From Aureibaculum sp. 2308TA14-22 (GTDB lineage: Bacteria; Bacteroidota; Bacteroidia; Flavobacteriales; Flavobacteriaceae), in the NCBI RefSeq assembly GCF_040538665.1, contig NZ_JBEWXT010000001.1:124001-188000 (forward strand): a stretch of DNA of 64,000 nucleotides. Direction: 5' to 3'. Positions 1-64,000 of the stretch are shown here, in pieces. Both the position numbers and the translations under genes were made by a program. The first letter of the stretch is position 1. Every line of letters begins with the position of its first letter. The notes under the pieces were generated by a model that saw only the letters and a list, made by a program, of their open reading frames with translations, had not been told where the DNA came from and did no database searches.

Positions 1-1
1 G

Positions 2-29
2 TTGAAATAATAAATATTTCGTATCTTTG
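2..29 (+). promoter_or_regulatory. greA promoter
   Basis: A TTG at 2-4 and TATCTTTG at 22-29 are separated by 17 bp. This fits the Bacteroidota housekeeping promoter (TTG, 17-23 bp, TAnnTTTG). It points rightward to greA and the HIT gene. Confidence 0.65.
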
Positions 30-35
30 TAGGCG

Positions 36-69
36 AATCTCAACTCCGTTATATAGAGCTGGGATTTTT
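36..69 (+). terminator. Leader hairpin with T-run before greA
   Basis: Bases 36-46 pair with 56-66, with one mismatch and one G-T pair, and five T residues follow. The hairpin lies between the promoter and greA, so it could act as an attenuator in the greA leader. It could also terminate an upstream transcript. The function is inferred from shape only. Confidence 0.4.
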
Positions 70-94
70 GTATTTTATTAAAAATGATTAAGTT

Positions 95-571
95 ATGAGT
101 AAAGTTTCTTATTACACAGCAGAAGGATTAAAAAAATTAAAGGAAGAACTAGAACAATTAGAGCATGTTGAAAGGCCTAGGGTTACTAATGCTATTTCAG
201 AAGCTAGAGATAAAGGTGATTTGAGCGAAAATGCGGAATACCATGCTGCAAAAGAAGAGCAATCTTTGTTAGAATATAAAATTGCTCAATTAAAAAATGT
301 GGTTGCATCTGCACGATTAATTGATGAGTCGCAATTAGATACGTCTAAAGTTTTGGCATTATCAACTGTTAAAATAAAAAACGTTGCTAATAATATGGTA
401 GTCAGTTATACATTGGTTGCCAATTCAGAGGCTGATTTTAAAGCGGCTAAAATTTCCGTTGATTCTCCGATAGGAAAAGGATTATTAGGTAAAAAAGTAG
501 GAGAAATTGCTGAAGTAAATGCTCCAAATGGTGTCATGAAATTTGAAATTTTAGAGATAACTAGATCTTAG
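95..571 (+). CDS. greA: Transcription elongation factor GreA
   Basis: The 158-residue product has the full length of GreA. The N-terminal coiled coil (about residues 1-75) carries the conserved acidic tip, seen as DKGDLSENAEYHAAKEE, which enters the RNA polymerase secondary channel and stimulates cleavage of backtracked RNA. The C-terminal FKBP-like domain (about 80-158) includes the family motif SPIGKGLLGKKVG. The HIT gene begins 1 base after its stop, so the two are probably co-transcribed from the promoter at 2-29. The assignment is secure. Confidence 0.96.
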   Translation: MSKVSYYTAEGLKKLKEELEQLEHVERPRVTNAISEARDKGDLSENAEYHAAKEEQSLLEYKIAQLKNVVASARLIDESQLDTSKVLALSTVKIKNVANNMVVSYTLVANSEADFKAAKISVDSPIGKGLLGKKVGEIAEVNAPNGVMKFEILEITRS

Positions 572-572
572 T

Positions 573-962
573 ATGTCAATATTTACGAAAATAATTAACG
601 GAGAAATACCGTGCTATAAAGTAGCGGAAAACGATGATTTTTTTGCATTTTTAGACATCAATCCGAATGCTAAAGGGCATACGTTGGTTATACCAAAAAA
701 AGAGGTAAATAAAATTTTTGACTTAGACGAAGACACTTACAGTGGGCTTATGCAATTTTCAAGAAAAATTGCCATTGCTATGGAAAAAGCAATTCCATGT
801 GAACGTATCGGTATGTCTGTTATTGGTTTGGAAGTGCCTCATGTGCACGTGCATTTAATTCCGTTAAATGATATGAAAGATGCTACTTTTAGGCAAAAAG
901 TAAACTTAAGTAAAGAAGAGTTTGAAGAAGTGGCAGCTAAAATAGCTGAGAATTTAGACTAG
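573..962 (+). CDS. HIT family nucleotide hydrolase
   Basis: This 129-residue protein is a complete histidine-triad enzyme of the HINT/PKCI type. The catalytic triad is seen as HVHVHLIP near residue 92, and the N-terminal IINGEIPCYKV and FLDINP segments are typical. The family hydrolyses AMP linked to amines or other groups; the physiological substrate here is not known. It directly follows greA and converges with the histidine kinase gene, leaving only a few bases between the stops. Confidence 0.93.
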   Translation: MSIFTKIINGEIPCYKVAENDDFFAFLDINPNAKGHTLVIPKKEVNKIFDLDEDTYSGLMQFSRKIAIAMEKAIPCERIGMSVIGLEVPHVHVHLIPLNDMKDATFRQKVNLSKEEFEEVAAKIAENLD

Positions 963-966
963 GGTT

Positions 967-2160
967 TTACAGTTCTTTTAATAACACACTCATTGTAGTA
1001 CCCACACCAATCTCAGATTTTTCAACAAGAATTTTACCATCGTGGTAATCTTCCATAATTCTTTTGGTTAGTGATAAACCTAACCCCCAACCCCGTCTTT
1101 TGGTAGTGAAGCCAGGTTCAAATATTTTGCGGTATAAATTTTTAGGAATACCTTTACCGGTATCCGTCACTTGCACTTGAACAAATTTGCCATCCTTAGA
1201 AAACACCTTAATTCGTAACGTTCCTTTTCCTTCCATGGCATCAATGGCATTTTTCACTAAATTCTCAATTACCCATGAGAATAATTGCTGATTGATCATA
1301 GCGTAAATTTTCTCATCTTCATCTGTATCAAAATGATAATCAATAAGCTTAGAACTTCTGGAAGAGTAATAATCAAAAGATTTTTTGGTTTCTAACACAA
1401 TATTGTGTCTAGTCAATTTAGGAATAGAACCTATTTTAGAGAATCGGTTGGCAATGGTATTGAGGCGTTCAATATCCTTTTCAATTTCCATTACCGTATT
1501 TTCATCGGTATTGTCCATTCTAAGTATTTCTACCCATCCCAGTAATGAAGACAATGGTGTGCCAATCTGATGAGCAGTTTCTTTAGCCATCCCTGCCCAA
1601 AGCTTGTTTTGTTCAGCTACTTTTGTTGATCTAAATACCAGATAAATTACAATGGTAAAAAGGCATAAAATAAATAATAGTGCCAACGGGTAGTATCTTA
1701 ACTTGTATAAAAGGTCTGAATTTCTATAATAGATAAAATCGGTAACAGGTCCTTCAAGAGATTCGTAAGTAACTGTCAATTGATTGTTTTCTTTTCGCAT
1801 TTCTGCCAATTGGTTGGCAAGGTACATCCTGTCCTTATCAGGCAGATCGTTATATGAAGTGGTTTTATCTTCAACATCCAAATTAGCCCATCTTTTTATA
1901 ACATTATCCTCAGTTGTGTAAATCATAGGGATATTATTATTACTTAGGATAATTTTTTCTTCTAAAGAAAAATCGGCATTTAAATTGGATATGCCCGAAG
2001 CATTTTTATAAGCAGCAGCCAAAATTTCCATTTTGGTACGTTCTTCTTGTTTAAAATTTTTGAAGAATGTATTGGTATTCCATAAAATAAGAGCAACCAA
2101 TATAAAGGCTGCCGATATCAATATCCATCTAATGATATTCTTGCTAAAGGGGAGATTCAT
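967..2160 (-). CDS. Membrane sensor histidine kinase
   Basis: The 397-residue protein has a transmembrane segment at about 9-31, an extracytoplasmic region to about 155 and a second membrane segment at about 157-177. The phosphoacceptor box follows (AKETAHQIGTPLSSLLGW, histidine near 197). A HATPase domain comes last, with an N box (NLVKNAIDAM), G1 (DTGKGIP) and G2 (GWGLGLSLTKRI). No response regulator is adjacent, so it is an orphan kinase and its signal is unknown. It overlaps no neighbour and reads toward the HIT gene. Confidence 0.9.
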   Translation of the reverse strand: MNLPFSKNIIRWILISAAFILVALILWNTNTFFKNFKQEERTKMEILAAAYKNASGISNLNADFSLEEKIILSNNNIPMIYTTEDNVIKRWANLDVEDKTTSYNDLPDKDRMYLANQLAEMRKENNQLTVTYESLEGPVTDFIYYRNSDLLYKLRYYPLALLFILCLFTIVIYLVFRSTKVAEQNKLWAGMAKETAHQIGTPLSSLLGWVEILRMDNTDENTVMEIEKDIERLNTIANRFSKIGSIPKLTRHNIVLETKKSFDYYSSRSSKLIDYHFDTDEDEKIYAMINQQLFSWVIENLVKNAIDAMEGKGTLRIKVFSKDGKFVQVQVTDTGKGIPKNLYRKIFEPGFTTKRRGWGLGLSLTKRIMEDYHDGKILVEKSEIGVGTTMSVLLKEL

Positions 2161-2253
2161 TGTAACAAAGATAAAATTATCTGTCGATATAACTAAAAAA
2201 AATATCCGTTATTATGTTTGTTAATTGAGTATTTTTGTTTTTTTATTAACATT

Positions 2254-3117
2254 ATGATGATAACTATTGATGTAGAAAATATTCCGACTGCCAAATTACA
2301 TTCCTATTTGTTAAGTGCAGTTGCACCAAGACCCATTGCTTTTGCAAGTACAATTGATGCTAATGGTAATCCAAATTTGTCTCCTTTTAGTTTTTTTAAT
2401 GTGTTTAGTGCTAATCCACCAATACTCATTTTTTCACCAGCCAGACGGGGTAGGGACAATACTACAAAACACACTTTTGAGAACGTAAAAGAAGTAAAAG
2501 AGGTAGTTATTAATGTTGTTAATTATGCCATTGCTCAGCAAATGTCATTGTCAAGTACAGAATATGCAAAAGGAGTAAATGAGTTTGAAAAAGCTGGATT
2601 TACCATGTTGCCCTCTGAAGCTATTAAACCATTTAGAGTGGCAGAATCGCCCATACAGTTTGAGTGTAAAGTAAATGAAATTGTGGAATTGGGCAAGGAA
2701 GGCGGAGCGGGTAACTTGATTATTTGTGAAGTTTTAAAAATGCATATTGATGAGAGCATTTTAGGTGATGATGGGGTTATTAATCAGGAAAAACTGGATT
2801 TGATTGCTAGGGCTGGGGGTAGTTATTATTCAAGAGCCAAAGATGGCTTTTTTGAAATACCCAAACCTTTACAGAAATTGGGAATTGGTGTAGATCAAAT
2901 TCCTGATCAAATTAAAAAAAGTAATATCCTTACTGGGAATAATTTAGGGATGTTGGGCAATGTGGAATCTATACCTAATCAACAAGATGTTGATAACTTT
3001 GCTAAGGTTAACCCTAATTTTATAGGGCTAAAAACAGAAGAAAAACATAAGTTTGCACAAGAGTTTTTAGAAAAAAATGATGTATTAAGTGCTTGGAAAG
3101 TACTTTTAATTAAATAA
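2254..3117 (+). CDS. Flavin reductase-like domain protein
   Basis: The fold is the FMN-binding split barrel of the flavin-reductase family: SAVAPRPIAFAST near residue 20, followed by SPFSFFNVFSANPP, is the FMN-binding signature. The ATG at 2254 is preferred because the upstream in-frame extension is not typical of the family. The protein is about 287 residues. Members reduce flavins or act as small oxidoreductases, and the substrate cannot be told from sequence. The DUF3127 gene follows 10 bases downstream. Confidence 0.85.
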   Translation: MMITIDVENIPTAKLHSYLLSAVAPRPIAFASTIDANGNPNLSPFSFFNVFSANPPILIFSPARRGRDNTTKHTFENVKEVKEVVINVVNYAIAQQMSLSSTEYAKGVNEFEKAGFTMLPSEAIKPFRVAESPIQFECKVNEIVELGKEGGAGNLIICEVLKMHIDESILGDDGVINQEKLDLIARAGGSYYSRAKDGFFEIPKPLQKLGIGVDQIPDQIKKSNILTGNNLGMLGNVESIPNQQDVDNFAKVNPNFIGLKTEEKHKFAQEFLEKNDVLSAWKVLLIK

Positions 3118-3127
3118 TTACAATAAA

Positions 3128-3502
3128 ATGGAAGTTACAGGAAAAATTAAAAAAATTGACGAAACTAAAACATTTGGAGCTAGTGGATTCAGAAAACGTG
3201 AAATGGTAGTTACTACTGATGAGCAATATCCGCAGATGATACTAATAGAGTTTGTTCAAGATAAGACAAGTTTGTTAGATGCTTATAATGAAGGTGACCA
3301 AGTTAAAGTTAATATCAATTTAAGAGGAAGAGAGTGGATTAACCCAGAGGGAGAAGCCAAATATTTTAATTCTATTGTAGGGTGGAGAATAGAAAAATTA
3401 CAATCTGAAGCTCCAAATGCAGTTCCTCCAGTTGAAGCTGTTGATGCTTTTCAACCAGCAGATAATGTTTCTAGTGAAGAACCAGATGATTTGCCGTTCT
3501 AA
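3128..3502 (+). CDS. DUF3127 family protein
   Basis: This is a 124-residue protein with a single-stranded-DNA-binding-like OB fold layout (TGKIKKIDETKTFGASGFRKREMVV, then a W-containing strand near residue 87). It has an acidic tail ending DDLPF, which resembles the SSB C-terminal tip. The family is widespread in Bacteroidota and has no established function. The likeness to SSB tails is my observation and not a proof of DNA binding. A terminator follows. Confidence 0.82.
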   Translation: MEVTGKIKKIDETKTFGASGFRKREMVVTTDEQYPQMILIEFVQDKTSLLDAYNEGDQVKVNINLRGREWINPEGEAKYFNSIVGWRIEKLQSEAPNAVPPVEAVDAFQPADNVSSEEPDDLPF

Positions 3503-3536
3503 GAGATTTGTCAAATAAAAATGTATAAAATAATTT

Positions 3537-3568
3537 AAGCCTTTTAGTATTTGACTAAAAGGCTTTTT
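3537..3568 (+). terminator. Rho-independent terminator
   Basis: A perfect 12-bp stem (3537-3548 with 3554-3565) has a 5-base loop and a T-run. It ends the flavin reductase/DUF3127 transcript just before aat. Confidence 0.85.
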
Positions 3569-3576
3569 AGTTAAAA

Positions 3577-4206
3577 ATGGTTCTTTTATCAGATAAATTA
3601 TGGTTTCCACCAGTTGAAAATGCCTCGCCAGAAGGCATTATAGCTTTTGGTGGTGATTTGTCTACAGATAGACTATTACTAGCCTATAAAAGCGGAATTT
3701 TTCCTTGGTATAGCCAAGGTGAACCTATTGTTTGGCATAGTCCGGGCAAAAGAATGGTATTGTTTCCAAACGAGTTGAAAGTTTCTAAGAGTATGCAACA
3801 AGTTCTGAAAAAAGATAAGTTTAAAGTTACGTTCAATCAGAATTTCAAGGAAGTAATCAGGGCTTGCAAAACTATTTACCGAGAAGGGCAGGGCGGAACC
3901 TGGATAACTGACGAAATGGAACGGGCTTATATTAAATTATATGAATTAGGATATGCAAAATCGGTTGAGGTTTGGTTAGACAACAAATTAGTTGGTGGAC
4001 TTTATGGTGTTGATTTAGGGACTATCTTTTGTGGCGAAAGTATGTTTAGTATTGTTTCTAATGCATCTAAAGTTGCGTTTATAAAATTGGTAGAAAAACT
4101 GCACAACGAAGATTATAAACTAATAGATTGTCAAGTTTATAATGAACACTTGGCTAGTTTAGGAGCAAAAGAAATTCCAAGAGCCGAATTTTTGAAGTAT
4201 CTTTGA
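3577..4206 (+). CDS. aat: Leucyl/phenylalanyl-tRNA-protein transferase
   Basis: The 209-residue product has the Aat hallmarks: WFPP near the N terminus, GIIAFGGDL, then YKSGIFPWY and WHSPGKRMVL. It transfers Leu or Phe from aminoacyl-tRNA to N-terminal Arg or Lys of proteins, marking them for ClpAP/ClpS degradation. The length is normal. The gene starts just after the terminator at 3537-3568. Confidence 0.95.
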   Translation: MVLLSDKLWFPPVENASPEGIIAFGGDLSTDRLLLAYKSGIFPWYSQGEPIVWHSPGKRMVLFPNELKVSKSMQQVLKKDKFKVTFNQNFKEVIRACKTIYREGQGGTWITDEMERAYIKLYELGYAKSVEVWLDNKLVGGLYGVDLGTIFCGESMFSIVSNASKVAFIKLVEKLHNEDYKLIDCQVYNEHLASLGAKEIPRAEFLKYL

Positions 4207-4230
4207 TGTGACTAATTTCATTAAATTGTT

Positions 4231-4557
4231 ATGAACATACAAAACGCACAACAAGAAGTAGATAATTGGATAAAAGAACACGGTGTTCGTTATTTTAATG
4301 AGCTTACCAACATGGCTCAACTTACAGAAGAAGTAGGTGAAGTAGCACGAATTATTGCTAGACGCTATGGAGAACAAAGTGAAAAAGAATCAGATAAAAA
4401 TAAAGATCTGGGCGAAGAATTGGCAGATGTTATGTTTGTGGTTTTGTGCTTGGCAAACCAAACAGGCATTGATTTACAAGCAGCTTTTGATAAAAAAATG
4501 GATATTAAAACCAAACGCGACCACGACCGTCATCACAACAATAAAAAATTAAAATAA
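4231..4557 (+). CDS. MazG-like nucleotide pyrophosphohydrolase
   Basis: This 108-residue protein has the MazG fold metal-binding pattern: EEVGEVARII near residue 32 and LGEELADVMFVVLCLAN near residue 60 supply the E-x2-E and E-x2-D ligands. The family hydrolyses (d)NTPs to monophosphates and pyrophosphate, often as house-cleaning. Its stop overlaps the start of the next gene by one base (TAATG), so the pair is translationally coupled. Confidence 0.9.
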   Translation: MNIQNAQQEVDNWIKEHGVRYFNELTNMAQLTEEVGEVARIIARRYGEQSEKESDKNKDLGEELADVMFVVLCLANQTGIDLQAAFDKKMDIKTKRDHDRHHNNKKLK

Positions 4558-4805
4558 TGACATTTTTAGAAAAAATTAAAACCGCCTTTTTTTGGAAACG
4601 GGCATTGATGATTATTATTCCGTTTTTTGTGTTTTTGGTAATTATTTCATTGCTGCTCAATAGTTTTTCGGCAATAATCGGAGCGGATTGGGCCAAAATA
4701 ATGGAAGATAATTTTTATCATGGCAAATGGAAATTGTTCTTTGCCACCAAAATCATGGTCAGTATTTTATATGGTCTTTGGGTAACGAATAGAAATGTGA
4801 AATAG
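4557..4805 (+). CDS. Small membrane protein
   Basis: The 82-residue protein has one clear membrane segment (about residues 16-38) and a shorter hydrophobic C-terminal stretch (about 60-77). I do not recognise the family. The one-base overlap with the MazG-like gene and the absence of a gap show that it is a real downstream gene and not a chance ORF. Confidence 0.65.
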   Translation: MTFLEKIKTAFFWKRALMIIIPFFVFLVIISLLLNSFSAIIGADWAKIMEDNFYHGKWKLFFATKIMVSILYGLWVTNRNVK

Positions 4806-4814
4806 AAGCCCCTC

Positions 4815-4920
4815 CTAACCTCCCCTAAGGGGAGGAACTTGTTGAGGGTAAAGAAAATATTCTGCCGCAATCTTATTTAGCGTGATTGCTCACTCCCTTC
4901 GGTAGGGCTAGGGTGAGCAA
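4815..4920. repeat. Intergenic palindromic repeats between convergent genes
   Basis: There are two inverted repeats: a 7-bp perfect arm pair around TAA (4819-4825 with 4829-4835, sequence CCTCCCC/GGGGAGG), and 8-bp arms TTGCTCAC (4886-4893) with GTGAGCAA (4913-4920). They fill the gap between two converging genes. G-rich palindromes of this look are frequent between genes in Flavobacteriaceae (recalled knowledge). They may also serve as a two-way terminator. Confidence 0.6.
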
Positions 4921-4927
4921 CTCCTCC

Positions 4928-7900
4928 TTAATCAAGCTTTATCAAATCAATTCCACTCTCTTTTACCTTATTGTTGAGTTCAGAAACATCATTTTTAAAG
5001 ATTTTGTATAATGCTGCTAATTCTTTGTCAATCGCAATGGTAATCTCTTTTTTAAACTGAACTTCTGCATCCGTTGGTCGGTAATCTCCCATTGAGGTTA
5101 AGGAGTTTACATGAGCTAATTTATTGTTCAATTTAATTGGAAAATTCAATGGATCTTGATTGCTCTTGCTTTTGGTCTGGTACAGATTGTTTTCAATTAC
5201 AGTAACTTCTTTTGCTATTTTACTGGCAAAATCCAAGAGGCCCTTATGTTTTTCTTTGTCCGTAATTGATTTTTTCAAAACCCCGATTTGATTTTTTACT
5301 TTCTTCACATTTTTTAAGGCTTTGTGAATTTCAGTCAGTTTATCTCTTACCTCTATTATAAAATCGAACTGAGCTTGCAAGTCTTCTTGGGTAGATTCAC
5401 TTCTTGGATCCTTTAAAATGGAAAAGTCTTTGGTATCGCTTTGCTTGTTTTTTGTCAACACCACAGAGTAATTGCCAGGTATAGCTTGCGGTCCACTTAA
5501 CGAAGCCCACCATAATATCATACCATCCACTTTTTCAGCACCCGCGTACATCATATTCCAATTAAAGATATTATTTCCAGGTTTAATTTTCAACGTTTCT
5601 TCTTTTTTATCCTTATCGGGATGTGTACTGTATTTTTTAATCAGTTTTTTGTTGTTATCCAAAAAGGAAAGTGAAATGGTATCCGTTTTGGCAGTATCTT
5701 TCATAAAGAAATTAACAGCGACACCACCATAATGGTTCTGTCCATTGGTTTTCGACTTGGCTCCTCTACCGCCGCCCATTTTATAACTGTCCATAGGTTT
5801 GTACAAAAAGAAATCTTTTGTAGTTAGGCTATTTTCTAATTGGTGTAAAGGTGTTAAATCATCAATAATCCAAAAAGAACGACCTTGTGTTGCGGCGATT
5901 AAATTATTGTTTTTGATGGTTAAATCGGTTATGGGTACAATTGGTAAGTTCAGCTGAAAGTTAGTCCAGTTGTTTCCGTCATCAAAGCTGATATACATAC
6001 CGCGTTCGGTTCCTGCATACAATAACCCTTTTCGTTTGGGGTCAGCACGTAAGGCTCTAGTAAAATCCTCATAGGCTATTCCGTTAGTAATTTTTCTCCA
6101 AGTAGCACCGAAATTAGTGGTTTTATAGATGTAGGGCTTGTAGTCCCCAGTTTTATATTTAGTACCTACAATGTAAGCACCGCCTTTATTGAACGGATCT
6201 ATTTCAATACTGTTAATCATCATCCATTCTGGCATATTTTTAGGAGTAACGTTTGTCCATGTTTTACCATCGTCTCTAGTTATATGCACTAATCCGTCAT
6301 CAGAACCCGTCCATATCAATCCTTTTTCAGTTGGAGATTCCGCCACGGCAAAAATGGTTGCATAATATTCAACGCCTGTATTATCTTTGGTAATAGGGCC
6401 ACCTGAAGGGCCTAAAGTTTTAGGGTCATTTCTTGTAAGGTCGGGACTCATTACTTCCCATGTTTGGCCCTCGTTCAGGGTATAGTGCAAATGATTGGAT
6501 GCCGCATATAATTTTTTGGGATTATTGGGCGAAAACAGTATCGGAAAATTCCATTGAAAGCGATACTTCATGTCTTCTGCACCATGCCCCATGGGGTCAT
6601 CTGGCCAAACGTTTATAGCCCGTCTTTCATTGGTTCTATGGTTGACACGTGTTAAAAAAGCACCATAACTACCACCATAAACAATATCGTTATTGTTTGG
6701 GTCAACAGCAATATGTGCACTTTCTCCTCCTGCTGTACTTTCCCAATCACTTTCTGTGATGTATCTACCGTCAGTTCTGTGAGAAATTCGTACGGTAGAA
6801 TTATCTTGTTGAGCTCCGTAAATTCGGTACGGAAAATGATTATCGGTGGTTACCCTGTAAAATTGAGAAGTAGGCTGGTTATGATAAGTTGACCAATTTT
6901 CACCAGCATCAAAACTAATTTGGGCACCGCCATCATCACCAATAATCATACGCTGATTATCATTTGGGTCTATCCATAAATCATGATGATCCCCATGTGG
7001 AGCTGCAAAAGTTTTATAGGTTTTTCCACCATCTTTAGATTGATGATAACGTACATTTAAGACATACAATCCATTTTCATCTTGTGTATCGGCGTATAGT
7101 CGTGTGTAGTACCAAGCACGCTGACGCAACTTTCTTTCTTTATTAATGAGTTTCCATGTTTTTCCAGCATCTGTAGATTTATAAACCCCACCATCTTTGT
7201 TTTCTATCAACGCCCAAACTATATCGGAATTTACGGGCGAAACCGTAACGCCACTTATGCCCCAAATGCCTTTAGGTAAACCTTCGTTGGTACTGATATT
7301 TGTCCATGTTTCGCCTTCATCTGTACTTTTATACAAACCAGAACCTTCACCGCCACTAGATAAACTGTAAGGTGTACGTCTAATGTTCCAAGTACTGGTA
7401 TATAAAATACGCGGATTATTAGGGTCTAGGATTAAATCGACTGCTCCAGCATCGGCATTTGCAAATAGTGTTTTTTTCCAAGTTTTACCACCATTTGTAG
7501 ATTTGTAAACACCGCGTTCGTTGGTAGATTTGTATAAATCGCCCATAACAGCAGCATACACTATATCAGGATTTTTAGGGTGAATTCTTACTCTAGAAAT
7601 ATGTCTAGAGTTTTTAAGTCCAATATGTTCCCATGTTTTTCCTGCATCCACACTTTTCCAAATGCCATCACCAGAAGATACATTACCGCGAACGGTTTTT
7701 TCGCCCATACCTACATAAATTACGTTGTTGTCCCATTCAGAAACCGCTACGGCACCTACTGATCCACCAAAAAATCCATCGGAAATATTTTCCCAAGTGT
7801 TACCGGCATCGGTAGTACGCCAAACGCCACCGCCCGTAGCACCAAAATAATAAAGGTTGGCTTTGCCAGGAACACCAGTTACCGCGGCACTTCTACCACC

Positions 7901-8056
7901 ACGGAATGGGCCGATATTTCGCCATTGCATAGCGTCGTAATATTTTTCTGCAAATTGAGGTTGTTGCGTTTTTTGTTTTTTTTGTCTTTTTTGTGCGTTA
8001 ACTTTGTCGGCAGTTGCAAATAATATGCAAACCGCTAGGAAGAGTATTTTTTTCAT
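4928..8056 (-). CDS. VPS10/sortilin-type beta-propeller protein
   Basis: A secreted 1042-residue protein with a signal peptide (about 1-21) and a long series of BNR/Asp-box motifs (repeated S-x-D-x-G-x-T-W, for example STDAGKTWKL and SVDAGKTWEH) across residues 40-740. This makes one or two large beta-propellers of the sortilin/VPS10 and photosystem-stability-factor type. The C-terminal part (about 800-1042) is a lysine-rich helical region. Such proteins are often annotated as glycosyl hydrolases in Bacteroidota, but no catalytic residues can be assigned. It lies outside the island. Confidence 0.85.
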   Translation of the reverse strand: MKKILFLAVCILFATADKVNAQKRQKKQKTQQPQFAEKYYDAMQWRNIGPFRGGRSAAVTGVPGKANLYYFGATGGGVWRTTDAGNTWENISDGFFGGSVGAVAVSEWDNNVIYVGMGEKTVRGNVSSGDGIWKSVDAGKTWEHIGLKNSRHISRVRIHPKNPDIVYAAVMGDLYKSTNERGVYKSTNGGKTWKKTLFANADAGAVDLILDPNNPRILYTSTWNIRRTPYSLSSGGEGSGLYKSTDEGETWTNISTNEGLPKGIWGISGVTVSPVNSDIVWALIENKDGGVYKSTDAGKTWKLINKERKLRQRAWYYTRLYADTQDENGLYVLNVRYHQSKDGGKTYKTFAAPHGDHHDLWIDPNDNQRMIIGDDGGAQISFDAGENWSTYHNQPTSQFYRVTTDNHFPYRIYGAQQDNSTVRISHRTDGRYITESDWESTAGGESAHIAVDPNNNDIVYGGSYGAFLTRVNHRTNERRAINVWPDDPMGHGAEDMKYRFQWNFPILFSPNNPKKLYAASNHLHYTLNEGQTWEVMSPDLTRNDPKTLGPSGGPITKDNTGVEYYATIFAVAESPTEKGLIWTGSDDGLVHITRDDGKTWTNVTPKNMPEWMMINSIEIDPFNKGGAYIVGTKYKTGDYKPYIYKTTNFGATWRKITNGIAYEDFTRALRADPKRKGLLYAGTERGMYISFDDGNNWTNFQLNLPIVPITDLTIKNNNLIAATQGRSFWIIDDLTPLHQLENSLTTKDFFLYKPMDSYKMGGGRGAKSKTNGQNHYGGVAVNFFMKDTAKTDTISLSFLDNNKKLIKKYSTHPDKDKKEETLKIKPGNNIFNWNMMYAGAEKVDGMILWWASLSGPQAIPGNYSVVLTKNKQSDTKDFSILKDPRSESTQEDLQAQFDFIIEVRDKLTEIHKALKNVKKVKNQIGVLKKSITDKEKHKGLLDFASKIAKEVTVIENNLYQTKSKSNQDPLNFPIKLNNKLAHVNSLTSMGDYRPTDAEVQFKKEITIAIDKELAALYKIFKNDVSELNNKVKESGIDLIKLD

Positions 8057-8117
8057 GGTTTTGGTTTGTTGATAGAAGTTAAAATTAAGAATAAAAGTTA
8101 ATATAGATACTTGTTGT

Positions 8118-9353
8118 ATGGATTTATTTTTAGATTATACTGATAAACAAATAGTTACTTCAAAAGTTAAGATTTCTGGATCTAAAAGTGAATCAAACCG
8201 TTTGTTGATTTTACAGCAATTTTATCCCAATCTAACCTTAAAAAATGTATCAGATTCTGATGATTCTGTGCATTTGACACATGCTTTACAATCAACAAAA
8301 GAGTTAGTCGATATTGGCCATGCGGGTACTGCAATGCGTTTTTTGACTGCCTATTTTTCTGTAAAAGAGGGCAGGGAAGTAGTACTTACTGGCTCTGAAC
8401 GAATGCAAAATCGTCCCATAAAAATATTAGTAAATGCGTTACGGATGCTGGGTGCGGATATTGAGTATATGGATAAGGAAGGTTATCCACCATTAAAAAT
8501 AAAAGGGAAGAAAATTACAAAGCAGAAAGTTTCCATAAAAGGAAATGTGAGCAGTCAATATATTTCTGCCTTGGTATTGATTGCCCCAACATTGGAAAAC
8601 GGATTGGAAATAGAATTATTAGAAGAGATTACTTCTAGACCCTATCTGGAAATGACCTTGGATTTGCTAAATCAATTAGGAATTGTTACCATTTGGGAAG
8701 AAAACAGCATCAAAATTCAACCTCAAGAATCCATAAAAGATAAAATTATAACCGTTGAATCCGATTGGAGCTCGGCTTCTTATTTTTATAGTTTAGTTGC
8801 TTTGAGTGAGGTAGGTAAAAGCATTACTTTATCATCATACAACAAAAAAAGTTTGCAAGGCGATAGCTGCTTAGCGAGTATTTACGAAAATTTTGGAGTA
8901 GTAACCGAATTTAATAATAACTCCATTCGACTTATTAAAACGAATGTCATTCAGAGCGATAGTGAAGAGTCTCAATCTTTGAAATTCGATTTAAGAAATG
9001 CTCCCGACATTGCCCAAACCATAGCAGTTACTTGTTTTGGATTAGGTATGGCTTGTGATTTAACAGGGTTGCACACGCTAAAAATAAAAGAAACCGACAG
9101 ATTAGTTGCTTTGCAAAACGAACTACAAAAGTTTGGTGCTGAAGTTGAAATTACTGATAAAAGTTTACATTTAAAAATTTCAACCAAAGGGTTTACTAAA
9201 AATGTTACTGTAAAAACCTATAACGACCACCGAATGGCAATGGCATTTGCCCCATTAGCATTAAAAGTGGCTTTTACCATACAAGATGCCGATGTGGTTA
9301 CGAAGTCCTATGTTAACTTTTGGGAGGATTTGGATTCTTGCTTAAAAGGTTAA
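8118..9353 (+). CDS. aroA: EPSP synthase (3-phosphoshikimate 1-carboxyvinyltransferase)
   Basis: The 411-residue enzyme of the shikimate pathway joins phosphoenolpyruvate to shikimate-3-phosphate. Seen motifs are KISGSKSESNRLL near residue 18, HAGTAMRFL (PEP site) near 74, SSQYISALVL, DWSSASYFY, ETDRL and YNDHRMAMAFAPLAL near the C terminus. One loop (about residues 276-292) is encoded by an inserted piece of a dispersed repeat (separate entry). The conserved sites remain intact, so the enzyme should be active. Confidence 0.95.
   Translation: MDLFLDYTDKQIVTSKVKISGSKSESNRLLILQQFYPNLTLKNVSDSDDSVHLTHALQSTKELVDIGHAGTAMRFLTAYFSVKEGREVVLTGSERMQNRPIKILVNALRMLGADIEYMDKEGYPPLKIKGKKITKQKVSIKGNVSSQYISALVLIAPTLENGLEIELLEEITSRPYLEMTLDLLNQLGIVTIWEENSIKIQPQESIKDKIITVESDWSSASYFYSLVALSEVGKSITLSSYNKKSLQGDSCLASIYENFGVVTEFNNNSIRLIKTNVIQSDSEESQSLKFDLRNAPDIAQTIAVTCFGLGMACDLTGLHTLKIKETDRLVALQNELQKFGAEVEITDKSLHLKISTKGFTKNVTVKTYNDHRMAMAFAPLALKVAFTIQDADVVTKSYVNFWEDLDSCLKG
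8946..8975 (+). repeat. Dispersed repeat fragment within aroA
   Basis: The bases GTCATTCAGAGCGATAGTGA and what follows resemble a short repeat often found between genes in Flavobacteriaceae (recalled, not searched). Here it is read in frame and encodes about 10 residues (IQSDSEESQS) in a loop just before the conserved NAPDIAQT segment of AroA. Confidence 0.45.
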
Positions 9354-9576
9354 AGAACTGTTAATACTCTTTTTTTCTTAGTAAATTCTTATCAGAATTA
9401 CCCCGCCAACTACTTTAATAGTTTTCTTTCGCTTAAAAATGCTCATGGACTATTTTAACGTAAAATGAACAGGTAGAGAAAATGTAATGTTAAATGTTAA
9501 AGTTTGTAACACATTAGTTTTCTCATCGTCTTTTATAAATAGGAGAGTCTCTATAAAAAACTAAAACCCATCAACT

Positions 9577-10086
9577 ATGCTATCGTATATGCCGACTTTT
9601 ACTGACGACGAAATTTCTAATCGTTTTAGCAATATTAGCTTTTTAGTGGGTAGTTATGACATTGAAGTTTTTAGTTATACACTTTCTAAAGGTTGGGTAA
9701 AGTCGGGTACAGGGAATTCTGATTGCATAATTAAAGATACTTTTATTACCGAAAAAGTAAAACTAAATAAAGAAAATTGTATTGTCCATTTAAGCAACAC
9801 TATTGGCTGTGACGTCTTAGATGACACGTTCCGTCTCCTCTCTTTAGATATTCCTTTGGGCAGTATAGATGTTTATAAAGGCAAAATTGAAAACGAAACA
9901 TTAATCTTTACTAATCTTGATTCTGACACAAAAGCCAAAAGTAAAATTGGAGAAGAGTTATCATTTAAATTAATTTACAAAGCCCTTTCTGGTACTGAAA
10001 ACGAATTAGTAGTTGGATATACCAAAGATAAAGGTAAAACTTGGTGCCCTTTTGTAAAGAATGTTTATAAACGGATAGGAAAGTAA
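9577..10086 (+). CDS. Hypothetical protein, possibly lipocalin-like
   Basis: The 169-residue protein has no signal peptide and alternating hydrophobic beta strands. The N-terminal pattern (FLVGSYDIEVFSY, then WVKSGTGNSDCII) recalls the DUF1579-type lipocalin-like group, but I cannot assign it with confidence. It is a single gene followed by a strong terminator and is the last core gene before the island. No function is proposed. Confidence 0.7.
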   Translation: MLSYMPTFTDDEISNRFSNISFLVGSYDIEVFSYTLSKGWVKSGTGNSDCIIKDTFITEKVKLNKENCIVHLSNTIGCDVLDDTFRLLSLDIPLGSIDVYKGKIENETLIFTNLDSDTKAKSKIGEELSFKLIYKALSGTENELVVGYTKDKGKTWCPFVKNVYKRIGK

Positions 10087-10102
10087 AATATAGTACTTAA
10101 TT

Positions 10103-10143
10103 AAGCAAAAAAAAGCAGCACAATTGTGCTGCTTTTTTTGCTT
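10103..10143. terminator. Bidirectional terminator
   Basis: An 18-base palindrome (GCAGCACAATTGTGCTGC) is flanked by A8 and T7 tracts, and the flanks AAGC/GCTT continue the symmetry. It ends the hypothetical gene, and on the minus strand it follows a 15-bp piece of tRNA-Leu 3' end. Confidence 0.85.
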
Positions 10144-10158
10144 GTACTCGAGATGGGA
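10144..10158 (-). repeat. Short third copy of the tRNA-Leu 3' end
   Basis: Fifteen bases (GTACTCGAGATGGGA) are identical to the end of tRNA-Leu(UAA), and 18 of 19 match if extended. The sequence then diverges. Like the other two copies it is followed, in tRNA orientation, by a terminator hairpin. It is probably a decayed attachment site from an older integration, with 10159-10316 as a leftover; this is an inference. Confidence 0.55.
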
Positions 10159-10280
10159 ATTGCCTAAAGGCGAGTCCTTATTCAAACCTATTGAGAATTA
10201 AAAATACCAATCATTTCATGATTTCTTTTTTAGTTCCTCACTTTTGGTCAAATTTATTTGAAGCCAAAAGTTCCAAACAA

Positions 10281-10309
10281 AAAAACCAAAGCGAAAGCTT
10301 TGGTTTTTT
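10281..10309 (-). terminator. Terminator beside the left attachment site
   Basis: The stem ACCAAAGC/GCTTTGGT has a GAAA loop and A/T tracts. It sits just beyond the tRNA 3' fragment at 10317 and was probably the tRNA-Leu terminator before the island inserted. Confidence 0.75.
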
Positions 10310-10316
10310 ATTCATC

Positions 10317-10377
10317 AGTACTCGAGATGGGACTTGAACCCATACGGACATTACTGTCCACTGGATTTTAAGTCCAG
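10317..10377 (-). repeat. Left attachment site, tRNA-Leu 3' fragment
   Basis: This 61-bp stretch is identical to 63175-63235. It holds the anticodon arm, variable arm, T arm and acceptor 3' strand of tRNA-Leu(UAA) but lacks the 5' half (the sequence diverges at 10378). It cannot make a tRNA and marks the distal end of the integrated element. Confidence 0.93.
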
Positions 10378-10445
10378 TCTTTCTGCAACCAAAAAAACAT
10401 AAGTAAACTCATTATCAACTGATTAACAGTAGTTTAATATTTTTT

Positions 10446-10497
10446 GATTTCAATTGATTTCAATTAAAATCAACATTTGTTGTACCTATGTTGTACC
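10446..10497. repeat. Paired direct repeats, likely recombinase arm sites (left)
   Basis: GATTTCAATT occurs twice in tandem (10446-10465), then TGTTGTACC occurs twice, 2 bp apart (10478-10486 and 10489-10497). The 20-bp TGTTGTACC pair recurs exactly near the right end (63108-63127). The position upstream of the integrase and near both ends fits arm-type binding sites for the integrase or an excision factor. Confidence 0.65.
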
Positions 10498-10533
10498 AAA
10501 TTTTCTTATCTTTATAGTTCAAAAATAAAATCC

Positions 10534-11745
10534 ATGACTTCAAATGCAAAAATAACGTTAAGGAGAAAACCAAACAAACAGGGTAAATACCCTTTGGCTA
10601 TTAGAATTACTAAGAATAGAAAATCTAATTACATGTATCTTGGTCATTATATTAGTTTAAAATATTGGGATGAAAAAAATAAAATAGTCAGGAAATCGCA
10701 TCCAAACTCAATTAGGTTAAATAATCTTTTACTTTCTAAACTTGTTGAAATTAATAAAAGTTTGCTTCAACTTCAAACCGAAAGCAACGATATTTCTGCA
10801 AGCCAAATAAAAAAGAAACTAACTTTTTCTAAAAAAAATTCAAGTTTTTTTGGAGTTGCTGAAGATTATTTGAATGAATTGGAAAATGATAAGAAATTAT
10901 CCAGGTTATCCTCTGATAAATCTCGAATAAAACATGTCTTAAGTTATAATCAATCTAAACATCTTAGTTTTCAAGAAATTAATGAAACTTTTTTGAGACA
11001 ATTTTCATCTTATTTAAGAAATAAATCTTTATCAGAGAGATCTGTTGTGAACAATTTGGTCGTTATAAGAACCCTTTTTAATAGAGCAATAAAAATGCAA
11101 ATAGTAGATAGGAGGCTATATCCATTTGGAGCTGATAAGATTCGTATTAAATTTCCAGAAACTGAGAAAATTGGATTAACCAAAGAAGAAATTATGAAAT
11201 TGGAATTGGTAATTGATTTATCGAAGAATGAAATATATGCAAGAAATGTATGGCTTTTTAGTTTTTATTTTGCTGGAATACGAGTCGCAGATGTCATAAA
11301 AATTAGATGGAGTGATATTTATGATGGAAGATTTCATTATAGAATGAATAAAAACTCAAAACTACTTTCACTTAAAATTTCAGACAAAGTGGAACCTATT
11401 TTGGAGTATTATTTTGAAGATAAGAAAAGCGAAGATGATTTTATTTTTCCTGAAATGAAAAAGGCAAATTTAAAAGATGCAAAGGATATTTATGCAAAGA
11501 CAAAAACAGCAACTAAAAAATATAATAAACATCTAATACAGGTGGCCAATAAAGCGGGTATTGATAAAAAAATCACAATGCATATTGCAAGGCATAGTTT
11601 CGGAAATATATCAAAGGATAAAATTCCAATTCAAATGTTACAGAAACTATATCGCCATTCTTCACTTACTACGACAATATCATATCAGGCAAATTTTATC
11701 CATAATGATACAGACGAAGCGTTAGATAGTGTTATAAATTTCTAA
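10534..11745 (+). CDS. Tyrosine recombinase (island integrase)
   Basis: The start at 10534 (MTSNAKITLRRKPN) gives 403 residues, a normal size. An upstream TTG at 10477 would run through the arm-type repeats and is unlikely. An N-terminal Arm-DNA-binding region (1-95) and a SAM-like core-binding domain (about 105-195) precede the catalytic domain. Catalytic residues seen are R250 (GIRVAD), H350-x2-R353 (HIARHSFG), H375 and nucleophile Y384. It should catalyse integration at and excision from tRNA-Leu. The family is that of Bacteroidota conjugative and mobilisable elements. Confidence 0.93.
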   Translation: MTSNAKITLRRKPNKQGKYPLAIRITKNRKSNYMYLGHYISLKYWDEKNKIVRKSHPNSIRLNNLLLSKLVEINKSLLQLQTESNDISASQIKKKLTFSKKNSSFFGVAEDYLNELENDKKLSRLSSDKSRIKHVLSYNQSKHLSFQEINETFLRQFSSYLRNKSLSERSVVNNLVVIRTLFNRAIKMQIVDRRLYPFGADKIRIKFPETEKIGLTKEEIMKLELVIDLSKNEIYARNVWLFSFYFAGIRVADVIKIRWSDIYDGRFHYRMNKNSKLLSLKISDKVEPILEYYFEDKKSEDDFIFPEMKKANLKDAKDIYAKTKTATKKYNKHLIQVANKAGIDKKITMHIARHSFGNISKDKIPIQMLQKLYRHSSLTTTISYQANFIHNDTDEALDSVINF

Positions 11746-11755
11746 TAGAGTGGTT

Positions 11756-11875
11756 TCTACACAAATTTACGCTAGAGTCGTTGAACGAAAAGTTAGTGTT
11801 GACATGCTAAAACTGCAAGAACAATTCAAAGAAAAATCATCAGGGTACAATGCTATTAAAAACAAGAGCAAGTAA
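11756..11875 (+). pseudogene. C-terminal remnant of a second tyrosine recombinase
   Basis: Codons from 11756 read STQIYARVVERKVSVDML and continue for 39 residues to TAA. This is the typical C-terminal end of Bacteroidota recombinases: the catalytic Tyr in TQIYA, then a KVSxDMxxLQ helix. No upstream part is present. It directly abuts the end of the intact integrase gene and suggests an older recombinase gene was replaced. Confidence 0.6.
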
Positions 11876-12246
11876 TTCTTAAAAAATATAATCTCCAAAA
11901 AAGTAGTTGCCATTTTCGAACTCGAAGCTGTCTTAAGCTTGTCCAAATTTTGGTCAACAGCTTTTTCTGTTTTGAAAACTTTGATTCCATAAAATTTGTA
12001 TCGATTTGACATTTTCCATTTTTTGAAAAATTTTATAAAAACCTTCAAAAATATGGCTTGTTTTTTTCTTTTTTCAAGTTTAGCCCTGTTTGTATTGTTT
12101 ATTCCTGTTTTATAATGTTTATCTTTAGATACCAGTGCTGGTCCATAGCTGGTCCAAATTTTGGTTAAGTATCGGAACAGAGGTTGTCCCGATTTTGGTA
12201 CAGTGTTGACCATAGCTCGTTCATAGCTTATCCTTATATTGGACAT
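11767..12246 (-). CDS. Doubtful hypothetical ORF
   Basis: An open frame of about 159 residues starts at the ATG at 12246. It is basic and has no recognisable domain. Its last 35 codons are antisense to the recombinase remnant, and its first part covers an AT-rich stretch with near-repeats of CCATAGCTGGTCC and TCATAGCT around 12140-12235. It may be a decayed mobilisation gene downstream of the BfmA-like gene or not a gene at all. Confidence 0.25.
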   Translation of the reverse strand: MSNIRISYERAMVNTVPKSGQPLFRYLTKIWTSYGPALVSKDKHYKTGINNTNRAKLEKRKKQAIFLKVFIKFFKKWKMSNRYKFYGIKVFKTEKAVDQNLDKLKTASSSKMATTFLEIIFFKNYLLLFLIALYPDDFSLNCSCSFSMSTLTFRSTTLA

Positions 12247-12292
12247 CTTAGTTATAAATATTTTTTGTACTGTTTTAATCAAGATTAATAGG

Positions 12293-12847
12293 TTAAATAT
12301 TGTTCTCATTTCTAAATTTTTCAAAATCTTTTTCGGTAGTATTTAGTTTAAAATAGTCTTTCCCCAAGGTTCGTTTTTCAAGTGTAATCTTATTTATAAT
12401 TTTTCTAACTTCAAACTTAAACCCATTGTGTTCTTTTTTCATTTTGTAATACTGATCCCGATAATAAGTCAATTCTTCATCTTCGGTAATTAAGATTGGA
12501 TCCATAAATTTCTTCTCGACCAACATAGGTTCTTCTTCCATTACTTTTTCTTCAAAAAGGGAAAGCAACATGGCATTGGTAGGTTTGGTCTGTTCTTTTT
12601 CTATGCTTTTGATAATGGCGATGGAAGCTTCGGTCCGTTTTCTATTTTTTACAATTTCCTGTACGATACTTCGCTCAAATCTGTCTGAAGGTAAAAAGCC
12701 ATGCCACTCAAAAAAATCCATAATAACGGTAAGCGTTTTGGAATGTGATTTTGCTATTTTCTTGGAAAATAATCGAAATCTTTTCGCAACTGAAGCCTTA
12801 AAATTTACTGTGCTGTACTTATAATTATATTTGCCTTTTACTATCAT
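12293..12847 (-). CDS. BfmA/BtgA-type mobilisation protein
   Basis: The 184-residue product from the ATG at 12847 carries the helical segment typical of the family (VNFKASVAKRFRLFSKKIAK, then MDFFEWHG) and a C-terminal coiled region. Family members assist the relaxase at oriT in Bacteroides mobilisable elements. No complete relaxase gene follows it here, so the mobilisation module appears truncated. An upstream in-frame ATG at 12886 is an alternative start. The three-hairpin region just upstream is a candidate oriT. Confidence 0.7.
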   Translation of the reverse strand: MIVKGKYNYKYSTVNFKASVAKRFRLFSKKIAKSHSKTLTVIMDFFEWHGFLPSDRFERSIVQEIVKNRKRTEASIAIIKSIEKEQTKPTNAMLLSLFEEKVMEEEPMLVEKKFMDPILITEDEELTYYRDQYYKMKKEHNGFKFEVRKIINKITLEKRTLGKDYFKLNTTEKDFEKFRNENNI

Positions 12848-12953
12848 TTTACGCCAAACTTTTTTACTGTTTTCTGGTACTCTCAAGTGGTTTGAGCCAA
12901 ACTTTTTCGCTCTTCCAAATTATGAAAATTAAAAAAATGCCCATTTCATAGGC

Positions 12954-13035
12954 TTTTGCGTAGCAAAATGAAACTGTAACACCGCCATTGCGTGTTACCC
13001 TCTTGCTTCTCCATTTCGTCACGCTAAAGCGTGAC
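12954..13035. other. Candidate oriT: three hairpins upstream of the mobilisation gene
   Basis: Three consecutive perfect inverted repeats occur: TTTTGC-3-GCAAAA (12954-12968), GTAACAC-9-GTGTTAC (12976-12998) and GTCACGCT-2-AGCGTGAC (13018-13035). Stacked hairpins beside a mobilisation gene are what an origin of transfer looks like. No nic site is identified. Confidence 0.5.
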
Positions 13036-13061
13036 AAAATATTCGAACAACTGATTATCAT

Positions 13062-14295
13062 CAGTTGCTTATTTTAAAAATTTAAATTCTACAATTCAAT
13101 GTTTGACTAGCATCATAATGACTGTATAAATATCATCCAAAAGGTATATTCTCACAATCAAAATCAAAATGTGTATTTACTTTTAAAGGTATTTTATTTA
13201 CTTAAAAAACAAAAATGTGGAATGTTGTCAAATAGTTCGTTTTGTCATCAAAAAACAGGATTTTGAGAAAATCATAACTTAAAGTCGTCAAGTTTTTGAA
13301 ATTGGTAGGATGAAATTTACCGAAGATAAAATAAGAAACGTATTAGGATTAATATTGCCCTCTTTTGATTTAAACTGAAATTAATTTTAAGGGGTGTCTG
13401 TATGATTTCTTTCGTGCTGAGCACAATGGATTAAGTGGGTTTTGTCAAGACTTTTAGAAAACAAATCAGGAGTGTATGCGACGTAGCAAAATCTTAAGAT
13501 TTTCAAGGAAGTAGAAACCTTATTTTTTTCTAAAACTTGTATAGTCTTGACAAGTTCCATAATGGCATTAGCAATTCTTTTAAAGCCATTTGTGTCGAGA
13601 GCGTACAGACAGTTTAGCGATCAAAGCAAATGGGTTTTATTTAGAATTGGTTATGTCATGCCTGTTTTTTGTTGTCCCGAAAAACAACAAAGGCTTCCTC
13701 CATTATAAACCCCTTAAAATGTGTTCTGGAAAGAAAGGTTTTAACTTTCCGATGAAAAGGCGGACTTCCTTCCAAAGTTTATAAGGCTCGATAATTCCAT
13801 CCTACATAAGAATAACAAAGAAAAATTTATTGAAAATTATGGGCTTTGGAAAGGTGTCCAAGACCTTTAGTTGAGAAGCTCTTTTCCTGAAATGGAGTGC
13901 GACGGAATGGAAGGAAATGTGCTGAATGTAACTATAAGGTGTTAATTGATCTATAATTTAATATGAAACACCAATATTTTCAAGACTACTGAACTGAGAA
14001 GATACATTATTAGAAGTCAAATTTTCACTACGAGGTGGTAATAAAATTAGGTTGCATTTACCCTAAAAACAATAGGCAACATTATCCTTATTTTGTTGCA
14101 TTACCTAATATCAATACTTTAATTTTTAACAGGAAATTTTTAAAATTAATTTTTGGATTGAGAACCAATTTGGATATAAGATGAAAACCAAATTAATTCA
14201 AATAGGTAAAAACTTTAAACTCATAGTTCAATTTTTTTTATGAAGCTGTTTTTATGAAATGCAATTGAAACAGACGAGAGTGAGGTGATTTTATA
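13062..14295. other. Gene-free region with long imperfect inverted repeats
   Basis: I see no convincing gene in these 1.2 kb. The part 13384-13720 is symmetric: ATTTTAAGGGGT (13384-13395) faces its complement at 13709-13720, TTGTCAAGACT with a TTTTAGAAAA segment recurs inverted around 13520-13555, and 13564-13593 pairs imperfectly with 13627-13662. A further hairpin (TTTGTTGT/ACAACAAA) lies near 13670-13690. It may be a structured RNA, a transfer or replication site, or a decayed element. The rest is plain AT-rich DNA. Confidence 0.45.
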
Positions 14296-15576
14296 TTAAT
14301 TGTGTACTTCGGGACTTTTAAAGTTCCATTTCAATGCCGACAATCCACCACCTATTAAGGCCATAATTACAAAGAAATAAAACAGGTTATTCCAACCAAA
14401 AGCTTCATTGATTGCTACTACTATAAAGCCTGAAAACATTTGACCTATTGACCCGGTTCCATTAATAATTCCTGCTGCCATTCCTGCTCCTTTTTTACCA
14501 CCAACATCCATAGCACCAGCTGTGCAAATAAGTGAATCTGGGCCATAGGTTGCAATGCCAATTAAGGCAATGCTTAAAACTACGCCGGTTTTACCAAAAG
14601 TAACCATATATGGATGTATTAAGCAAACTATCGCTAAACCAACCATCATAATTGTAACAGTACTAAATCGTTTTGATTTAAAAAATTTATCGGAAGAATA
14701 ACCCGCAAGGATAACGCCAAAAAAACCAATTAATTCATAAACCGAGGAAATGTAACCTGCTTCATTTACATCATAATTTAATGATTTTTCAAGATAAATA
14801 GGGAGCCAAAATAAAAAAGCATAACGTGTCATTTTAAGAATCATATAACAGCTAGAATAAATCCAAAGTGCTTTATTTTTTAAAAGAATTTTTAAGATTT
14901 TTAGGTTTTCGGATTTTTTGGTTACTTGAGATTGGAACTGATATTTATCTTCAACTATTATAGGAATATTAATATCTCTAGGATTATTCCTGGTGAATAA
15001 TAAATAAAAAAACGCCACTATAAGAAGTATTATTGAAGGGAAAAAGAAACCTCTTTTCCATCCCATTTCAGACATAAAATCCATATCAAAAGCAACATAA
15101 GTTGCAAAAATAGTAGCTAAAAATCCGCCAGTAACATAGCATGTGGACCACCAAGACATTACAATACCGCGTTCGTTACTTCTATACCACGGGGTCATAT
15201 TTTTAACTAAGCCACTCCAACCAGTTGATTGTCCATAACCGTTAATAGCAATTAGGAAAATTAGAATCCCAATAGAAAATGACATTCCTAAAAAAAAATT
15301 AGAAACAGCAGCCAGGAATAAACCTATACTAACAATTTTTCTAGGACCAAAAGTATCTGAAAAGTAACCATTTAAAAATTGGCCAATTGTATACACTAAA
15401 CTATAAATAAATATAATTGTAGCATAATCTGAATTGTTTAAACCTAAATCGGTTTCCATAGAACTCCAAGTGACCGATAAATTTTTACGGCCAAAATAAA
15501 AACCAGCGTAAGCAATCCATGTAAGAACAAAAATCCGCTTTCTCCAGTAATTCTGTTCTTTTGAAAATCCTGTCAT
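14296..15576 (-). CDS. OPA-type MFS transporter, probable phosphonate importer
   Basis: The 426-residue protein has 12 predicted membrane segments. The N-terminal run WIAYAGFYFGRKNLS is the signature of the organophosphate:phosphate antiporter group (GlpT, UhpT, PgtP), and GYFSDTFGPRK is the MFS loop 2-3 motif. Family members exchange phosphate for sugar phosphates, glycerol-3-phosphate or related anions. Its start overlaps the regulator stop (ATGA), and it is the last gene of the phn operon. Import of AEP or another phosphonate in exchange for the phosphate released by PhnA is therefore likely (inference). Export of an intermediate is less likely. Confidence 0.82.
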   Translation of the reverse strand: MTGFSKEQNYWRKRIFVLTWIAYAGFYFGRKNLSVTWSSMETDLGLNNSDYATIIFIYSLVYTIGQFLNGYFSDTFGPRKIVSIGLFLAAVSNFFLGMSFSIGILIFLIAINGYGQSTGWSGLVKNMTPWYRSNERGIVMSWWSTCYVTGGFLATIFATYVAFDMDFMSEMGWKRGFFFPSIILLIVAFFYLLFTRNNPRDINIPIIVEDKYQFQSQVTKKSENLKILKILLKNKALWIYSSCYMILKMTRYAFLFWLPIYLEKSLNYDVNEAGYISSVYELIGFFGVILAGYSSDKFFKSKRFSTVTIMMVGLAIVCLIHPYMVTFGKTGVVLSIALIGIATYGPDSLICTAGAMDVGGKKGAGMAAGIINGTGSIGQMFSGFIVVAINEAFGWNNLFYFFVIMALIGGGLSALKWNFKSPEVHN

Positions 15577-16136
15577 CGTTTCTTAATCAAATACATTTTG
15601 AGTAGGGTGGCATTTGTAGAATATTTAGTATTCCAGCCTAACGGGAATACACCATCATAAAATAAAAGGTCACCCTCATTTAAGGTTATAATTTCTTTAT
15701 CAAGTATATAGTCCAATTTTCCTTGTAAAACATAGGCAAGTTCGTAAGTATCACCGGCAATAGGCTTTCTGTAAATCCCTTCTTTTACTTTAATAATATA
15801 AGTTCTTAAGTTACTTGCGGGGACGTTATTGGAAAATAGAAAGGTATATTCCAAACCTTCCGAATCATCTCGTTCTTCTATTTCTCCTTCACCTTTTCTA
15901 ATAAGAATATATTTTCCTCCTTTTGAAGTAGATAAATTTAACTCTGTTAAATTTATTTCTAGAGACTGCATTATTTTTAAAAGTACAGGCAGAGAAGGAG
16001 TCGTTCTATAATTTTCAATTTTTGAAATAAGCCCGATGCTAACGTCACTCATCTTAGCAACTTGCTTGAGATTCAGGCCTTTACTCAATCTGATTCTTTT
16101 TAATTCTTTTCCTAAGTTTACGAGTACATCTTCCAA
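15573..16136 (-). CDS. XRE-cupin transcriptional regulator
   Basis: The 187-residue protein has an N-terminal XRE helix-turn-helix (about 10-64, LKQVAKMSDVSIGLISKIEN) and a C-terminal small cupin (about 105-182, AGDTYELAYVLQGKLDYIL, then LNEGDLLFYDG). Such regulators sense a small ligand in the cupin and often control nearby catabolic genes. It sits between phnW and the transporter in one operon, so it probably responds to AEP or an intermediate. It is a candidate to bind the palindrome at 20054-20068 and its copies. Confidence 0.88.
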   Translation of the reverse strand: MEDVLVNLGKELKRIRLSKGLNLKQVAKMSDVSIGLISKIENYRTTPSLPVLLKIMQSLEINLTELNLSTSKGGKYILIRKGEGEIEERDDSEGLEYTFLFSNNVPASNLRTYIIKVKEGIYRKPIAGDTYELAYVLQGKLDYILDKEIITLNEGDLLFYDGVFPLGWNTKYSTNATLLKMYLIKKR

Positions 16137-16153
16137 AATTTATCAATTTAATT

Positions 16154-17260
16154 TTACAAATATTTTATTTGACCAAGATACGCTTTTAAAACGTTTAGGA
16201 AAGCTTGCATATCTTCATAATCTATTTGTCCGATGTTAGAAATTCTAAATGTATCGTAATTATTTACTTTTCCAGGATAAATTGTAAATCCTCTTTCAAA
16301 GAAATAATCGTGCATTTCGTTAAAATCATAAGCATCTGTTTTTGGTTCTAGGATAGAGGTGATAATCTTTGAATGATATTCTTTATCAATTAAATACTCT
16401 AAACCTAATTCATCTAAACCGTTTAAAAGTGTCTCCCAAGATTTGCTATATCTTGCATAACGAGCTTCTATAGTCTCTTCTTTAGTTTCTATAATGGCTT
16501 GTTTTAATGCATAAAATGTTTGTACCGGCGGCGTAAAACGTGTTTGATGTGTCTTTTCAAAATTAGCGTATTGTGCAAATAGATTTAGGTATAAACTACG
16601 CATTGGAATAGTAGCGGTAGCCTCTAAGGCTGCTTTGTTACAAATAGCAAAACCAATACCGGCCATTCCTTGAATGTTTTTATTAGAACTGGCCGCTAAA
16701 TAATCTATATTCATAGATTTCATATCTACAGGAATAGCGGCAAATCCGCTCATGGAATCTACAATAAAACTAATATTGTGTTTTTTACAAAGTTTACCAA
16801 CCGATGTTATATCATTGAGTAAACCGGTTGTAGTTTCATGATGAATCATGGCTAAATGTGTTAAGCCATCAGTTTTTTGAATTAAAGTTTCCAAAGATTT
16901 TAAATCTATTGGTTCTATGGAGGAAGATTCATAAACTACGGTTGGAATCTTATAAACACTTGTAATTTGACACATACGTTTTCCGTAAGCCCCATTGTCT
17001 ATAATTAAAACTTTGCCGCTATCGGAAATTACAGAATTTAGAATGGCTTCTACCGTTGCGGTTCCAGAACCACCAAATAATACGGTGGCATATTCTTTGG
17101 GGTCACCAACAAACTTTGTAATTTCTGTTGCACAAAATTCCATTAAGTCGCCAAATTCTTTCTCTCTTGGGCAAATATCCGGTACTGCTTGTGCCAATTT
17201 TACAGAATCTGTAGTGGTTGCCGGACCAGGATTTAGTAATACGTTTCTTGTTATTTTCAT
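16154..17260 (-). CDS. phnW: 2-aminoethylphosphonate-pyruvate transaminase
   Basis: The 368-residue PLP enzyme (class V aminotransferase fold) turns AEP and pyruvate into phosphonoacetaldehyde and alanine. Seen are LNPGPATTT at the N terminus, FGGSGTATVEA (PLP phosphate region, about 62-72), IVDSMSGF and the Schiff-base lysine K194 in SSNKNIQG. Length and motifs match PhnW from start to end. It lies 35 bases downstream of phnY and 17 bases upstream of the regulator gene, in one operon. Confidence 0.94.
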   Translation of the reverse strand: MKITRNVLLNPGPATTTDSVKLAQAVPDICPREKEFGDLMEFCATEITKFVGDPKEYATVLFGGSGTATVEAILNSVISDSGKVLIIDNGAYGKRMCQITSVYKIPTVVYESSSIEPIDLKSLETLIQKTDGLTHLAMIHHETTTGLLNDITSVGKLCKKHNISFIVDSMSGFAAIPVDMKSMNIDYLAASSNKNIQGMAGIGFAICNKAALEATATIPMRSLYLNLFAQYANFEKTHQTRFTPPVQTFYALKQAIIETKEETIEARYARYSKSWETLLNGLDELGLEYLIDKEYHSKIITSILEPKTDAYDFNEMHDYFFERGFTIYPGKVNNYDTFRISNIGQIDYEDMQAFLNVLKAYLGQIKYL

Positions 17261-17295
17261 TTATTTTGAAGAATTAGAAATAATAATTTTATAAT

Positions 17296-18774
17296 TTAAG
17301 CAATATCCCAAGGTAAAGAATATGTTTTTATATAGGTATATCCTTTCATAGCTTCAATAACACCTTCTTTGTATCCTAAGCCAGAATCTTTAACACCACC
17401 AAAAGGTGTCCACTCTAGTCTATAACTAGGGGCTTCGTTAACGTTTACCGTACCGGTATCTAATTCTGTAATAACACGCTGAATGGATGGCCAATGATTA
17501 CTGACTACGCCACCAGATAATCCATATGGTGTATCATTCGCAATATCTATAGCCTCGTCTAGCGTTTCAAATCTGATAATCGGAGCTACCGGTCCAAAAG
17601 TTTCTTTGGCGACAACTTCATGCTCGTTTTTAATATGATCTAAAACGGTTGGAGCAAATAATGCGCCTTCGCGTTTATTTCCGGCAAGACAAACTGCACC
17701 ATTTTCTATTGCATTTTGCACTCGGCGTTCCATTTCTGTGGCAGCTTCTTCTGTAATTACAGTACCCATATCTGTATTTTCATCGTATGGATCTCCATAT
17801 TTTATGGCTTTTACCTTATTTGCAAGCTTTGTGGCATATTCGTCGGCAATACTATTGTGTACCAATATTCTGCGGATAGCGGTACAGCGTTGAGCCGAGT
17901 TTTTAAAGGTTCCTGCCATTGTAACATCAACGGCTTCATCAATATCTGCATCATCCAAAACCAACAATGCAGAGCTTCCGCCAAGTTCTAATACCAGTTT
18001 TTTGTAACCTGATTTTGATGCAATGATTTTACCTATTTCACTACCTCCTGTAAAAGAGACCATTGTGATATCTGGGTGCACTGTCATCATTTCTGAAGTT
18101 GCTTGAATGTCTTTACCATTAATACAATTCAACATATTTGGAGGCAAACCACAATCAAGTGCCAATTGTGCAAAATAATAAGCCGATAAAGGTGTTCTTT
18201 CAGAGGGTTTTAATACGACGGTATTGTTAGTTGCAATAGCAGGTGCTATTTTATGCACTACTTGATTCATGGGGTGGTTGAAAGGGGTAATAGCACTAAT
18301 TAACCCTAATGGAACACGTGTAGTATAAATACGTCTTGGTTTTCCGTTTTTAGAAACATCACAAGGAAATACTTGAGAATCATCATCTAGGGTTTTCATT
18401 GCAGAAAAGCGTAATACATCAGAAACCCGACTTGCCTCATACCGTGTATCTTTTAAACATAAACCAGTTTCATCGGTAATCATCTGGCTTACTTCGTCTA
18501 CACGTTTTTCTAATTCGTCTGCTATTTTATTTAAAATATCGTAACGCTCGTAACGCGTAAGTGTAATTTTTGTGTTTTTAGTGTCTTTTAATACCTGATC
18601 CAAGGTATTCGTATCGATAGAAGCGACTCTACCCACCAATTTTTTGGTGTAAGGATTGAATACTTCGATCCATTCGCCTGTTTTTACTTGTTTTCCATTT
18701 ATAATACCCCCGAATTCGATAATACTTGAACCCTCAACTTCTTTTTCCTTTTTTATACTTTTAATATCTTCCAT
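17296..18774 (-). CDS. phnY: Phosphonoacetaldehyde dehydrogenase
   Basis: The 492-residue NAD-dependent aldehyde dehydrogenase oxidises phosphonoacetaldehyde to phosphonoacetate. Catalytic C297 lies in NSAQRCTAIRR and the general base E263 in LELGGSSA. FTGGSEIGK is the coenzyme loop. The Arg-rich substrate surroundings and the position between phnA and phnW support the phosphonate-specific assignment over a general ALDH. It has a short N-terminal extension of about 20 lysine/glutamate-rich residues. Confidence 0.92.
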   Translation of the reverse strand: MEDIKSIKKEKEVEGSSIIEFGGIINGKQVKTGEWIEVFNPYTKKLVGRVASIDTNTLDQVLKDTKNTKITLTRYERYDILNKIADELEKRVDEVSQMITDETGLCLKDTRYEASRVSDVLRFSAMKTLDDDSQVFPCDVSKNGKPRRIYTTRVPLGLISAITPFNHPMNQVVHKIAPAIATNNTVVLKPSERTPLSAYYFAQLALDCGLPPNMLNCINGKDIQATSEMMTVHPDITMVSFTGGSEIGKIIASKSGYKKLVLELGGSSALLVLDDADIDEAVDVTMAGTFKNSAQRCTAIRRILVHNSIADEYATKLANKVKAIKYGDPYDENTDMGTVITEEAATEMERRVQNAIENGAVCLAGNKREGALFAPTVLDHIKNEHEVVAKETFGPVAPIIRFETLDEAIDIANDTPYGLSGGVVSNHWPSIQRVITELDTGTVNVNEAPSYRLEWTPFGGVKDSGLGYKEGVIEAMKGYTYIKTYSLPWDIA

Positions 18775-18801
18775 ACTTTTTTGTTTTATTGAGTTTAATT
18801 A

Positions 18802-20013
18802 TTAGAATCCATTACTTAAAAAATGAAACAAGTCAAAATTTCTAGATGCTCCAGTTGCTAATTTTTCAGCATACTCTTCATTTAGTTTTTTATTGAAAAT
18901 CATTGGAACTACTTGGCAATGTTCACCTCCGTGAGAGCGTAAACCTTCTTTTACCTTATCAAGATCATGCCAATCAGGAGTTCTACCAATGGTTGTGGCA
19001 GCGTCAGAAAGAATTACTAAATCACCTATCCTATCGGAAGGTAATTCATAAGCTACGACCGCTTCGGCATTTGTTAACACTTTTTCAATACCATCTAAAC
19101 TCAATAAATAGGTTTTAGCGGCTTCTAGTTGAGATTTATCATCTAAATACAACGTTCCGTAGCCGCCTAGAGCACCATGATGCACTACATAAGGATCGGT
19201 AATAGGCAAAATAACACGTGTATTGATGCCCTGCTCGTTTAATAGTTTTTCTATAAATTGAACTTTAGGAGTGCCATCTGCGTTGGTTTTAGCTTGCATG
19301 CCATGGTCGGCAGTAATACCAACAATAGCACCTAGTTTGTCCAATTCGCCAAACCAGTAATCTATTTTAGATAAGAAATCATTTGCTTCGGGGTCTCCGG
19401 GAGCATATTTATGTTGTACAAAATCCGTTGTTGTTAAGTACATGATATCAAAATGCTGACGCTGTAATAATTTTGCACCCGCTTCGATACAATACACAGA
19501 AATATAAGGATCGTAAATACCTGGTCTATCTTTACCCATTAAATCTGATTCTACATTTTCAATACCATTTCCTTCTAAAGTAGCTTCATTTGCAAATTCA
19601 GCCGAAAAACAAATACCGTCTAAGTTATGGGAAAGCATTCTTCTTAACTTTTCTTTTGCGGTAACTACGGCAACTTTGCTTCCGTTTTTACTTTTTTCAG
19701 ATAAAATAGTAGGAACTTTTAGATATTTTGGGTCACTCATCATTACTTCCTTTTGAAGTTCTGTATCCCAATAGAAGTTTCCGCAGATACCATTTACATT
19801 TGGTGGAACACCAGTGGTAATAGCCATATTATTTGGGTTGGTAAATGATGGAATAACGGTTTTTACCATCCCAAAGGAACCTTCTTTTATAAAACGTTGC
19901 AAATTAGGCATTACATCCTTAGCTGCTTCGTAATAAGGGTAAGAGGTACCATCCATGCATATCCCAATTATTGTTTTATTCTGATTAGGATAATTTCTGT
20001 TGTTGATTTTCAT
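18802..20013 (-). CDS. phnA: Phosphonoacetate hydrolase
   Basis: The 403-residue alkaline-phosphatase-superfamily enzyme cleaves the C-P bond of phosphonoacetate to acetate and phosphate. Motifs include the metal aspartate in GICMDGTSY (near 21), nucleophile T58 in SFTNPNNMAITTG, and metal ligands in TTDFVQHKYAPG and ITADHGMQ. It is the first gene of the leftward operon, reading phnA-phnY-phnW-regulator-transporter, and gives a complete AEP-to-acetate route. The cytoplasmic location (no signal peptide) fits intracellular catabolism. Confidence 0.94.
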   Translation of the reverse strand: MKINNRNYPNQNKTIIGICMDGTSYPYYEAAKDVMPNLQRFIKEGSFGMVKTVIPSFTNPNNMAITTGVPPNVNGICGNFYWDTELQKEVMMSDPKYLKVPTILSEKSKNGSKVAVVTAKEKLRRMLSHNLDGICFSAEFANEATLEGNGIENVESDLMGKDRPGIYDPYISVYCIEAGAKLLQRQHFDIMYLTTTDFVQHKYAPGDPEANDFLSKIDYWFGELDKLGAIVGITADHGMQAKTNADGTPKVQFIEKLLNEQGINTRVILPITDPYVVHHGALGGYGTLYLDDKSQLEAAKTYLLSLDGIEKVLTNAEAVVAYELPSDRIGDLVILSDAATTIGRTPDWHDLDKVKEGLRSHGGEHCQVVPMIFNKKLNEEYAEKLATGASRNFDLFHFLSNGF

Positions 20014-20048
20014 ACTAATTCTAATTATTTATCTGATTAAAGTTTTCA

Positions 20049-20083
20049 CAAATGTAAAATAATTTTACTTATAATATAATTTT
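20049..20083 (-). promoter_or_regulatory. phn operon promoter element with double palindrome operator
   Basis: On the minus strand TACATTTG (20056-20049) fits the TAnnTTTG element, 35 bases before the phnA start. It is overlapped by the palindrome GTAAAAT-A-ATTTTAC (20054-20068) and followed by a second palindrome, TTATA-A-TATAA (20069-20079). The 30 bases 20054-20083 are identical to 51416-51445. No TTG is visible at the right spacing, so an activator may be needed. Confidence 0.65.
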
Positions 20084-20439
20084 TTTATGATTTGATACTA
20101 TTTTTTTTAGATGATGGTAATTTCAAACAATTAATTTAAGAGTAAAAATAAAATCACATAGAGGTTGCAATTACAAATTTTTAAAACGAATTCTAACCCA
20201 ATAATAGATTGTCTTAAAATAAACAAAACCCCATTATTAAATGGGATAGGGACAATTTATTTAGACAATATACCAATTCTAGCTACAAAAAACGCTTAGA
20301 TGACAAGTACCTATTTAATTAAATTTATAACATATATTCTTTTAAATACCACTTCAGGAATTTTCTTTTTTGATATGAAAATTTTAATTATTAATTAAGG
20401 CATTAATTCTATTTTTTTTAATCAGATATTTAATAAATG

Positions 20440-20510
20440 GTAAAATAAATTGACAAATAATAAAATTATTCAATTTTTTTTTTACATTTGCTATAATTAT
20501 TTTACTAATA
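20440..20510 (+). promoter_or_regulatory. Probable susC promoter with two operator-like sites
   Basis: TACATTTG at 20483-20490 matches the -7 element. It is flanked by two variants of the phn palindrome: GTAAAATAAATTGAC (20440-20454, two mismatches) and CTATAATTATTTTAC (20491-20505, two mismatches). Sites on both sides of the promoter suggest direct control by the same regulator as the phn operon (inference). Confidence 0.5.
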
Positions 20511-20774
20511 GTTAAACATGTGAGCTAGATTTTAAATAAATATTAAAGAATAATATTTGATATTTATTTAAAAAGTAAAACACTATAACTGACAAAAAAT
20601 AAAACTTTAGTAAACATTTTAGTAGTAAGTAAATTATGAACCTAACTCAAAAACTTCATGAAATGATAGACTAAAAAAAAATCAAACACTTTTTTTTGGA
20701 AAAGCAAGATCCAAACTATTTTTTGGTTAAGTGATGAAACTAACTTTTAACAAACTTAATATACAATTGTGAGT

Positions 20775-23700
20775 ATGAAAAAATTTAAAAAATTTAAGTA
20801 TCGACTTAATGCTACCTCAGCAATTAAGGTAAAGTTAACATCGTTTGTGCTTTTGGGATTTTTAATCCTTACGCAAACGAATATATACGCCCTAAATAAT
20901 TTACTCTATTTAGATTTTGAAAAATCAACAGTCCAACAACAAGAAATTAAGGGAACTGTTAAGGATGCTCAAGGTAATTCATTACCTGGAGTAAGTATCA
21001 TAATTAAGGGTACTAATAAAGGTACACAAACAGATTTTGATGGTAACTACGCTATTAGTGCAAGTAATGGAGATGAACTAGTATTTTCTTTTGTGGGCAT
21101 GACAACAGTAACAATTGCTGTTGGAGATCAAAATACAATTGATGTCACACTACAAGAAGATGCGAACCAACTTGAAGAAGTTGTAGTGACAGCCTTAGGT
21201 ATTAAAAAAGAGAAGAAACGTATTGGTTTTGCGGTTCAAGAAGTTAAAGGAGAGGCTCTTCAAAAAGCCGTTACTCCTAATATTGTTGAATCTTTAACAG
21301 GTAAAGTTGCAGGTCTTATTGTTACCAATAATTCAAGTGATTTCTTTTCGGACCCTCAATTCTATTTGAGAGGTAGTAGACCATTAATGGTTGTTGATGG
21401 AGTACCACAAACCAATTCTGATATTTGGAATTTATCTTCTGATGATATTGAGAGTATTACGGTCCTAAAATCCGGTGCTGCATCGGCTCTGTATGGTTCA
21501 CCAGGTCGAAACGGTGCTATACAACTTACCTTAAAATCAGGTAGGAGTCAAGATAAAGGAATAGTAGTTTCTTACAATTCTTCTACTTTATTTCAAAAAG
21601 GATTTTTAAGAGTTCCAAGTATTCAAACTGAGTATGGTCCAGGTAATAATGGTATTTATCGTTATGGTGGTGGTTTAGCTGGTGGTGATGGTTTGACCGA
21701 AGGTGGTGGAATCAATGATTTTGACTATTCCATTTGGGGTCCTAAATTTGATGGTAGGCTTATTGTTCAATTCGATTCTCCAATTGACCCAAATACAGGC
21801 TATCGTATTCCTACGCCTTGGATATCGAGAGGGCCTGACAATTTGAAAAACTTCATGGAAGTTGGGCTTGTAACATCAAATAATATTACTGTTCAGGCAA
21901 ACTCAGATGTAGGGTCATTTGTAATTTCTAATACGTACAAGTATTCTAAAGCGTCAACTCCAGGTCAGCGTTTAGATATTAATACTACAAGATTAAGAGG
22001 TAGTTTAAATTTATCAGAAAAATTTACCATTGATGGGTCGCTTCAATATAACTATCAGTTTTCCGATAATAGGATTAGAGGAAGTTACGGACCTACATCT
22101 CCTATTTATAATTTAGCAATTTGGGGTGGAGCTCATTTCGATATTCGCAACTTTAAACAAGTTTGGGAAGAAGGAAAAGAGGGTATACGTCAAAATTTTG
22201 TGGAACACTGGCGTTTCAATAACCCATACGCCTTGGCACATGCTTGGAAAAGACCATGGACAAAAAATGATTTAATATCATTTTTAAAGTTTACGTATAA
22301 GTTTAATGATAATGTAAGTGCTTATTTCCGTTCTACATTAAATTCATATACATTAACAGCAAATGAAGAAATTCATAAAGATATATATAATTACGATATT
22401 TCTGATCGAGGTGGTCGTTTTAGATACTTTAACGAACGTTATTTTGAAAATAACACGGACTTTTTAGTTTCTTATAATAAAGATTTTATCAATGATAATT
22501 TAAATGTAAATGCTACTTTAGGGGGTAACCAACGTTATTTCAGAAATCATGAAGAAAGTGCTACTACAACTCAGTTGATAGTGCCTGGCGTTTTTACCTT
22601 ACAAAATTCTGTAGATCAAGTACAGCCTAGTAGTTATAAAGAACAAAAAGGTGTATATAGTGGTTATGCTACGGTAGATTTAGCTTATAAAGATAAAATA
22701 TTTTTAGGTGCAACGGGTCGTATTGATAAATCATCAACTTTACCAGAATCTAATGATTCTTTCTTTTACCCTTCGGTTTATGGTAGTGTTATTGTAAGTG
22801 AATTGTTTAATTTACCCGATTTTATTGGCTTTTTTAAATTAAGAGCAGCATATGCACAAGTGGGTGGTGATTTGGATATTTATGAAGCAAGAAATTCGTA
22901 TAGTACTGATAGATGGAGAAATTTACCAACAGCTAGTTTTCCTGGAACTTTAGAAAACCCTTTATTAAAACCTTCCTTTACCAATACTTATGAATATGGT
23001 TTTGAGACGAGACTATTTCAGGGTAGATTAGGTATTGATTTTTCTTATTATAGAAATCGATACGGACCACAAATCTTTACTCAAGATTTTTCAGCCGCAT
23101 CTGGTTATAGCGGAATTTTACAAAATGGTAGAGAGACTGAAAGAAGAGGTGTGGATTTTTCTATAACAGCCTCACCTGTTAAATCTGATAATTTTAACTG
23201 GACTACTGTTCTTAATTTTGACACCTATTCAGATTTTCTTATTTCTTTGCCAGCTCTTGAAGATGGTACCGTACCAGACAGAGAAGGTCGGACTTTTGTA
23301 GGTGAAGAGTTGAATCATTATTGGTATAATGTATGGGACAGATCACCGGACGGACAATTAATTATTGGTTCAAATGGTTTACCCGTGGGAAGACCACCCG
23401 TTGATCTTGGTGATACCCAACCAGATTTTACTGCAAGTATTAATAATATGATTCAGTATAAAGACTTATCACTTAGTTTCTTAATAGATGGTCGTTTTGG
23501 TGGTGTGACATTCGATAGATATGAACGTGATTTATGGAGATCCGGTTCACACCCAGATGCCGTACATCCTGAAAGAGAACTCTCCAATATCGCTTTTGCG
23601 ACTGGTGGTGATGCCAGAACCATGCAAATACCTGGTGTTTCAGTTGTTTCAGGCGAAGTAGAATATGATGCTGATGGTAATGTGTTAACAGATACCCGTG

Positions 23701-24017
23701 TTTTTGAACCCAGTACAGCAATGGTAGCATACCCTCAATGGGCATCTAATTATAAAGGAGATTGGCGAAGTGTTATTATAGATAAAACTTTTGCCAAATT
23801 AAGAGAAGTTACGTTAACTTATAATATTCCTAGCAAAACTTTGAAGAAAACATTTTTTAAATCGGCTTCAATATCTTTAATTGGTAGAAATCTGTTGTAT
23901 TGGACAGAAGCCGATACCTTTGGAGATTTAGATACCTATACTGTATCTACAGGTGATACTAATTTGCAACAACCTTCGCAAAGATCGTATGGATTTAATA
24001 TTAACTTACAATTTTAA
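20775..24017 (+). CDS. SusC-like TonB-dependent outer-membrane transporter
   Basis: The product from the ATG at 20775 is 1080 residues long. A signal region (to about 42) is followed by a carboxypeptidase-regulatory-like domain (about 58-130, KGTVKDAQGNSLPGVSIIIK), a TonB box (LEEVVVTALG), a plug (about 145-260) and a beta barrel ending in an aromatic residue (NINLQF). It imports glycan fragments together with the SusD protein encoded 7 bases downstream. It is the first gene of the rightward locus. A GTG six bases upstream could also serve as start. Confidence 0.95.
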   Translation: MKKFKKFKYRLNATSAIKVKLTSFVLLGFLILTQTNIYALNNLLYLDFEKSTVQQQEIKGTVKDAQGNSLPGVSIIIKGTNKGTQTDFDGNYAISASNGDELVFSFVGMTTVTIAVGDQNTIDVTLQEDANQLEEVVVTALGIKKEKKRIGFAVQEVKGEALQKAVTPNIVESLTGKVAGLIVTNNSSDFFSDPQFYLRGSRPLMVVDGVPQTNSDIWNLSSDDIESITVLKSGAASALYGSPGRNGAIQLTLKSGRSQDKGIVVSYNSSTLFQKGFLRVPSIQTEYGPGNNGIYRYGGGLAGGDGLTEGGGINDFDYSIWGPKFDGRLIVQFDSPIDPNTGYRIPTPWISRGPDNLKNFMEVGLVTSNNITVQANSDVGSFVISNTYKYSKASTPGQRLDINTTRLRGSLNLSEKFTIDGSLQYNYQFSDNRIRGSYGPTSPIYNLAIWGGAHFDIRNFKQVWEEGKEGIRQNFVEHWRFNNPYALAHAWKRPWTKNDLISFLKFTYKFNDNVSAYFRSTLNSYTLTANEEIHKDIYNYDISDRGGRFRYFNERYFENNTDFLVSYNKDFINDNLNVNATLGGNQRYFRNHEESATTTQLIVPGVFTLQNSVDQVQPSSYKEQKGVYSGYATVDLAYKDKIFLGATGRIDKSSTLPESNDSFFYPSVYGSVIVSELFNLPDFIGFFKLRAAYAQVGGDLDIYEARNSYSTDRWRNLPTASFPGTLENPLLKPSFTNTYEYGFETRLFQGRLGIDFSYYRNRYGPQIFTQDFSAASGYSGILQNGRETERRGVDFSITASPVKSDNFNWTTVLNFDTYSDFLISLPALEDGTVPDREGRTFVGEELNHYWYNVWDRSPDGQLIIGSNGLPVGRPPVDLGDTQPDFTASINNMIQYKDLSLSFLIDGRFGGVTFDRYERDLWRSGSHPDAVHPERELSNIAFATGGDARTMQIPGVSVVSGEVEYDADGNVLTDTRVFEPSTAMVAYPQWASNYKGDWRSVIIDKTFAKLREVTLTYNIPSKTLKKTFFKSASISLIGRNLLYWTEADTFGDLDTYTVSTGDTNLQQPSQRSYGFNINLQF

Positions 24018-24024
24018 AATAGTT

Positions 24025-25536
24025 ATGATGAAAAATATAATAATAAAATCAGTTCTATTGTTGTTCTTAACAGGATCAATTAGTAGTTGTTTAGATTATG
24101 ACGATTTAAGGGAAAACCCTAACGACCCTACCACTGTACCGCCTAGTTTAATATTTACTGATTTAACACCAGGAGTTACAACTTCATTTACTGATTCTTA
24201 TATAAGAATGCAATATCATTTATGGACACCTACCGATGGTACTTCTACGGTAAGTTTCAGAAGTGGTTTTGGAGGAGGTTTTGGTTATGGTACAATCCGA
24301 AATATTAATAAAATGATTGAAGAGGCTGAGGCTTCTAATGCACCTATATATAAAATTCTGGCAAAATTTTATACAGCCAGAACCTATGTAGAAATGACCA
24401 GACGTATGGGAGATGTACCCCTAACAGAAGCAAACCAAGGTGCTGAAATACCAAGACCAAAGTACGATACTTCAAAATCGGTATATATACAGAGTTTAAA
24501 TTGGTTGGATGAAGCTAATAAGGAACTTGGCGATTTTATAGATGCAAATCCGGGTTTCTTTCTTGACGGAGATGTCTATTTCAATGGAGATTTAAAGCAA
24601 TGGCAAAAATTAATCAATTCTTACACGTTGAGAGTTTTGATTTCGCTACATAAAAAAGCGGATGATGCTGATGTAAATGTGAAAGGACGTTTTAATGCTA
24701 TAGTAAGTGATCCAGATACTTATCCAATCTTAACCAGTTTGACAGATAATGCTCAATTAGAATATAGAAATGAAGATAATTTTAAGCAAACCTACAATCC
24801 TGATAATGCGGTTTACAGACCTTCTGTAAATTATGTAAAGACCTACATAGACATGCTTAAAAACTATCAAGATCCAAGGTTGTTTGCTGTAGCAGATCCT
24901 ACACAGGCTGCTATTGATGCTGATCCAGGAAATGAAGCAGGAGTAAGAGCAAATTTTGATTCATATAATGGTGCAGATGCAACAATTGCCCCTGCTGATA
25001 ATGTTACTGGAAATTTGAATGGTGAATTTAGCAAACCTAATGAAGAAAAATATTGGAATTTTGTTGGACAACCTGGAGTTTTGCTAAGCTATTGGGAACA
25101 GGAATTTACAATAGCCGAAGCTGCTCATAGAGGATGGATATCTAACGATGCCAAAACGCATTATGACAATGCGATAACTGCGTCTATGGAATGGTATGGA
25201 GTTGCTGGTAGCGATATTACTGCATACCTGACAAATGCCAACTCAGAATATATCACTGGAGCTGCGGGTTTAACTAGGATTTTAGAACAAAAGTACATTG
25301 CTTTTGCTGAAAATTCAGGTACAGAGTCATTTTTTAACTTTAGAAGAACTGGTGTGCCTGACTTGCCATTTTCAGGGTTTAATGTAGGCGATCAGGATCC
25401 TGGATACCCTGTTCGTTGGTCATATCCTGGTTCTGAACTCTCGGATAATGAAGAGAACTACAAAGCTGCTCTTATAAGCCAATTTGGAGTAGAATCTGAT
25501 GATATAGATTTCCTTATTTGGGAACTTAAAGACTAA
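24025..25536 (+). CDS. SusD-like surface glycan-binding lipoprotein
   Basis: The start at 24025 gives 503 residues with a lipoprotein signal (LTGSISSC). The protein is a SusD/RagB-type (SusD-like 2 group) helical TPR-based binding protein: the N-terminal LRENPNDPTTVP and C-terminal AENSGTESFFNFRRTGVPDLP and YPGSELSDNEENY are family marks. It forms the lid of the SusC channel and binds oligosaccharide at the cell surface. The longer upstream frame overlaps susC and is not used. Confidence 0.94.
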   Translation: MMKNIIIKSVLLLFLTGSISSCLDYDDLRENPNDPTTVPPSLIFTDLTPGVTTSFTDSYIRMQYHLWTPTDGTSTVSFRSGFGGGFGYGTIRNINKMIEEAEASNAPIYKILAKFYTARTYVEMTRRMGDVPLTEANQGAEIPRPKYDTSKSVYIQSLNWLDEANKELGDFIDANPGFFLDGDVYFNGDLKQWQKLINSYTLRVLISLHKKADDADVNVKGRFNAIVSDPDTYPILTSLTDNAQLEYRNEDNFKQTYNPDNAVYRPSVNYVKTYIDMLKNYQDPRLFAVADPTQAAIDADPGNEAGVRANFDSYNGADATIAPADNVTGNLNGEFSKPNEEKYWNFVGQPGVLLSYWEQEFTIAEAAHRGWISNDAKTHYDNAITASMEWYGVAGSDITAYLTNANSEYITGAAGLTRILEQKYIAFAENSGTESFFNFRRTGVPDLPFSGFNVGDQDPGYPVRWSYPGSELSDNEENYKAALISQFGVESDDIDFLIWELKD

Positions 25537-25556
25537 TAAATATTAAAATATTTCAA

Positions 25557-26690
25557 ATGAAACATATATTAAAAAAATATTATATCTCGGCATTTTTATT
25601 GTCTTGCCTTACACTAGTTTTAATAGTTAGTTGTGTTGATAATGGAGATGGTTGGGCGGACACTAGATATTTAGAAAATTTTGAACTTTCATGGGATAAT
25701 CCTAATCCCAAAACTGGGCAACCTTATACCCCTGAAGAATTAGCTGAACTTAAGTATAATCCTAATGAAGAAGAACGTTTTAAAGGTACACAACCCGTTG
25801 TACTTAATTTGCTAACTTCTAAGCAAATCAGTAAGGTAACGATTATAGATGGTTCAGATGCATCAACCCTATTAACCGTTACAGAAGCACAACCAGTTGG
25901 TGACAAATTTAAAGTTTCGATAACAACTTCTTTAGATGAGTTAAAAGTGGACGAAGGTAAAACGAAAGCTTTAAAGTTTGATATCGAATATGAAGACGGA
26001 TCAATCGGTAGTACATTATTCAAAGTTGCTTCGGTATTACCACTACCTGCTGCAGCGGGTATTCTGAAGGGACATTGGGAATTTGATGATGCAAGTAATT
26101 TTCTGAAGGCTACAATGGGTAATGATTTAACTTTAGGTGGTAATAATGGTGTTGCTCCTACATCGGGTATGTCAGGTAGTGATGGTGCAGCACTAACCTC
26201 TTTTGGTGGTTATTTAGACGTTAATCACGGGTTGCCAGCCTCAGGAGGTGCTAACGTCAACGCTTATACTTTAATTTTAGATGTTAGTTTACCGGCATCT
26301 TCTTTAGGTACTTATTCTAATTTATTACAAACGTTGACAGACAATAGTTCTGATGGTTCAACTTATATAAGTCCTGGAGGAGGTCTTTGGGGTAATGGTA
26401 TTGGTAGTTCTGGAGGAGGTTCAGTTGGTGCTGACACTTGGCATAGAATAGTGATTACAGTAGGTGATGGTGATTATCGAGCTTATATAGATGGTGTTAG
26501 AATTATTGGAGGCTCTCCGGGTCCTGACGGTATACACTCTTTAGACCTTTCTAAATTCACTTTATTTGCGGATAATGGAAATAATGAAGATGCTCCGATA
26601 AAAGTGACCGAAGTTATGTTGTTTGACATTACTTTTGATAACAATTGGGTGACCGAAGATTTACCACCGGTAGGTCAACCATTACAATAA
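25557..26690 (+). CDS. LamG-domain lipoprotein, probable surface glycan-binding protein
   Basis: A 377-residue lipoprotein (cysteine after LVLIVS). The middle (about 75-160) is an Ig-like domain, and the C-terminal half (about 168-370) is a LamG/concanavalin A-like jelly roll (GHWEFDDASNFLKATMGNDL, ADTWHRIVITVGDGDYRAYI). The position immediately after susD is the usual place for an extra surface glycan-binding protein. No catalytic residues are seen. A strong terminator follows, so SusC-SusD-LamG form one transcription unit. Confidence 0.82.
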   Translation: MKHILKKYYISAFLLSCLTLVLIVSCVDNGDGWADTRYLENFELSWDNPNPKTGQPYTPEELAELKYNPNEEERFKGTQPVVLNLLTSKQISKVTIIDGSDASTLLTVTEAQPVGDKFKVSITTSLDELKVDEGKTKALKFDIEYEDGSIGSTLFKVASVLPLPAAAGILKGHWEFDDASNFLKATMGNDLTLGGNNGVAPTSGMSGSDGAALTSFGGYLDVNHGLPASGGANVNAYTLILDVSLPASSLGTYSNLLQTLTDNSSDGSTYISPGGGLWGNGIGSSGGGSVGADTWHRIVITVGDGDYRAYIDGVRIIGGSPGPDGIHSLDLSKFTLFADNGNNEDAPIKVTEVMLFDITFDNNWVTEDLPPVGQPLQ

Positions 26691-26710
26691 ATATTATTTG
26701 AGTTAGTTTT

Positions 26711-26746
26711 AGTATCCAATTTTATGTAAACATAAAATTGGATACT
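26711..26746. terminator. Terminator after the SusC-SusD-LamG unit
   Basis: A perfect 16-bp stem (26711-26726 with 26731-26746) has a TAAA loop and is followed by TTATTTTAAA. The symmetry would allow action in both directions. Confidence 0.8.
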
Positions 26747-26793
26747 TATTTTAAAATGATGTAACAATTAGGTTGATTTTATTTAGGTACAAT

Positions 26794-28443
26794 ATGACTT
26801 TTAAATTAAATAAATTTTTACTTTCAATAATTTTAACATTGTCACTCTTATTTATTAATTGTGATAGCTCAACTTCAAGAGCGGACAATCCGCCAAATAA
26901 AATTGTAAACAAGGTATTGATTATTGGGATTGACGGATGCAGACCAGATGCTCTAACTACTGCTAATACTCCAACTATAGACGCTTTGATGGCCAATGCT
27001 ACGTATTCTTTAGATGCTAGATGTTTATATACAACTAGTAGTGGTCCGGGATGGACTTCTATGCTTAGTGGGGTTTGGCAAAACAAGCATGGTGTAGTAG
27101 ATAATTCATATAGTGGTGCCCAATTTTCTAATTTTCCACATTTTTTTAGACATATTGAAGATGCTAATCCTGAAAACAGAACGGTTTCTATAGTAGAATG
27201 GAACCCAATAAATAATTATATGGCTTCGTTAATTTCTGATGTTGTCATCAATGCTGATTCAGATGCTATGGTAAAAAACGAAGTAGTTAATGAGTTAGTT
27301 AATAATAATCCAACAGCCTTGTTTGTCCAACTTTCTAATGTAGATTATGCAGGTCATGGAACTGGATTTAGCCCAGAAAACCCAAATTACATAAATGCAA
27401 TTGAAACCATTGACACTCATATAGGTGGAATGCTAGACGCTTTAAAGACTCGTAAAACGTATAAAAATGAAAATTGGCTGATTTTATTAAGTACAGATCA
27501 TGGTGGTCTGGGCACTTCACATGGAGGCCCCTCTGATGAAGAACGGAATATTTTTGTGATTGCAAGTGGTAATTCAATTCCTAATAAAGAGATTAAAAAA
27601 ACAACTTCTGAGGTTACCGTACCTCCTGCTAGTAATTGTTTAAATAGCCAATACGAATTAAAGTTTGACAATACCGTTATAGAAGTTCCACATCATGATG
27701 ATTTTAATTTTGGAGCAAATCAAGATTTTTCAATAGAATGTAGAATTCGCTCAAAATTGCCACAAGATGTAGGGATTATTGCAAAAAAAGATTGGGTTAG
27801 TGGATTAAGACCTGGTTACGTTTTTTCATTTAAACCAAATACAAATAATTTTAAAGTTAATGTTGGTGATGGTGTAAATAGAGTTGATGTGGAAGCTGGA
27901 GAAATAACAGATAATGAATGGCATACAGTTAGTGCTACTTTTGATAGAGATGGATTGCTAAAGGTTTATGTTGATGGAGTATTGAAGAATAGTGCCTCTA
28001 TAGCCACTATTGGTAATATAGATAACAACCTTCCTTTTACAATGGGTGCTGATGGAAATTTAAACTATCATTACAACGGGTATATCTCTCAAGTTAGAAT
28101 GTTTAACACATTACTAAATGATTCTGAAATAGACAATTGGAAGTGCAAGGTGTTAGATAATTCTCATCCAAAGTATTCAAATTTGTTAGGATATTGGAAC
28201 TTGACCGATGGTTCTGGCACAACAATTGATGATTCAAGTACCAATAACAATGATGGAACAGTTACTAATGGTGTATGGAAAGATGCAACGGTCAGCACTG
28301 TAGAAATAGTAGGCAATTTTGATAATACACCAAGAACTGTTGACGTTGCCGTAACAGCATTAAACCATTTATGCATTCCAATTCAAAGTGCTTGGAATTT
28401 AGAAGGAAATTCACTTATTAATACTAATTGCTCTAGCAATTAG
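26794..28443 (+). CDS. Alkaline-phosphatase-superfamily phosphodiesterase fused to LamG domain
   Basis: From the ATG at 26794, a 549-residue lipoprotein (cysteine in LFINC). Residues 40-265 are an alkaline-phosphatase-superfamily (NPP-like) domain: metal Asp in IIGIDGCRPD, the nucleophile region SSGPGWTSMLSG (Thr), VDYAGHG and STDHGG. Residues about 285-480 form a LamG jelly roll (ISQVRMFNTLLNDSEI), and a short tail returns to the phosphatase fold. The family cleaves phosphate or phosphonate esters. The attached lectin-like domain suggests a surface-exposed glycan substrate. Substrate is inferred from context. Confidence 0.83.
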   Translation: MTFKLNKFLLSIILTLSLLFINCDSSTSRADNPPNKIVNKVLIIGIDGCRPDALTTANTPTIDALMANATYSLDARCLYTTSSGPGWTSMLSGVWQNKHGVVDNSYSGAQFSNFPHFFRHIEDANPENRTVSIVEWNPINNYMASLISDVVINADSDAMVKNEVVNELVNNNPTALFVQLSNVDYAGHGTGFSPENPNYINAIETIDTHIGGMLDALKTRKTYKNENWLILLSTDHGGLGTSHGGPSDEERNIFVIASGNSIPNKEIKKTTSEVTVPPASNCLNSQYELKFDNTVIEVPHHDDFNFGANQDFSIECRIRSKLPQDVGIIAKKDWVSGLRPGYVFSFKPNTNNFKVNVGDGVNRVDVEAGEITDNEWHTVSATFDRDGLLKVYVDGVLKNSASIATIGNIDNNLPFTMGADGNLNYHYNGYISQVRMFNTLLNDSEIDNWKCKVLDNSHPKYSNLLGYWNLTDGSGTTIDDSSTNNNDGTVTNGVWKDATVSTVEIVGNFDNTPRTVDVAVTALNHLCIPIQSAWNLEGNSLINTNCSSN

Positions 28444-28499
28444 CAAGACTATCATTCCACAGGTAATATAATTTTTAAAGACTTAGTAAAACGTAAATC

Positions 28500-29171
28500 A
28501 TGAGAAAACAATTTTTTTTATTAGTATTGAGTGTATCTTTTTTAAATGTAGTTGCAGCTCAATCTGATTGTAAGGTAAAATTAGAGGCCATTAGTACTAG
28601 CTACAAAGGCGAATGTAAAAAAGGTTTTGCTCATGGTGAGGGAGAAGCTAAAGGAGAACAGGATTCTTATTCTGGAAAATTTAAAAAAGGGTTACCTCAT
28701 GGTTCTGGAACCTATATTTGGGAAAATGGCAATACCTATAAAGGAAATTTTGTAAAAGGGAAAATGGATGGTAAAGGTGTTTTAACAATTAAAAAATCGG
28801 AAGATGAAGATGAGATTCAAAATGGTTATTTTAAAAAAGGAGAGTATATTGGTTTATATGCTGTGCCCTATAAAGAAATATCTAAAAGAGAAGTTAAAAA
28901 AGTAACGTTTCAAGAACAAAACTTAAATCTAGGAGGCTATAATCAAGTTAAAATTAGAGTAAATTTTGCTGGAGCTATTGTTAATCCACAATTAATCGTT
29001 ACAGATGAAAACAACAGTGTGACAGAACTTATAAATGGAGGTGTGATTTTAACAAACGTAAAATTTCCTATGAAAAAAATTACCGTATCTTTTACATCTA
29101 ATGGTTTTTCAAGTAGAGTAGTTTTTGAGATATATAAGAAAGGTGATTGGGATGTTGTCATTCATATTTAA
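28500..29171 (+). CDS. Secreted MORN-repeat protein
   Basis: A 223-residue protein with a signal peptide (about 1-20) and three to four MORN repeats at about 35-105 (for example YSGKFKKGLPHGSGTYIW and YKGNFVKGKMDGKGVL). The C-terminal half (about 130-223) is beta-rich and unassigned. MORN repeats bind lipids or proteins. Its role in this locus is unknown, and it is an unusual member of a glycan-degradation gene set. Confidence 0.75.
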   Translation: MRKQFFLLVLSVSFLNVVAAQSDCKVKLEAISTSYKGECKKGFAHGEGEAKGEQDSYSGKFKKGLPHGSGTYIWENGNTYKGNFVKGKMDGKGVLTIKKSEDEDEIQNGYFKKGEYIGLYAVPYKEISKREVKKVTFQEQNLNLGGYNQVKIRVNFAGAIVNPQLIVTDENNSVTELINGGVILTNVKFPMKKITVSFTSNGFSSRVVFEIYKKGDWDVVIHI

Positions 29172-29202
29172 AAGCATTAGTAGTTCAATTATTACATAAA
29201 TT

Positions 29203-31608
29203 GTGTTAAAAACTAATCTATATTTTTTAATCCTCTTTTGTTTTGGGTTATCTGCCCAAAATTCACCAAAAATTTTCCCTGGTGCAGATGAAAAAACTCC
29301 AGCAAGATCACAGTACTTTTCTTGGATAAATAATACCAATGAAGGTTCTACAGAGACTCAAACACTAATCAATTTTAACTTCTTTAAATGGTTAAAAGAT
29401 GAGTATGGCATGCAACTCGATATTTATGCGTTTGATGCCGGTGCAATTGACGGCAAACGGTTTTATGGCAGTATGGATTCCGAGAGGTTTAAAAAACAGT
29501 TTCCTAATGGTTTTGAAACCATTCATAAAGAAGCCAAAGATATTGGTTTTACGTTAGGACTTTGGGGAGGTCCTGATGGATTTGGAAATACGCCAGAAGA
29601 AGAAAAAGCACGTACCGATATGATGGTAAAACTTGTACGTGATTACGATTTTAACTTGTTTAAATTTGATCGTGTATGCGGGCAATTACGTGCAGATAAA
29701 GAAGATGCTTTTGTAAACATGCTGATTGAAGCCCGAAAACACAGACTCGATTTAATCCTGCTCAATCATCGTTTAGCGTTAACCGATAAAGGCTTGCCAC
29801 ACGCCACAACTTTTTTATGGGAAGGTGTAGAAACTTATGTTGATGGTCATATAAAAAACGATAGAACGGCTACCCACCATCGTGTTGGGAATTTATTACG
29901 TGGCTATACACCAGATATGAAACGTTTAACCGAAGATCATGGTGTATGTTTATCCTCTTGTTTAGATTATTGGGAAGACGATTTAATTTTACAAGCATTT
30001 CATAGAAACCTAATTTTAGCTCCAGAAATTTACGGAAATCCTTGGTTATTGCGAGATGATGAGTTTCCGAGATTAACTAGAATTTTCAACCTTCATAAAG
30101 ACTATCGCGATATTTTAGTCGAAGGATTCAAGCTTCCAGAAGCACAATATGGCATGCATGCTATTTCTAGAGGTGATGAAAACACACGATTATTAGTGCT
30201 TAAAAATTTAGGTTGGGAACCCGTTACTTATCAAATTGATTTAGATAAAAGCATTGGTCTAGAAACTTCAACGAATAAAGTTCAAGTAAAACAATACCAT
30301 CCGTTTGAGAGTGTTATTGGTAATTTTAATTACAATGAAAAAGCTTCAGTTACGGTGTTTCCTTTTAGATCGTGTTTAATTAAAGTATCAAATTCCAAAA
30401 AACAAGATTTAAGTTTAGAAGGTGTAAATTATGAAGTCATCAAAAACATTGAAGGACAACCTGTAGAAATTGATGTTTTAGGGTATCAGGGAACAACATC
30501 ATCATTCAAATTAAATCATTTTAAAAATTATAAATCAGCTACTATTGACGGTAAAAATGCATCAAAACTATTAAAAGGAAAATCATTGAAAGTGACTTTT
30601 AATGGTGAAAAACTAAATAAAACATGGCACAGAAAATTAGCCGATTTAAAACCAGTCGATTTCCCAAAAGATGCAGAGCAATTATACGAAACCACTATTT
30701 TCGCTACCGACAATAATGCCTTTGAAGTGCGTTCTTTATTCCGTTCTGGTGAAACTAAAATTCCACAAGTAAAAGCTGCTCGCGACGCCTTTTTTAATCA
30801 AGACGTATTTGTAAAACGTGGTGTATGGGATAAAAATTTATTTGATGGCGATTATAATACTTCCTTTTATGTAGGTAATCATCGTGATAAAGTGCTAAAA
30901 ATTAAAGAAGCTGCTTTTCGATTGGATTTTGGCGAACCCATTTTTATAGACGAGCTAAAAATTACTTCGCCAGATGAGTATTCCTTTATGCCAAAAAAAC
31001 CTGAAGAAGCTATTTTTGCAGAAGTGTCTTCCGATTTAAAAACTTGGGAAAAAGTCATTTTTATGGGAAACCTTAAAATGACCATAAATTTACCTGTAGA
31101 TAAAAAAATACGCTATATACGTATAGCTAGTTTTGCCGATAGACTATCAGAAGTCCAAGGGTTTTATAAAGGCGAAAAATTAGATTCTAAAAAATGGAAA
31201 GCTTCAAACTTGTTTGGGGATTATAAAGAGATGGAATTCGATAAAGCGTTTTCGGCTTCTTTTACATTAAACGAAGCACATAAAAACAGTTATTTAGCAG
31301 TGGCACTTAATGGCTATCACGGAAAAGAAGGGGCTTATGCAGCACTTCGAGTTGATGGAAAAATTATTGGAGCACCGGACAGAAGCATCTCATACCCTGT
31401 AAATTCTTGGGAAGCCGCCGTTTGCGATGAATGTATTTTTGATAAAAATTTCACATATTATTTTCCCGTTACCAAAGATATGATTGGTATGGAAATAGAA
31501 GTTGTGGTTATTGGAACTAAAGCATGTGATGCCAATTTAAAAAGCGACGTTTGGATTACTAGTTACCCAATTCCTTTTGAAAAGAAACGCTTGGTATTAA
31601 AATATTAA
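29203..31608 (+). CDS. Secreted glycoside hydrolase, clan GH-D-like (alpha-galactosidase/alpha-GalNAcase type)
   Basis: An 801-residue protein read from a GTG start that gives a good signal peptide (LKTNLYFLILFCFGLSAQ). Residues about 30-400 look like a (beta/alpha)8 barrel with a KFD motif (LFKFDRVCG), like the nucleophile KxD of clan GH-D (GH27/GH36). LGLWGGPDGFG and LSSCLDYWEDD are further barrel elements. Residues about 510-660 resemble an F5/8-type discoidin domain. An alpha-galactosidase or alpha-N-acetylgalactosaminidase would fit, but the family is not certain. Confidence 0.6.
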   Translation: MLKTNLYFLILFCFGLSAQNSPKIFPGADEKTPARSQYFSWINNTNEGSTETQTLINFNFFKWLKDEYGMQLDIYAFDAGAIDGKRFYGSMDSERFKKQFPNGFETIHKEAKDIGFTLGLWGGPDGFGNTPEEEKARTDMMVKLVRDYDFNLFKFDRVCGQLRADKEDAFVNMLIEARKHRLDLILLNHRLALTDKGLPHATTFLWEGVETYVDGHIKNDRTATHHRVGNLLRGYTPDMKRLTEDHGVCLSSCLDYWEDDLILQAFHRNLILAPEIYGNPWLLRDDEFPRLTRIFNLHKDYRDILVEGFKLPEAQYGMHAISRGDENTRLLVLKNLGWEPVTYQIDLDKSIGLETSTNKVQVKQYHPFESVIGNFNYNEKASVTVFPFRSCLIKVSNSKKQDLSLEGVNYEVIKNIEGQPVEIDVLGYQGTTSSFKLNHFKNYKSATIDGKNASKLLKGKSLKVTFNGEKLNKTWHRKLADLKPVDFPKDAEQLYETTIFATDNNAFEVRSLFRSGETKIPQVKAARDAFFNQDVFVKRGVWDKNLFDGDYNTSFYVGNHRDKVLKIKEAAFRLDFGEPIFIDELKITSPDEYSFMPKKPEEAIFAEVSSDLKTWEKVIFMGNLKMTINLPVDKKIRYIRIASFADRLSEVQGFYKGEKLDSKKWKASNLFGDYKEMEFDKAFSASFTLNEAHKNSYLAVALNGYHGKEGAYAALRVDGKIIGAPDRSISYPVNSWEAAVCDECIFDKNFTYYFPVTKDMIGMEIEVVVIGTKACDANLKSDVWITSYPIPFEKKRLVLKY

Positions 31609-31674
31609 AAGAATCGATTTTAATATTTCAGTTTACATTAATTATATTTTACTATTATATAAATAAGAACAGAT

Positions 31675-32580
31675 ATGAATTTTAAAAGAATAATAACAGG
31701 ACTATTTATAATTGTGGTTTCGTTGACTTGTTATAGTCAAAAAAAGAAAGCTATTCTAATTGGAATAGACGGATTACAATACGAGAAAATAGCAAAAATA
31801 AACACACCTAATTTAGATAAATTAAATATAAAAAAAGGATACACAGGAGGTGTTCATGGTACAGATTCACAACAAATAACGTCAAGTGGTCCCAGTTGGA
31901 TGACTATTTTAACCGGTGTATGGACCAACCAACACAAAATTATAGATAATACTAAGGACAAGTTATGCCAGTCTCCAAGTATTTTTAATTTCATTAGAGA
32001 GCACAATAAAGATGCCTATACTACAAGTATTAGTACATGGAAAAATATAAACATCTTTTTAAAAGATGACATGTATAAAACAAATTTTTCCTCTCAAGGC
32101 GGAAATGATGTCCTGTCAACTGAGTTGGTAATAAATCAAATTAATGATTATAATTCAGATTTCAGTTTTGTTCATTTAGATGATGTTGACCATGCAGGCC
32201 ATGCCTATGGTTTCGGAGAAAAACATGATAAAACCGTGGCGTTTATAGATGGTTTAGTTGGAGAGATTTTAAAAACAATCAAAGTACGAGAGCATAAATA
32301 TCATGAAGATTGGTTGATAATGATAGTTACAGATCATGGTAGAGATACTAAAGGTTTTGGTCATGGAGCCCAAGAAATCAACCAGAAGACTATTTTTATT
32401 GGTATGAATAAGGAAGGGAATACTATTTTTAAAAATAGTGATAATGATAAAAAAATTAATTCTTTTAAAGATTTGGAAACTTTGATTCCGCAAACAGCGG
32501 TTGTGCCAACCATTTTAAAACATCTTAAAGTACCAATAAAAAAAGAATGGAATTTAGATGCTAAACCTTTAATAGATTAA
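31675..32580 (+). CDS. Alkaline-phosphatase-superfamily phosphodiesterase
   Basis: A 301-residue secreted enzyme (signal peptide to about 21). It has the same layout as the catalytic domain of the gene at 26794: metal Asp in LIGIDGLQY, Thr nucleophile region SSGPSWMTILTG, VDHAGHAYGFG and VTDHGRDTKGFGHG. It has no LamG domain. It probably arose by duplication within this family. It would hydrolyse a phosphate or phosphonate ester in the periplasm or outside the cell. Confidence 0.85.
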   Translation: MNFKRIITGLFIIVVSLTCYSQKKKAILIGIDGLQYEKIAKINTPNLDKLNIKKGYTGGVHGTDSQQITSSGPSWMTILTGVWTNQHKIIDNTKDKLCQSPSIFNFIREHNKDAYTTSISTWKNINIFLKDDMYKTNFSSQGGNDVLSTELVINQINDYNSDFSFVHLDDVDHAGHAYGFGEKHDKTVAFIDGLVGEILKTIKVREHKYHEDWLIMIVTDHGRDTKGFGHGAQEINQKTIFIGMNKEGNTIFKNSDNDKKINSFKDLETLIPQTAVVPTILKHLKVPIKKEWNLDAKPLID

Positions 32581-32691
32581 GAACTTGAAAGGTAACCTAA
32601 TCCTACTCTTTTCATTAGTGATGGTATGGATTTGAAAGATATTTCTTTTCTTTTTTGGAAAGCAATGCATGATTTTAAAGTAGTAAGAATG

Positions 32692-33738
32692 ATGAGAAAA
32701 TTAATAAGTAATACTATTAGCATAATCTTAATTACTTCGTTTATGCTGAATGCTGGATGCAAAGAAATCAAAACGGTGTCCCAATCTGAAAAGGTAAATT
32801 TAAAATTTACTGAATTAAAAGTAATGACATGGAATATATGGGGAAAACTAAATTTAGAACCACGCTACACCATTAATAATAAAACAGCTCGTCAACGAGT
32901 TATTGATATTTTAGAAGATAGCGAGGCAGATATTATTACCATGACAGAAACTTATGGCTCAGCAAAAGCAATAGCAGATGCTTTGAAGTTTAATTACTAC
33001 ACACCATCCCCAGATGCCAACTTGACTATTTTTAGCAGGTATCCTCTAGAAAATTTTGGAAATATTAAAGGATTATCTCCTTTTTCCTTTATTACAGCCA
33101 CAGTTAACTTACCAAATAATAAAAAAATAAAAGTTTATAATATTTGGTTAACTAGCGGAGGTAGACATATTGTTGAAATAAAAAATAAGAAACTTTCAGA
33201 TGAAGCATTTAACAAGGGGGACGAAAACCGTTATGAGCATATTAAGCAATTATTAGAGCATGAAGATTTAAAAAAAGATTTTTTAAATAAAAAAGAAGTC
33301 CCAATAATAGTAGCTGGAGACTTTAACTGTGTGTCGCATTTAGATTATACAGAAGAAACGAAAGCAAAAAAATTAAATTATAATAGAATTATTCCTAATA
33401 AAGTTTCATTGGCAATGACTGATGTTGGATTTAAGGATAGTTATAGAATTGCCAACCCAAAAATCACCAAAGAAACCTTGGGTTACACTTGGACTACAGT
33501 TGGGCTAGAATATATCTATGAGTCTGGACAAGGATTTGTACCTATTAAAACTAAAATTCATCCTGAACCTCAATATAGAAATCCTTTCACTAGAATAGAC
33601 TATATTTATTATGCTGGAGATATGTTAGAAACTATAAATTCAAAAACTATAATACATCATAAGTCAAATATAAAAAGAAGTTTTCCCGAGTTCCCATCAG
33701 ACCACGGAGCAGTTTTAACTACTTTTAGATTAAAATAA
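32692..33738 (+). CDS. EEP-family phosphodiesterase lipoprotein
   Basis: A start at 32692 (MRKLISNTIS) gives a lipoprotein signal ending in LNAGC and about 348 residues. The endonuclease/exonuclease/phosphatase fold is shown by MTWNIWG (Asn), ITMTETYG (metal Glu), VAGDFNC (Asp-Asn) and the C-terminal SDHGAV (Asp-His). This superfamily covers DNase I, sphingomyelinases and other phosphodiesterases. In this setting a phosphodiester or phosphonate ester on a glycan or sphingolipid is more likely than DNA. An ATG at 32626 is less likely as start. Confidence 0.82.
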   Translation: MRKLISNTISIILITSFMLNAGCKEIKTVSQSEKVNLKFTELKVMTWNIWGKLNLEPRYTINNKTARQRVIDILEDSEADIITMTETYGSAKAIADALKFNYYTPSPDANLTIFSRYPLENFGNIKGLSPFSFITATVNLPNNKKIKVYNIWLTSGGRHIVEIKNKKLSDEAFNKGDENRYEHIKQLLEHEDLKKDFLNKKEVPIIVAGDFNCVSHLDYTEETKAKKLNYNRIIPNKVSLAMTDVGFKDSYRIANPKITKETLGYTWTTVGLEYIYESGQGFVPIKTKIHPEPQYRNPFTRIDYIYYAGDMLETINSKTIIHHKSNIKRSFPEFPSDHGAVLTTFRLK

Positions 33739-33808
33739 TAAGAAAGTTAAGTTATAAAATAGAATCATTGATGAATTTTTTGGTTCATGAAAACAATAAA
33801 TTAAACAT

Positions 33809-35491
33809 ATGAAAAAGAATTTTTTTAAAATATTAGCAATAGCATTTTTAATATATAGCTGCACCGAAAAAAATAGAACTTTTACGGAATCAGAAATAGC
33901 GATACTGCCTAAACCCGCTTCAGTAATATTGGCAGAAGCTTCTTTTGCGTTTAAAGAGGGGCAACACATAGTTGCAACTACTTCCGCACAGCAACTCGCC
34001 GCAAATGACCTTAAAAACTTTGTGAAAGATAAATCTGATTTTAACTTGACAATAAACGAAAATTCTGGTTCCATAACTTTTGAAAAGGCCGAAGCTTTAG
34101 ACGCCGAAGAGTATCAGTTAACAATAACTCCGAAAAAAATAACCATTAAAGCTAATGACCAAGCTGGTTATTTTTATGGTGTACAAACCTTGAAGCAGTT
34201 ACTCTCTAAAGAAGTTTCTGAAGAAACCAACAAAACCAGCTATTTAGTACCATCTATTACCATTAAGGATAATCCGCGTTTTAAATGGCGTGCCTATATG
34301 TTGGATGAATCTCGTTATTTTCAAGGTGAAGCATTTGTCAAAAAACTATTAGATCAAATGGCATTATTAAAGATGAATACTTTTCATTGGCATTTGGTTG
34401 ATGATGCTGGTTGGCGAATAGAAATTAAAAAATACCCTTTGCTGACCAAAATAGGTGCTTTTCGTAGCGATTCTGAAATAGGAACTTGGAAAAGTGGAAA
34501 AACTTCTGGCGAACCTCATGGCGGATTCTATACACAAGCACAAATTAAAAATATTGTGGCGTATGCGGCAGAAAGAAATATTACAGTAGTGCCTGAAATT
34601 GAAATGCCAGGGCATTCAAGTGCGGCTATTGCTGCATATACTTGGTTAGGTACTGCTGGCGTGGATATTGATGTGCCTGTAAAATTTGGTAGGCATTATG
34701 ATAATTATGATGTTACCAAACCAAAAGTAATTCAGTTTATAAAAGATGTGTTATTGGAAGTTTTTGAATTATTTCCTTCTGAAGTGATACATATTGGTGG
34801 TGATGAAGTCGGTTATAAAGTTTGGGAAGACTCAAAACATGTACAAGATTACATGAAAAAAAACAGTATAAATACACCCGCTGATTTGCAAATTCACTTT
34901 ACCAACAACATCTCAAAATTTATTGAAGAAAACGGACGTAGAATGATGGGTTGGAACGAAATTATGGGTGTAAACATCCACAAAGGTTTCGAAGAAAAAA
35001 AACATGATGCAGCAGCAGAAACGGAATTGGCTAAAAATGTGGTAGTCCATTTCTGGAAAGGCGATTTAGAATTGGCTACAGACGCTGCTAAAAAAGGATA
35101 TGGTATTGTGAACTCATTACACAGTAATACGTATTTAGATTATAATTATGAAGCTATTAGTTTAGAAAAAGCGTATAGTTTTAATCCTATTCCCGAAGGT
35201 TTAGAATAAAAATATCATAAAAACATTTATGGTTTGGGTTGCCAAATGTGGAGTGAATGGACACCAACTAACGCTGATGTTGAACGACAAACTTTTCCTA
35301 GAATTGCTGCCTATGCTGAAGTGGGTTGGACATCTTTAGAAAATAAAGATTATCAAAGTTTTAAGAAAGCTCTAAAAAAAATACAAAAACATTGGGATGG
35401 TTTAGGAATTAATTATTTTAAAGATTATGAAAAAATTGAGGCAGAATTAAAAGCAAAAGAAGAGGCGAAAAAAGCAAAAGAGAAAAATTAA
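33809..35491 (+). pseudogene. GH20 beta-N-acetylhexosaminidase interrupted by in-frame stop
   Basis: The frame runs 466 codons, meets TAA at 35207-35209, and continues in the same frame to 35491 with matching family sequence (YHKNIYGLGCQMWSEWTPTN). The first part has a lipoprotein signal (IYSC), the GH20b domain (about 30-155) and the barrel with HWHLVDDAGWR and the catalytic pair D332-E333 in HIGGDEVG. The part after the stop holds the conserved W-x-E segment that lines the sugar pocket and the last barrel elements, so the shortened protein is probably inactive. One base change would restore it. The role was removal of GlcNAc or GalNAc from glycan ends. Confidence 0.88.
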
Positions 35492-35494
35492 ATA

Positions 35495-36844
35495 ATGAAA
35501 AAGTACCTATATAATTATCTTATACTATTTACAATAACTTTTTTTGTTGTTTTTGGTAGTTGCAATAAAGACGATGCCATAGCACCATCAATACCAACAA
35601 ATCAAATACCGAAAGAACTAGCGGTAGATTCTGTTCAAACATTTAATCAGATTACCTCTAGTGATAACGAAATTAGCCGTTTAGGATTACGGTTTAATTT
35701 TACTGACTTTCAGCCTACGGGCGTTTATGTTAAATCCAATTCAACCTTAAAACTTAATGTGACATTACAACAAGGGACGCAGCTACCGCAATTGTTGGTA
35801 GGAACGTATTCACATAGCGATAATTGGAATCATCAACCTTTGGTTTTCGATTTGCAAGAAGGGGATAATAGTTTTCAAATTGGTAATGACGGATTAGTTT
35901 ATATCAATTATACAGATTATTCAAATCCTAACGGAAAAGTGCAAATAAAGTTTACCGATGGCTGGAAACACTCACCAGTTTATACTTTAAATAAAACATC
36001 CAGTGCCACTTGGAAAAAAATGCTGGATTATTTTAAAGATGTTCCATCAGCTACGTTAATATCCAATAAAGCAATTTTGGTGGTAACCAGAGAAAAAGCA
36101 ATTGAATACCAAAATGAAAATCAAGAAAATTTACTAAAGTCTATTGATGAAACAATCGAATTGTATAATGAATTAAGTGGTATGGACAACTCTACAGCTA
36201 TTCATAAACCTATGTTTCATAAACTCTTAATGGCAGAATATACTGGATCAGATTATTATATGTTTGCTTATTATTATAGAACGGCATATAGCACAAGTGG
36301 AGTGCAATATATTTTGAGTGAAAAAGAATTTAAAGAAGACGGTTGGGGACCTTGGCATGAAATAGGGCACATGTATCAAATGAATGCTTGGACCTGGAAC
36401 GAAGTAGGAGAAACTACCGTAAACATATACAGTTTAGCTTCGGAAAAAGCAAAAGGCATTACAACTTCAAGAATGAAACGCGAGAATCGTTGGGGTGAAA
36501 TTACTACCTATTTGGCTTTGTCGGATACTGATAGAAGTTTTAATTCTGATAAAGCAAGTGTTTGGGTGCGTTTAGGAATGTTCTATCAGTTGCATTTAGC
36601 CTTTGGTGATGATTTTTATAAAATACTGCATAAAGCTGTAAGGGAAGAAAACCAGACAATAAACAACGATGAAGATAGAATGCGAACTTTTATGATACAT
36701 GCCTGTAAGGCCTCAAATAAGGATTTAACGGCGTTTTTTAAAAAATGGGGTTTGAAGTTTTCCGGTGTTGAAAATGTGTATACTCAAATCCAAGATTTAG
36801 GTCTATCTACTCCTTCTGAAGATTTAACTTTACTAACCGATTAA
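35495..36844 (+). CDS. M60-family (mucin/glycoprotein) metallopeptidase
   Basis: A 449-residue lipoprotein (cysteine in FGSC at 23). The zinc motif HEIGH (288-292, GPWHEIGHMYQ) with a downstream Glu (NEVGETTVN, 303-306) is that of gluzincin M60/enhancin-like peptidases, which cut mucin-type glycoproteins. The N-terminal part (about 45-165) is the beta-rich domain usual in the family. It begins 3 bases after the GH20 frame ends. Its presence argues for a glycoprotein substrate. Confidence 0.87.
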   Translation: MKKYLYNYLILFTITFFVVFGSCNKDDAIAPSIPTNQIPKELAVDSVQTFNQITSSDNEISRLGLRFNFTDFQPTGVYVKSNSTLKLNVTLQQGTQLPQLLVGTYSHSDNWNHQPLVFDLQEGDNSFQIGNDGLVYINYTDYSNPNGKVQIKFTDGWKHSPVYTLNKTSSATWKKMLDYFKDVPSATLISNKAILVVTREKAIEYQNENQENLLKSIDETIELYNELSGMDNSTAIHKPMFHKLLMAEYTGSDYYMFAYYYRTAYSTSGVQYILSEKEFKEDGWGPWHEIGHMYQMNAWTWNEVGETTVNIYSLASEKAKGITTSRMKRENRWGEITTYLALSDTDRSFNSDKASVWVRLGMFYQLHLAFGDDFYKILHKAVREENQTINNDEDRMRTFMIHACKASNKDLTAFFKKWGLKFSGVENVYTQIQDLGLSTPSEDLTLLTD

Positions 36845-36857
36845 TTTAAAGATAACA

Positions 36858-38624
36858 ATGGTAAAAAAAATGACAGTATGGTTTTTCACGTTAATGTTAT
36901 TAACGGCATGTACTCAAGAAAAGGATTTTACAATAGCCAAAACTTTTGATGAACCAATAGATCCATCTCCCAATACGGAAGAAAAATGGCAAACTGTTCC
37001 AAAAGGATTGCAGGCTTCAATGGCATCAACAAACATTCGTTTTGTAAAAAGTGTTATTCCTAAAATTAAACAAGAAAATACCTGGACTGAGGATATCTGG
37101 AAAGGAGAACGCGTATCTGCTCAATTTGTACTTTGGAGCAATGATTCTTTAAATAACGTTCAAGTAGAAGTTTCAGATTTTGTTTCGGATAGCGATGATA
37201 GAATACTTTCTGAGAATATTCAATTAAACTTTGTTAAATATGTAATTACCGATGAATTTGCCGGCGGTTGTGGGTATCGGAAACCAGAAGATTTTGCATC
37301 TTCACTAGCTGCTGATGCTTTTGATTCTGTAAATTCTTATGCTGTAAAAGGACAAGAGACCAGACCTGTTTGGATTACGGTAGATGTACCTTCAGACGCA
37401 GTAGCAACAGCATACAAAAGTACAATAACGGTAAATGTAAAAGGGCAAAAAAGTAAGAAGTTCGAACTGAATTTAAACGTAATCGATAAAGTTTTACCGC
37501 CACCTACCGATTGGAAATTTCATTTAGATTTATGGCAAAATCCGTATGCAGTAGCACGTTTTCATAAAGTGGACGTCTGGTCTCAAGAGCATTGGAATTT
37601 GTTAAGACCATTAATGAAAAGACTTGCTAATGCTGGGCAAAAAGTAATTACGGTATCATTGAATAAACGGCCATGGGGTGGACAAACCTATGATCAATTT
37701 GAAGCTATGGTCGACTGGAAAAAGAAAACCGATGGCACTTGGGAATACGATTTTACCATATTTGATAATTGGGTGCAGTTTATGATGGATTTAGGTGTTA
37801 AAAAGCAAATAAGTTGCTATTCTATGGTACCTTGGGGTAATGAATTTTATTATTTTGATGAATCTAAAAATAAAGAAATAAAAGTAAAAGCAGCTCCTGG
37901 AACAAAAGAATATGAAGAATTGTGGATTCCATTTTTAACTGAGTTTAAAAAACACTTAGCTAAAAAAGGCTGGAACAACATCACCAGAATCGCTATGGAC
38001 GAGCGTGGCCCAGAGGAAATGAAAGCCATGCTAAAACTCTTAAATAAATATGCTCCTGAATTTGGAGTGTCATTTGCTGATAATCATAAAAGTTATAAAT
38101 TATACCCAAATGAGTTAAAAGATATGTCGGTGGCTTTTGGCCATCCTGTAGATGCCGAAGATTTGGTATTAAGACGTACTAATGGTTATGTCAGTACGCA
38201 TTATGTATGTTGTTCCGATGGGTTTCCAAATACATTTACGTTTTCGCCACCTGCAGAAGGCGTTTTTATTGGTTGGTATACTATTGCCGCAGATTTTGAT
38301 GGATTTTTGCGTTGGGCTTATAACAGTTGGGTAGAAAACCCTTTGCAAGATTCACGTTTTAGGGCTTGGCCTGCTGGCGATACCTATATTGTGTATCCGG
38401 ATAATAGAAGTTCTATACGATTTGAAACCCTACGTGATGGTATTGAAGATGCTGAAAAAATTAGAATACTCAGAGAAGAACTGAAAGCTAAAAATATGCT
38501 GGATGAGCTAGATTATTTAAATAAAGTGGTTGCTCAGTTTAATATTGTTGAAAGCCCTAAAGGCGGGGTTGCAGTTATGATTGCTAATGGTAAAAATGTT
38601 CTAAATGCATTAGCGAAAAAATAA
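36858..38624 (+). CDS. GH123-like beta-N-acetylgalactosaminidase lipoprotein
   Basis: A 588-residue lipoprotein (LLTAC). An N-terminal beta-sandwich (about 60-210) precedes a barrel (about 215-480) and a DUF4091-type C-terminal region. The adjacent acid pair D381-E382 in IAMDERGPEE matches the Asp-Glu of substrate-assisted GH123 enzymes. GH123 removes terminal GalNAc from glycosphingolipids or glycoproteins. It follows the M60 gene by 13 bases. The family call rests on layout and motif, so a related DUF4091 enzyme remains possible. Confidence 0.75.
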   Translation: MVKKMTVWFFTLMLLTACTQEKDFTIAKTFDEPIDPSPNTEEKWQTVPKGLQASMASTNIRFVKSVIPKIKQENTWTEDIWKGERVSAQFVLWSNDSLNNVQVEVSDFVSDSDDRILSENIQLNFVKYVITDEFAGGCGYRKPEDFASSLAADAFDSVNSYAVKGQETRPVWITVDVPSDAVATAYKSTITVNVKGQKSKKFELNLNVIDKVLPPPTDWKFHLDLWQNPYAVARFHKVDVWSQEHWNLLRPLMKRLANAGQKVITVSLNKRPWGGQTYDQFEAMVDWKKKTDGTWEYDFTIFDNWVQFMMDLGVKKQISCYSMVPWGNEFYYFDESKNKEIKVKAAPGTKEYEELWIPFLTEFKKHLAKKGWNNITRIAMDERGPEEMKAMLKLLNKYAPEFGVSFADNHKSYKLYPNELKDMSVAFGHPVDAEDLVLRRTNGYVSTHYVCCSDGFPNTFTFSPPAEGVFIGWYTIAADFDGFLRWAYNSWVENPLQDSRFRAWPAGDTYIVYPDNRSSIRFETLRDGIEDAEKIRILREELKAKNMLDELDYLNKVVAQFNIVESPKGGVAVMIANGKNVLNALAKK

Positions 38625-39124
38625 ATATTTGAACATATACTATTGCTATTGTAGTTATATCATTGGTAAATTTTTCTAAAAATGAACCTTTCTAAAGAGA
38701 ATTAAAACGCTACTCAATGAAGTGGGATTAAAGTCACCAAAAAGAAGCACCATAAGTTTCTTATAGAAAATGGTAACATCAAAATTTACAATATAAATGG
38801 AGACTTTGATAAATGTGTGTTAGAAGTTATTAGTAGTATTAAATAACGTTAATTTTTTCGGTTTTCGCAAATATATATTTAATATATGTAAAAAAAGTTG
38901 CATATTTGTAAATATATTAATTTCATAATTGCTAGTATGAATAAAAAATTAAATTTCTCTCATGTTCACTCAAAATTTTAATACATTTTCTTGCAAAGAA
39001 AACCAATCTAAAAGGATTAGAAAGGAAACTTTACCCAATGATTAGGGTTAATAGATTTTCGTAAATGAGGTTACACTTTGATCACAATTTTGTCGTTACT
39101 TTTCTTTAATTTAAATAAACTACC
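38625..39124. other. Gene-free stretch
   Basis: About 500 bp separate two operon segments. A short run near 38680-38845 has codon-like texture with stops and may be a decayed gene end. The part from 38850 is very AT-rich and probably holds the promoter for the phosphodiesterase at 39125, but no clean promoter pair is seen. Confidence 0.4.
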
Positions 39125-40171
39125 ATGTTAAAAGTTAAAATACTATTGCTCGTTTTATTATTATCACTTATCGGTTTTGCTCAAAAGAGTGAAGTTGAAA
39201 ATATTATTCTTATTTCTGTTGATGGACTCCGTTGGCAAGAAGTTTTTCAAGGAGCCGATTCTCTATTGGTCAAGGATAAAAAATATTGGGCAGAAACAGC
39301 CGATGAAAGACGTAAAAAATTATTGCCCTTTTTCTGGGAAACAATTGCGAAAAAAGGACAACTTTATGGAAATCGTAATTTAGGGAACAAAGTCAACGTT
39401 AAAAATGAGTATTGGTTTTCTTATCCTGGTAGAAGTGAGACCTTATGCGGCTACTATGATCCTAAGGTAAATTCTAATGGGTATCCCAATAATCCTAATG
39501 AAAATGTATTGGAGTTTTTAAATAATCAAAATGGCTATAAAGGAAAGGTAGCCACTTTTGCATCATGGAACGCTTTAGGAAGAATATTGAACAGAGATCG
39601 CAACGGAATGTTGGTCAACCTTCCTGGAGAAGATGTAGAAGGTGTTAATTTGACCGATGCCCAAAAGTTGGCCAATGAACTTCAGCATTTTGTGCCAGTG
39701 TATTTTGGGGATTGTAGACCCGACGCTTTCACTTATGGTTTAACTAAAGCTTATTTGCAGGCACAACAACCGAAAGTGGTACATATCGACTTTGCGGATA
39801 CCGATAATTACGGTCATTCAGGAAAATATGGTAGCTATTTGGATGCTGCACATTTTATTGATGGTATGATTGCCAATTTGTGGGAAACTATAGAGAGTGA
39901 CCCCAATTACAAAGGTAAAACGGCTATTTTGGTCTATCCTGATCATGGCAGGGGAGTTGGAGAAAAATGGACTGGGCACGGAACAGGCAATCCTCAATCC
40001 GATGAAACGTGGCTGATCGCATTAGGACCGGGAATCAAGCCTTTAGGGGAAATAGAGAAGGAAATGCAAATTTATCAGGATGAAATAGCACAAACAGCAG
40101 CAAAATTATTAGGTTTTACTTTTAAAGCCAACCACCCCGTTGGAGAAAGTATAAAAAGTATCCTAAAATAG
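39125..40171 (+). CDS. Alkaline-phosphatase-superfamily hydrolase
   Basis: A 348-residue secreted protein (signal peptide to about 20). The metal Asp lies in ILISVDGLRW. The nucleophile region is YPGRSETLCGYYD, with Ser as the probable nucleophile. Further ligands are in FADTDNYGHSGKYGSY and VYPDHGRGVG. It belongs to a different subgroup from the enzymes at 26794, 31675 and 46930. The reaction is hydrolysis of a phosphate, phosphonate or sulfate ester; the exact substrate is unknown. Confidence 0.84.
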   Translation: MLKVKILLLVLLLSLIGFAQKSEVENIILISVDGLRWQEVFQGADSLLVKDKKYWAETADERRKKLLPFFWETIAKKGQLYGNRNLGNKVNVKNEYWFSYPGRSETLCGYYDPKVNSNGYPNNPNENVLEFLNNQNGYKGKVATFASWNALGRILNRDRNGMLVNLPGEDVEGVNLTDAQKLANELQHFVPVYFGDCRPDAFTYGLTKAYLQAQQPKVVHIDFADTDNYGHSGKYGSYLDAAHFIDGMIANLWETIESDPNYKGKTAILVYPDHGRGVGEKWTGHGTGNPQSDETWLIALGPGIKPLGEIEKEMQIYQDEIAQTAAKLLGFTFKANHPVGESIKSILK

Positions 40172-40198
40172 AATAGGATTAACCTTAGAATAGATGTG

Positions 40199-40218
40199 CA
40201 TAAATTATTTTACTAATA
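40199..40218 (+). promoter_or_regulatory. Operator-like site upstream of the calcineurin/PQQ gene
   Basis: Sixteen bases, AATTATTTTACTAATA (40203-40218), are identical to 20495-20510 in the susC operator region and include the ATTTTAC half-site. This may be a further site for the island regulator, 110 bases before the next gene. Confidence 0.4.
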
Positions 40219-40327
40219 ATTTTAATATTAGAAATAGCACTTGAACTTAAGCAGAATTAGATTTTTTTTTACAATTTTTCTAAACACTGATAAGAAAATA
40301 TAACGAAAATAATTCCACATAATTTAT

Positions 40328-42805
40328 ATGAAGATTAAATTAGTAGTTATAGGATTCCTTTTTTTTGGCATAAACTTTTTTGGCTACGGCCAATTAAAGG
40401 GTAAGGTTTTTATTGATAATAATAATAATGGTATCAAGGAAGACATGGAAAAAGGAGTGCAAAACGCAGTGGTTTCTGATGGATATAATGTGGTTCGCAC
40501 CGATAAAAACGGAAATTATCATTTACCAGGATGGAAAAAACAACGTTTTATAACTATTTATCCAAGTGGTAATTTCAAAACAGGTAAAAGGTTTATCCCC
40601 ATCACTTCCAAATCAATATCATATGATTTTTCAGTAAAAACAAAAATAAAAAAGGAAGATGTAAATTTTGTGCATATCTCTGACACCGAAACGCATGAAT
40701 ATGGCGATTGGGTTGATAACCTAAAAAAATATATTAAAGTGCATAAGCCAGATTTTGTGGTACATACTGGAGATATATGTTATAGAGCTGGCATGGAGTG
40801 GCATGCCGATCACTTAACGGAACAAGAATTGGGAGTACCTATATATTATTGTTTGGGTAATCATGACTTAATCGACGGTGATTATGGAGAGCAGTTTTTT
40901 GAAGAGAAATTTGGCCCAGCCTGGTATGCCTTTGAAGAAGGATATACCTTATATGTAATTACCCCTATGATGGGGGGTGACTTTACTCCTGGGTTTGACC
41001 ATGAGGATATTGGTGGTTGGCTTCAAAATTTATTGGCTATTTATGACAAAGAACAGCCCAAAATGTTTTTTAACCATGATCTGTTGACGAATGGAGATAG
41101 TTTTGTTTTTAAGAAAAATAAAAAAGAGTCCATAGTTTTAGAAGATTATAGCCTAAAAGCATGGTTGTACGGTCATTGGCATATTAATATGGTTAAAACC
41201 CATGGTAAATCTGGGATAGTATCCTATAGCACTGCTACTCTGGCTAAGGGTGGAATAGATCATTCACCATCTAGTTTTAGGGTAATTAATGTGAATAAGG
41301 ATGGAAATCCCAAATCCAAATTAATATGGAGTCATTTGGAAAGGGAAATTCAAATTGTCAGCCCTCAAAATAACCAACTTAGATTAAATGATGATGGGAA
41401 TATTGAGATATCAGTGAATGTATACGATAGCGGATCTGAAGTAGATAGTGTCCGGTACAGCATATGGAGTAAAAAAGAATTCAATTGGGATTCATTATTG
41501 TATAAATCAAAATGGAAGCCCATGAAAAAAACTTCTGATTGGAACTGGAGGGCAACCTATTCTCCAAACAATGAAAAGAATTTCGAATTGGTAATTGATG
41601 CCTATTTACATAGTGGAGAAGTACTTCATAGAAAGAAAAATTTTAGTTTAGAAGATAAAAAAGTCAAGAGTACACCTAAAGTTGAATGGTCAAACTTAGG
41701 GGGTAACAAGGAGCATCACCCCGTAGTAGATATCAAACAGAAAGCACCCTATGCGATGGAATGGACGACTAATGTGGGGAGCAATATTTACATGAGTTCA
41801 CCAGTAATTAAGGATAATTACGTGTTAACAGCAGGATTTGATGATAGCAATGCAGAAAATTGCTTTATTTATTGTTGGGAAGCAACATCAGGCAGGAAGT
41901 TATGGCGGTTTCAGACGAAAAATGGTGTTAAGAATCAGATGGTCATCGCTCAAGGAAAAGTGATAGCAACGGATATGATTGGCCATACTTATGCAATAGA
42001 TATCACTTCAGGAAAATTAGTTTGGGAGAAAGATTTAGAATACAACCGAGTTCCTGGATTTATTACTGGTTTGGTCACCGATGGGAACATCGTTTATACG
42101 GGATTTTCGGAATCACTTTCGGCCATAGAAGTTAATACTGGAAGAGTTTTATGGCGAAATGCTGCTTGGAGTGGAGGAGAGGGAACTACACCGACAATGA
42201 CAATAGCAGATGACGTTCTTATTGCCTCGCGTCATTGGGGAGCCATATATGCTCATGATAGGTTTACGGGGAAATTGTTATGGTCTAGGAGTGATGACAA
42301 TCTACGCTTTAGAGACGGTGTTTTGAGTTATAAAGATAATTATCTTTGGGTAGCCGAACGGGACAAATTTCATCAACTGGATTTAAAAACAGGAAAGACT
42401 GTTAAAAGTTTTATTACTGGAATGCAACATACGGGTACTTCAGCCCCCATAGTATTGAAAGATAAGGTCATTATTTCCGGATCCCATCCTGGTGTTGCCT
42501 CTTTTGATTTAAATTCGGGAAAGAAAAGCTGGGAGTTTCAAGTAGACCCTGCCTTATTTTATACTCCTTCTTATTTTTCAGACCAGCAACGAAGTCTGGA
42601 AACTACACCTATATTGGTAAGTAACAATCTAATTTTTGGTGCAATGGACGGCAAGGTTTATGTGGTAGACGTTGATACGGGGCAGCTAGTGTGGAAAACA
42701 ATTTTAGGTGCCCCTGTGATTACTTCAGCGGCAGTTATTTCTGATGGATTTTTTATATGTGATTTTGCCGGAAACATCTATTTTTTTAAAGCAGGCGAAA
42801 TATGA
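40328..42805 (+). CDS. Calcineurin-type phosphoesterase fused to PQQ-like beta-propeller
   Basis: An 825-residue secreted protein. Order: signal peptide (about 1-21), SdrD/carboxypeptidase-like domain (about 24-80, FIDNNNNGIKED, TDKNGNYHLP), calcineurin-like domain (about 115-320, HISDTETH, HTGDICY, LGNHD, FNHDLL, YGHWHI) and a C-terminal PQQ/WD-type beta-propeller (about 475-825, repeats such as SGKLVWEKDL and TGQLVWKTIL). Metallophosphoesterases with these N-terminal parts are known, but the long propeller fusion is unusual. Its stop overlaps the next start (ATGA). Confidence 0.83.
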   Translation: MKIKLVVIGFLFFGINFFGYGQLKGKVFIDNNNNGIKEDMEKGVQNAVVSDGYNVVRTDKNGNYHLPGWKKQRFITIYPSGNFKTGKRFIPITSKSISYDFSVKTKIKKEDVNFVHISDTETHEYGDWVDNLKKYIKVHKPDFVVHTGDICYRAGMEWHADHLTEQELGVPIYYCLGNHDLIDGDYGEQFFEEKFGPAWYAFEEGYTLYVITPMMGGDFTPGFDHEDIGGWLQNLLAIYDKEQPKMFFNHDLLTNGDSFVFKKNKKESIVLEDYSLKAWLYGHWHINMVKTHGKSGIVSYSTATLAKGGIDHSPSSFRVINVNKDGNPKSKLIWSHLEREIQIVSPQNNQLRLNDDGNIEISVNVYDSGSEVDSVRYSIWSKKEFNWDSLLYKSKWKPMKKTSDWNWRATYSPNNEKNFELVIDAYLHSGEVLHRKKNFSLEDKKVKSTPKVEWSNLGGNKEHHPVVDIKQKAPYAMEWTTNVGSNIYMSSPVIKDNYVLTAGFDDSNAENCFIYCWEATSGRKLWRFQTKNGVKNQMVIAQGKVIATDMIGHTYAIDITSGKLVWEKDLEYNRVPGFITGLVTDGNIVYTGFSESLSAIEVNTGRVLWRNAAWSGGEGTTPTMTIADDVLIASRHWGAIYAHDRFTGKLLWSRSDDNLRFRDGVLSYKDNYLWVAERDKFHQLDLKTGKTVKSFITGMQHTGTSAPIVLKDKVIISGSHPGVASFDLNSGKKSWEFQVDPALFYTPSYFSDQQRSLETTPILVSNNLIFGAMDGKVYVVDVDTGQLVWKTILGAPVITSAAVISDGFFICDFAGNIYFFKAGEI

Positions 42806-43186
42806 AAAGATTATTTCAAATATTAATAGGGTTGTTTTTTCGTGTACGAGAAACCCCGAATTATCGACAAAATACTACCGTCATTTTAATTGGTGCGGAT
42901 TGTATGAGTGTTGATGGGCGTTTAAAAGCCAACAACCTTTAAATGAATATTCTAATGAAAAATGGAGCTAGTTGGTTTAAAGCAAGGGATTTTATGCTAG
43001 TTATTGGTGGCTCAAATCGGGGCTCAATGTTCTTAGGGGTGTCCAGAATAACGCAGAACCACTAATAACAAGTGGCGTATCTCCAATTACAGCATTGAAG
43101 ATACTATTAGATATGAAGATGGGTTTTTTCCTTCGGTTTTTAATATTATTAAAAAGGAAGATTCACTAGTAAACAGAAGGCTTTAA
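42802..43186 (+). pseudogene. Remnant of an alkaline-phosphatase-superfamily gene
   Basis: The start overlaps the previous stop. Readable family pieces are TTVILIGADCMSVDGRLKAN, then in a new frame MKNGASWFKARDFM and NRGSMFLGVS, then DGFFPSVFNIIKKED. These match, in order, the N-terminal third of AP-superfamily phosphodiesterases (metal Asp region and nucleophile region). Stops and frame changes separate them and the C-terminal two thirds are gone. The decay is recent enough that the parts are still recognisable. Confidence 0.72.
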
Positions 43187-43202
43187 AAAATATATATAAA
43201 CT

Positions 43203-44681
43203 ATGAAACACATAAAGTACATTTTAATTATAGTATTTACATTAAATATAATGTCGTGCAAAGCTCAAGAAACGGTTTATGAACCTACTTGGGAATCTTT
43301 GGACGCACGCCCAATTCCAGATTGGTTTCAAGATGCAAAATTTGGAATTTTTATTCACTGGGGACCTTATTCAGTTCCAGCTTGGTCTCCAAAAGGAACG
43401 TATTCAGAATGGTATCAGAAATGGTTACAAGGAAAATCTTTATTTGGAAATGGAAATTTTAAAGGAGATGAGGTAGCTGTTCACCACGAAAAAACTTATG
43501 GTAAAGATTTTACCTATTACGATTTTGGAAGATTATTTACAGCAGATCTATATGATGCCGATGAATGGGCAAATTTAATTGAAAAATCAGGTGCAAAATA
43601 TACCGTATTAACCTCCAAACATCACGATGGTTTTACGCTTTGGCACAATAAGCAAGCTAATGATAGGGGGTTTGCTTGGAACAGTATGGAGGTAGGTGCT
43701 AAACGCGATTTGGTTGGAGAATTTATCGAGGCTGTAAAGAAAACAAACGTTAAAGCAGGATTGTATTATTCATTGTACGAATGGTACCACCCTTGGTGGA
43801 AAAATGATAAAGAACGTTTTGTAGATGAGCACTTTTTACCTCAAATAAAAGATTTGGTAACTAAATACAATCCTGATGTTTTATGGGCTGATGGCGAATG
43901 GGATATGGAAGCCGATAAATGGAAATCCAAAGAGTTTTTAGCATGGTTGTTTAACGAGTCTGTTGCTAAAGACAACATTGTAATAAATGACAGATGGGGC
44001 AAAGGTATCCGTAAAAATCACGGTGGTTATTTTACTACAGAATATGAAGTGGAAGCTCCTGGATTTGATCGTCCTTGGGAAGAATGTAGAGGCATGGGTT
44101 TTTCGTTTGGCTACAATCAAAATGAAGATATTCAAGATTATAATTCACCAAAAGCATTAGTATTGACCTTGATAAATATCGTAAGTACTGGCGGCAATTT
44201 ATTATTAGATATTGGACCCGATGCACGAGGAAATATTCCTGTTATTATGCAAGAACGATTGTTACAAATAGGAGGGTGGCTAAAGACTAATGGCGAGGCT
44301 ATTTACGGAACAAGATTATGGAATAATTCTTTTCAATGGTCAGAAAAAGGCGAAAAGAACTATAAGCCAAAACAGCATTATTTAGGCGGTGATGTTATAC
44401 TAAAACAAACCATAGACCCAGAACCAGGTTACGCAGTAAAAGAATTATTCTTTACACAGAATAGTGAAGCTTATTTTGCAATTTTGCCACAATGGAAAAA
44501 TGAAATCGTGATAAGAGATTTTAAACCCTCTGCGAATACTGAAATCACTTTATTAGCAACGGGAGAAACCCTAAAAGGTAAACAAACAGGAGAGGATTTT
44601 GTAATAACTATGCCAGTTTACCATCCTAACAAAATGAGGGAAACGGACAGTTATGCTTACGCAATAAAAGTAAATAAATGA
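43203..44681 (+). CDS. GH29 alpha-L-fucosidase (subfamily A-like)
   Basis: A 492-residue lipoprotein (IMSC). The GH29 barrel begins with WFQDAKFGIFIHWGPYSVPAW. TSKHHDGFTLW holds the fucose-binding histidines, and the nucleophile Asp is in VLWADGEWD (near 230). A C-terminal beta-sandwich completes it. It removes alpha-linked fucose from glycans. It is followed 21 bases later by a second, different GH29, so together they probably cover two linkages. Confidence 0.93.
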   Translation: MKHIKYILIIVFTLNIMSCKAQETVYEPTWESLDARPIPDWFQDAKFGIFIHWGPYSVPAWSPKGTYSEWYQKWLQGKSLFGNGNFKGDEVAVHHEKTYGKDFTYYDFGRLFTADLYDADEWANLIEKSGAKYTVLTSKHHDGFTLWHNKQANDRGFAWNSMEVGAKRDLVGEFIEAVKKTNVKAGLYYSLYEWYHPWWKNDKERFVDEHFLPQIKDLVTKYNPDVLWADGEWDMEADKWKSKEFLAWLFNESVAKDNIVINDRWGKGIRKNHGGYFTTEYEVEAPGFDRPWEECRGMGFSFGYNQNEDIQDYNSPKALVLTLINIVSTGGNLLLDIGPDARGNIPVIMQERLLQIGGWLKTNGEAIYGTRLWNNSFQWSEKGEKNYKPKQHYLGGDVILKQTIDPEPGYAVKELFFTQNSEAYFAILPQWKNEIVIRDFKPSANTEITLLATGETLKGKQTGEDFVITMPVYHPNKMRETDSYAYAIKVNK

Positions 44682-44702
44682 TAAAAAGTAATACCAAAAT
44701 AA

Positions 44703-46799
44703 ATGAAGTTTAAACATTTAAAAATTTTAGTAATTACCTTATTCGTTGTATGTTATTCTTGTGCTCAAAAAATTGCACCGCCTGAACCGTTTGGTCCCAT
44801 ACCTTCAGAACGTCAACTTCGATGGCACGAGATGGAATACTATGCTTTTATTCATTTTAATATAAATACGTTTACCAATATGGAATGGGGCGATGGAAGT
44901 GAAAAGCCAGTACAATTTAATCCATCGGAGTTGGATGCCAGACAATGGGCAAAAACGATTAAAGATGCGGGTATGAAAGGCGTTATTATTACGGCAAAGC
45001 ATCATGATGGATTTTGTCTTTGGCCGTCAAAATATACTGAGCATTCGGTAAAAAACTCACCATGGAAAGATGGAAAAGGCGATGTGCTCAAAGATTTATC
45101 GGAAGCTTGTAAAGAGTACGGTTTAAAAATGGGTGTGTATTTATCACCTTGGGATAGAAACCATGCGGATTATGGTAAGCCAGAATATGTAACCTATTTT
45201 CACAATCAATTAAGAGAGTTATTAACCAATTATGGCGACATTTTTGAAGTTTGGTTTGATGGGGCAAATGGTGGTTCTGGATTTTATGGAGGTGCAAATG
45301 AAACACGTAAAATTGACAATAGAACCTATTATCAATGGGATAAAGCCATCGAAATGGTTAGAGAATTACAGCCTAATGCAGTTATTTTCGGCGACGGTGG
45401 TCCTGGAGTACGTTGGGTTGGTAACGAAGAAGGTTGGGCAAATGAAACCAATTGGAGTTTATTGAGACGTGATGAAGTGTATCCTGGGTATCAAAAATAT
45501 AAAGAGTTACGTTCTGGACACGAAGATGGTACACATTGGGTGCCCGCTGAATGCGATGTATCAATTAGGCCAGGATGGTACTATCATAAATCTGAAGATA
45601 CACAAGTACATTCACTAGAACGTTTAGTAAAAATATATTACGAATCTATTGGAAGAAATGCGTCGTTATTATTGAATTTACCAGTGGACGATAGAGGTCT
45701 GGTTCATGAAAAAGATGTGGAACAATTAATGGCTTTAAAGCAACAGATAGAAAAAGATTTTTCAAAGAATTTGGCTTTAGAAACTAAAGTTTCTGCAACC
45801 AATGTTAGAGGAAATGCTTCAAAATATGAAGCAGAGAATGTAAATGATGGAAATTCAGAAACGTACTGGTCAACCGATGATGATGTTAAAAAAGCTTCAA
45901 TAACGTTGTCTTTTAAAGAACCTACCGAAGTGAATAGAATTGTTTTGGAGGAGTACATTCCTTTAGGTCAACGTGTGAATAAATTCACGGTTGAAACTGA
46001 AGTAAAGGGTAAGTGGAAATTAATCGATACCCAAACGACTATTGGCGATAAACGTATTTTAAGATTTAATACGGTAAAAGCATCAAAAGTGAGGGTAAAT
46101 ATAGAAGCTAAGGCAGCATTAACAATTTCGAATATTGAGTTGTATCGTGCTCCAAATTTTTTAACACAACCTGTTATTACAAGGAATATCGAAGGTGAAG
46201 TGACTATTGTCGTAGCAGATGAAAATATTGAAGTATATTATACGCTTGATGGCTCAGAGCCAAATACTTCTTCATTAAAATACAATCAACCCTTTATGGT
46301 GAATCAACCAACAAAAATAAAAGCGATTGCATATAATCCAGAAGATAAAGCCCAAACAAGAGTTAAAGAAGTTTATTTCGATATTTCTAAAAAAGATTGG
46401 AAAGTACTTAAAACACCTTCAACTAAAAGTTATAGAATTCCTAGAATTATTGATGAAAACCTAGATTCTTCTTGGGTGAGTGATTCAAACATTGGTAAAT
46501 CTAAAGAAGTAATTGTCGATTTAGGAAAAGCGTATGATTTGTCAGGTTTTACCTATATGCCAATGCGAGGGCGTCATCCGGAAGGAATAATATCGCATTA
46601 TGAATTTTTTGTAAGTATGCACAATGAAAAATGGATGCCTGTTGCAAAAGGTGAGTTTGGGAACATCAAAAACAATCCTATCGAGCAAACAGTAAAGTTT
46701 AAATCAACTAAAGGACGCTACATTAAGCTAAAAGCACTTAAAATAGTAGATGGAGTTGACAAAATGTCTGTTGGAGAATTAGGTGTAATTACTGAATAA
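44703..46799 (+). CDS. GH29 alpha-L-fucosidase with carbohydrate-binding domains (subfamily B-like)
   Basis: A 698-residue protein with a lipoprotein-like signal (CYSC). The catalytic barrel (about 30-350) includes ITAKHHDGFCLW and nucleophile Asp in FEVWFDGANGG. After it come an F5/8-type (CBM32-like) domain (about 355-480), a chitobiase-type C-terminal beta domain (YYTLDGSEPNTSS, about 505-560) and a second discoidin-like domain (about 570-698). Subfamily B enzymes prefer alpha-1,3/1,4-fucose on branched glycans. This architecture is common in host-glycan degradation. Confidence 0.92.
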   Translation: MKFKHLKILVITLFVVCYSCAQKIAPPEPFGPIPSERQLRWHEMEYYAFIHFNINTFTNMEWGDGSEKPVQFNPSELDARQWAKTIKDAGMKGVIITAKHHDGFCLWPSKYTEHSVKNSPWKDGKGDVLKDLSEACKEYGLKMGVYLSPWDRNHADYGKPEYVTYFHNQLRELLTNYGDIFEVWFDGANGGSGFYGGANETRKIDNRTYYQWDKAIEMVRELQPNAVIFGDGGPGVRWVGNEEGWANETNWSLLRRDEVYPGYQKYKELRSGHEDGTHWVPAECDVSIRPGWYYHKSEDTQVHSLERLVKIYYESIGRNASLLLNLPVDDRGLVHEKDVEQLMALKQQIEKDFSKNLALETKVSATNVRGNASKYEAENVNDGNSETYWSTDDDVKKASITLSFKEPTEVNRIVLEEYIPLGQRVNKFTVETEVKGKWKLIDTQTTIGDKRILRFNTVKASKVRVNIEAKAALTISNIELYRAPNFLTQPVITRNIEGEVTIVVADENIEVYYTLDGSEPNTSSLKYNQPFMVNQPTKIKAIAYNPEDKAQTRVKEVYFDISKKDWKVLKTPSTKSYRIPRIIDENLDSSWVSDSNIGKSKEVIVDLGKAYDLSGFTYMPMRGRHPEGIISHYEFFVSMHNEKWMPVAKGEFGNIKNNPIEQTVKFKSTKGRYIKLKALKIVDGVDKMSVGELGVITE

Positions 46800-46929
46800 T
46801 TAAGCATAAAAAATCAATGTAAAAAAATCATTCTATCAATGCATCTTATGCTCAAAGGCAAAAACACTATTGTAAATCATAATCTAAATATTGATGTTGA
46901 GATTCTTTTTGTTCAAATTACAAAAAATA

Positions 46930-48567
46930 ATGACACAAATAATAACACAAAAAATGCTAAATTACTTATCTATTCCTATCATTATGCTTTTAGCATGTAA
47001 TGAAAAAAATAACACAATTAAAAATCCTGAACCTTCAAATACTTCAACTACCGATAAGGTTTTATTGATAGGTTTCGATGGTATACGAAGCGATGTCTTT
47101 GAGCTTTTATTAGAAAGTGGTCAGTTGCCCAATATGAAAAAGCTGATTGACAATGGTGTATATTTCAGCAAAGCGACCACATCTGATTTAACCGGAAGCT
47201 GGGGTGGTTGGTGCGACGTTTTAAGGGGTGTACATCGCGATAAACACGAAGCAGGATATTGGGGTCAAAATGTTGATCCAGGATCGGATATTCCAGAATT
47301 TGTGGCATTCCCAGATCTGTTTACAAGGTTGGAAGCACATAATAGTGATTTGAATACCAAATCGTTTATTACTTGGGAAGGATTAGATAAATCCTTAGAT
47401 AAGGCCGATGAAAGAATTTTTGAGAATTATAATAATAACGGTGATGAAATTGTTACCGCCAAAGCTGTTGCTAATTTAAAAAGTGGCAATCCCGATGTTG
47501 TTTTTTTCTATCAAGCTGATACGGATATAGGTGGTCATAACAACGGGTTTGGGCCAAATGCCATTGCAACTTCATTGAGCCAGTTTCCATCTGCATATAT
47601 AAATACAATCAAGCAAGCAGATATTAATGCGGGTAAGGTATTAACAGCAATAAAATCTAGGACAAATTTTGATAATGAAAAGTGGTTGGTCTTGTTTACC
47701 TCGGACCATGGTGGTACAAACGGCGGTCATTCGCAAAACAGAGTTGCGGAACGAAATGTTCCTATAATAGTCAGTAGTTTGAATTTTGAAATTTCCAAAC
47801 CTACTAACGATGCCAGTCATATTGATATTCAACCAAAAAATATAGATATTGTACCTACTATTTTAAATTATTTAAGTATTTCTAAGACTTCAGATGCATG
47901 GTTAGCTTTGGAGGGTCATGATATATTTGAAATTATTGATATGAAGCGAGATTTAAGTCTTGATAAGAACTTAATCTTTAATAGTGACGCCGAATATGAC
48001 ACGGGTTTTGATGGTCAAGATGAGACCATTAGAGATGGTGGTTCCAAGGCTGGAGAGAGAGATTGGCCCGCTGAAGGTGTTTATTGGGATCAAACGATAA
48101 GTGCCTGGGACGACTGGACAGAAACACCATCTAGGCATAGTATGACGGTTGCTTTTTATGGATCAGGGCAAGATGACACATTTCTGCAAAAAGATCAAGC
48201 AACAAATTGGAACGGAGGTAAAAACTTTTTTTGTGCTGGGATAGATGGTAATAGTGAGATGGAACAATCAATTAATATAAGTTCTTTATCCGCTAATTCT
48301 TATGAAATTTCAGGTTATTTAGGAGGAAGTAAAACATCAAGTGACACTGCTACAATAACGGTTACATTTTTAAACTCTAGTGGTAGCGAGATCAGTACTA
48401 CTGTGGTTAATGGACCTTCTGCTTACGAAAGGGACAATACCACAACGTTAATCTTAAAGAGTAAAAACGGATCCTTGCCAAATGGTACACATTCCGTAAA
48501 AATTAAATTAAAAATTAATGGTAAATATGGATTTGCCGATAATTTAAGTTTTGTCTTGAAAAATTAA
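46930..48567 (+). CDS. Alkaline-phosphatase-superfamily hydrolase with cysteine at nucleophile position
   Basis: From the ATG at 46930, a 545-residue lipoprotein (LLAC, Cys23). The catalytic domain is at about 40-330: metal D50 in LLIGFDGIRSD, TDIGGHNNGFG and FTSDHGGTNGGHS. Where relatives in the same island have WTSML or WMTIL with Thr, this one has GWCDVLRG, placing Cys95 at the nucleophile position and forming C-x-V-x-R. That resembles the C-x-P-x-R of sulfatases and phosphonate monoester hydrolases. The C-terminal third (about 345-545) is a CBM-like jelly roll. The substrate is unknown. Confidence 0.82.
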   Translation: MTQIITQKMLNYLSIPIIMLLACNEKNNTIKNPEPSNTSTTDKVLLIGFDGIRSDVFELLLESGQLPNMKKLIDNGVYFSKATTSDLTGSWGGWCDVLRGVHRDKHEAGYWGQNVDPGSDIPEFVAFPDLFTRLEAHNSDLNTKSFITWEGLDKSLDKADERIFENYNNNGDEIVTAKAVANLKSGNPDVVFFYQADTDIGGHNNGFGPNAIATSLSQFPSAYINTIKQADINAGKVLTAIKSRTNFDNEKWLVLFTSDHGGTNGGHSQNRVAERNVPIIVSSLNFEISKPTNDASHIDIQPKNIDIVPTILNYLSISKTSDAWLALEGHDIFEIIDMKRDLSLDKNLIFNSDAEYDTGFDGQDETIRDGGSKAGERDWPAEGVYWDQTISAWDDWTETPSRHSMTVAFYGSGQDDTFLQKDQATNWNGGKNFFCAGIDGNSEMEQSINISSLSANSYEISGYLGGSKTSSDTATITVTFLNSSGSEISTTVVNGPSAYERDNTTTLILKSKNGSLPNGTHSVKIKLKINGKYGFADNLSFVLKN

Positions 48568-48797
48568 AAGTAACTTAAAAGTTCAGAAATTTTGAAATAC
48601 TGAAAGTTATTTGAGATTCACTAACTAAGATTGGTTTTATTAATCCATTCAGGCGATTTTGCATTGTCACCTATTTAAAATGTGTAAGAATTCTAAAGTT
48701 TTAAATAAAGAAGAAACTTTTTATTTATCAGACCATTATTCAGTAGTGGCGGAGTTTCATATTTAATATTTGTAAATTAAAAATTAAGAGTAAAACT

Positions 48798-51413
48798 ATG
48801 TTGAAAAAAATCACGCTATTAATCACTATAGCATTAAGTTGTCAACTTAATGCACAAAATGCAGATGCTGAAATTTATTCAGGAAAACAATTAAAATACA
48901 TAGGAATGCCTATTGGGGGTATTACGGCAGGACAAGTGTATTTAGGTGGTGATGGTCAATTATGGTATTGGGATATTTTTAATATACAGCGTATTAAACC
49001 AGGTGGCCCTGGTGATAAATTTTATATCAACCCCTTGACGCAAGACAATCAATTCGACCAAGGTTTTGCGGTTCGTGTTAAAAAATTATTGCCAACAACC
49101 ATTACACCTATTGTAAAACCATTAAATAGCGATGGATTTTCTGACATTACGTTTAGAGGGGAATACCCCATAGGGAAAGTAACGTATAAAGATGCCGATT
49201 TCCCAATATCAATAAAACTAAATGCGTTTTCACCATTTATTCCGACCGACCATGAATCGTCTGATTTTCCAGCAGTAGTTATGGAATATACATTGACCAA
49301 CGATTCAGATACTAAAGTTTCTGTGGAGTTATTCGGGTGGCTTCAAAATATGGCTAATTATAAAACGGCAAGTGAAGCTAATGGAAAAGCTAAAAATGAA
49401 ATCATAAAATCAGGAGAGGCACTTCAATTGTTTGCTTCTTCAAACGTAACTGATGAAGCCAGCAAAGATTTACCAGATTATGGTAATATGTCTTTAACCC
49501 TATTAGAAGGCAATGAGGCTTGGGGGTCGCCATCTACACCACAAGATATTAATTATAATTTAACTGAAGTTTCTCCATCAAAAAATAAAGGCGAAGAAAC
49601 TGCTTTAGGAAAAAAACTTACTGGCGTTATAGGAAAAGAAGTTGAACTGAAAGCAGGGGAAAGTAAAACATTAACCTTTGTGCTATCTTGGTATTTTCCA
49701 AATGTTCACCGTAAAGAAAGTGGTTTTCACGATTTAAAAAACAGAGATAATTTAAGACATTATTACAGTAAAAAGTTTAAGTCATCAGCAGATGTGGCAA
49801 GCAAAATTGCTGCAAAAAAAACTAAATATTTAGAAACTACAAAACAGTGGAATAAAACCTGGTATAATGCATCATTACCATCATGGTTTTTAGATAGAAC
49901 TTTTGTAAATACAAGTATTTTAGCAACAACTTCTTGTTACCGTTTAGATGACTTAACTGATAATCCTGACAATGAAAACCGTTTTTACACCATGGAAGGA
50001 GTGTATTTAGGTCATGGTACATGTACACATGTTTTTCATTACGAACAGGCATTAGGTAGAGTGTTTCCTAGTTTGGCCCGTCAATTAAGAACCCAAATAG
50101 ATTATGGTTTATCATTTAATAAAGGGGTTATTGGTTATAGAGCAGAATTAAGTGAAATTGGACATCATGATGGACGCGGTTATGCGGTTGATGGACAAGC
50201 AGGAACCATTTTAAGAGCCTACAGAGAACACACTACTGCATCAAATAACAACTATTTAAAATCGTATTGGCCAAAAATTAAAGAAAGTTTGGAATATATG
50301 ATTGCACATGATGCTGAAAAATCAATAAAGCCAGACGGTATTTTAGAAGGTGTACAATACAATACCTTAGACAAAATGTGGTATGGTAAAAATGCATGGC
50401 AAAGTAGTCTGTACAATGCAGCATTGCAGGCAGGTGCAGATATGGCAATAGAAATGGGAGATAAAAAGTTTGCGAAAAACTTCAAGGCCATAGCTAAACT
50501 AGGACAACAAAACATGACCAATCAATTTTTTGATGGTGAATATTTTATAAATATTCCGGATCCCGATAATACGGAGAATCCAAATACTAATATTGGTTGT
50601 CATATTGATCAAGTATTAGGACAATCATGGGCTATTCAAGCAGGATTACCACGCGTATTACCTAAAAAGGAAACGGTTAGTGCCTTAAAATCAATTTATA
50701 AATATAATTTTCAAAAAGATGTTGGAAAATATTTAGATACGGCGACTATCAAAAATGTCCGTTTTTATGCCTTGCCTGGTGAGGCGGGAACTATTATGTG
50801 TACGTTTCCAAAGGGAGGAGCATTAGAATCTAAAGGCACAAAAGCGGCAGATTGGGATAATCTAGTAGTAGGCTATTTCAGTGAATGTATGACCGGGTTT
50901 ACCTACCAAGTGGCGGGACATATGATTGCTGAAGGATTGGTAGATGAGGGAATGAGTATGATTAAAGCCATTCATGATCGTTATCAGCCTCAAAAAAGAA
51001 ACCCATATAACGAAGTGGAATATGGTAATCATTATACACGTGCCATGTCTAGTTACGGAGCTTTTGTATCGGCTTCTGGGTTTACATTAAACGAGCCTAA
51101 TGGAAGAATTGGTTTTTCACCAAAGATAAACCCTAATGATTTTAAATCGGCATTTATTGCAGGAAACAGTTGGGGTACATTTATCCAAAAAGTTGAAGAC
51201 AACCAGCTAAAAGTGAGTTTAGAAGTTACTTATGGTAAATTAAAACTACAAGAAATTAGTTTAGATGAATTATCGAATGCTAAAGAAGTAGTATTGATAA
51301 TAAATGAAAAAAAAACAAAAGCAAGATTAATTAAAAGCAATACTAAATTAATCGTGTATTTCAAAACCATTACACTTTCGAAAGGTGATAAATTAGAAAT
51401 TAAAGTTTCATAA
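48798..51413 (+). CDS. GH116 glycoside hydrolase (glucosylceramidase type)
   Basis: An 871-residue secreted enzyme (signal to about 19). The N-terminal beta-sandwich (about 25-330, [16 protein letters not shown]) and C-terminal alpha/alpha6 domain (about 365-780) are those of GH116. The probable nucleophile Glu is in [11 protein letters not shown] and the acid/base Asp in [12 protein letters not shown], by comparison with the family (recalled). GH116 includes bile-acid beta-glucosidase/glucosylceramidase GBA2 and bacterial beta-glucosidases, beta-xylosidases and beta-GlcNAcases. A glycolipid core is therefore a possible substrate. It is the last glycosidase gene of the locus. Confidence 0.85.
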
Positions 51414-51415
51414 AA

Positions 51416-51445
51416 GTAAAATAATTTTACTTATAATATAATTTT
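51416..51445. promoter_or_regulatory. Double-palindrome operator upstream of demethylation operon
   Basis: The palindromes GTAAAAT-A-ATTTTAC (51416-51430) and TTATA-A-TATAA (51431-51441) follow each other, and all 30 bases are identical to 20054-20083 upstream of phnA. It begins 3 bases after the GH116 stop. The shared element is direct sequence evidence that the two operons have a common regulator. Confidence 0.65.
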
Positions 51446-51446
51446 A

Positions 51447-51478
51447 TTGTTTTTAATGGAAATAGTTTCATATTTTTG
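51447..51478 (+). promoter_or_regulatory. Promoter of the demethylation operon
   Basis: A TTG at 51447-51449 and TATTTTTG at 51471-51478, with a 21-bp spacer, fit the Bacteroidota promoter. It lies directly downstream of the operator and 48 bases before the dehydrogenase start. Confidence 0.6.
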
Positions 51479-51525
51479 TGTTAATATAATTTTGATAACC
51501 AATTAATAAAACTTAATACTATACA

Positions 51526-53979
51526 ATGAGTGCAGAAACGAAATCCAAAACATCTTTACCTGCCAAGGCTCAAGTCGTTGTCGTTGGCGGTGGAGTGGTA
51601 GGAACAAGTGTTCTTTATCACTTGGCAGAGCGAGGTGTTGAAGCAATCCTTTTAGAAAAGAATGATTTAACAAATGGTGCAACTTGGCACGCTGCTGGTC
51701 TTGTAGGTCAGTTACGTTCTTCTCGTAATGTTACCCGATTAGTACAATATTCTGCAGAACTTTATCGTCGCTTAGAAGAAATTACAGGTCAACCCGCAGG
51801 TTGGAATGAAGTGGGTTCGCTTCGTTTGGCATCTTCAGAAGAGCGTATGATGGAGCTTCGCAAGATTGCGACACAAGGTAAATCGTTTGGTCTTGAAGTA
51901 GAGATTCTTACTCCAGAGCAATGCCAAGAAAAATTCCCTATTATGGAACTTGAAGGTTGTGTTGGAGGGGTTTATTGTGCTACAGATGGTTATGCAGATC
52001 CATCAATGCTTACTCAAGCATTGGCTCGTGGTGCACGTGCCAATGGAGCACGTATTTTCCGCGATACGATGGTTGAAGGTTTTGAAAAGAAAAATGGCAA
52101 AGTAACCGCAGTCGTAACAAACAAAGGAACAGTTGAGTGTGACACCGTTGTAAACTGTGCAGGTATGTGGGCTCGACGTGTTGGCCAAATGGCTGGCGTT
52201 AACGTTCCCATAGCCATTATGGAGCACCAATATATGGTAACCAAAGAAATGGATGGCGTACCAAGAGACTTGCCTGTAACTCGTGACCCAGATAAAGCTG
52301 TTTACTACCGTTCAGAAGTAGGTGGTCTAATTTTTGGTGGTTTTGAGCTTTCGCCAATTTTATATAACCATGGAGATATGCCATGGGATTTCGTATCACA
52401 ATTATTCGAACCAAACTATGATCAATTTGAGCAACTTTTTATCCCAGGTTTAGAGCGAACGCCTATTCTTGAAAAAGCAGAAGTGCGTCAAATGATTAAT
52501 GGTCCAGACGGATACACACCAGATTCTCACTACTTATTAGGACCTTCACCAGAAGTTCCAAATTACTTCTTAGCAACAGGAATGAACTGTTTCGGTATTG
52601 CAGGAGCTGGTGGAGTTGGTAAAGCAGTTTCAGAATGGATTATTGATGGTCGTCCAAAATTATATATTTATTCAGAAGATATTCGTCGTTTTGGTGCCCC
52701 TCATTATGCAGCAGATAAATACGTTGGTGCTCGCACAAATGAACACTATCCGAAACATTATACCCTTGCATGGCCACACGAACAAGACAAGGCAGAACGT
52801 AACTTACGTCGCAGTCCTTTATATGATAAACTGAAAGATCAAGGTGCTTGTTTTGGTGAAAAATCAGGTTGGGAACGGGCACTTTGGTTTGCTCCAGAAG
52901 GGGTAGAAGCAAAAGAAGAAATGGCATGGGGTCGACCACATTGGCATAATCATGTGGGTCGTGAAGTAAAAGCTATTCGTGAAAACGTAGCGATTTTAGA
53001 CCAATCCTCATTCGGAAAGATTGAAATACGTGGTAAGGATGCGTTGCAGGTACTTCAACGTCTTTGTACACGTAATATGGACAAGCCTGTAGGTACACTA
53101 TCTTACACACAAATGTGTAATAAGGATGGTGGTATTGAATGTGATGTAACGATTGCACGCCTAGGAGAGAACCATTTCTATATGATTACAGGTACTTCAT
53201 TTACAGCACATGATTTGGATTGGGTAAATATTAACATTAAAGATGATGAAGCATGCGTTGCGTTTGATTGCACATCATCAAGAGGTGTTTTGAATCTTTG
53301 TGGACCAAATGCCCGTAAAGTTTTAGAAAAAACATTAATAACAAAATTCGATGATGTTTCTAACGAAGGGTTCAAATTCGGAACTTGTAAACAAATACAT
53401 ATTGGTTCGGCACCAGTTCAGGCACTACGTGTAAGTTATCACGGAGAATTAGGATGGGAGTTACACATGCCAGTAGAATATACTGCTTATGTTTATGAAA
53501 AATTAATGGAGGCTGGCGAAGAGTTTGCTATTGCTAATGTAGGATACCGTGCTTTAGAATGTTGTCGTATTGAAAAAGGATATTTTTACTGGAGTGGTGA
53601 TCTTACGGCAGATTACGATCCATACTGTGCTGGACTTGGATTTAACGTTCATCTAAAGAAAAAGGTTGACTTTATTGGTAAGGATGCACTTGCTAAAATT
53701 AAAGCTGAAGGAACACGCTTCAAAATGTGTTTCTTTGAACTTGAAGAAGAGACAGAGATTTATGGATCAGAACCATTATACTGTGACGGCGAAGTCGTTG
53801 AAATTGTTACTTCCGGTGCTTTTTCTCATACACTTGGAAAAACAATTGCCTTCGCATATGTGCCAACAGCAAACTTAGATGCAAAGACTTACGAAATCGA
53901 ATCATTCGGTAAACGAATTAAGTGCATACGACATGACAAATGTCTTTATGACTTTGAAAGAGTTCGTGTTCTTAGCTAA
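51526..53979 (+). CDS. Dimethylglycine/sarcosine-dehydrogenase-like flavoenzyme
   Basis: An 817-residue cytoplasmic protein. A DAO-type FAD domain (about 12-375, VVVGGGVVGTSVLYHLAERG) carries WHAAGL, whose His binds FAD covalently in relatives. It is followed by an FAO-M linker and GcvT plus GcvT-C tetrahydrofolate domains (about 440-810). The family removes N-methyl groups from dimethylglycine or sarcosine, passing electrons to ETF and the carbon to tetrahydrofolate. No choline or betaine genes are near. Given the phn genes and the shared operator, N-methyl-AEP is a candidate substrate (inference). Codon choice differs from the glycan genes (many CTT and CGT). Confidence 0.88.
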   Translation: MSAETKSKTSLPAKAQVVVVGGGVVGTSVLYHLAERGVEAILLEKNDLTNGATWHAAGLVGQLRSSRNVTRLVQYSAELYRRLEEITGQPAGWNEVGSLRLASSEERMMELRKIATQGKSFGLEVEILTPEQCQEKFPIMELEGCVGGVYCATDGYADPSMLTQALARGARANGARIFRDTMVEGFEKKNGKVTAVVTNKGTVECDTVVNCAGMWARRVGQMAGVNVPIAIMEHQYMVTKEMDGVPRDLPVTRDPDKAVYYRSEVGGLIFGGFELSPILYNHGDMPWDFVSQLFEPNYDQFEQLFIPGLERTPILEKAEVRQMINGPDGYTPDSHYLLGPSPEVPNYFLATGMNCFGIAGAGGVGKAVSEWIIDGRPKLYIYSEDIRRFGAPHYAADKYVGARTNEHYPKHYTLAWPHEQDKAERNLRRSPLYDKLKDQGACFGEKSGWERALWFAPEGVEAKEEMAWGRPHWHNHVGREVKAIRENVAILDQSSFGKIEIRGKDALQVLQRLCTRNMDKPVGTLSYTQMCNKDGGIECDVTIARLGENHFYMITGTSFTAHDLDWVNINIKDDEACVAFDCTSSRGVLNLCGPNARKVLEKTLITKFDDVSNEGFKFGTCKQIHIGSAPVQALRVSYHGELGWELHMPVEYTAYVYEKLMEAGEEFAIANVGYRALECCRIEKGYFYWSGDLTADYDPYCAGLGFNVHLKKKVDFIGKDALAKIKAEGTRFKMCFFELEEETEIYGSEPLYCDGEVVEIVTSGAFSHTLGKTIAFAYVPTANLDAKTYEIESFGKRIKCIRHDKCLYDFERVRVLS

Positions 53980-54016
53980 AAATATTTAAAATATAAATTA
54001 ATATTAGATTCGTAAA

Positions 54017-54778
54017 ATGAAAATTTTAGTTCCAACCAAGAGGGTTCCAGACCCAGATCAACCAATTCATCTTAATGCAGATAAGACAGCTACTGATTTA
54101 GACGGTATTCCATGCATTATCAATCCTTTTGATGCCATTGCACTAGAAGAAGCACTTCGTATTCGAGAAGAAGAGCGTAGTCCAGCTGGTAGCGATATTG
54201 AAATAGTTGCTGTTAGTATTGGACCACAAGCATGCGAAAAAGAAATTCGCATTGCTCTTGCTATGGGTGCTGACCGTGCCGTTCATGTTATAACTGATGC
54301 TTACATTGATTCGTGGGTTGCGTCAAACCTTCTCAAAGCGGTTGCTGATCAAGAGCAACCAGGCCTAATTCTTATGGGTAAACAAGCTATTGACGCGGAC
54401 AATAATCAAGCAGGACAATTTCTCGCTAATCATCTTAATTGGCCACAAGCAACCTTTGCCTCTGAAATTTCCTTTGAAGGAGATCGCGTAAAAGTTGCTC
54501 GTGAGACAGATGCGGGTATCGAGAATGTTTCCATGGCACTTCCGGCTGTTATAACTACAGACCTTCGTCTGAATGAACCACGCTATGCGTCATTGCCAGC
54601 CATTATGAAAGCCAAACGTCGTCCAGTAGATACTCACACACCTGCTGACCTTGGTGTGGATATAGAGCCAAAAGTTGAAATCATTTCCATGGAAACTCTT
54701 AGTGCGAAGCGTAACTGTGTTCGAGTCAGCAATGTTGATGAACTTATTGTAAAACTTAAGGAGGCGGGTGCTCTCTAA
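54017..54778 (+). CDS. etfB: Electron transfer flavoprotein, beta subunit
   Basis: A 253-residue protein typical of EtfB: MKILVPTKRVPDPDQPIHL at the start, LEEALRIRE, GKQAIDADNNQ (AMP/FAD region) and LRLNEPRYASLPAIMKAK, the recognition loop that contacts partner dehydrogenases. It takes electrons from the flavoenzyme encoded 38 bases upstream. A dedicated ETF copy inside a catabolic operon is usual for N-methyl amine oxidation. Confidence 0.94.
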   Translation: MKILVPTKRVPDPDQPIHLNADKTATDLDGIPCIINPFDAIALEEALRIREEERSPAGSDIEIVAVSIGPQACEKEIRIALAMGADRAVHVITDAYIDSWVASNLLKAVADQEQPGLILMGKQAIDADNNQAGQFLANHLNWPQATFASEISFEGDRVKVARETDAGIENVSMALPAVITTDLRLNEPRYASLPAIMKAKRRPVDTHTPADLGVDIEPKVEIISMETLSAKRNCVRVSNVDELIVKLKEAGAL

Positions 54779-54802
54779 TATTAATTCTTAATTTAAATCA
54801 AA

Positions 54803-55756
54803 ATGAAAATTCTAGTAATAGCAGAAGCACAAGGTAAGGAAATTCGCCACGCTAGTAGAAGTGCAATCACACTTGCTAAGAATGCAGCCGCGGCTGCTAA
54901 TGGGGAAATTGAAATTGCCATAATAGGAGATGATATCGAAGCTGCAGCCACTGCAGCATCTGCTTATGCTCCAACATTTACACTTAGCGATGCTTCGTTA
55001 GCTAATGCAACAGCAGATCGTTATGGAGCAGCCATTGCAAAGATTGTAGAGCAGCGTGGAGCAAGTTTAGTTATCGCAGCTTCTACCTCACAAGGTAAAG
55101 ATTGTGTTGCTCGAGCGGCGGCATCTCTTGGAGGTACTATGGTAACGGATGCAATTGCATGTGAAAATCGTGATGGTAAATTGGTATGGCAACGGACTAT
55201 GCATGCTGGAGGAGTAGCGGCTTGGGTGGTGGCACATGGATCACCCGTCGTAGTAACGGCACTCCAGTCAGCGTACGAACCAGCAGAACCAACAGGTGAA
55301 ACCAGTGTAACTGCTCTTGAGATAGATGTAGCATCGCTTCCTTCGGCAATTCAATTTGAATCGGTTTCTACAAAACAAAGTGATCGTCCAGATGTTACAG
55401 AAGCAGCTGTAGTTATTTCTGGTGGTCGTGCATTTAAGACTGCCGAAGATTATGAGCAACTTATTGGTGGTCTTGCAGATAAAGTTGGTGGAGGTACAGG
55501 AAGTTCGCGAGCTGCGGTTGATGCGGGTATAGCACCAAACGAAAACCAGGTAGGTCAAACAGGTAAGATCATTGCACCGGATCTCTATTTGGGAATTGGT
55601 ATTTCAGGTGCGGTACAACATCTTGCCGGAATGAAAAACTCTAAAATTATTGCAGCTATAAATACAGACGATGAAGCACCGCTTTTAGATTACGCTGACT
55701 TTGCACTCATTGCAGATGCATATGATGCCATTCCTGAGCTTATTGATAAATTATAG
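54803..55756 (+). CDS. etfA: Electron transfer flavoprotein, alpha subunit
   Basis: A 317-residue EtfA. The C-terminal FAD domain has the SRAAVDAGIAPNENQVGQTG signature, LYLGIGISGAVQHLAGM and INTDDEAPLLDYADF. It pairs with EtfB encoded 24 bases upstream. The sequence is alanine-rich and its codon use matches etfB and the dehydrogenase gene. Confidence 0.95.
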   Translation: MKILVIAEAQGKEIRHASRSAITLAKNAAAAANGEIEIAIIGDDIEAAATAASAYAPTFTLSDASLANATADRYGAAIAKIVEQRGASLVIAASTSQGKDCVARAAASLGGTMVTDAIACENRDGKLVWQRTMHAGGVAAWVVAHGSPVVVTALQSAYEPAEPTGETSVTALEIDVASLPSAIQFESVSTKQSDRPDVTEAAVVISGGRAFKTAEDYEQLIGGLADKVGGGTGSSRAAVDAGIAPNENQVGQTGKIIAPDLYLGIGISGAVQHLAGMKNSKIIAAINTDDEAPLLDYADFALIADAYDAIPELIDKL

Positions 55757-55774
55757 GTTCATAGCCTAATTATT

Positions 55775-55821
55775 TTAAGCCCGAGGTTGTTTTCAAAAAG
55801 AGATTTAACCTTGGGCTTTAA
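55775..55821 (+). terminator. Hairpin between etfA and the Fe-S gene
   Basis: TTAAGCCCGAGGTT (55775-55788) pairs with AACCTTGGGCTTTAA (55807-55821) with one mismatch, followed by an AT-rich run. It probably reduces read-through to the Fe-S gene and is not certain to be a full stop. Confidence 0.55.
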
Positions 55822-55851
55822 TTTTACTAAATAGCCAAACTAACAAATCAA

Positions 55852-57966
55852 ATGGACGATTTATCTAGAGAATTATACGGAAATATTGGAGCTATCTCTA
55901 AAATCCTCTTTTATATATGTGCCTTTACTTCAATGGCAATTTTTATCTACGGAATATATAGACGTCGTCAGTTGTGGAAACTAGGTAAAGATACTGGAGA
56001 AAAGGTAAACATTTCTGCTACACTTAAAGCACTTATTTCAAGAGTGTTTTCACAAAAAACAGTTCGTCAAGGTGTTCGTAAAAAGAAAGCAGGACTTTTT
56101 CATGCCTTAATGTTCTTTGGTTTTGTAGTTCTTTTTATTGGTACCTGCCTTGTGGCGGTTGAAGAATATGGTCACATCTTGTTTGGGGTAAAGGGAGAAA
56201 ACTTATTCCATAAGGGACTTTATTTTGCTATCTATGAAGTATCGCTAGATTCTTTTGGACTTATTTATACGGTAGGTGCAGCTTGGTTTCTTATCCGAAT
56301 GATGCAGAAAGGGCGTGAGGACAGTGTCCGCTACCGTAAATCTGATTACTTTCTTGTTAGTGCACTTTTTGTTATTGGTTGGTCAGGTTATTGGCTTGAG
56401 GCACTCCGTATCATACGTGAGAACACACCATATCCTTGGTTGTCCTATGTAGGTAATAGTCATGCTCATATTTTTCGTTTTCTGGGTGTAACCGAAGGAA
56501 ATGTTGACGCAATTCATTTTACTGTTTGGTGGGGTCACGGTATTCTTGTTTTTGCTTTTATAGCTTCATTTCCATTCACTAGACTATTACATGTTATTGC
56601 CGGGACATGGAACCTTTGTTTGGTGCGTAGAAAACCAGGTTACATGATTCCAGTTTCTATCGAAGAACTTGAAGAGACTGGGAAAGTTGGCGTTGAGAAT
56701 GTGCAAGATTTTTCGTACAGACAACTACTTTCACTCGATGCTTGTGTTGCTTGTGGTAGATGCACGGATGCCTGTCCAGCCACAGAAGCTGGGAAACCAC
56801 TTTCTCCGCATGATGTTGTTCAAGATATTCGCAATCATTTCAATGAAGTTGCTCCACTTATAAAGGATGCTCGTAAGAACAAACGTGATGAATTAGAAGA
56901 TGAGGCACTTCAGACCGCTCCTAATCTTCATGGTGATATTATTGCTGCCGAGACACTTTGGAGTTGTACAACTTGTAACGCATGTCATGAAGTTTGCCCT
57001 CTTGATGTGAGTCCGGTGAGTATTATTACGGACATGCGTCGTTTTCTCATTGGAGAAGGGCAACTTAGTGGACCACCTGCAGCTTCTTTACAGAAAGTAC
57101 AGCGTTCTGGAAATCCTTGGGGTCTGCCTACTCGTGATCGTTTTAATTGGGCAGAAGGACTTGATGTTCCTACAGTTAAAAGCAATCCGAATTTTGAAGT
57201 TCTTTATTGGATTGGTTGTTCAGCAACGTATGATCGTCGTATTCAAAAGGTAGCCCATGCCGTAGTAAAACTGTTGAAACATGCAGGAGTTAATTTCGCT
57301 ACACTTGGCCCCGAAGAGCGTTGTACGGGAGAATTCGCTCGTCGAATGGGTGATGAATTCCTGTTTCAAGAATCCGCCGAAAATAATATTGAAGTGCTTA
57401 AGAAATATAATGTGAAATCTATCATTACACATTGTCCGCATTGCCTCAACTCATTGAGTAAGGATTATCCACAATTTGGTGGAAATTATGATGTCATGCA
57501 TCATACACAATATTTATCTGGTCTTATAAAAGATAATAAACTTAAGATTGATGACAACGCAGTAATTGATGAGGGTGGATCTATTACTTATCACGATCCA
57601 TGTTACCTAGCTCGTATCAATGGCATAAGTGAGGAGCCACGTCATCTCATTGAAACGGCAGCTGGTGAAAATGCCCTTGAAGAAGTTGCACGTAGTGGTT
57701 GTGAATCTTCTTGTTGTGGAGCGGGTGGAGGACGTATGTGGTTTGATGATGAGCCCGAAGAACGCATTGGTAGAACCCGTATAGATGAGTTGCTTGACAC
57801 CAAAGCGAAGACCGTGGCCGTTTCTTGTCCGTTCTGTCTTACAATGATGACTGATGGTGTTGCTGCAAAAACTGATCAAGTTGAGGTAAAAGATATTTCC
57901 GAAATTCTCGCTGATGCGATAGAGATTACAAAAAATATTTCTAGTCTTACGGAAAAAGAAGAATAA
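55852..57966 (+). CDS. Membrane Fe-S oxidoreductase, ETF:quinone reductase type (DgcB/EtfD-like)
   Basis: A 704-residue protein. The N-terminal half (about 15-255) has five to six membrane segments like nitrate-reductase gamma subunits. Then come a di-[4Fe-4S] ferredoxin region (CVACGRCTDACPA, about 299-311, and CTTCNACHEVCPLD, about 371-384) and two CCG domains (HDPCYLARI, SSCCGAGGGRMW) as in heterodisulfide reductase subunits. Such proteins carry electrons from ETF to menaquinone. It completes the electron path from the demethylating flavoenzyme to the respiratory chain. Confidence 0.85.
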   Translation: MDDLSRELYGNIGAISKILFYICAFTSMAIFIYGIYRRRQLWKLGKDTGEKVNISATLKALISRVFSQKTVRQGVRKKKAGLFHALMFFGFVVLFIGTCLVAVEEYGHILFGVKGENLFHKGLYFAIYEVSLDSFGLIYTVGAAWFLIRMMQKGREDSVRYRKSDYFLVSALFVIGWSGYWLEALRIIRENTPYPWLSYVGNSHAHIFRFLGVTEGNVDAIHFTVWWGHGILVFAFIASFPFTRLLHVIAGTWNLCLVRRKPGYMIPVSIEELEETGKVGVENVQDFSYRQLLSLDACVACGRCTDACPATEAGKPLSPHDVVQDIRNHFNEVAPLIKDARKNKRDELEDEALQTAPNLHGDIIAAETLWSCTTCNACHEVCPLDVSPVSIITDMRRFLIGEGQLSGPPAASLQKVQRSGNPWGLPTRDRFNWAEGLDVPTVKSNPNFEVLYWIGCSATYDRRIQKVAHAVVKLLKHAGVNFATLGPEERCTGEFARRMGDEFLFQESAENNIEVLKKYNVKSIITHCPHCLNSLSKDYPQFGGNYDVMHHTQYLSGLIKDNKLKIDDNAVIDEGGSITYHDPCYLARINGISEEPRHLIETAAGENALEEVARSGCESSCCGAGGGRMWFDDEPEERIGRTRIDELLDTKAKTVAVSCPFCLTMMTDGVAAKTDQVEVKDISEILADAIEITKNISSLTEKEE

Positions 57967-58004
57967 ATAACGTGAATTTAATAATAGAAATTGAATAAAA
58001 GAAC

Positions 58005-58877
58005 ATGAATCCACAAATTATTACCTTTTTAATAAAATGTCCAGATCAAAAAGGAATTATATCAAAATTAACGAGCTTTTTTTTTGATGAAGGTTTTAAT
58101 ATTATTAGTTCACAGCAATACACCAACATTGAAGAAGAAAAATTCTTTATGCGTATTCGATTAGAATCTGATAGTTTGGTAACGCTAAGTAAAACACAGC
58201 TGGAGAGTAAGTTTGAGAAACTTGCTAATGTTTATCAGATCACTTGGAAAGTTGATTATGGCAGTAAAAAACAAAAAGTGGCAATTATGGTGTCACATAC
58301 AAGTCACAATTTATACGATTTGTTACATAGGCACAAGGAAGGCAAACTTTCGTGTGAAGTTAAGATGATTGTAAGTAACCATACAAAGTTGAAACCTATA
58401 GCTGACATGTTCGGAATTCCGTTCTATCATGAACCTATAACGAAAGAGACTAAGAAAGCTCAAGAAAAGCAAGTCATAGAGCTGTTTGATACGCATGAAA
58501 TTGATTTAATTGTAATGGCCAGATACATGCAAATATTATCGTCTAATTTTATTAACCATTACTCTGAAAAAATTATAAATATACATCATTCGTTTTTACC
58601 TGCATTTCAGGGGGCAAATCCTTACAAAAGAGCATATGAAAGAGGTGTAAAATTAATTGGAGCTACCGCCCATTATGCAACAGAAGATTTGGATGAAGGT
58701 CCAATTATTGAGCAAGGGGTAGAAAGAGTGTCTCATGAAAGCACGGTGAGTTCTTTAAAAAGTATTGGTGCGGAAATTGAAACATCTGTGCTGGCAAGAG
58801 CCGTTAATTTTCATTTAAGTAATCAAATAATTGTTGATGGAAATAAGGCAATTGTTTTTCCAGAAACGGGCGAGTAA
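58005..58877 (+). CDS. purU: Formyltetrahydrofolate deformylase
   Basis: A 290-residue enzyme with an N-terminal ACT domain (about 6-80, CPDQKGIISKLTSFFFDEGFN) and a formyl-transferase domain with INIHHSFLPAFQGANPY and GATAHYATEDLDEGPII (catalytic His and Asp). It splits 10-formyl-THF into formate and THF, freeing folate loaded by N-demethylation. Codon use here returns to TTA and AGA, unlike the preceding four genes, so it may have a separate origin. Confidence 0.94.
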   Translation: MNPQIITFLIKCPDQKGIISKLTSFFFDEGFNIISSQQYTNIEEEKFFMRIRLESDSLVTLSKTQLESKFEKLANVYQITWKVDYGSKKQKVAIMVSHTSHNLYDLLHRHKEGKLSCEVKMIVSNHTKLKPIADMFGIPFYHEPITKETKKAQEKQVIELFDTHEIDLIVMARYMQILSSNFINHYSEKIINIHHSFLPAFQGANPYKRAYERGVKLIGATAHYATEDLDEGPIIEQGVERVSHESTVSSLKSIGAEIETSVLARAVNFHLSNQIIVDGNKAIVFPETGE

Positions 58878-58994
58878 TTAATTTTAATCTAAATAATTCC
58901 CTGACGGCCATTGCCTCGGGAATAGTCAGTTTCAAGAAATTTTTTGTTTAAATTTAAAGTGTCCAACTCGAATAATTGAACATCATTGAATAAC

Positions 58995-59993
58995 ATGAAA
59001 CGCAGAAAATTTATAAATCAATTGGGTCTTGGTGCAGTAGCAAGTATGCTACCTTGCACATTAGTATCGTTTACTCCGGGAGTTTCTTCAGAAAGTAATG
59101 CCAAAAATTTAAATTTTGGTATTGTTACCGATGTACATAAAGATTTAATGCCAGATGCTGATAAACGTCTAGAAACCTTTATAACCAAAGCCATTGATAA
59201 GAAGGTGGATTTTATCATTCAAATGGGAGATTTCTGTTTTGGCGAAACAAAAAATAATGACTTTTTAAAAATATGGGAGACCTATAAAGGACCTAAATAT
59301 CATGTTTTGGGAAACCACGATATGGATAGAAACACCAAGTCGGAAATGTTAGATTTTTGGGGCATGCCCAAAACCTATTATTCCTATGATTTTAAAGGTT
59401 ATCATTTTATTGTTTTAGATGCTAATTTCTTATATCAGGATGGAAAATACATAAATTATAAAAATGCCAATTTTTATGTAGATTCGAGTATCAGAACTTT
59501 TATAAATGACGAACAAGTCGAATGGTTTAAGGCAGACCTAGAAGCAACTAAATTGCCCACCATTGTATTTTGCCATCAAAGTTTATGGCATGGCGTTAAA
59601 AATCGGTTGACCTTGCAAAAAATTATGGAGACCCATAAGGAAAAGGTAATTTGTTCTTTGAATGGACATAATCATTCGGATTACCATTTTGAACAAAACG
59701 ATATTGACTATATTGGAATAAACAGTATGTCATATCAATGGGTTTCCGGTAAATACGAGAGTACAGAGCGTTTCCCTAAAAAATTTTATAAAGAGTATGG
59801 AAACTTACATCATATTGCAGGTTATAAAGACCCATTGTATGCGTTTGCAAGTTTAGATCCGAAGGGTATTATGAAAATTGAAGGTGTTAAAAGCGATTGG
59901 ATGTCTCCATCCCCATATCATGTTAAGACGCCAAATAATGAAAGACTTTTTGATGAATCCATACAGATATCAGATTATGAAATAAAATTTTAA
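58995..59993 (+). CDS. Calcineurin-type phosphoesterase with Tat-like signal
   Basis: From the ATG at 58995, a 332-residue protein beginning MKRRKFINQLGLGAVASM, a twin-arginine-like export signal. Metal motifs are GIVTDVHKD, QMGDFCFG, LGNHDMD, FCHQSLWHG and LNGHNHSD. Purple-acid-phosphatase-like relatives act on phosphomono- or diesters. It starts a second phosphoesterase cluster at the right side of the island, followed by two EEP genes a few bases apart. Confidence 0.86.
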   Translation: MKRRKFINQLGLGAVASMLPCTLVSFTPGVSSESNAKNLNFGIVTDVHKDLMPDADKRLETFITKAIDKKVDFIIQMGDFCFGETKNNDFLKIWETYKGPKYHVLGNHDMDRNTKSEMLDFWGMPKTYYSYDFKGYHFIVLDANFLYQDGKYINYKNANFYVDSSIRTFINDEQVEWFKADLEATKLPTIVFCHQSLWHGVKNRLTLQKIMETHKEKVICSLNGHNHSDYHFEQNDIDYIGINSMSYQWVSGKYESTERFPKKFYKEYGNLHHIAGYKDPLYAFASLDPKGIMKIEGVKSDWMSPSPYHVKTPNNERLFDESIQISDYEIKF

Positions 59994-59998
59994 AAATT

Positions 59999-60820
59999 AT
60001 GGATATATTAAATAAAGTTAAGTGTTTACATTTTTATATTTCAGTCTTTACTTTGCTTCTTTTGGTTAGTACTAATGTAATTGCACAAACAGCTGTAGAC
60101 TCTACAAGAATTTTCAGTGTACTATCATTTAATATTTATCATGGAGAAACAGTAAATGCGGTTAAAAAATACGATTTAGATTTATTGGCAAAAGTTATAA
60201 ACGATACCAAACCAGATTTGGTAGCTCTGCAAGAAGTCGATTTTAAAACCAATCGTGCACGTAAATATGATTTAGTGACCGAGTTAGGACAACGTACAAA
60301 AATGCAGGCAATTTTTGGAAAAGCTATGTCCTATGATGGCGGAGAATATGGAGAAGGTGTGTTATCTAAATATTCATTTTTATCAACTAAAAATCATCCT
60401 TTGATAGCACAAGAAGGTAAAGAACCACGTGCAGCTTTAGAAGTAAATGTCGCTTTAAAAAGCGGAGATACTATTCGTTTTGTTGGTACTCATTTAGATC
60501 ATACCAAAGAAGATACAGATAGGATTAATCAAGCAAGGCAATTGAACGAACTCTTTACGAAAGATGATACGCCAACAATTCTTGCCGGTGATTTAAATTC
60601 CAGACCGGAAAGTGAAGCCATGAAAATTTTGTTTCAATATTGGAAACCATCTTTACCCGATTTTGAACCAACGGCACCAGCCAATAATCCACGTTCAAAA
60701 ATAGACTACGTTCTTTTTAGGCCTTTACATAAATGGAAGGTGTTAGATGCCGAAATAATCTGTGATGATATGGTCACGGACCATTGCGTAGTTTTAAGCA
60801 TTTTAGAATTATTAAATTAA
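59999..60820 (+). CDS. EEP-family phosphodiesterase
   Basis: A 273-residue secreted protein (signal peptide to about 30). Motifs of the endonuclease/exonuclease/phosphatase fold: LSFNIYHGE, ALQEVDFKT (metal Glu), GTHLDHT, LAGDLNSRPES and TDHCVVLS. It begins 5 bases after the calcineurin gene. This subgroup resembles secreted enzymes often linked to phosphodiester release in glycan or lipid degradation. The substrate is unknown. Confidence 0.84.
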   Translation: MDILNKVKCLHFYISVFTLLLLVSTNVIAQTAVDSTRIFSVLSFNIYHGETVNAVKKYDLDLLAKVINDTKPDLVALQEVDFKTNRARKYDLVTELGQRTKMQAIFGKAMSYDGGEYGEGVLSKYSFLSTKNHPLIAQEGKEPRAALEVNVALKSGDTIRFVGTHLDHTKEDTDRINQARQLNELFTKDDTPTILAGDLNSRPESEAMKILFQYWKPSLPDFEPTAPANNPRSKIDYVLFRPLHKWKVLDAEIICDDMVTDHCVVLSILELLN

Positions 60821-60823
60821 ATT

Positions 60824-61615
60824 ATGAAATTAGCAAAACACATTTTTACTCTAGTATTGGTTTTTACATCAATAACTATACAAGCTCAAAAATTAAAAGT
60901 TATTGCTTATAACGTTGAGTTTGCGAAAAATACTACGCCAGAAGAAATGGCAGCATATCTAAAAAGTGAAAAAGCGGATATTATTTGTTTTAACGAAGTG
61001 CCTGCACAAGGATGGACAAAAGAAGTTGGTAAATTACTTGGATTACCTTATAGTTACGAAGGGGAGATAGCTTCGGCACATCATACTGAAGAATTTAAAG
61101 ATAAAACAAAAAAGTATTTTGGAAAATATAAATCAATATTGTGCAAATACCCTTTGGAAAACACCAACGAAATTACCATTGAAGGTTCTGGATGGTCACC
61201 GGCAACAGCCGTAAGTGCTACGATAAAGATAAACGACTCGACTTCAGTACGCGTATTTAGTTTACATATCCCAAGTGGAGAATCTAATCCAGATAACAGT
61301 AGAGCGTATCATTTAGCAAAGATTATAAAAGAGCAATATGCTACCACAGATAAAATTATTGTGGCTGGAGATTTTAACGATGTGCATGATTCCAAGCCAA
61401 TGCAGTATTTTTACAATGCTGGACTACAAAACCCTTGGGAAGAATTAAAAGTAGATTTGTCTAACCAAACAACGTATCCTAGCGGAAAAGTTAACAGTTA
61501 TGTAATAGACCATATTTTATTTAAGGGTTTTGAAGTAATAAGTACGGGTATTTTAAAAGAAAGAACGAAACCATTATCCGATCATAGTGCGGTCCGAGTG
61601 GTTTTTGAATATTGA
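60824..61615 (+). CDS. EEP-family phosphodiesterase
   Basis: A 263-residue secreted protein (signal to about 21). Motifs: IAYNVEFA, ICFNEVPAQGW (metal Glu), FSLHIPSGES, VAGDFNDVHDSKP and SDHSAVRV. It starts 3 bases after the preceding EEP gene but is clearly different in sequence, so it is not a recent tandem copy. It is the third EEP protein in the island. Confidence 0.84.
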   Translation: MKLAKHIFTLVLVFTSITIQAQKLKVIAYNVEFAKNTTPEEMAAYLKSEKADIICFNEVPAQGWTKEVGKLLGLPYSYEGEIASAHHTEEFKDKTKKYFGKYKSILCKYPLENTNEITIEGSGWSPATAVSATIKINDSTSVRVFSLHIPSGESNPDNSRAYHLAKIIKEQYATTDKIIVAGDFNDVHDSKPMQYFYNAGLQNPWEELKVDLSNQTTYPSGKVNSYVIDHILFKGFEVISTGILKERTKPLSDHSAVRVVFEY

Positions 61616-61646
61616 AAAGGTAGCACCGACTCTAATTTCAAAAAAA

Positions 61647-62228
61647 ATGAAAATCAACAAGAGTATTGGATTAATTTTTATAATGGTACTTGTTTTTGGT
61701 GCCTGTACCCAACCCAAAGTTACAACTGAAGTTATTGTAGAAGAAGAAAAAGTGGCATCCAATTGGAAAACCGATTTGGAAGCGAAATTAAAATTATACG
61801 GTCACCGAAATTGGATTGTAGTAGCAGATGGAGCCTACCCGCAACAAAGTAATCCTGCTATTGAAACTATTACTATAGATGCTTCTCAACTTGAAGCGGT
61901 AAAATATGTCAGCAACCTGATTGCAGATGCAACACATGTTGACGCCAATATTTTTGTGGATAAAGAAATGGCTTTTGTTTCAGAAAAAAACGCAAAAGGG
62001 ATTACCGCTTATCGTGATGATTTAAACAAAATTTTAAACGGCAAACCTTTTAGAACTATGTTGCATGAAGATATTATTAGCGAATTGGATGCTTCTGCAA
62101 AATTGTTTAATGTGTTAATTATTAAAACAGATTTGGCAATTCCATACACGTCAGTATTCTTTCAGTTAGAATGTGGGTATTGGAATGGTGATTCAGAAGC
62201 GGAGTTAAGAGAAGTTTTAAAGGAGTAA
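61647..62228 (+). CDS. Lipoprotein with possible RbsD/FucU-like domain
   Basis: From the ATG at 61647, a 193-residue lipoprotein (LVFGAC). The central part (LKLYGHRNWIVVADGAYPQQ) resembles the start of RbsD/FucU sugar mutarotases, where His in a G-H-x motif and Asp in V-x-A-D are active-site residues. With two fucosidases in the island, a fucose mutarotase-like role is attractive, but export of such an enzyme would be unusual. The family call is tentative. Confidence 0.5.
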   Translation: MKINKSIGLIFIMVLVFGACTQPKVTTEVIVEEEKVASNWKTDLEAKLKLYGHRNWIVVADGAYPQQSNPAIETITIDASQLEAVKYVSNLIADATHVDANIFVDKEMAFVSEKNAKGITAYRDDLNKILNGKPFRTMLHEDIISELDASAKLFNVLIIKTDLAIPYTSVFFQLECGYWNGDSEAELREVLKE

Positions 62229-62240
62229 GTAAGATTAACC

Positions 62241-62801
62241 ATGGATGAATTAATTGATATTCTAGATGAGCAAGGAAATATTACAGGGAAAACCTGTATG
62301 AAGTCCGAAGCTCATAAAAAAGGGATTTGGCACCATTGTATCCATGTTTGGTTGTATACTATAAACGGAGAGGTTTTAATTCAGAAAAGAATTGTTTCTA
62401 AAGATACGTTTCCTAATAGGTGGGATGTTTCCGTTGCGGGACATATTCGGGCAGGAGAAGATATTCTTTTAGCAGCTCAAAGAGAAGTATTTGAAGAATT
62501 AGGTATTAAAGTTGAGTTGAGTGATTTGAATTTTACAGGAAATTTTAAAACAGATATTAAACATAATGAGTTTCTATTAGATAGAGAATATCATCATGTT
62601 TATATTTCAGAACTAACGTTACCAATTGAGGAGCTAAATATACAATTGGAAGAAGTTTCAGAAATTAAACTTATACCTATTTCAAATTTAAATGAAACCC
62701 TAATTAATAAAAATCTAGAACATCAGTTTGTGCCCTATGAACGAAATTATTTTAATATGGTCTTTGAGGCTATTAAAAACTTTATTTTCTTACAAACGTA
62801 A
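62241..62801 (+). CDS. NUDIX hydrolase
   Basis: A 186-residue protein. The Nudix box is visible as GHIRAGEDILLAAQREVFEELGI (about 74-96), and the N-terminal MDELIDILDEQGNITGK is typical of the YfcD/isopentenyl-isomerase-like group. It hydrolyses a nucleoside-diphosphate-linked compound; the substrate is unknown. It is the last gene of the island before the right end, 12 bases after the lipoprotein gene. Confidence 0.9.
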   Translation: MDELIDILDEQGNITGKTCMKSEAHKKGIWHHCIHVWLYTINGEVLIQKRIVSKDTFPNRWDVSVAGHIRAGEDILLAAQREVFEELGIKVELSDLNFTGNFKTDIKHNEFLLDREYHHVYISELTLPIEELNIQLEEVSEIKLIPISNLNETLINKNLEHQFVPYERNYFNMVFEAIKNFIFLQT

Positions 62802-63107
62802 TATCAATAAATGCTTGTTTAAATATAAGATACCTATTCAGTTACCTATTCAAATTGTTAAAAACTATTTAATTCAACGTTAGACCCTTATAAAATTATG
62901 GGCAGTTCCTCTTTCTCAGTCGATATATAATATTGGCGATAATCTCTACAGTGTAATGTTAATTCTACTATCTTCAGTTAATATTGTTTAAAGGTTTGAA
63001 AAAGGAATGTTTTGAGATAGTATTGACTCCTTATTGTGGTTTATACAATGAAATATCAAATCGTATCAAATGATAGAATTTAAAATGACCAGTTAAAAAT
63101 AACAAAA
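62802..63107. other. Right-end non-coding stretch of the island
   Basis: I see no gene here. ATCAAAT occurs twice, 3 bp apart, near 63055-63071, just inside the arm-type repeat. The two pairs could form part of the recombination site. Confidence 0.4.
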
Positions 63108-63127
63108 TGTTGTACCTATGTTGTACC
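63108..63127. repeat. Paired TGTTGTACC repeat, likely arm site (right)
   Basis: These 20 bases are identical to 10478-10497: two TGTTGTACC copies 2 bp apart, in the same orientation. They lie 47 bases inside the right attachment repeat. Confidence 0.65.
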
Positions 63128-63146
63128 TGAGAACAATCTAAAAAAG

Positions 63147-63173
63147 AAAACCCAGACGAAAGTCTAGGTTTTA
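63147..63173 (-). terminator. Terminator of tRNA-Leu supplied by the island
   Basis: AAAACCCAGAC pairs with GTCTAGGTTTT around a GAAA loop, with one mismatch. It lies directly beyond the tRNA 3' end and inside the island, so the element appears to bring its own terminator for the tRNA it rebuilds. Confidence 0.7.
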
Positions 63174-63174
63174 T

Positions 63175-63235
63175 AGTACTCGAGATGGGACTTGAACCCA
63201 TACGGACATTACTGTCCACTGGATTTTAAGTCCAG
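63175..63235 (-). repeat. Right attachment site within tRNA-Leu
   Basis: This 61-bp copy is identical to 10317-10377 and lies within the intact tRNA-Leu(UAA) gene, from its 3' end to the anticodon stem. Crossover between the copies would release a 52,858-bp circle and leave one intact tRNA. Confidence 0.93.
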
Positions 63236-63262
63236 CGTGTCTACCAATTCCACCACTCGAGC
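63177..63262 (-). tRNA. tRNA-Leu (UAA)
   Basis: An 86-base tRNA with a 7-bp acceptor stem (GCTCGAG with CTCGAGT, one G-T pair), D arm, anticodon stem CTGGA/TCCAG with loop CTTAAAA (anticodon TAA), a long class II variable arm (GGACAGTAATGTCC) and T arm ATGGG-TTCAAGT-CCCAT. CCA is not encoded. It is the integration target of the island, and its 3' part from the anticodon on was probably supplied by the element. Confidence 0.97.
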
Positions 63263-63303
63263 CTTTTGTCATTTGCACGACAAAAAATTGGTATATGTTA
63301 ATG

Positions 63304-63375
63304 AGCGAAAAACGGGATTCGAACCCGCGACCTCCACCTTGGCAAGGTGATGCTCTACCCCTGAGCTACTTTCGC
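63304..63375 (-). tRNA. tRNA-Gly (GCC)
   Basis: A 72-base tRNA with acceptor stem GCGAAAG/TTTTCGC, anticodon loop TTGCCAA (anticodon GCC) and T arm GCGGG-TTCGAAT-CCCGT. It lies 41 bases upstream of tRNA-Leu on the same strand and is probably co-transcribed with it. It is core chromosome. Confidence 0.97.
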
Positions 63376-63546
63376 ATTTTTTAAAGAACAAGGCATTATC
63401 ATCTCAAATGCGAGGGCAAATTTAAGACAATTCTATAAAATGCAAAGCCTTTTTTAATATTTTTTAAAAAGGTTTTGTAAAGTCTAAATTTTACTATGGA
63501 TGGTATTGAATTAATAAATATATTTGCACCACTTTAGTAATTAATT

Positions 63547-64000
63547 ATGCAGACTTCATTGGGTTCTATTACAAAAAAACAATCCTTTGCAACGGTTTTA
63601 GATGACTTAAAACAATTGACCAAATTTGGGTTGTCAATTAGTGTAGTATTTTCTGCATTAGCTGGGTATTTACTTGCTGCTGAATCCGTACAAATATCAA
63701 CATTGCTTTTATTGGCCGTTGGAGGTTATTTTATGGTTGGGGCTTCAAATGCTTTTAACCAAATTATTGAAAAAGATACCGATAAGTTAATGAAGCGTAC
63801 TATGAACAGGCCTTTGCCTGCTGGCAGAATGTCGGTAAATACGGCAATGATTATTGCCGTTGTTTCAACCATTTTGGGGATTACTATTTTATATATGATA
63901 AACCCTAAAACAGCAATGTTTGGAGCTATTTCAATATTTTTATATACTAGTATTTACACGCCTTTAAAATCCAAAACGCCATTGGTTGTTTTTGTTGGTG
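63547..64000 (+). CDS. cyoE: Heme o synthase (protoheme IX farnesyltransferase), partial
   Basis: The first 151 codons are present and the gene runs off the window. The prenyltransferase signature NAFNQIIEKDTDKLMKRT, with N-x3-D-x2-x-D and the following RTMNRPLPAGRMS, is that of CyoE/CtaB, which attaches farnesyl to heme B for cytochrome oxidases. Several membrane segments are visible. A TATATTTG element at 63519-63526 is a probable -7 site, but no TTG stands at normal spacing. Confidence 0.93.
   Translation, partial: MQTSLGSITKKQSFATVLDDLKQLTKFGLSISVVFSALAGYLLAAESVQISTLLLLAVGGYFMVGASNAFNQIIEKDTDKLMKRTMNRPLPAGRMSVNTAMIIAVVSTILGITILYMINPKTAMFGAISIFLYTSIYTPLKSKTPLVVFVG

Follow-up and report, generated by a model that had tools for sequence, protein, structure and literature searches.

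The locus studied here raises the question of what substrate would call for a SusC/SusD system, exported phosphoesterases and glycosidases, and a pathway for 2-aminoethylphosphonate (AEP) catabolism in a single gene neighborhood. Glycans and lipids of invertebrates, among them molluscs and cnidarians, are capped with AEP and methyl-AEP. Host-glycan PULs contain SusCD, GH20, GH29, and GH123 enzymes, M60 peptidases, and Exo_endo_phos and PF01663 phosphodiesterases, as does the window, the whole stretch of 64,000 nucleotides that was analyzed; we know of no case of AEP catabolism in PULs of this kind. No description of bacterial removal and use of AEP or methyl-AEP caps from invertebrate glycans or lipids was found in the open-access literature, among the matches listed. 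The presence of AEP on invertebrate glycans, on which the original prediction relied, is borne out by published structures; in the accessible part of PMC6994554, N-glycans, O-fucose structures, and glycolipids of molluscs bear AEP and methyl-AEP, and O-glycans of jellyfish bear AEP. Profile matches to the open reading frames located all of the predicted gene classes at their expected places, namely phnA-phnY-phnW with an OPA-type transporter, divergent from SusC/SusD and followed by fucosidases, hexosaminidases, an M60 peptidase, and exported phosphoesterases. The locus had been taken to end at 51413, which was wrong; the co-directional run extends to 62801 and beyond 51413 contains a dimethylglycine dehydrogenase (DMGDH)-type enzyme, ETF-beta, ETF-alpha, a CCG/Fe-S protein, PurU, one Metallophos and two Exo_endo_phos phosphoesterases, an RbsD/FucU-like protein, and a NUDIX hydrolase. 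Gene identities, linkage, SusCD-phn recurrence, the island, and export signals are read from the DNA itself, with lipoprotein and signal sequences called by eye and by a simple pattern.

The phn genes lie on the minus strand in a single operon with the transporter and regulator genes. PhnA, phosphonoacetate hydrolase (18802-20013), scores 458 bits against TIGR02335 (cut-off 408) and has the phosphonoacetate hydrolase 1ei6 as its closest solved relative (E 1.3e-115), and PhnW, 2-AEP transaminase (16154-17260), scores 414 bits against TIGR03301 (cut-off 361). PhnY, phosphonoacetaldehyde dehydrogenase (17296-18774), has TIGR03250 as its best match at 630.4 bits, 5 bits below the NCBIfam cut-off of 635.65. 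All three enzymes of the hydrolytic PhnWYA pathway known from PMC10590968 and PMC9381506, as far as their accessible text describes it, are thus present, and together they would yield alanine, acetate, and phosphate. In contrast to that pathway, the window has a predicted outer-membrane supply through SusCD, and its regulator and OPA carrier are typical of its Bacteroidota group. Of the 16 phn loci compared in Bacteroidota, 10 have the HTH and cupin regulator (15573-16136), the window's own included. The OPA-type MFS transporter (14296-15576) has TIGR00881 as its best match, under the cut-off, and copies adjoin phn in 11 other loci at 72-85% identity (that of G212 is split into two ORFs) and, at 53%, in L011. 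This carrier is predicted to move free AEP and methyl-AEP across the inner membrane.

Divergent from phn on the plus strand are a SusC-type TonB-dependent transporter (20769-24017), which passes TIGR04056, and a SusD-like lipoprotein (23953-25536; PF12771) with a true start probably 3' of the listed GTG. SusC and SusD lie at most 10 kb from phnA in 10 of the 16 loci, the SusD of G006 being a weak match. PhnA was found in 7 of 299 Flavobacteriaceae genomes and is linked to both genes within 10 kb in six of these, again counting the weak G006 SusD, for which the probability by chance is roughly 0.002 given the many SusC proteins per genome, a count assumed from one genome. SusC proteins of at least 59% identity occur in five of the 299 genomes (four besides the window's own) when the best two first-look candidates per genome are scored, and four of the five have PhnA (hypergeometric 5e-7, with genomes that are non-independent samples and between which transfer across genera is likely). 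G269 has a SusCD of 57-60% identity and no PhnA or phosphonatase over the cut-off. A search for the gene set in other Bacteroidota, proposed with the original prediction, thus found SusCD and phn together in nine other loci, and for the import genes it therefore does not hold that the two never occur together elsewhere. The predicted union of a PUL with AEP catabolism stands in that SusCD and phn are adjacent and recurrent; this recurrence supports the SusCD-phn pairing and the glycosidases less, homologs of the latter occurring in few other phn loci. SusC/SusD would import the pieces released from a phosphonate-bearing polymer.

The genes past the previously assumed end were missed in the original prediction. 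The DMGDH-type FAD/tetrahydrofolate demethylating dehydrogenase (51526-53979) is followed on the same plus strand by ETF-beta (54017-54778), ETF-alpha (54803-55756), a membrane Fe-S/CCG oxidoreductase proposed for the ETF:quinone step (55852-57966), and PurU, a formyltetrahydrofolate deformylase above the cut-off (58005-58877). The dehydrogenase contains DAO, FAO_M, GCV_T, and GCV_T_C domains in a match over its full length, and retains a TWHAAGL segment, the His of which holds FAD in DMGDH. It resembles dimethylglycine and sarcosine dehydrogenases (PDB 4pab, 5l46, and 1pj5) in both the two-domain architecture and this segment, with an E value of 5e-159 against rat DMGDH (4pab). It differs from them in its genomic setting of phosphonate catabolism, as all three members in the family sample lie in phn loci: scoring the best three candidates per genome, DMGDH was found in 3 of 299 Flavobacteriaceae genomes, all of them PhnA-positive (hypergeometric 8e-6), and shares a gene cluster with phnA at a distance of 16 to 32 kb. 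In G240, a 60% homolog of the window's NUDIX hydrolase (62241-62801) adjoins pbfA-PurU-DMGDH. Four betaproteobacterial genomes of one clade have DMGDH 3 to 5 kb from phnA, and the phn-linked label requires at least three changes on the DMGDH tree. Read most simply, the tree has two recruitments of DMGDH in Flavobacteriaceae and one in Betaproteobacteria, although the three changes may also represent one gain and two losses.

Enzymes encoded beside phn genes are known to use methyl-AEP (PMC10590968, accessible part). The phn-linked FAD enzymes PbfC/D described there yield methylamine and phosphonoacetaldehyde rather than AEP. Like PbfB/C/D, the window enzyme is a phn-locus FAD amine oxidoreductase that would channel methyl-AEP into the AEP route, but it is not a single-domain PF01266 protein adjoining phn; it has two domains with a folate-binding second half, stands alongside ETF, the Fe-S protein, and PurU, and has AEP and methylene-THF as its predicted products. 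Another FAD amine oxidoreductase occupies phn loci without DMGDH, G162 having both, and one or the other is present in 11 of the 16 loci; G006 and G212 contain phnWYA with neither enzyme found at the thresholds used. This other enzyme occurs in four of the 299 Flavobacteriaceae genomes, three of them with PhnA and the fourth being G057. The 407-aa neighbor enzyme of G162 is PbfB/C/D-like by architecture alone and reaches no curated cut-off. The DMGDH-ETF-PurU module points to N-methylated AEP as judged from gene content: the DMGDH-type enzyme would demethylate methyl-AEP, yielding AEP; ETF and the Fe-S protein would accept the electrons, tetrahydrofolate would take up the C1 unit, and PurU would regenerate folate with release of formate.

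The same module could instead serve dimethylglycine or sarcosine derived from betaine and choline, with phosphorylcholine glycans cut by the same phosphoesterases and the phn adjacency reflecting joint use of zwitterionic substituents. Phosphorylcholine is likewise found on invertebrate glycans (PMC6994554, accessible part), the enzyme is clearly DMGDH-like, and 7 of 9 Burkholderiales genomes with a DMGDH relative lack PhnA, which occurs in 4 of 31 tested genomes without such a relative; the DMGDH family is therefore not phosphonate-specific. However, no choline dehydrogenase over the cut-off was present in any of five genomes (the window's own, G240, G162, G129, and G119), a check confined to this one route from choline, and the phn linkage of all three flavobacterial DMGDH genes is repeated in the betaproteobacterial clade. 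We regard a choline-derived substrate as unlikely.

Nine exported phosphoesterase-family proteins are encoded on the plus strand. These are a PF01663 lipoprotein phosphodiesterase with LamG and DUF4983 (26773-28443), an ENPP-like PF01663 phosphodiesterase (31675-32580), three Exo_endo_phos proteins (32626-33738, without a PDB match at E 0.01; 59999-60820, with homologs of 53% in G018 and 56% in G269; and 60824-61615), two alkaline-phosphatase-superfamily hydrolases matching PF01663/PF00884 (39125-40171 and the lipoprotein 46891-48567), and two calcineurin-like phosphoesterases, one fused to a beta-propeller (40328-42805) and one (58986-59993) with homologs of 38-40% in seven other phn loci. 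Homologous phosphoesterases occur in 8 of 15 other phn loci, with none in the readable DNA (2-4% N) of the other two loci that have DMGDH, G240 and G162. The predicted absence of sulfatases holds in the main, except that two phosphodiesterases barely pass PF00884 (cut-off 25 bits), with PF01663 scoring higher in both: 25.3 against 28.4 bits for 39125-40171 and 26.3 against 39.4 for 46891-48567. One of the two contains an S-x-P-x-R string. The relative G162 has a clear sulfatase ~38 kb from phnA, adjoining GH20 and GH123.

The closest precedent for this arrangement is the phosphate utilization systems (PUS) of Flavobacterium, in which six PusCD clusters co-localize with phosphoesterases and "phosphonate-degrading enzymes" (PMC8115612); neither phnW nor phnA is named in the main text. 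The statement that no PUL of this design had been described consequently needs a qualifier, as these soil Flavobacterium clusters precede it, but in the accessible part of PMC8115612 they are separated from carbohydrate-enzyme SusCD clusters. Both SusCD with exported phosphoesterases and the number of the latter would suit a scavenging system that gathers mixed organic phosphorus, phosphonates included, at phosphate starvation, with no dedicated glycan. We consider this distinctly unlikely. PusCD has no carbohydrate enzymes around it by our reading of PMC8115612, whereas the window run adds GH20, GH123, two GH29, and GH116 enzymes, a mucin-type M60 peptidase, and a demethylation module that would supply carbon and nitrogen, not phosphate.

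Exported glycosidases co-directional with adjacent SusC/SusD, as in a PUL, are the lipoproteins GH20 hexosaminidase (33809-35209), GH123 of the beta-N-acetylgalactosaminidase family (36858-38624), and two GH29 alpha-L-fucosidases (43203-44681 and, with F5/8C domains, 44703-46799), together with a GH116 glycosidase (48798-51413), whose closest solved relative is an exo-beta-D-arabinofuranosidase, followed by glucosylceramidases. The same plus strand encodes an M60 (enhancin-like) peptidase lipoprotein (35495-36844), a LamG-like surface lipoprotein (25557-26690; weak match, under the Pfam cut-off), a MORN-repeat secreted protein (28500-29171; homologs of 48-53% in G162 and G240), a secreted 801-aa protein with no family assigned (29203-31608), and an RbsD/FucU-like lipoprotein (61587-62228). 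Of the 15 other phn loci, several of them covered over 10 kb per side, just three contain homologs of the GH20, GH123, GH29, GH116, or M60 proteins: GH123 in Arenibacter certesii L007 (78%, 7.5 kb from phnA), GH116 in L011, and GH20 (72%, 36 kb) and GH123 (73%, 39 kb) in G162, both adjoining a second SusCD.

This sparse recurrence, G240 showing none, would also suit a sphingophosphonolipid (ceramide AEP or its N-methyl form) or other phosphonolipid as the substrate, with the glycosidases serving a separate or co-occurring glycan. Both forms of ceramide AEP occur in molluscs and cnidarians, and the Exo_endo_phos family includes sphingomyelinases. G162 encodes a PF04185 phospholipase C ~33 kb from phnA between its second SusCD and GH20, and methylaminoethylphosphonate is a term in the accessible text of papers on coral and mussel lipids. 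However, no ceramidase or fatty-acid family was detected among the island ORFs scanned, and M60, GH29, GH20, and GH123 share the co-directional run with the phosphoesterases. We view a lipid as a somewhat unlikely substrate, while glycosylated phosphonosphingolipids would fit lipid and glycan alike.

The reading we prefer, and rate as slightly better than an even chance, is that the locus serves phosphonate-glycoconjugate utilization, with N-methyl-AEP demethylated by the folate/ETF route to AEP and mineralized by PhnWYA. The exported lipoprotein phosphodiesterases, which would act on the phosphonate substituents, the glycosidases, and the M60 peptidase would dismantle the polymer outside the cell and in the periplasm, and the genes involved are presumably co-regulated. 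The locus would then be a source of phosphonate-cap-specific enzymes for glycomics and would add an animal-derived phosphonate route via Bacteroidota to the marine phosphorus cycle. The proposed N-methyl removal appears to be a route hitherto undescribed for phosphonates, and would be a candidate second chemistry for N-methyl-AEP use, retaining nitrogen and saving the methyl carbon. More tentatively, and at somewhat less than an even chance, DMGDH-type folate/ETF-dependent N-demethylation of methylated AEPs, drawn into phosphonate loci on more than one occasion, together with SusCD uptake of phosphonate-decorated animal glycoconjugates in Flavobacteriaceae, here on a mobile island, may constitute a new activity and a new PUL type.

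The entire phn/SusCD/phosphoesterase/DMGDH gene set lies on a 52.9-kb element at tRNA-Leu. Islands collect unrelated cargo, and a mucin-type PUL of the ordinary kind could have landed by accident on the same one as an AEP operon, in keeping with the few other phn loci that have glycosidases. This is very improbable considering the nine other loci with SusCD and phn together and an alternative PhnX-type version in G057, where SusCD and phosphodiesterases lie near the other FAD amine oxidoreductase and a phosphonatase-like HAD protein (below the cut-off). The locus is on an inserted island, which the original prediction also overlooked, with mobility predicted from its features. A tyrosine recombinase with phage_integrase and Arm-DNA-bind_5 domains (10477-11745, plus strand) lies inside one border, and no conjugation families were found among the island ORFs scanned. 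The left attachment repeat (10317-10377, minus strand) consists of 61 bp identical to the right repeat (63175-63235, minus strand), the 3' part of tRNA-Leu; the right repeat is inside the intact tRNA-Leu (63176-63262), which scores 61 bits compared with 34 bits for the degenerate left copy. The congener G119 is without the island, and the flanks are 9.7 kb apart there.

Within the 3.57-Mb Flavobacteriaceae genome the window spans C1:124001-188000. On its minus strand lie genes for an OPA-type carrier, an HTH-cupin regulator, PhnW (2-aminoethylphosphonate, AEP, transaminase), PhnY (phosphonoacetaldehyde dehydrogenase) and PhnA (phosphonoacetate hydrolase). Divergent from PhnA, across a gap of 755 bases, SusC and SusD open a plus-strand run that encodes GH20, GH123, two GH29 and GH116 glycosidases and one M60 peptidase. 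Nine members of phosphoesterase families are also encoded there, four of them PF01663, three Exo_endo_phos and two Metallophos, as are a LamG lipoprotein, a MORN protein and an 801-aa protein. The original prediction of a phosphonoglycan-utilisation locus at 14296-51413, joining a polysaccharide utilisation locus (PUL) to AEP catabolism, described a real locus but ended it too early, as the run reaches 62801 and a whole module was missed. Beyond 51413 follow a dimethylglycine-dehydrogenase-type protein (DMGDH, 51526-53979), both ETF subunits (beta, then alpha), a membrane Fe-S/CCG protein and PurU. Five further genes lie 3' of PurU, encoding one Metallophos and two Exo_endo_phos proteins, an RbsD/FucU-like protein and a NUDIX protein. 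Gene starts were taken from a mechanical ORF list. Lipobox-like or signal N-termini, judged by eye, a simple pattern and hydropathy rather than a trained predictor, are present on the exported proteins of the SusCD run and absent from the Phn, DMGDH and ETF proteins. The simple lipoprotein pattern also marked the NUDIX protein. It left SusD unmarked, and likewise the first Exo_endo_phos protein, which has a lipobox-like Cys on by-eye reading. The RbsD/FucU-like domain at 61587-62228 is carried by a protein with a lipoprotein-like signal, which is unusual, the family being known to be cytosolic. The secreted 801-aa protein (29203-31608) gave no family match and no convincing PDB match, its single-sequence structure model has a mean pLDDT of only 34, and the one homolog in 14 genomes searched (56%) lies elsewhere in the genome of G162.

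PhnA occurs in 7/299 sampled Flavobacteriaceae genomes, and in every one phnA-phnY-phnW, an OPA gene and a regulator share a stretch of no more than about 9 kb. G212 differs in having its OPA gene broken into two ORFs and in lacking SusCD nearby. SusC and SusD lie within 10 kb of phnA in the other six, the window among them. G006 and G018 have SusC proteins of other kinds, 27-34% alike to that of the window, and the G006 SusD resembles the window's weakly (E = 7e-8). Given the many SusC genes per genome (44 to 108 SusC-like first-look candidates, with 80 assumed for G212), the rough chance of at least six in seven is 0.002. The comparison was extended to 16 distinct Bacteroidota phn loci, comprising those of the seven family genomes, six from Arenibacter (one from the same genome as G212), and those of three Chitinophaga MAGs and one Fulvivirga MAG. 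SusC and SusD are within 10 kb of phnA in 10 of the 16, and a SusC of at least 59% identity is present in eight, including the window. No nearby SusCD is seen in the sequence available for Arenibacter L012, G212, Fulvivirga and all three Chitinophaga loci, some of these loci being short on one side. In the reverse query, limited to the top two first-look candidates of each genome, a SusC of at least 59% identity was found in 5/299 genomes, four of them with PhnA (chance 5e-7). These family statistics treat as independent genomes that are not in fact independent. There is good support for SusCD uptake being coupled to AEP catabolism. The locus itself is real, extends beyond the interval first proposed and recurs elsewhere in its SusCD-phn core.

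The fifth genome of the reverse query, G269, has SusCD close to the window's, two Exo_endo_phos genes and distant GH29 and GH116 relatives (C3:338634-351448), without phn genes. PhnX was considered as the missing partner, but neither PhnA nor a phosphonatase reaches the cut-off in this genome; the G269 SusCD is possibly the same import system with a phosphate ester replacing the phosphonate. Because the PhnX model gives sub-cut-off matches in 12/12 genomes and 14/14 controls, only the matches of 104-109 bits (G057, G250 and G021) seem meaningful, and those of G250 and G021 are not near their SusC. In G057 (C409; L176/L177) a row of SusC, SusD, two phosphodiesterases, MPP, DUF5690, a FAD enzyme, a phosphonatase-like HAD protein and a regulator was found, with a SusC 34% alike and a HAD match of 108 bits against a 220-bit cut-off. 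This row is a predicted PhnX-type version of the same design with another C-P cleavage step. Between phn and SusC in two PhnA genomes there are ECF sigma factor/FecR-like pairs, named by eye (G240:C2:439483-441345 and G162:C9:39281-41153). Since no such pair was found in the 755-base gap of the window, regulation may differ between these loci.

The degradative enzymes recur more narrowly. A homolog of at least one of the nine phosphoesterases is present in 8/15 other phn loci, with none in the readable DNA of G240, G162 (2-4% of the DNA of these two reads N), G006, G212 and the three Chitinophaga loci. Homologs of the five glycosidases or the M60 peptidase, counted for the window's families only and with part of the neighbor proteins Pfam-scanned, occur in 3/15: L007 (GH123, 78%), L011 (GH116, 68%) and G162 (GH20, 72%, and GH123, 73%, 36-39 kb from phnA and adjoining a second SusCD copy). 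The original prediction that phn and glycan genes belong together thus holds elsewhere for SusCD and only narrowly for the glycosidases and peptidase. On these counts SusCD, phn and a FAD amine enzyme make up the recurrent core, joined by phosphoesterases in roughly half of the loci.

Along its whole length the window DMGDH aligns with rat DMGDH (E = 5e-159). At E 1e-100 the enzyme is present in 3/299 family genomes, those of the window, G240 (94% identical, though another genus) and G162 (41%), and all three have PhnA (chance 8e-6, the 299 genomes being treated as independent). In each, the DMGDH gene is part of the phn-SusCD cluster, at a distance of 16 to 32 kb from phnA. The order DMGDH-ETF-ETF-CCG-PurU recurs in G240 with 84-94% identity and has PbfA next to it (hydroxy-AEP ammonia-lyase; 712 bits against a cut-off of 525), and G162 has DMGDH and PurU. 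Several phn loci without DMGDH (Arenibacter L003, L004, L006, L007 and L012, Fulvivirga L011, G129 and G018) have instead an FAD amine oxidoreductase with one domain and some 410 aa, and G162 carries both. One or the other is present in 11/16 Bacteroidota phn loci and neither in G006, G212 and the three Chitinophaga loci. The single-domain enzyme occurs in 4/299 family genomes, three with PhnA (chance 3e-5), the fourth being G057.

Outside the Bacteroidota, a DMGDH-like gene was found in 4/70 phnA loci (L013-L082). In three betaproteobacterial genomes the sole DMGDH-like gene (E 1e-60) is the one near phnA-phnY; five comparison genomes (those of L026, L027, L031, L042 and L054) were our own choice. 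Rhizobium L070 was rejected as phn-linked, its genome having five DMGDH-like genes of which the one near phn is not closest to the window's. Six genes of L066 are co-directional and separated by 12 to 24 bases; in order they are phnA, phnY, one for a PhnZ-like HD protein that passes the TIGR03276 cut-off, one for an EamA carrier, DMGDH and a NUDIX gene. This betaproteobacterial operon (L066:293-7691 and G351:C1:1453128-1460911, where phnA, phnY and DMGDH are the identified genes and the PhnZ-like protein is that of L066) is a second setting for the proposed demethylase. Across 200 Burkholderiales genomes, the order of G301, nine have DMGDH (E 1e-150), and only two of these have PhnA (the seed and G351, linked), so the DMGDH family at large serves something else; PhnA was found in 4/31 tested of the 191 without DMGDH. 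The broader family does contain a phn-linked clade. In a tree of 20 rows (G302_C38 left out as a very long branch, G299 unlike the others in letter make-up) the four betaproteobacterial phn-linked enzymes form one clade (100/100), window and G240 form a second, and G162 is placed by itself on a long branch. At least three changes of the phn-linked label are forced by branches with good support, and these may be three separate gains or a single gain with two losses. The active-site columns hold no clear phosphonate signature.

Enzymes of the DMGDH family remove an N-methyl group as methylene-THF and pass electrons to ETF, and PurU returns folate through formate. In the proposed pathway the DMGDH-type enzyme would convert methyl-AEP to AEP, with the methyl group leaving as methylene-THF and the electrons going to ETF, and the AEP so formed would enter PhnW. 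The main reason for a methylated phosphonate as substrate is that DMGDH is joined to phn loci on distant branches, and N-methyl-AEP is a good and testable candidate, for which the enzyme would be a demethylase. A betaine-related substrate is weakened to a lesser possibility because no choline dehydrogenase passed the cut-off in 5/5 genomes tested; among controls 1/14 reaches it. Trust in the best explanation as a whole, phosphonate-glycoconjugate utilisation with N-methyl-AEP demethylated to AEP, and in its more novel form is tempered by the narrow recurrence of phosphoesterases and glycosidases and by a tree that permits losses as well as gains; three rival readings become slightly more likely on the same grounds. 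In the available text of PMC10590968, PhnW cannot use a secondary amine and PbfB/C/D, phn-linked FAD enzymes, oxidize N-methyl-AEP; the single-domain enzymes resemble these by genomic setting.

In the available text of PMC6994554, mollusc N-glycans, O-fucose structures and glycolipids are described as capped by AEP and methyl-AEP, and jellyfish O-glycans by AEP; in that of PMC10540779, AEP is described on HexNAc of velvet-worm slime. The fucosidases, hexosaminidases, GH123 and M60 peptidase are consistent with such capped glycans. This compatibility falls short of proof, as the glycosidases vary between loci, G162 also carries a phospholipase C and a sulfatase, and the best solved relative of the GH116 protein is an exo-beta-D-arabinofuranosidase, which also weakens glucosylceramide as its target. 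The closest published system is the PusCD clusters of Flavobacterium, phosphate utilisation systems (PUS) with phosphoesterases and phosphonate-degrading enzymes, which are set apart from carbohydrate clusters in the available text of PMC8115612. Among the matches listed in the open-access literature there was no report of an AEP PUL or a phn-linked DMGDH. The locus adds to the PUL/PUS types, with a possible new enzyme activity. The pbfA-phnY-phnA combination is said to be limited to Proteobacteria in the available text of a 2025 paper (PMC12366243). This statement may need widening, because in Flavobacteriaceae pbfA-type genes lie beside phnA in G129 (pbfA-phnA-phnY-phnW contiguous, pbfA at L100:16283-17638) or 13 to 26 kb from it in G240 (L089:11761-13101) and G018 (C1:1614-2957 and 14454-15803); the G129 and G240 copies exceed the curated cut-off. 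A 53% PbfA-like gene also lies near phnA in a Verrucomicrobiales MAG (L078:16530).

The whole locus (10317-63235) is an insertion of about 52.9 kb at tRNA-Leu, at a site that accepts other inserts, as indicated by its repeats, a recombinase and comparison with the congener G119. An exact 61-bp repeat of the 3' part of tRNA-Leu(taa) lies at 10317-10377 and 63175-63235, with a tyrosine recombinase directly inside the left copy and tRNA scores of 61 bits for the right copy versus 34 for the left. In G119, which is without PhnA, 9.7 kb separate the two flanks, the right one carrying the single tRNA-Leu, and no match to the window's island proteins was found in 20 kb read at the site. Since a different 9.7-kb segment occupies it there, the site looks like an integration hotspot. 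The DMGDH-PurU block (51526-58877) has a G+C content of 40% against 33-35% elsewhere in the locus, a hint that its origin is separate. A run of short unassigned ORFs at 11767-13800, lying between integrase and phn operon, perhaps represents decayed mobile-element genes.
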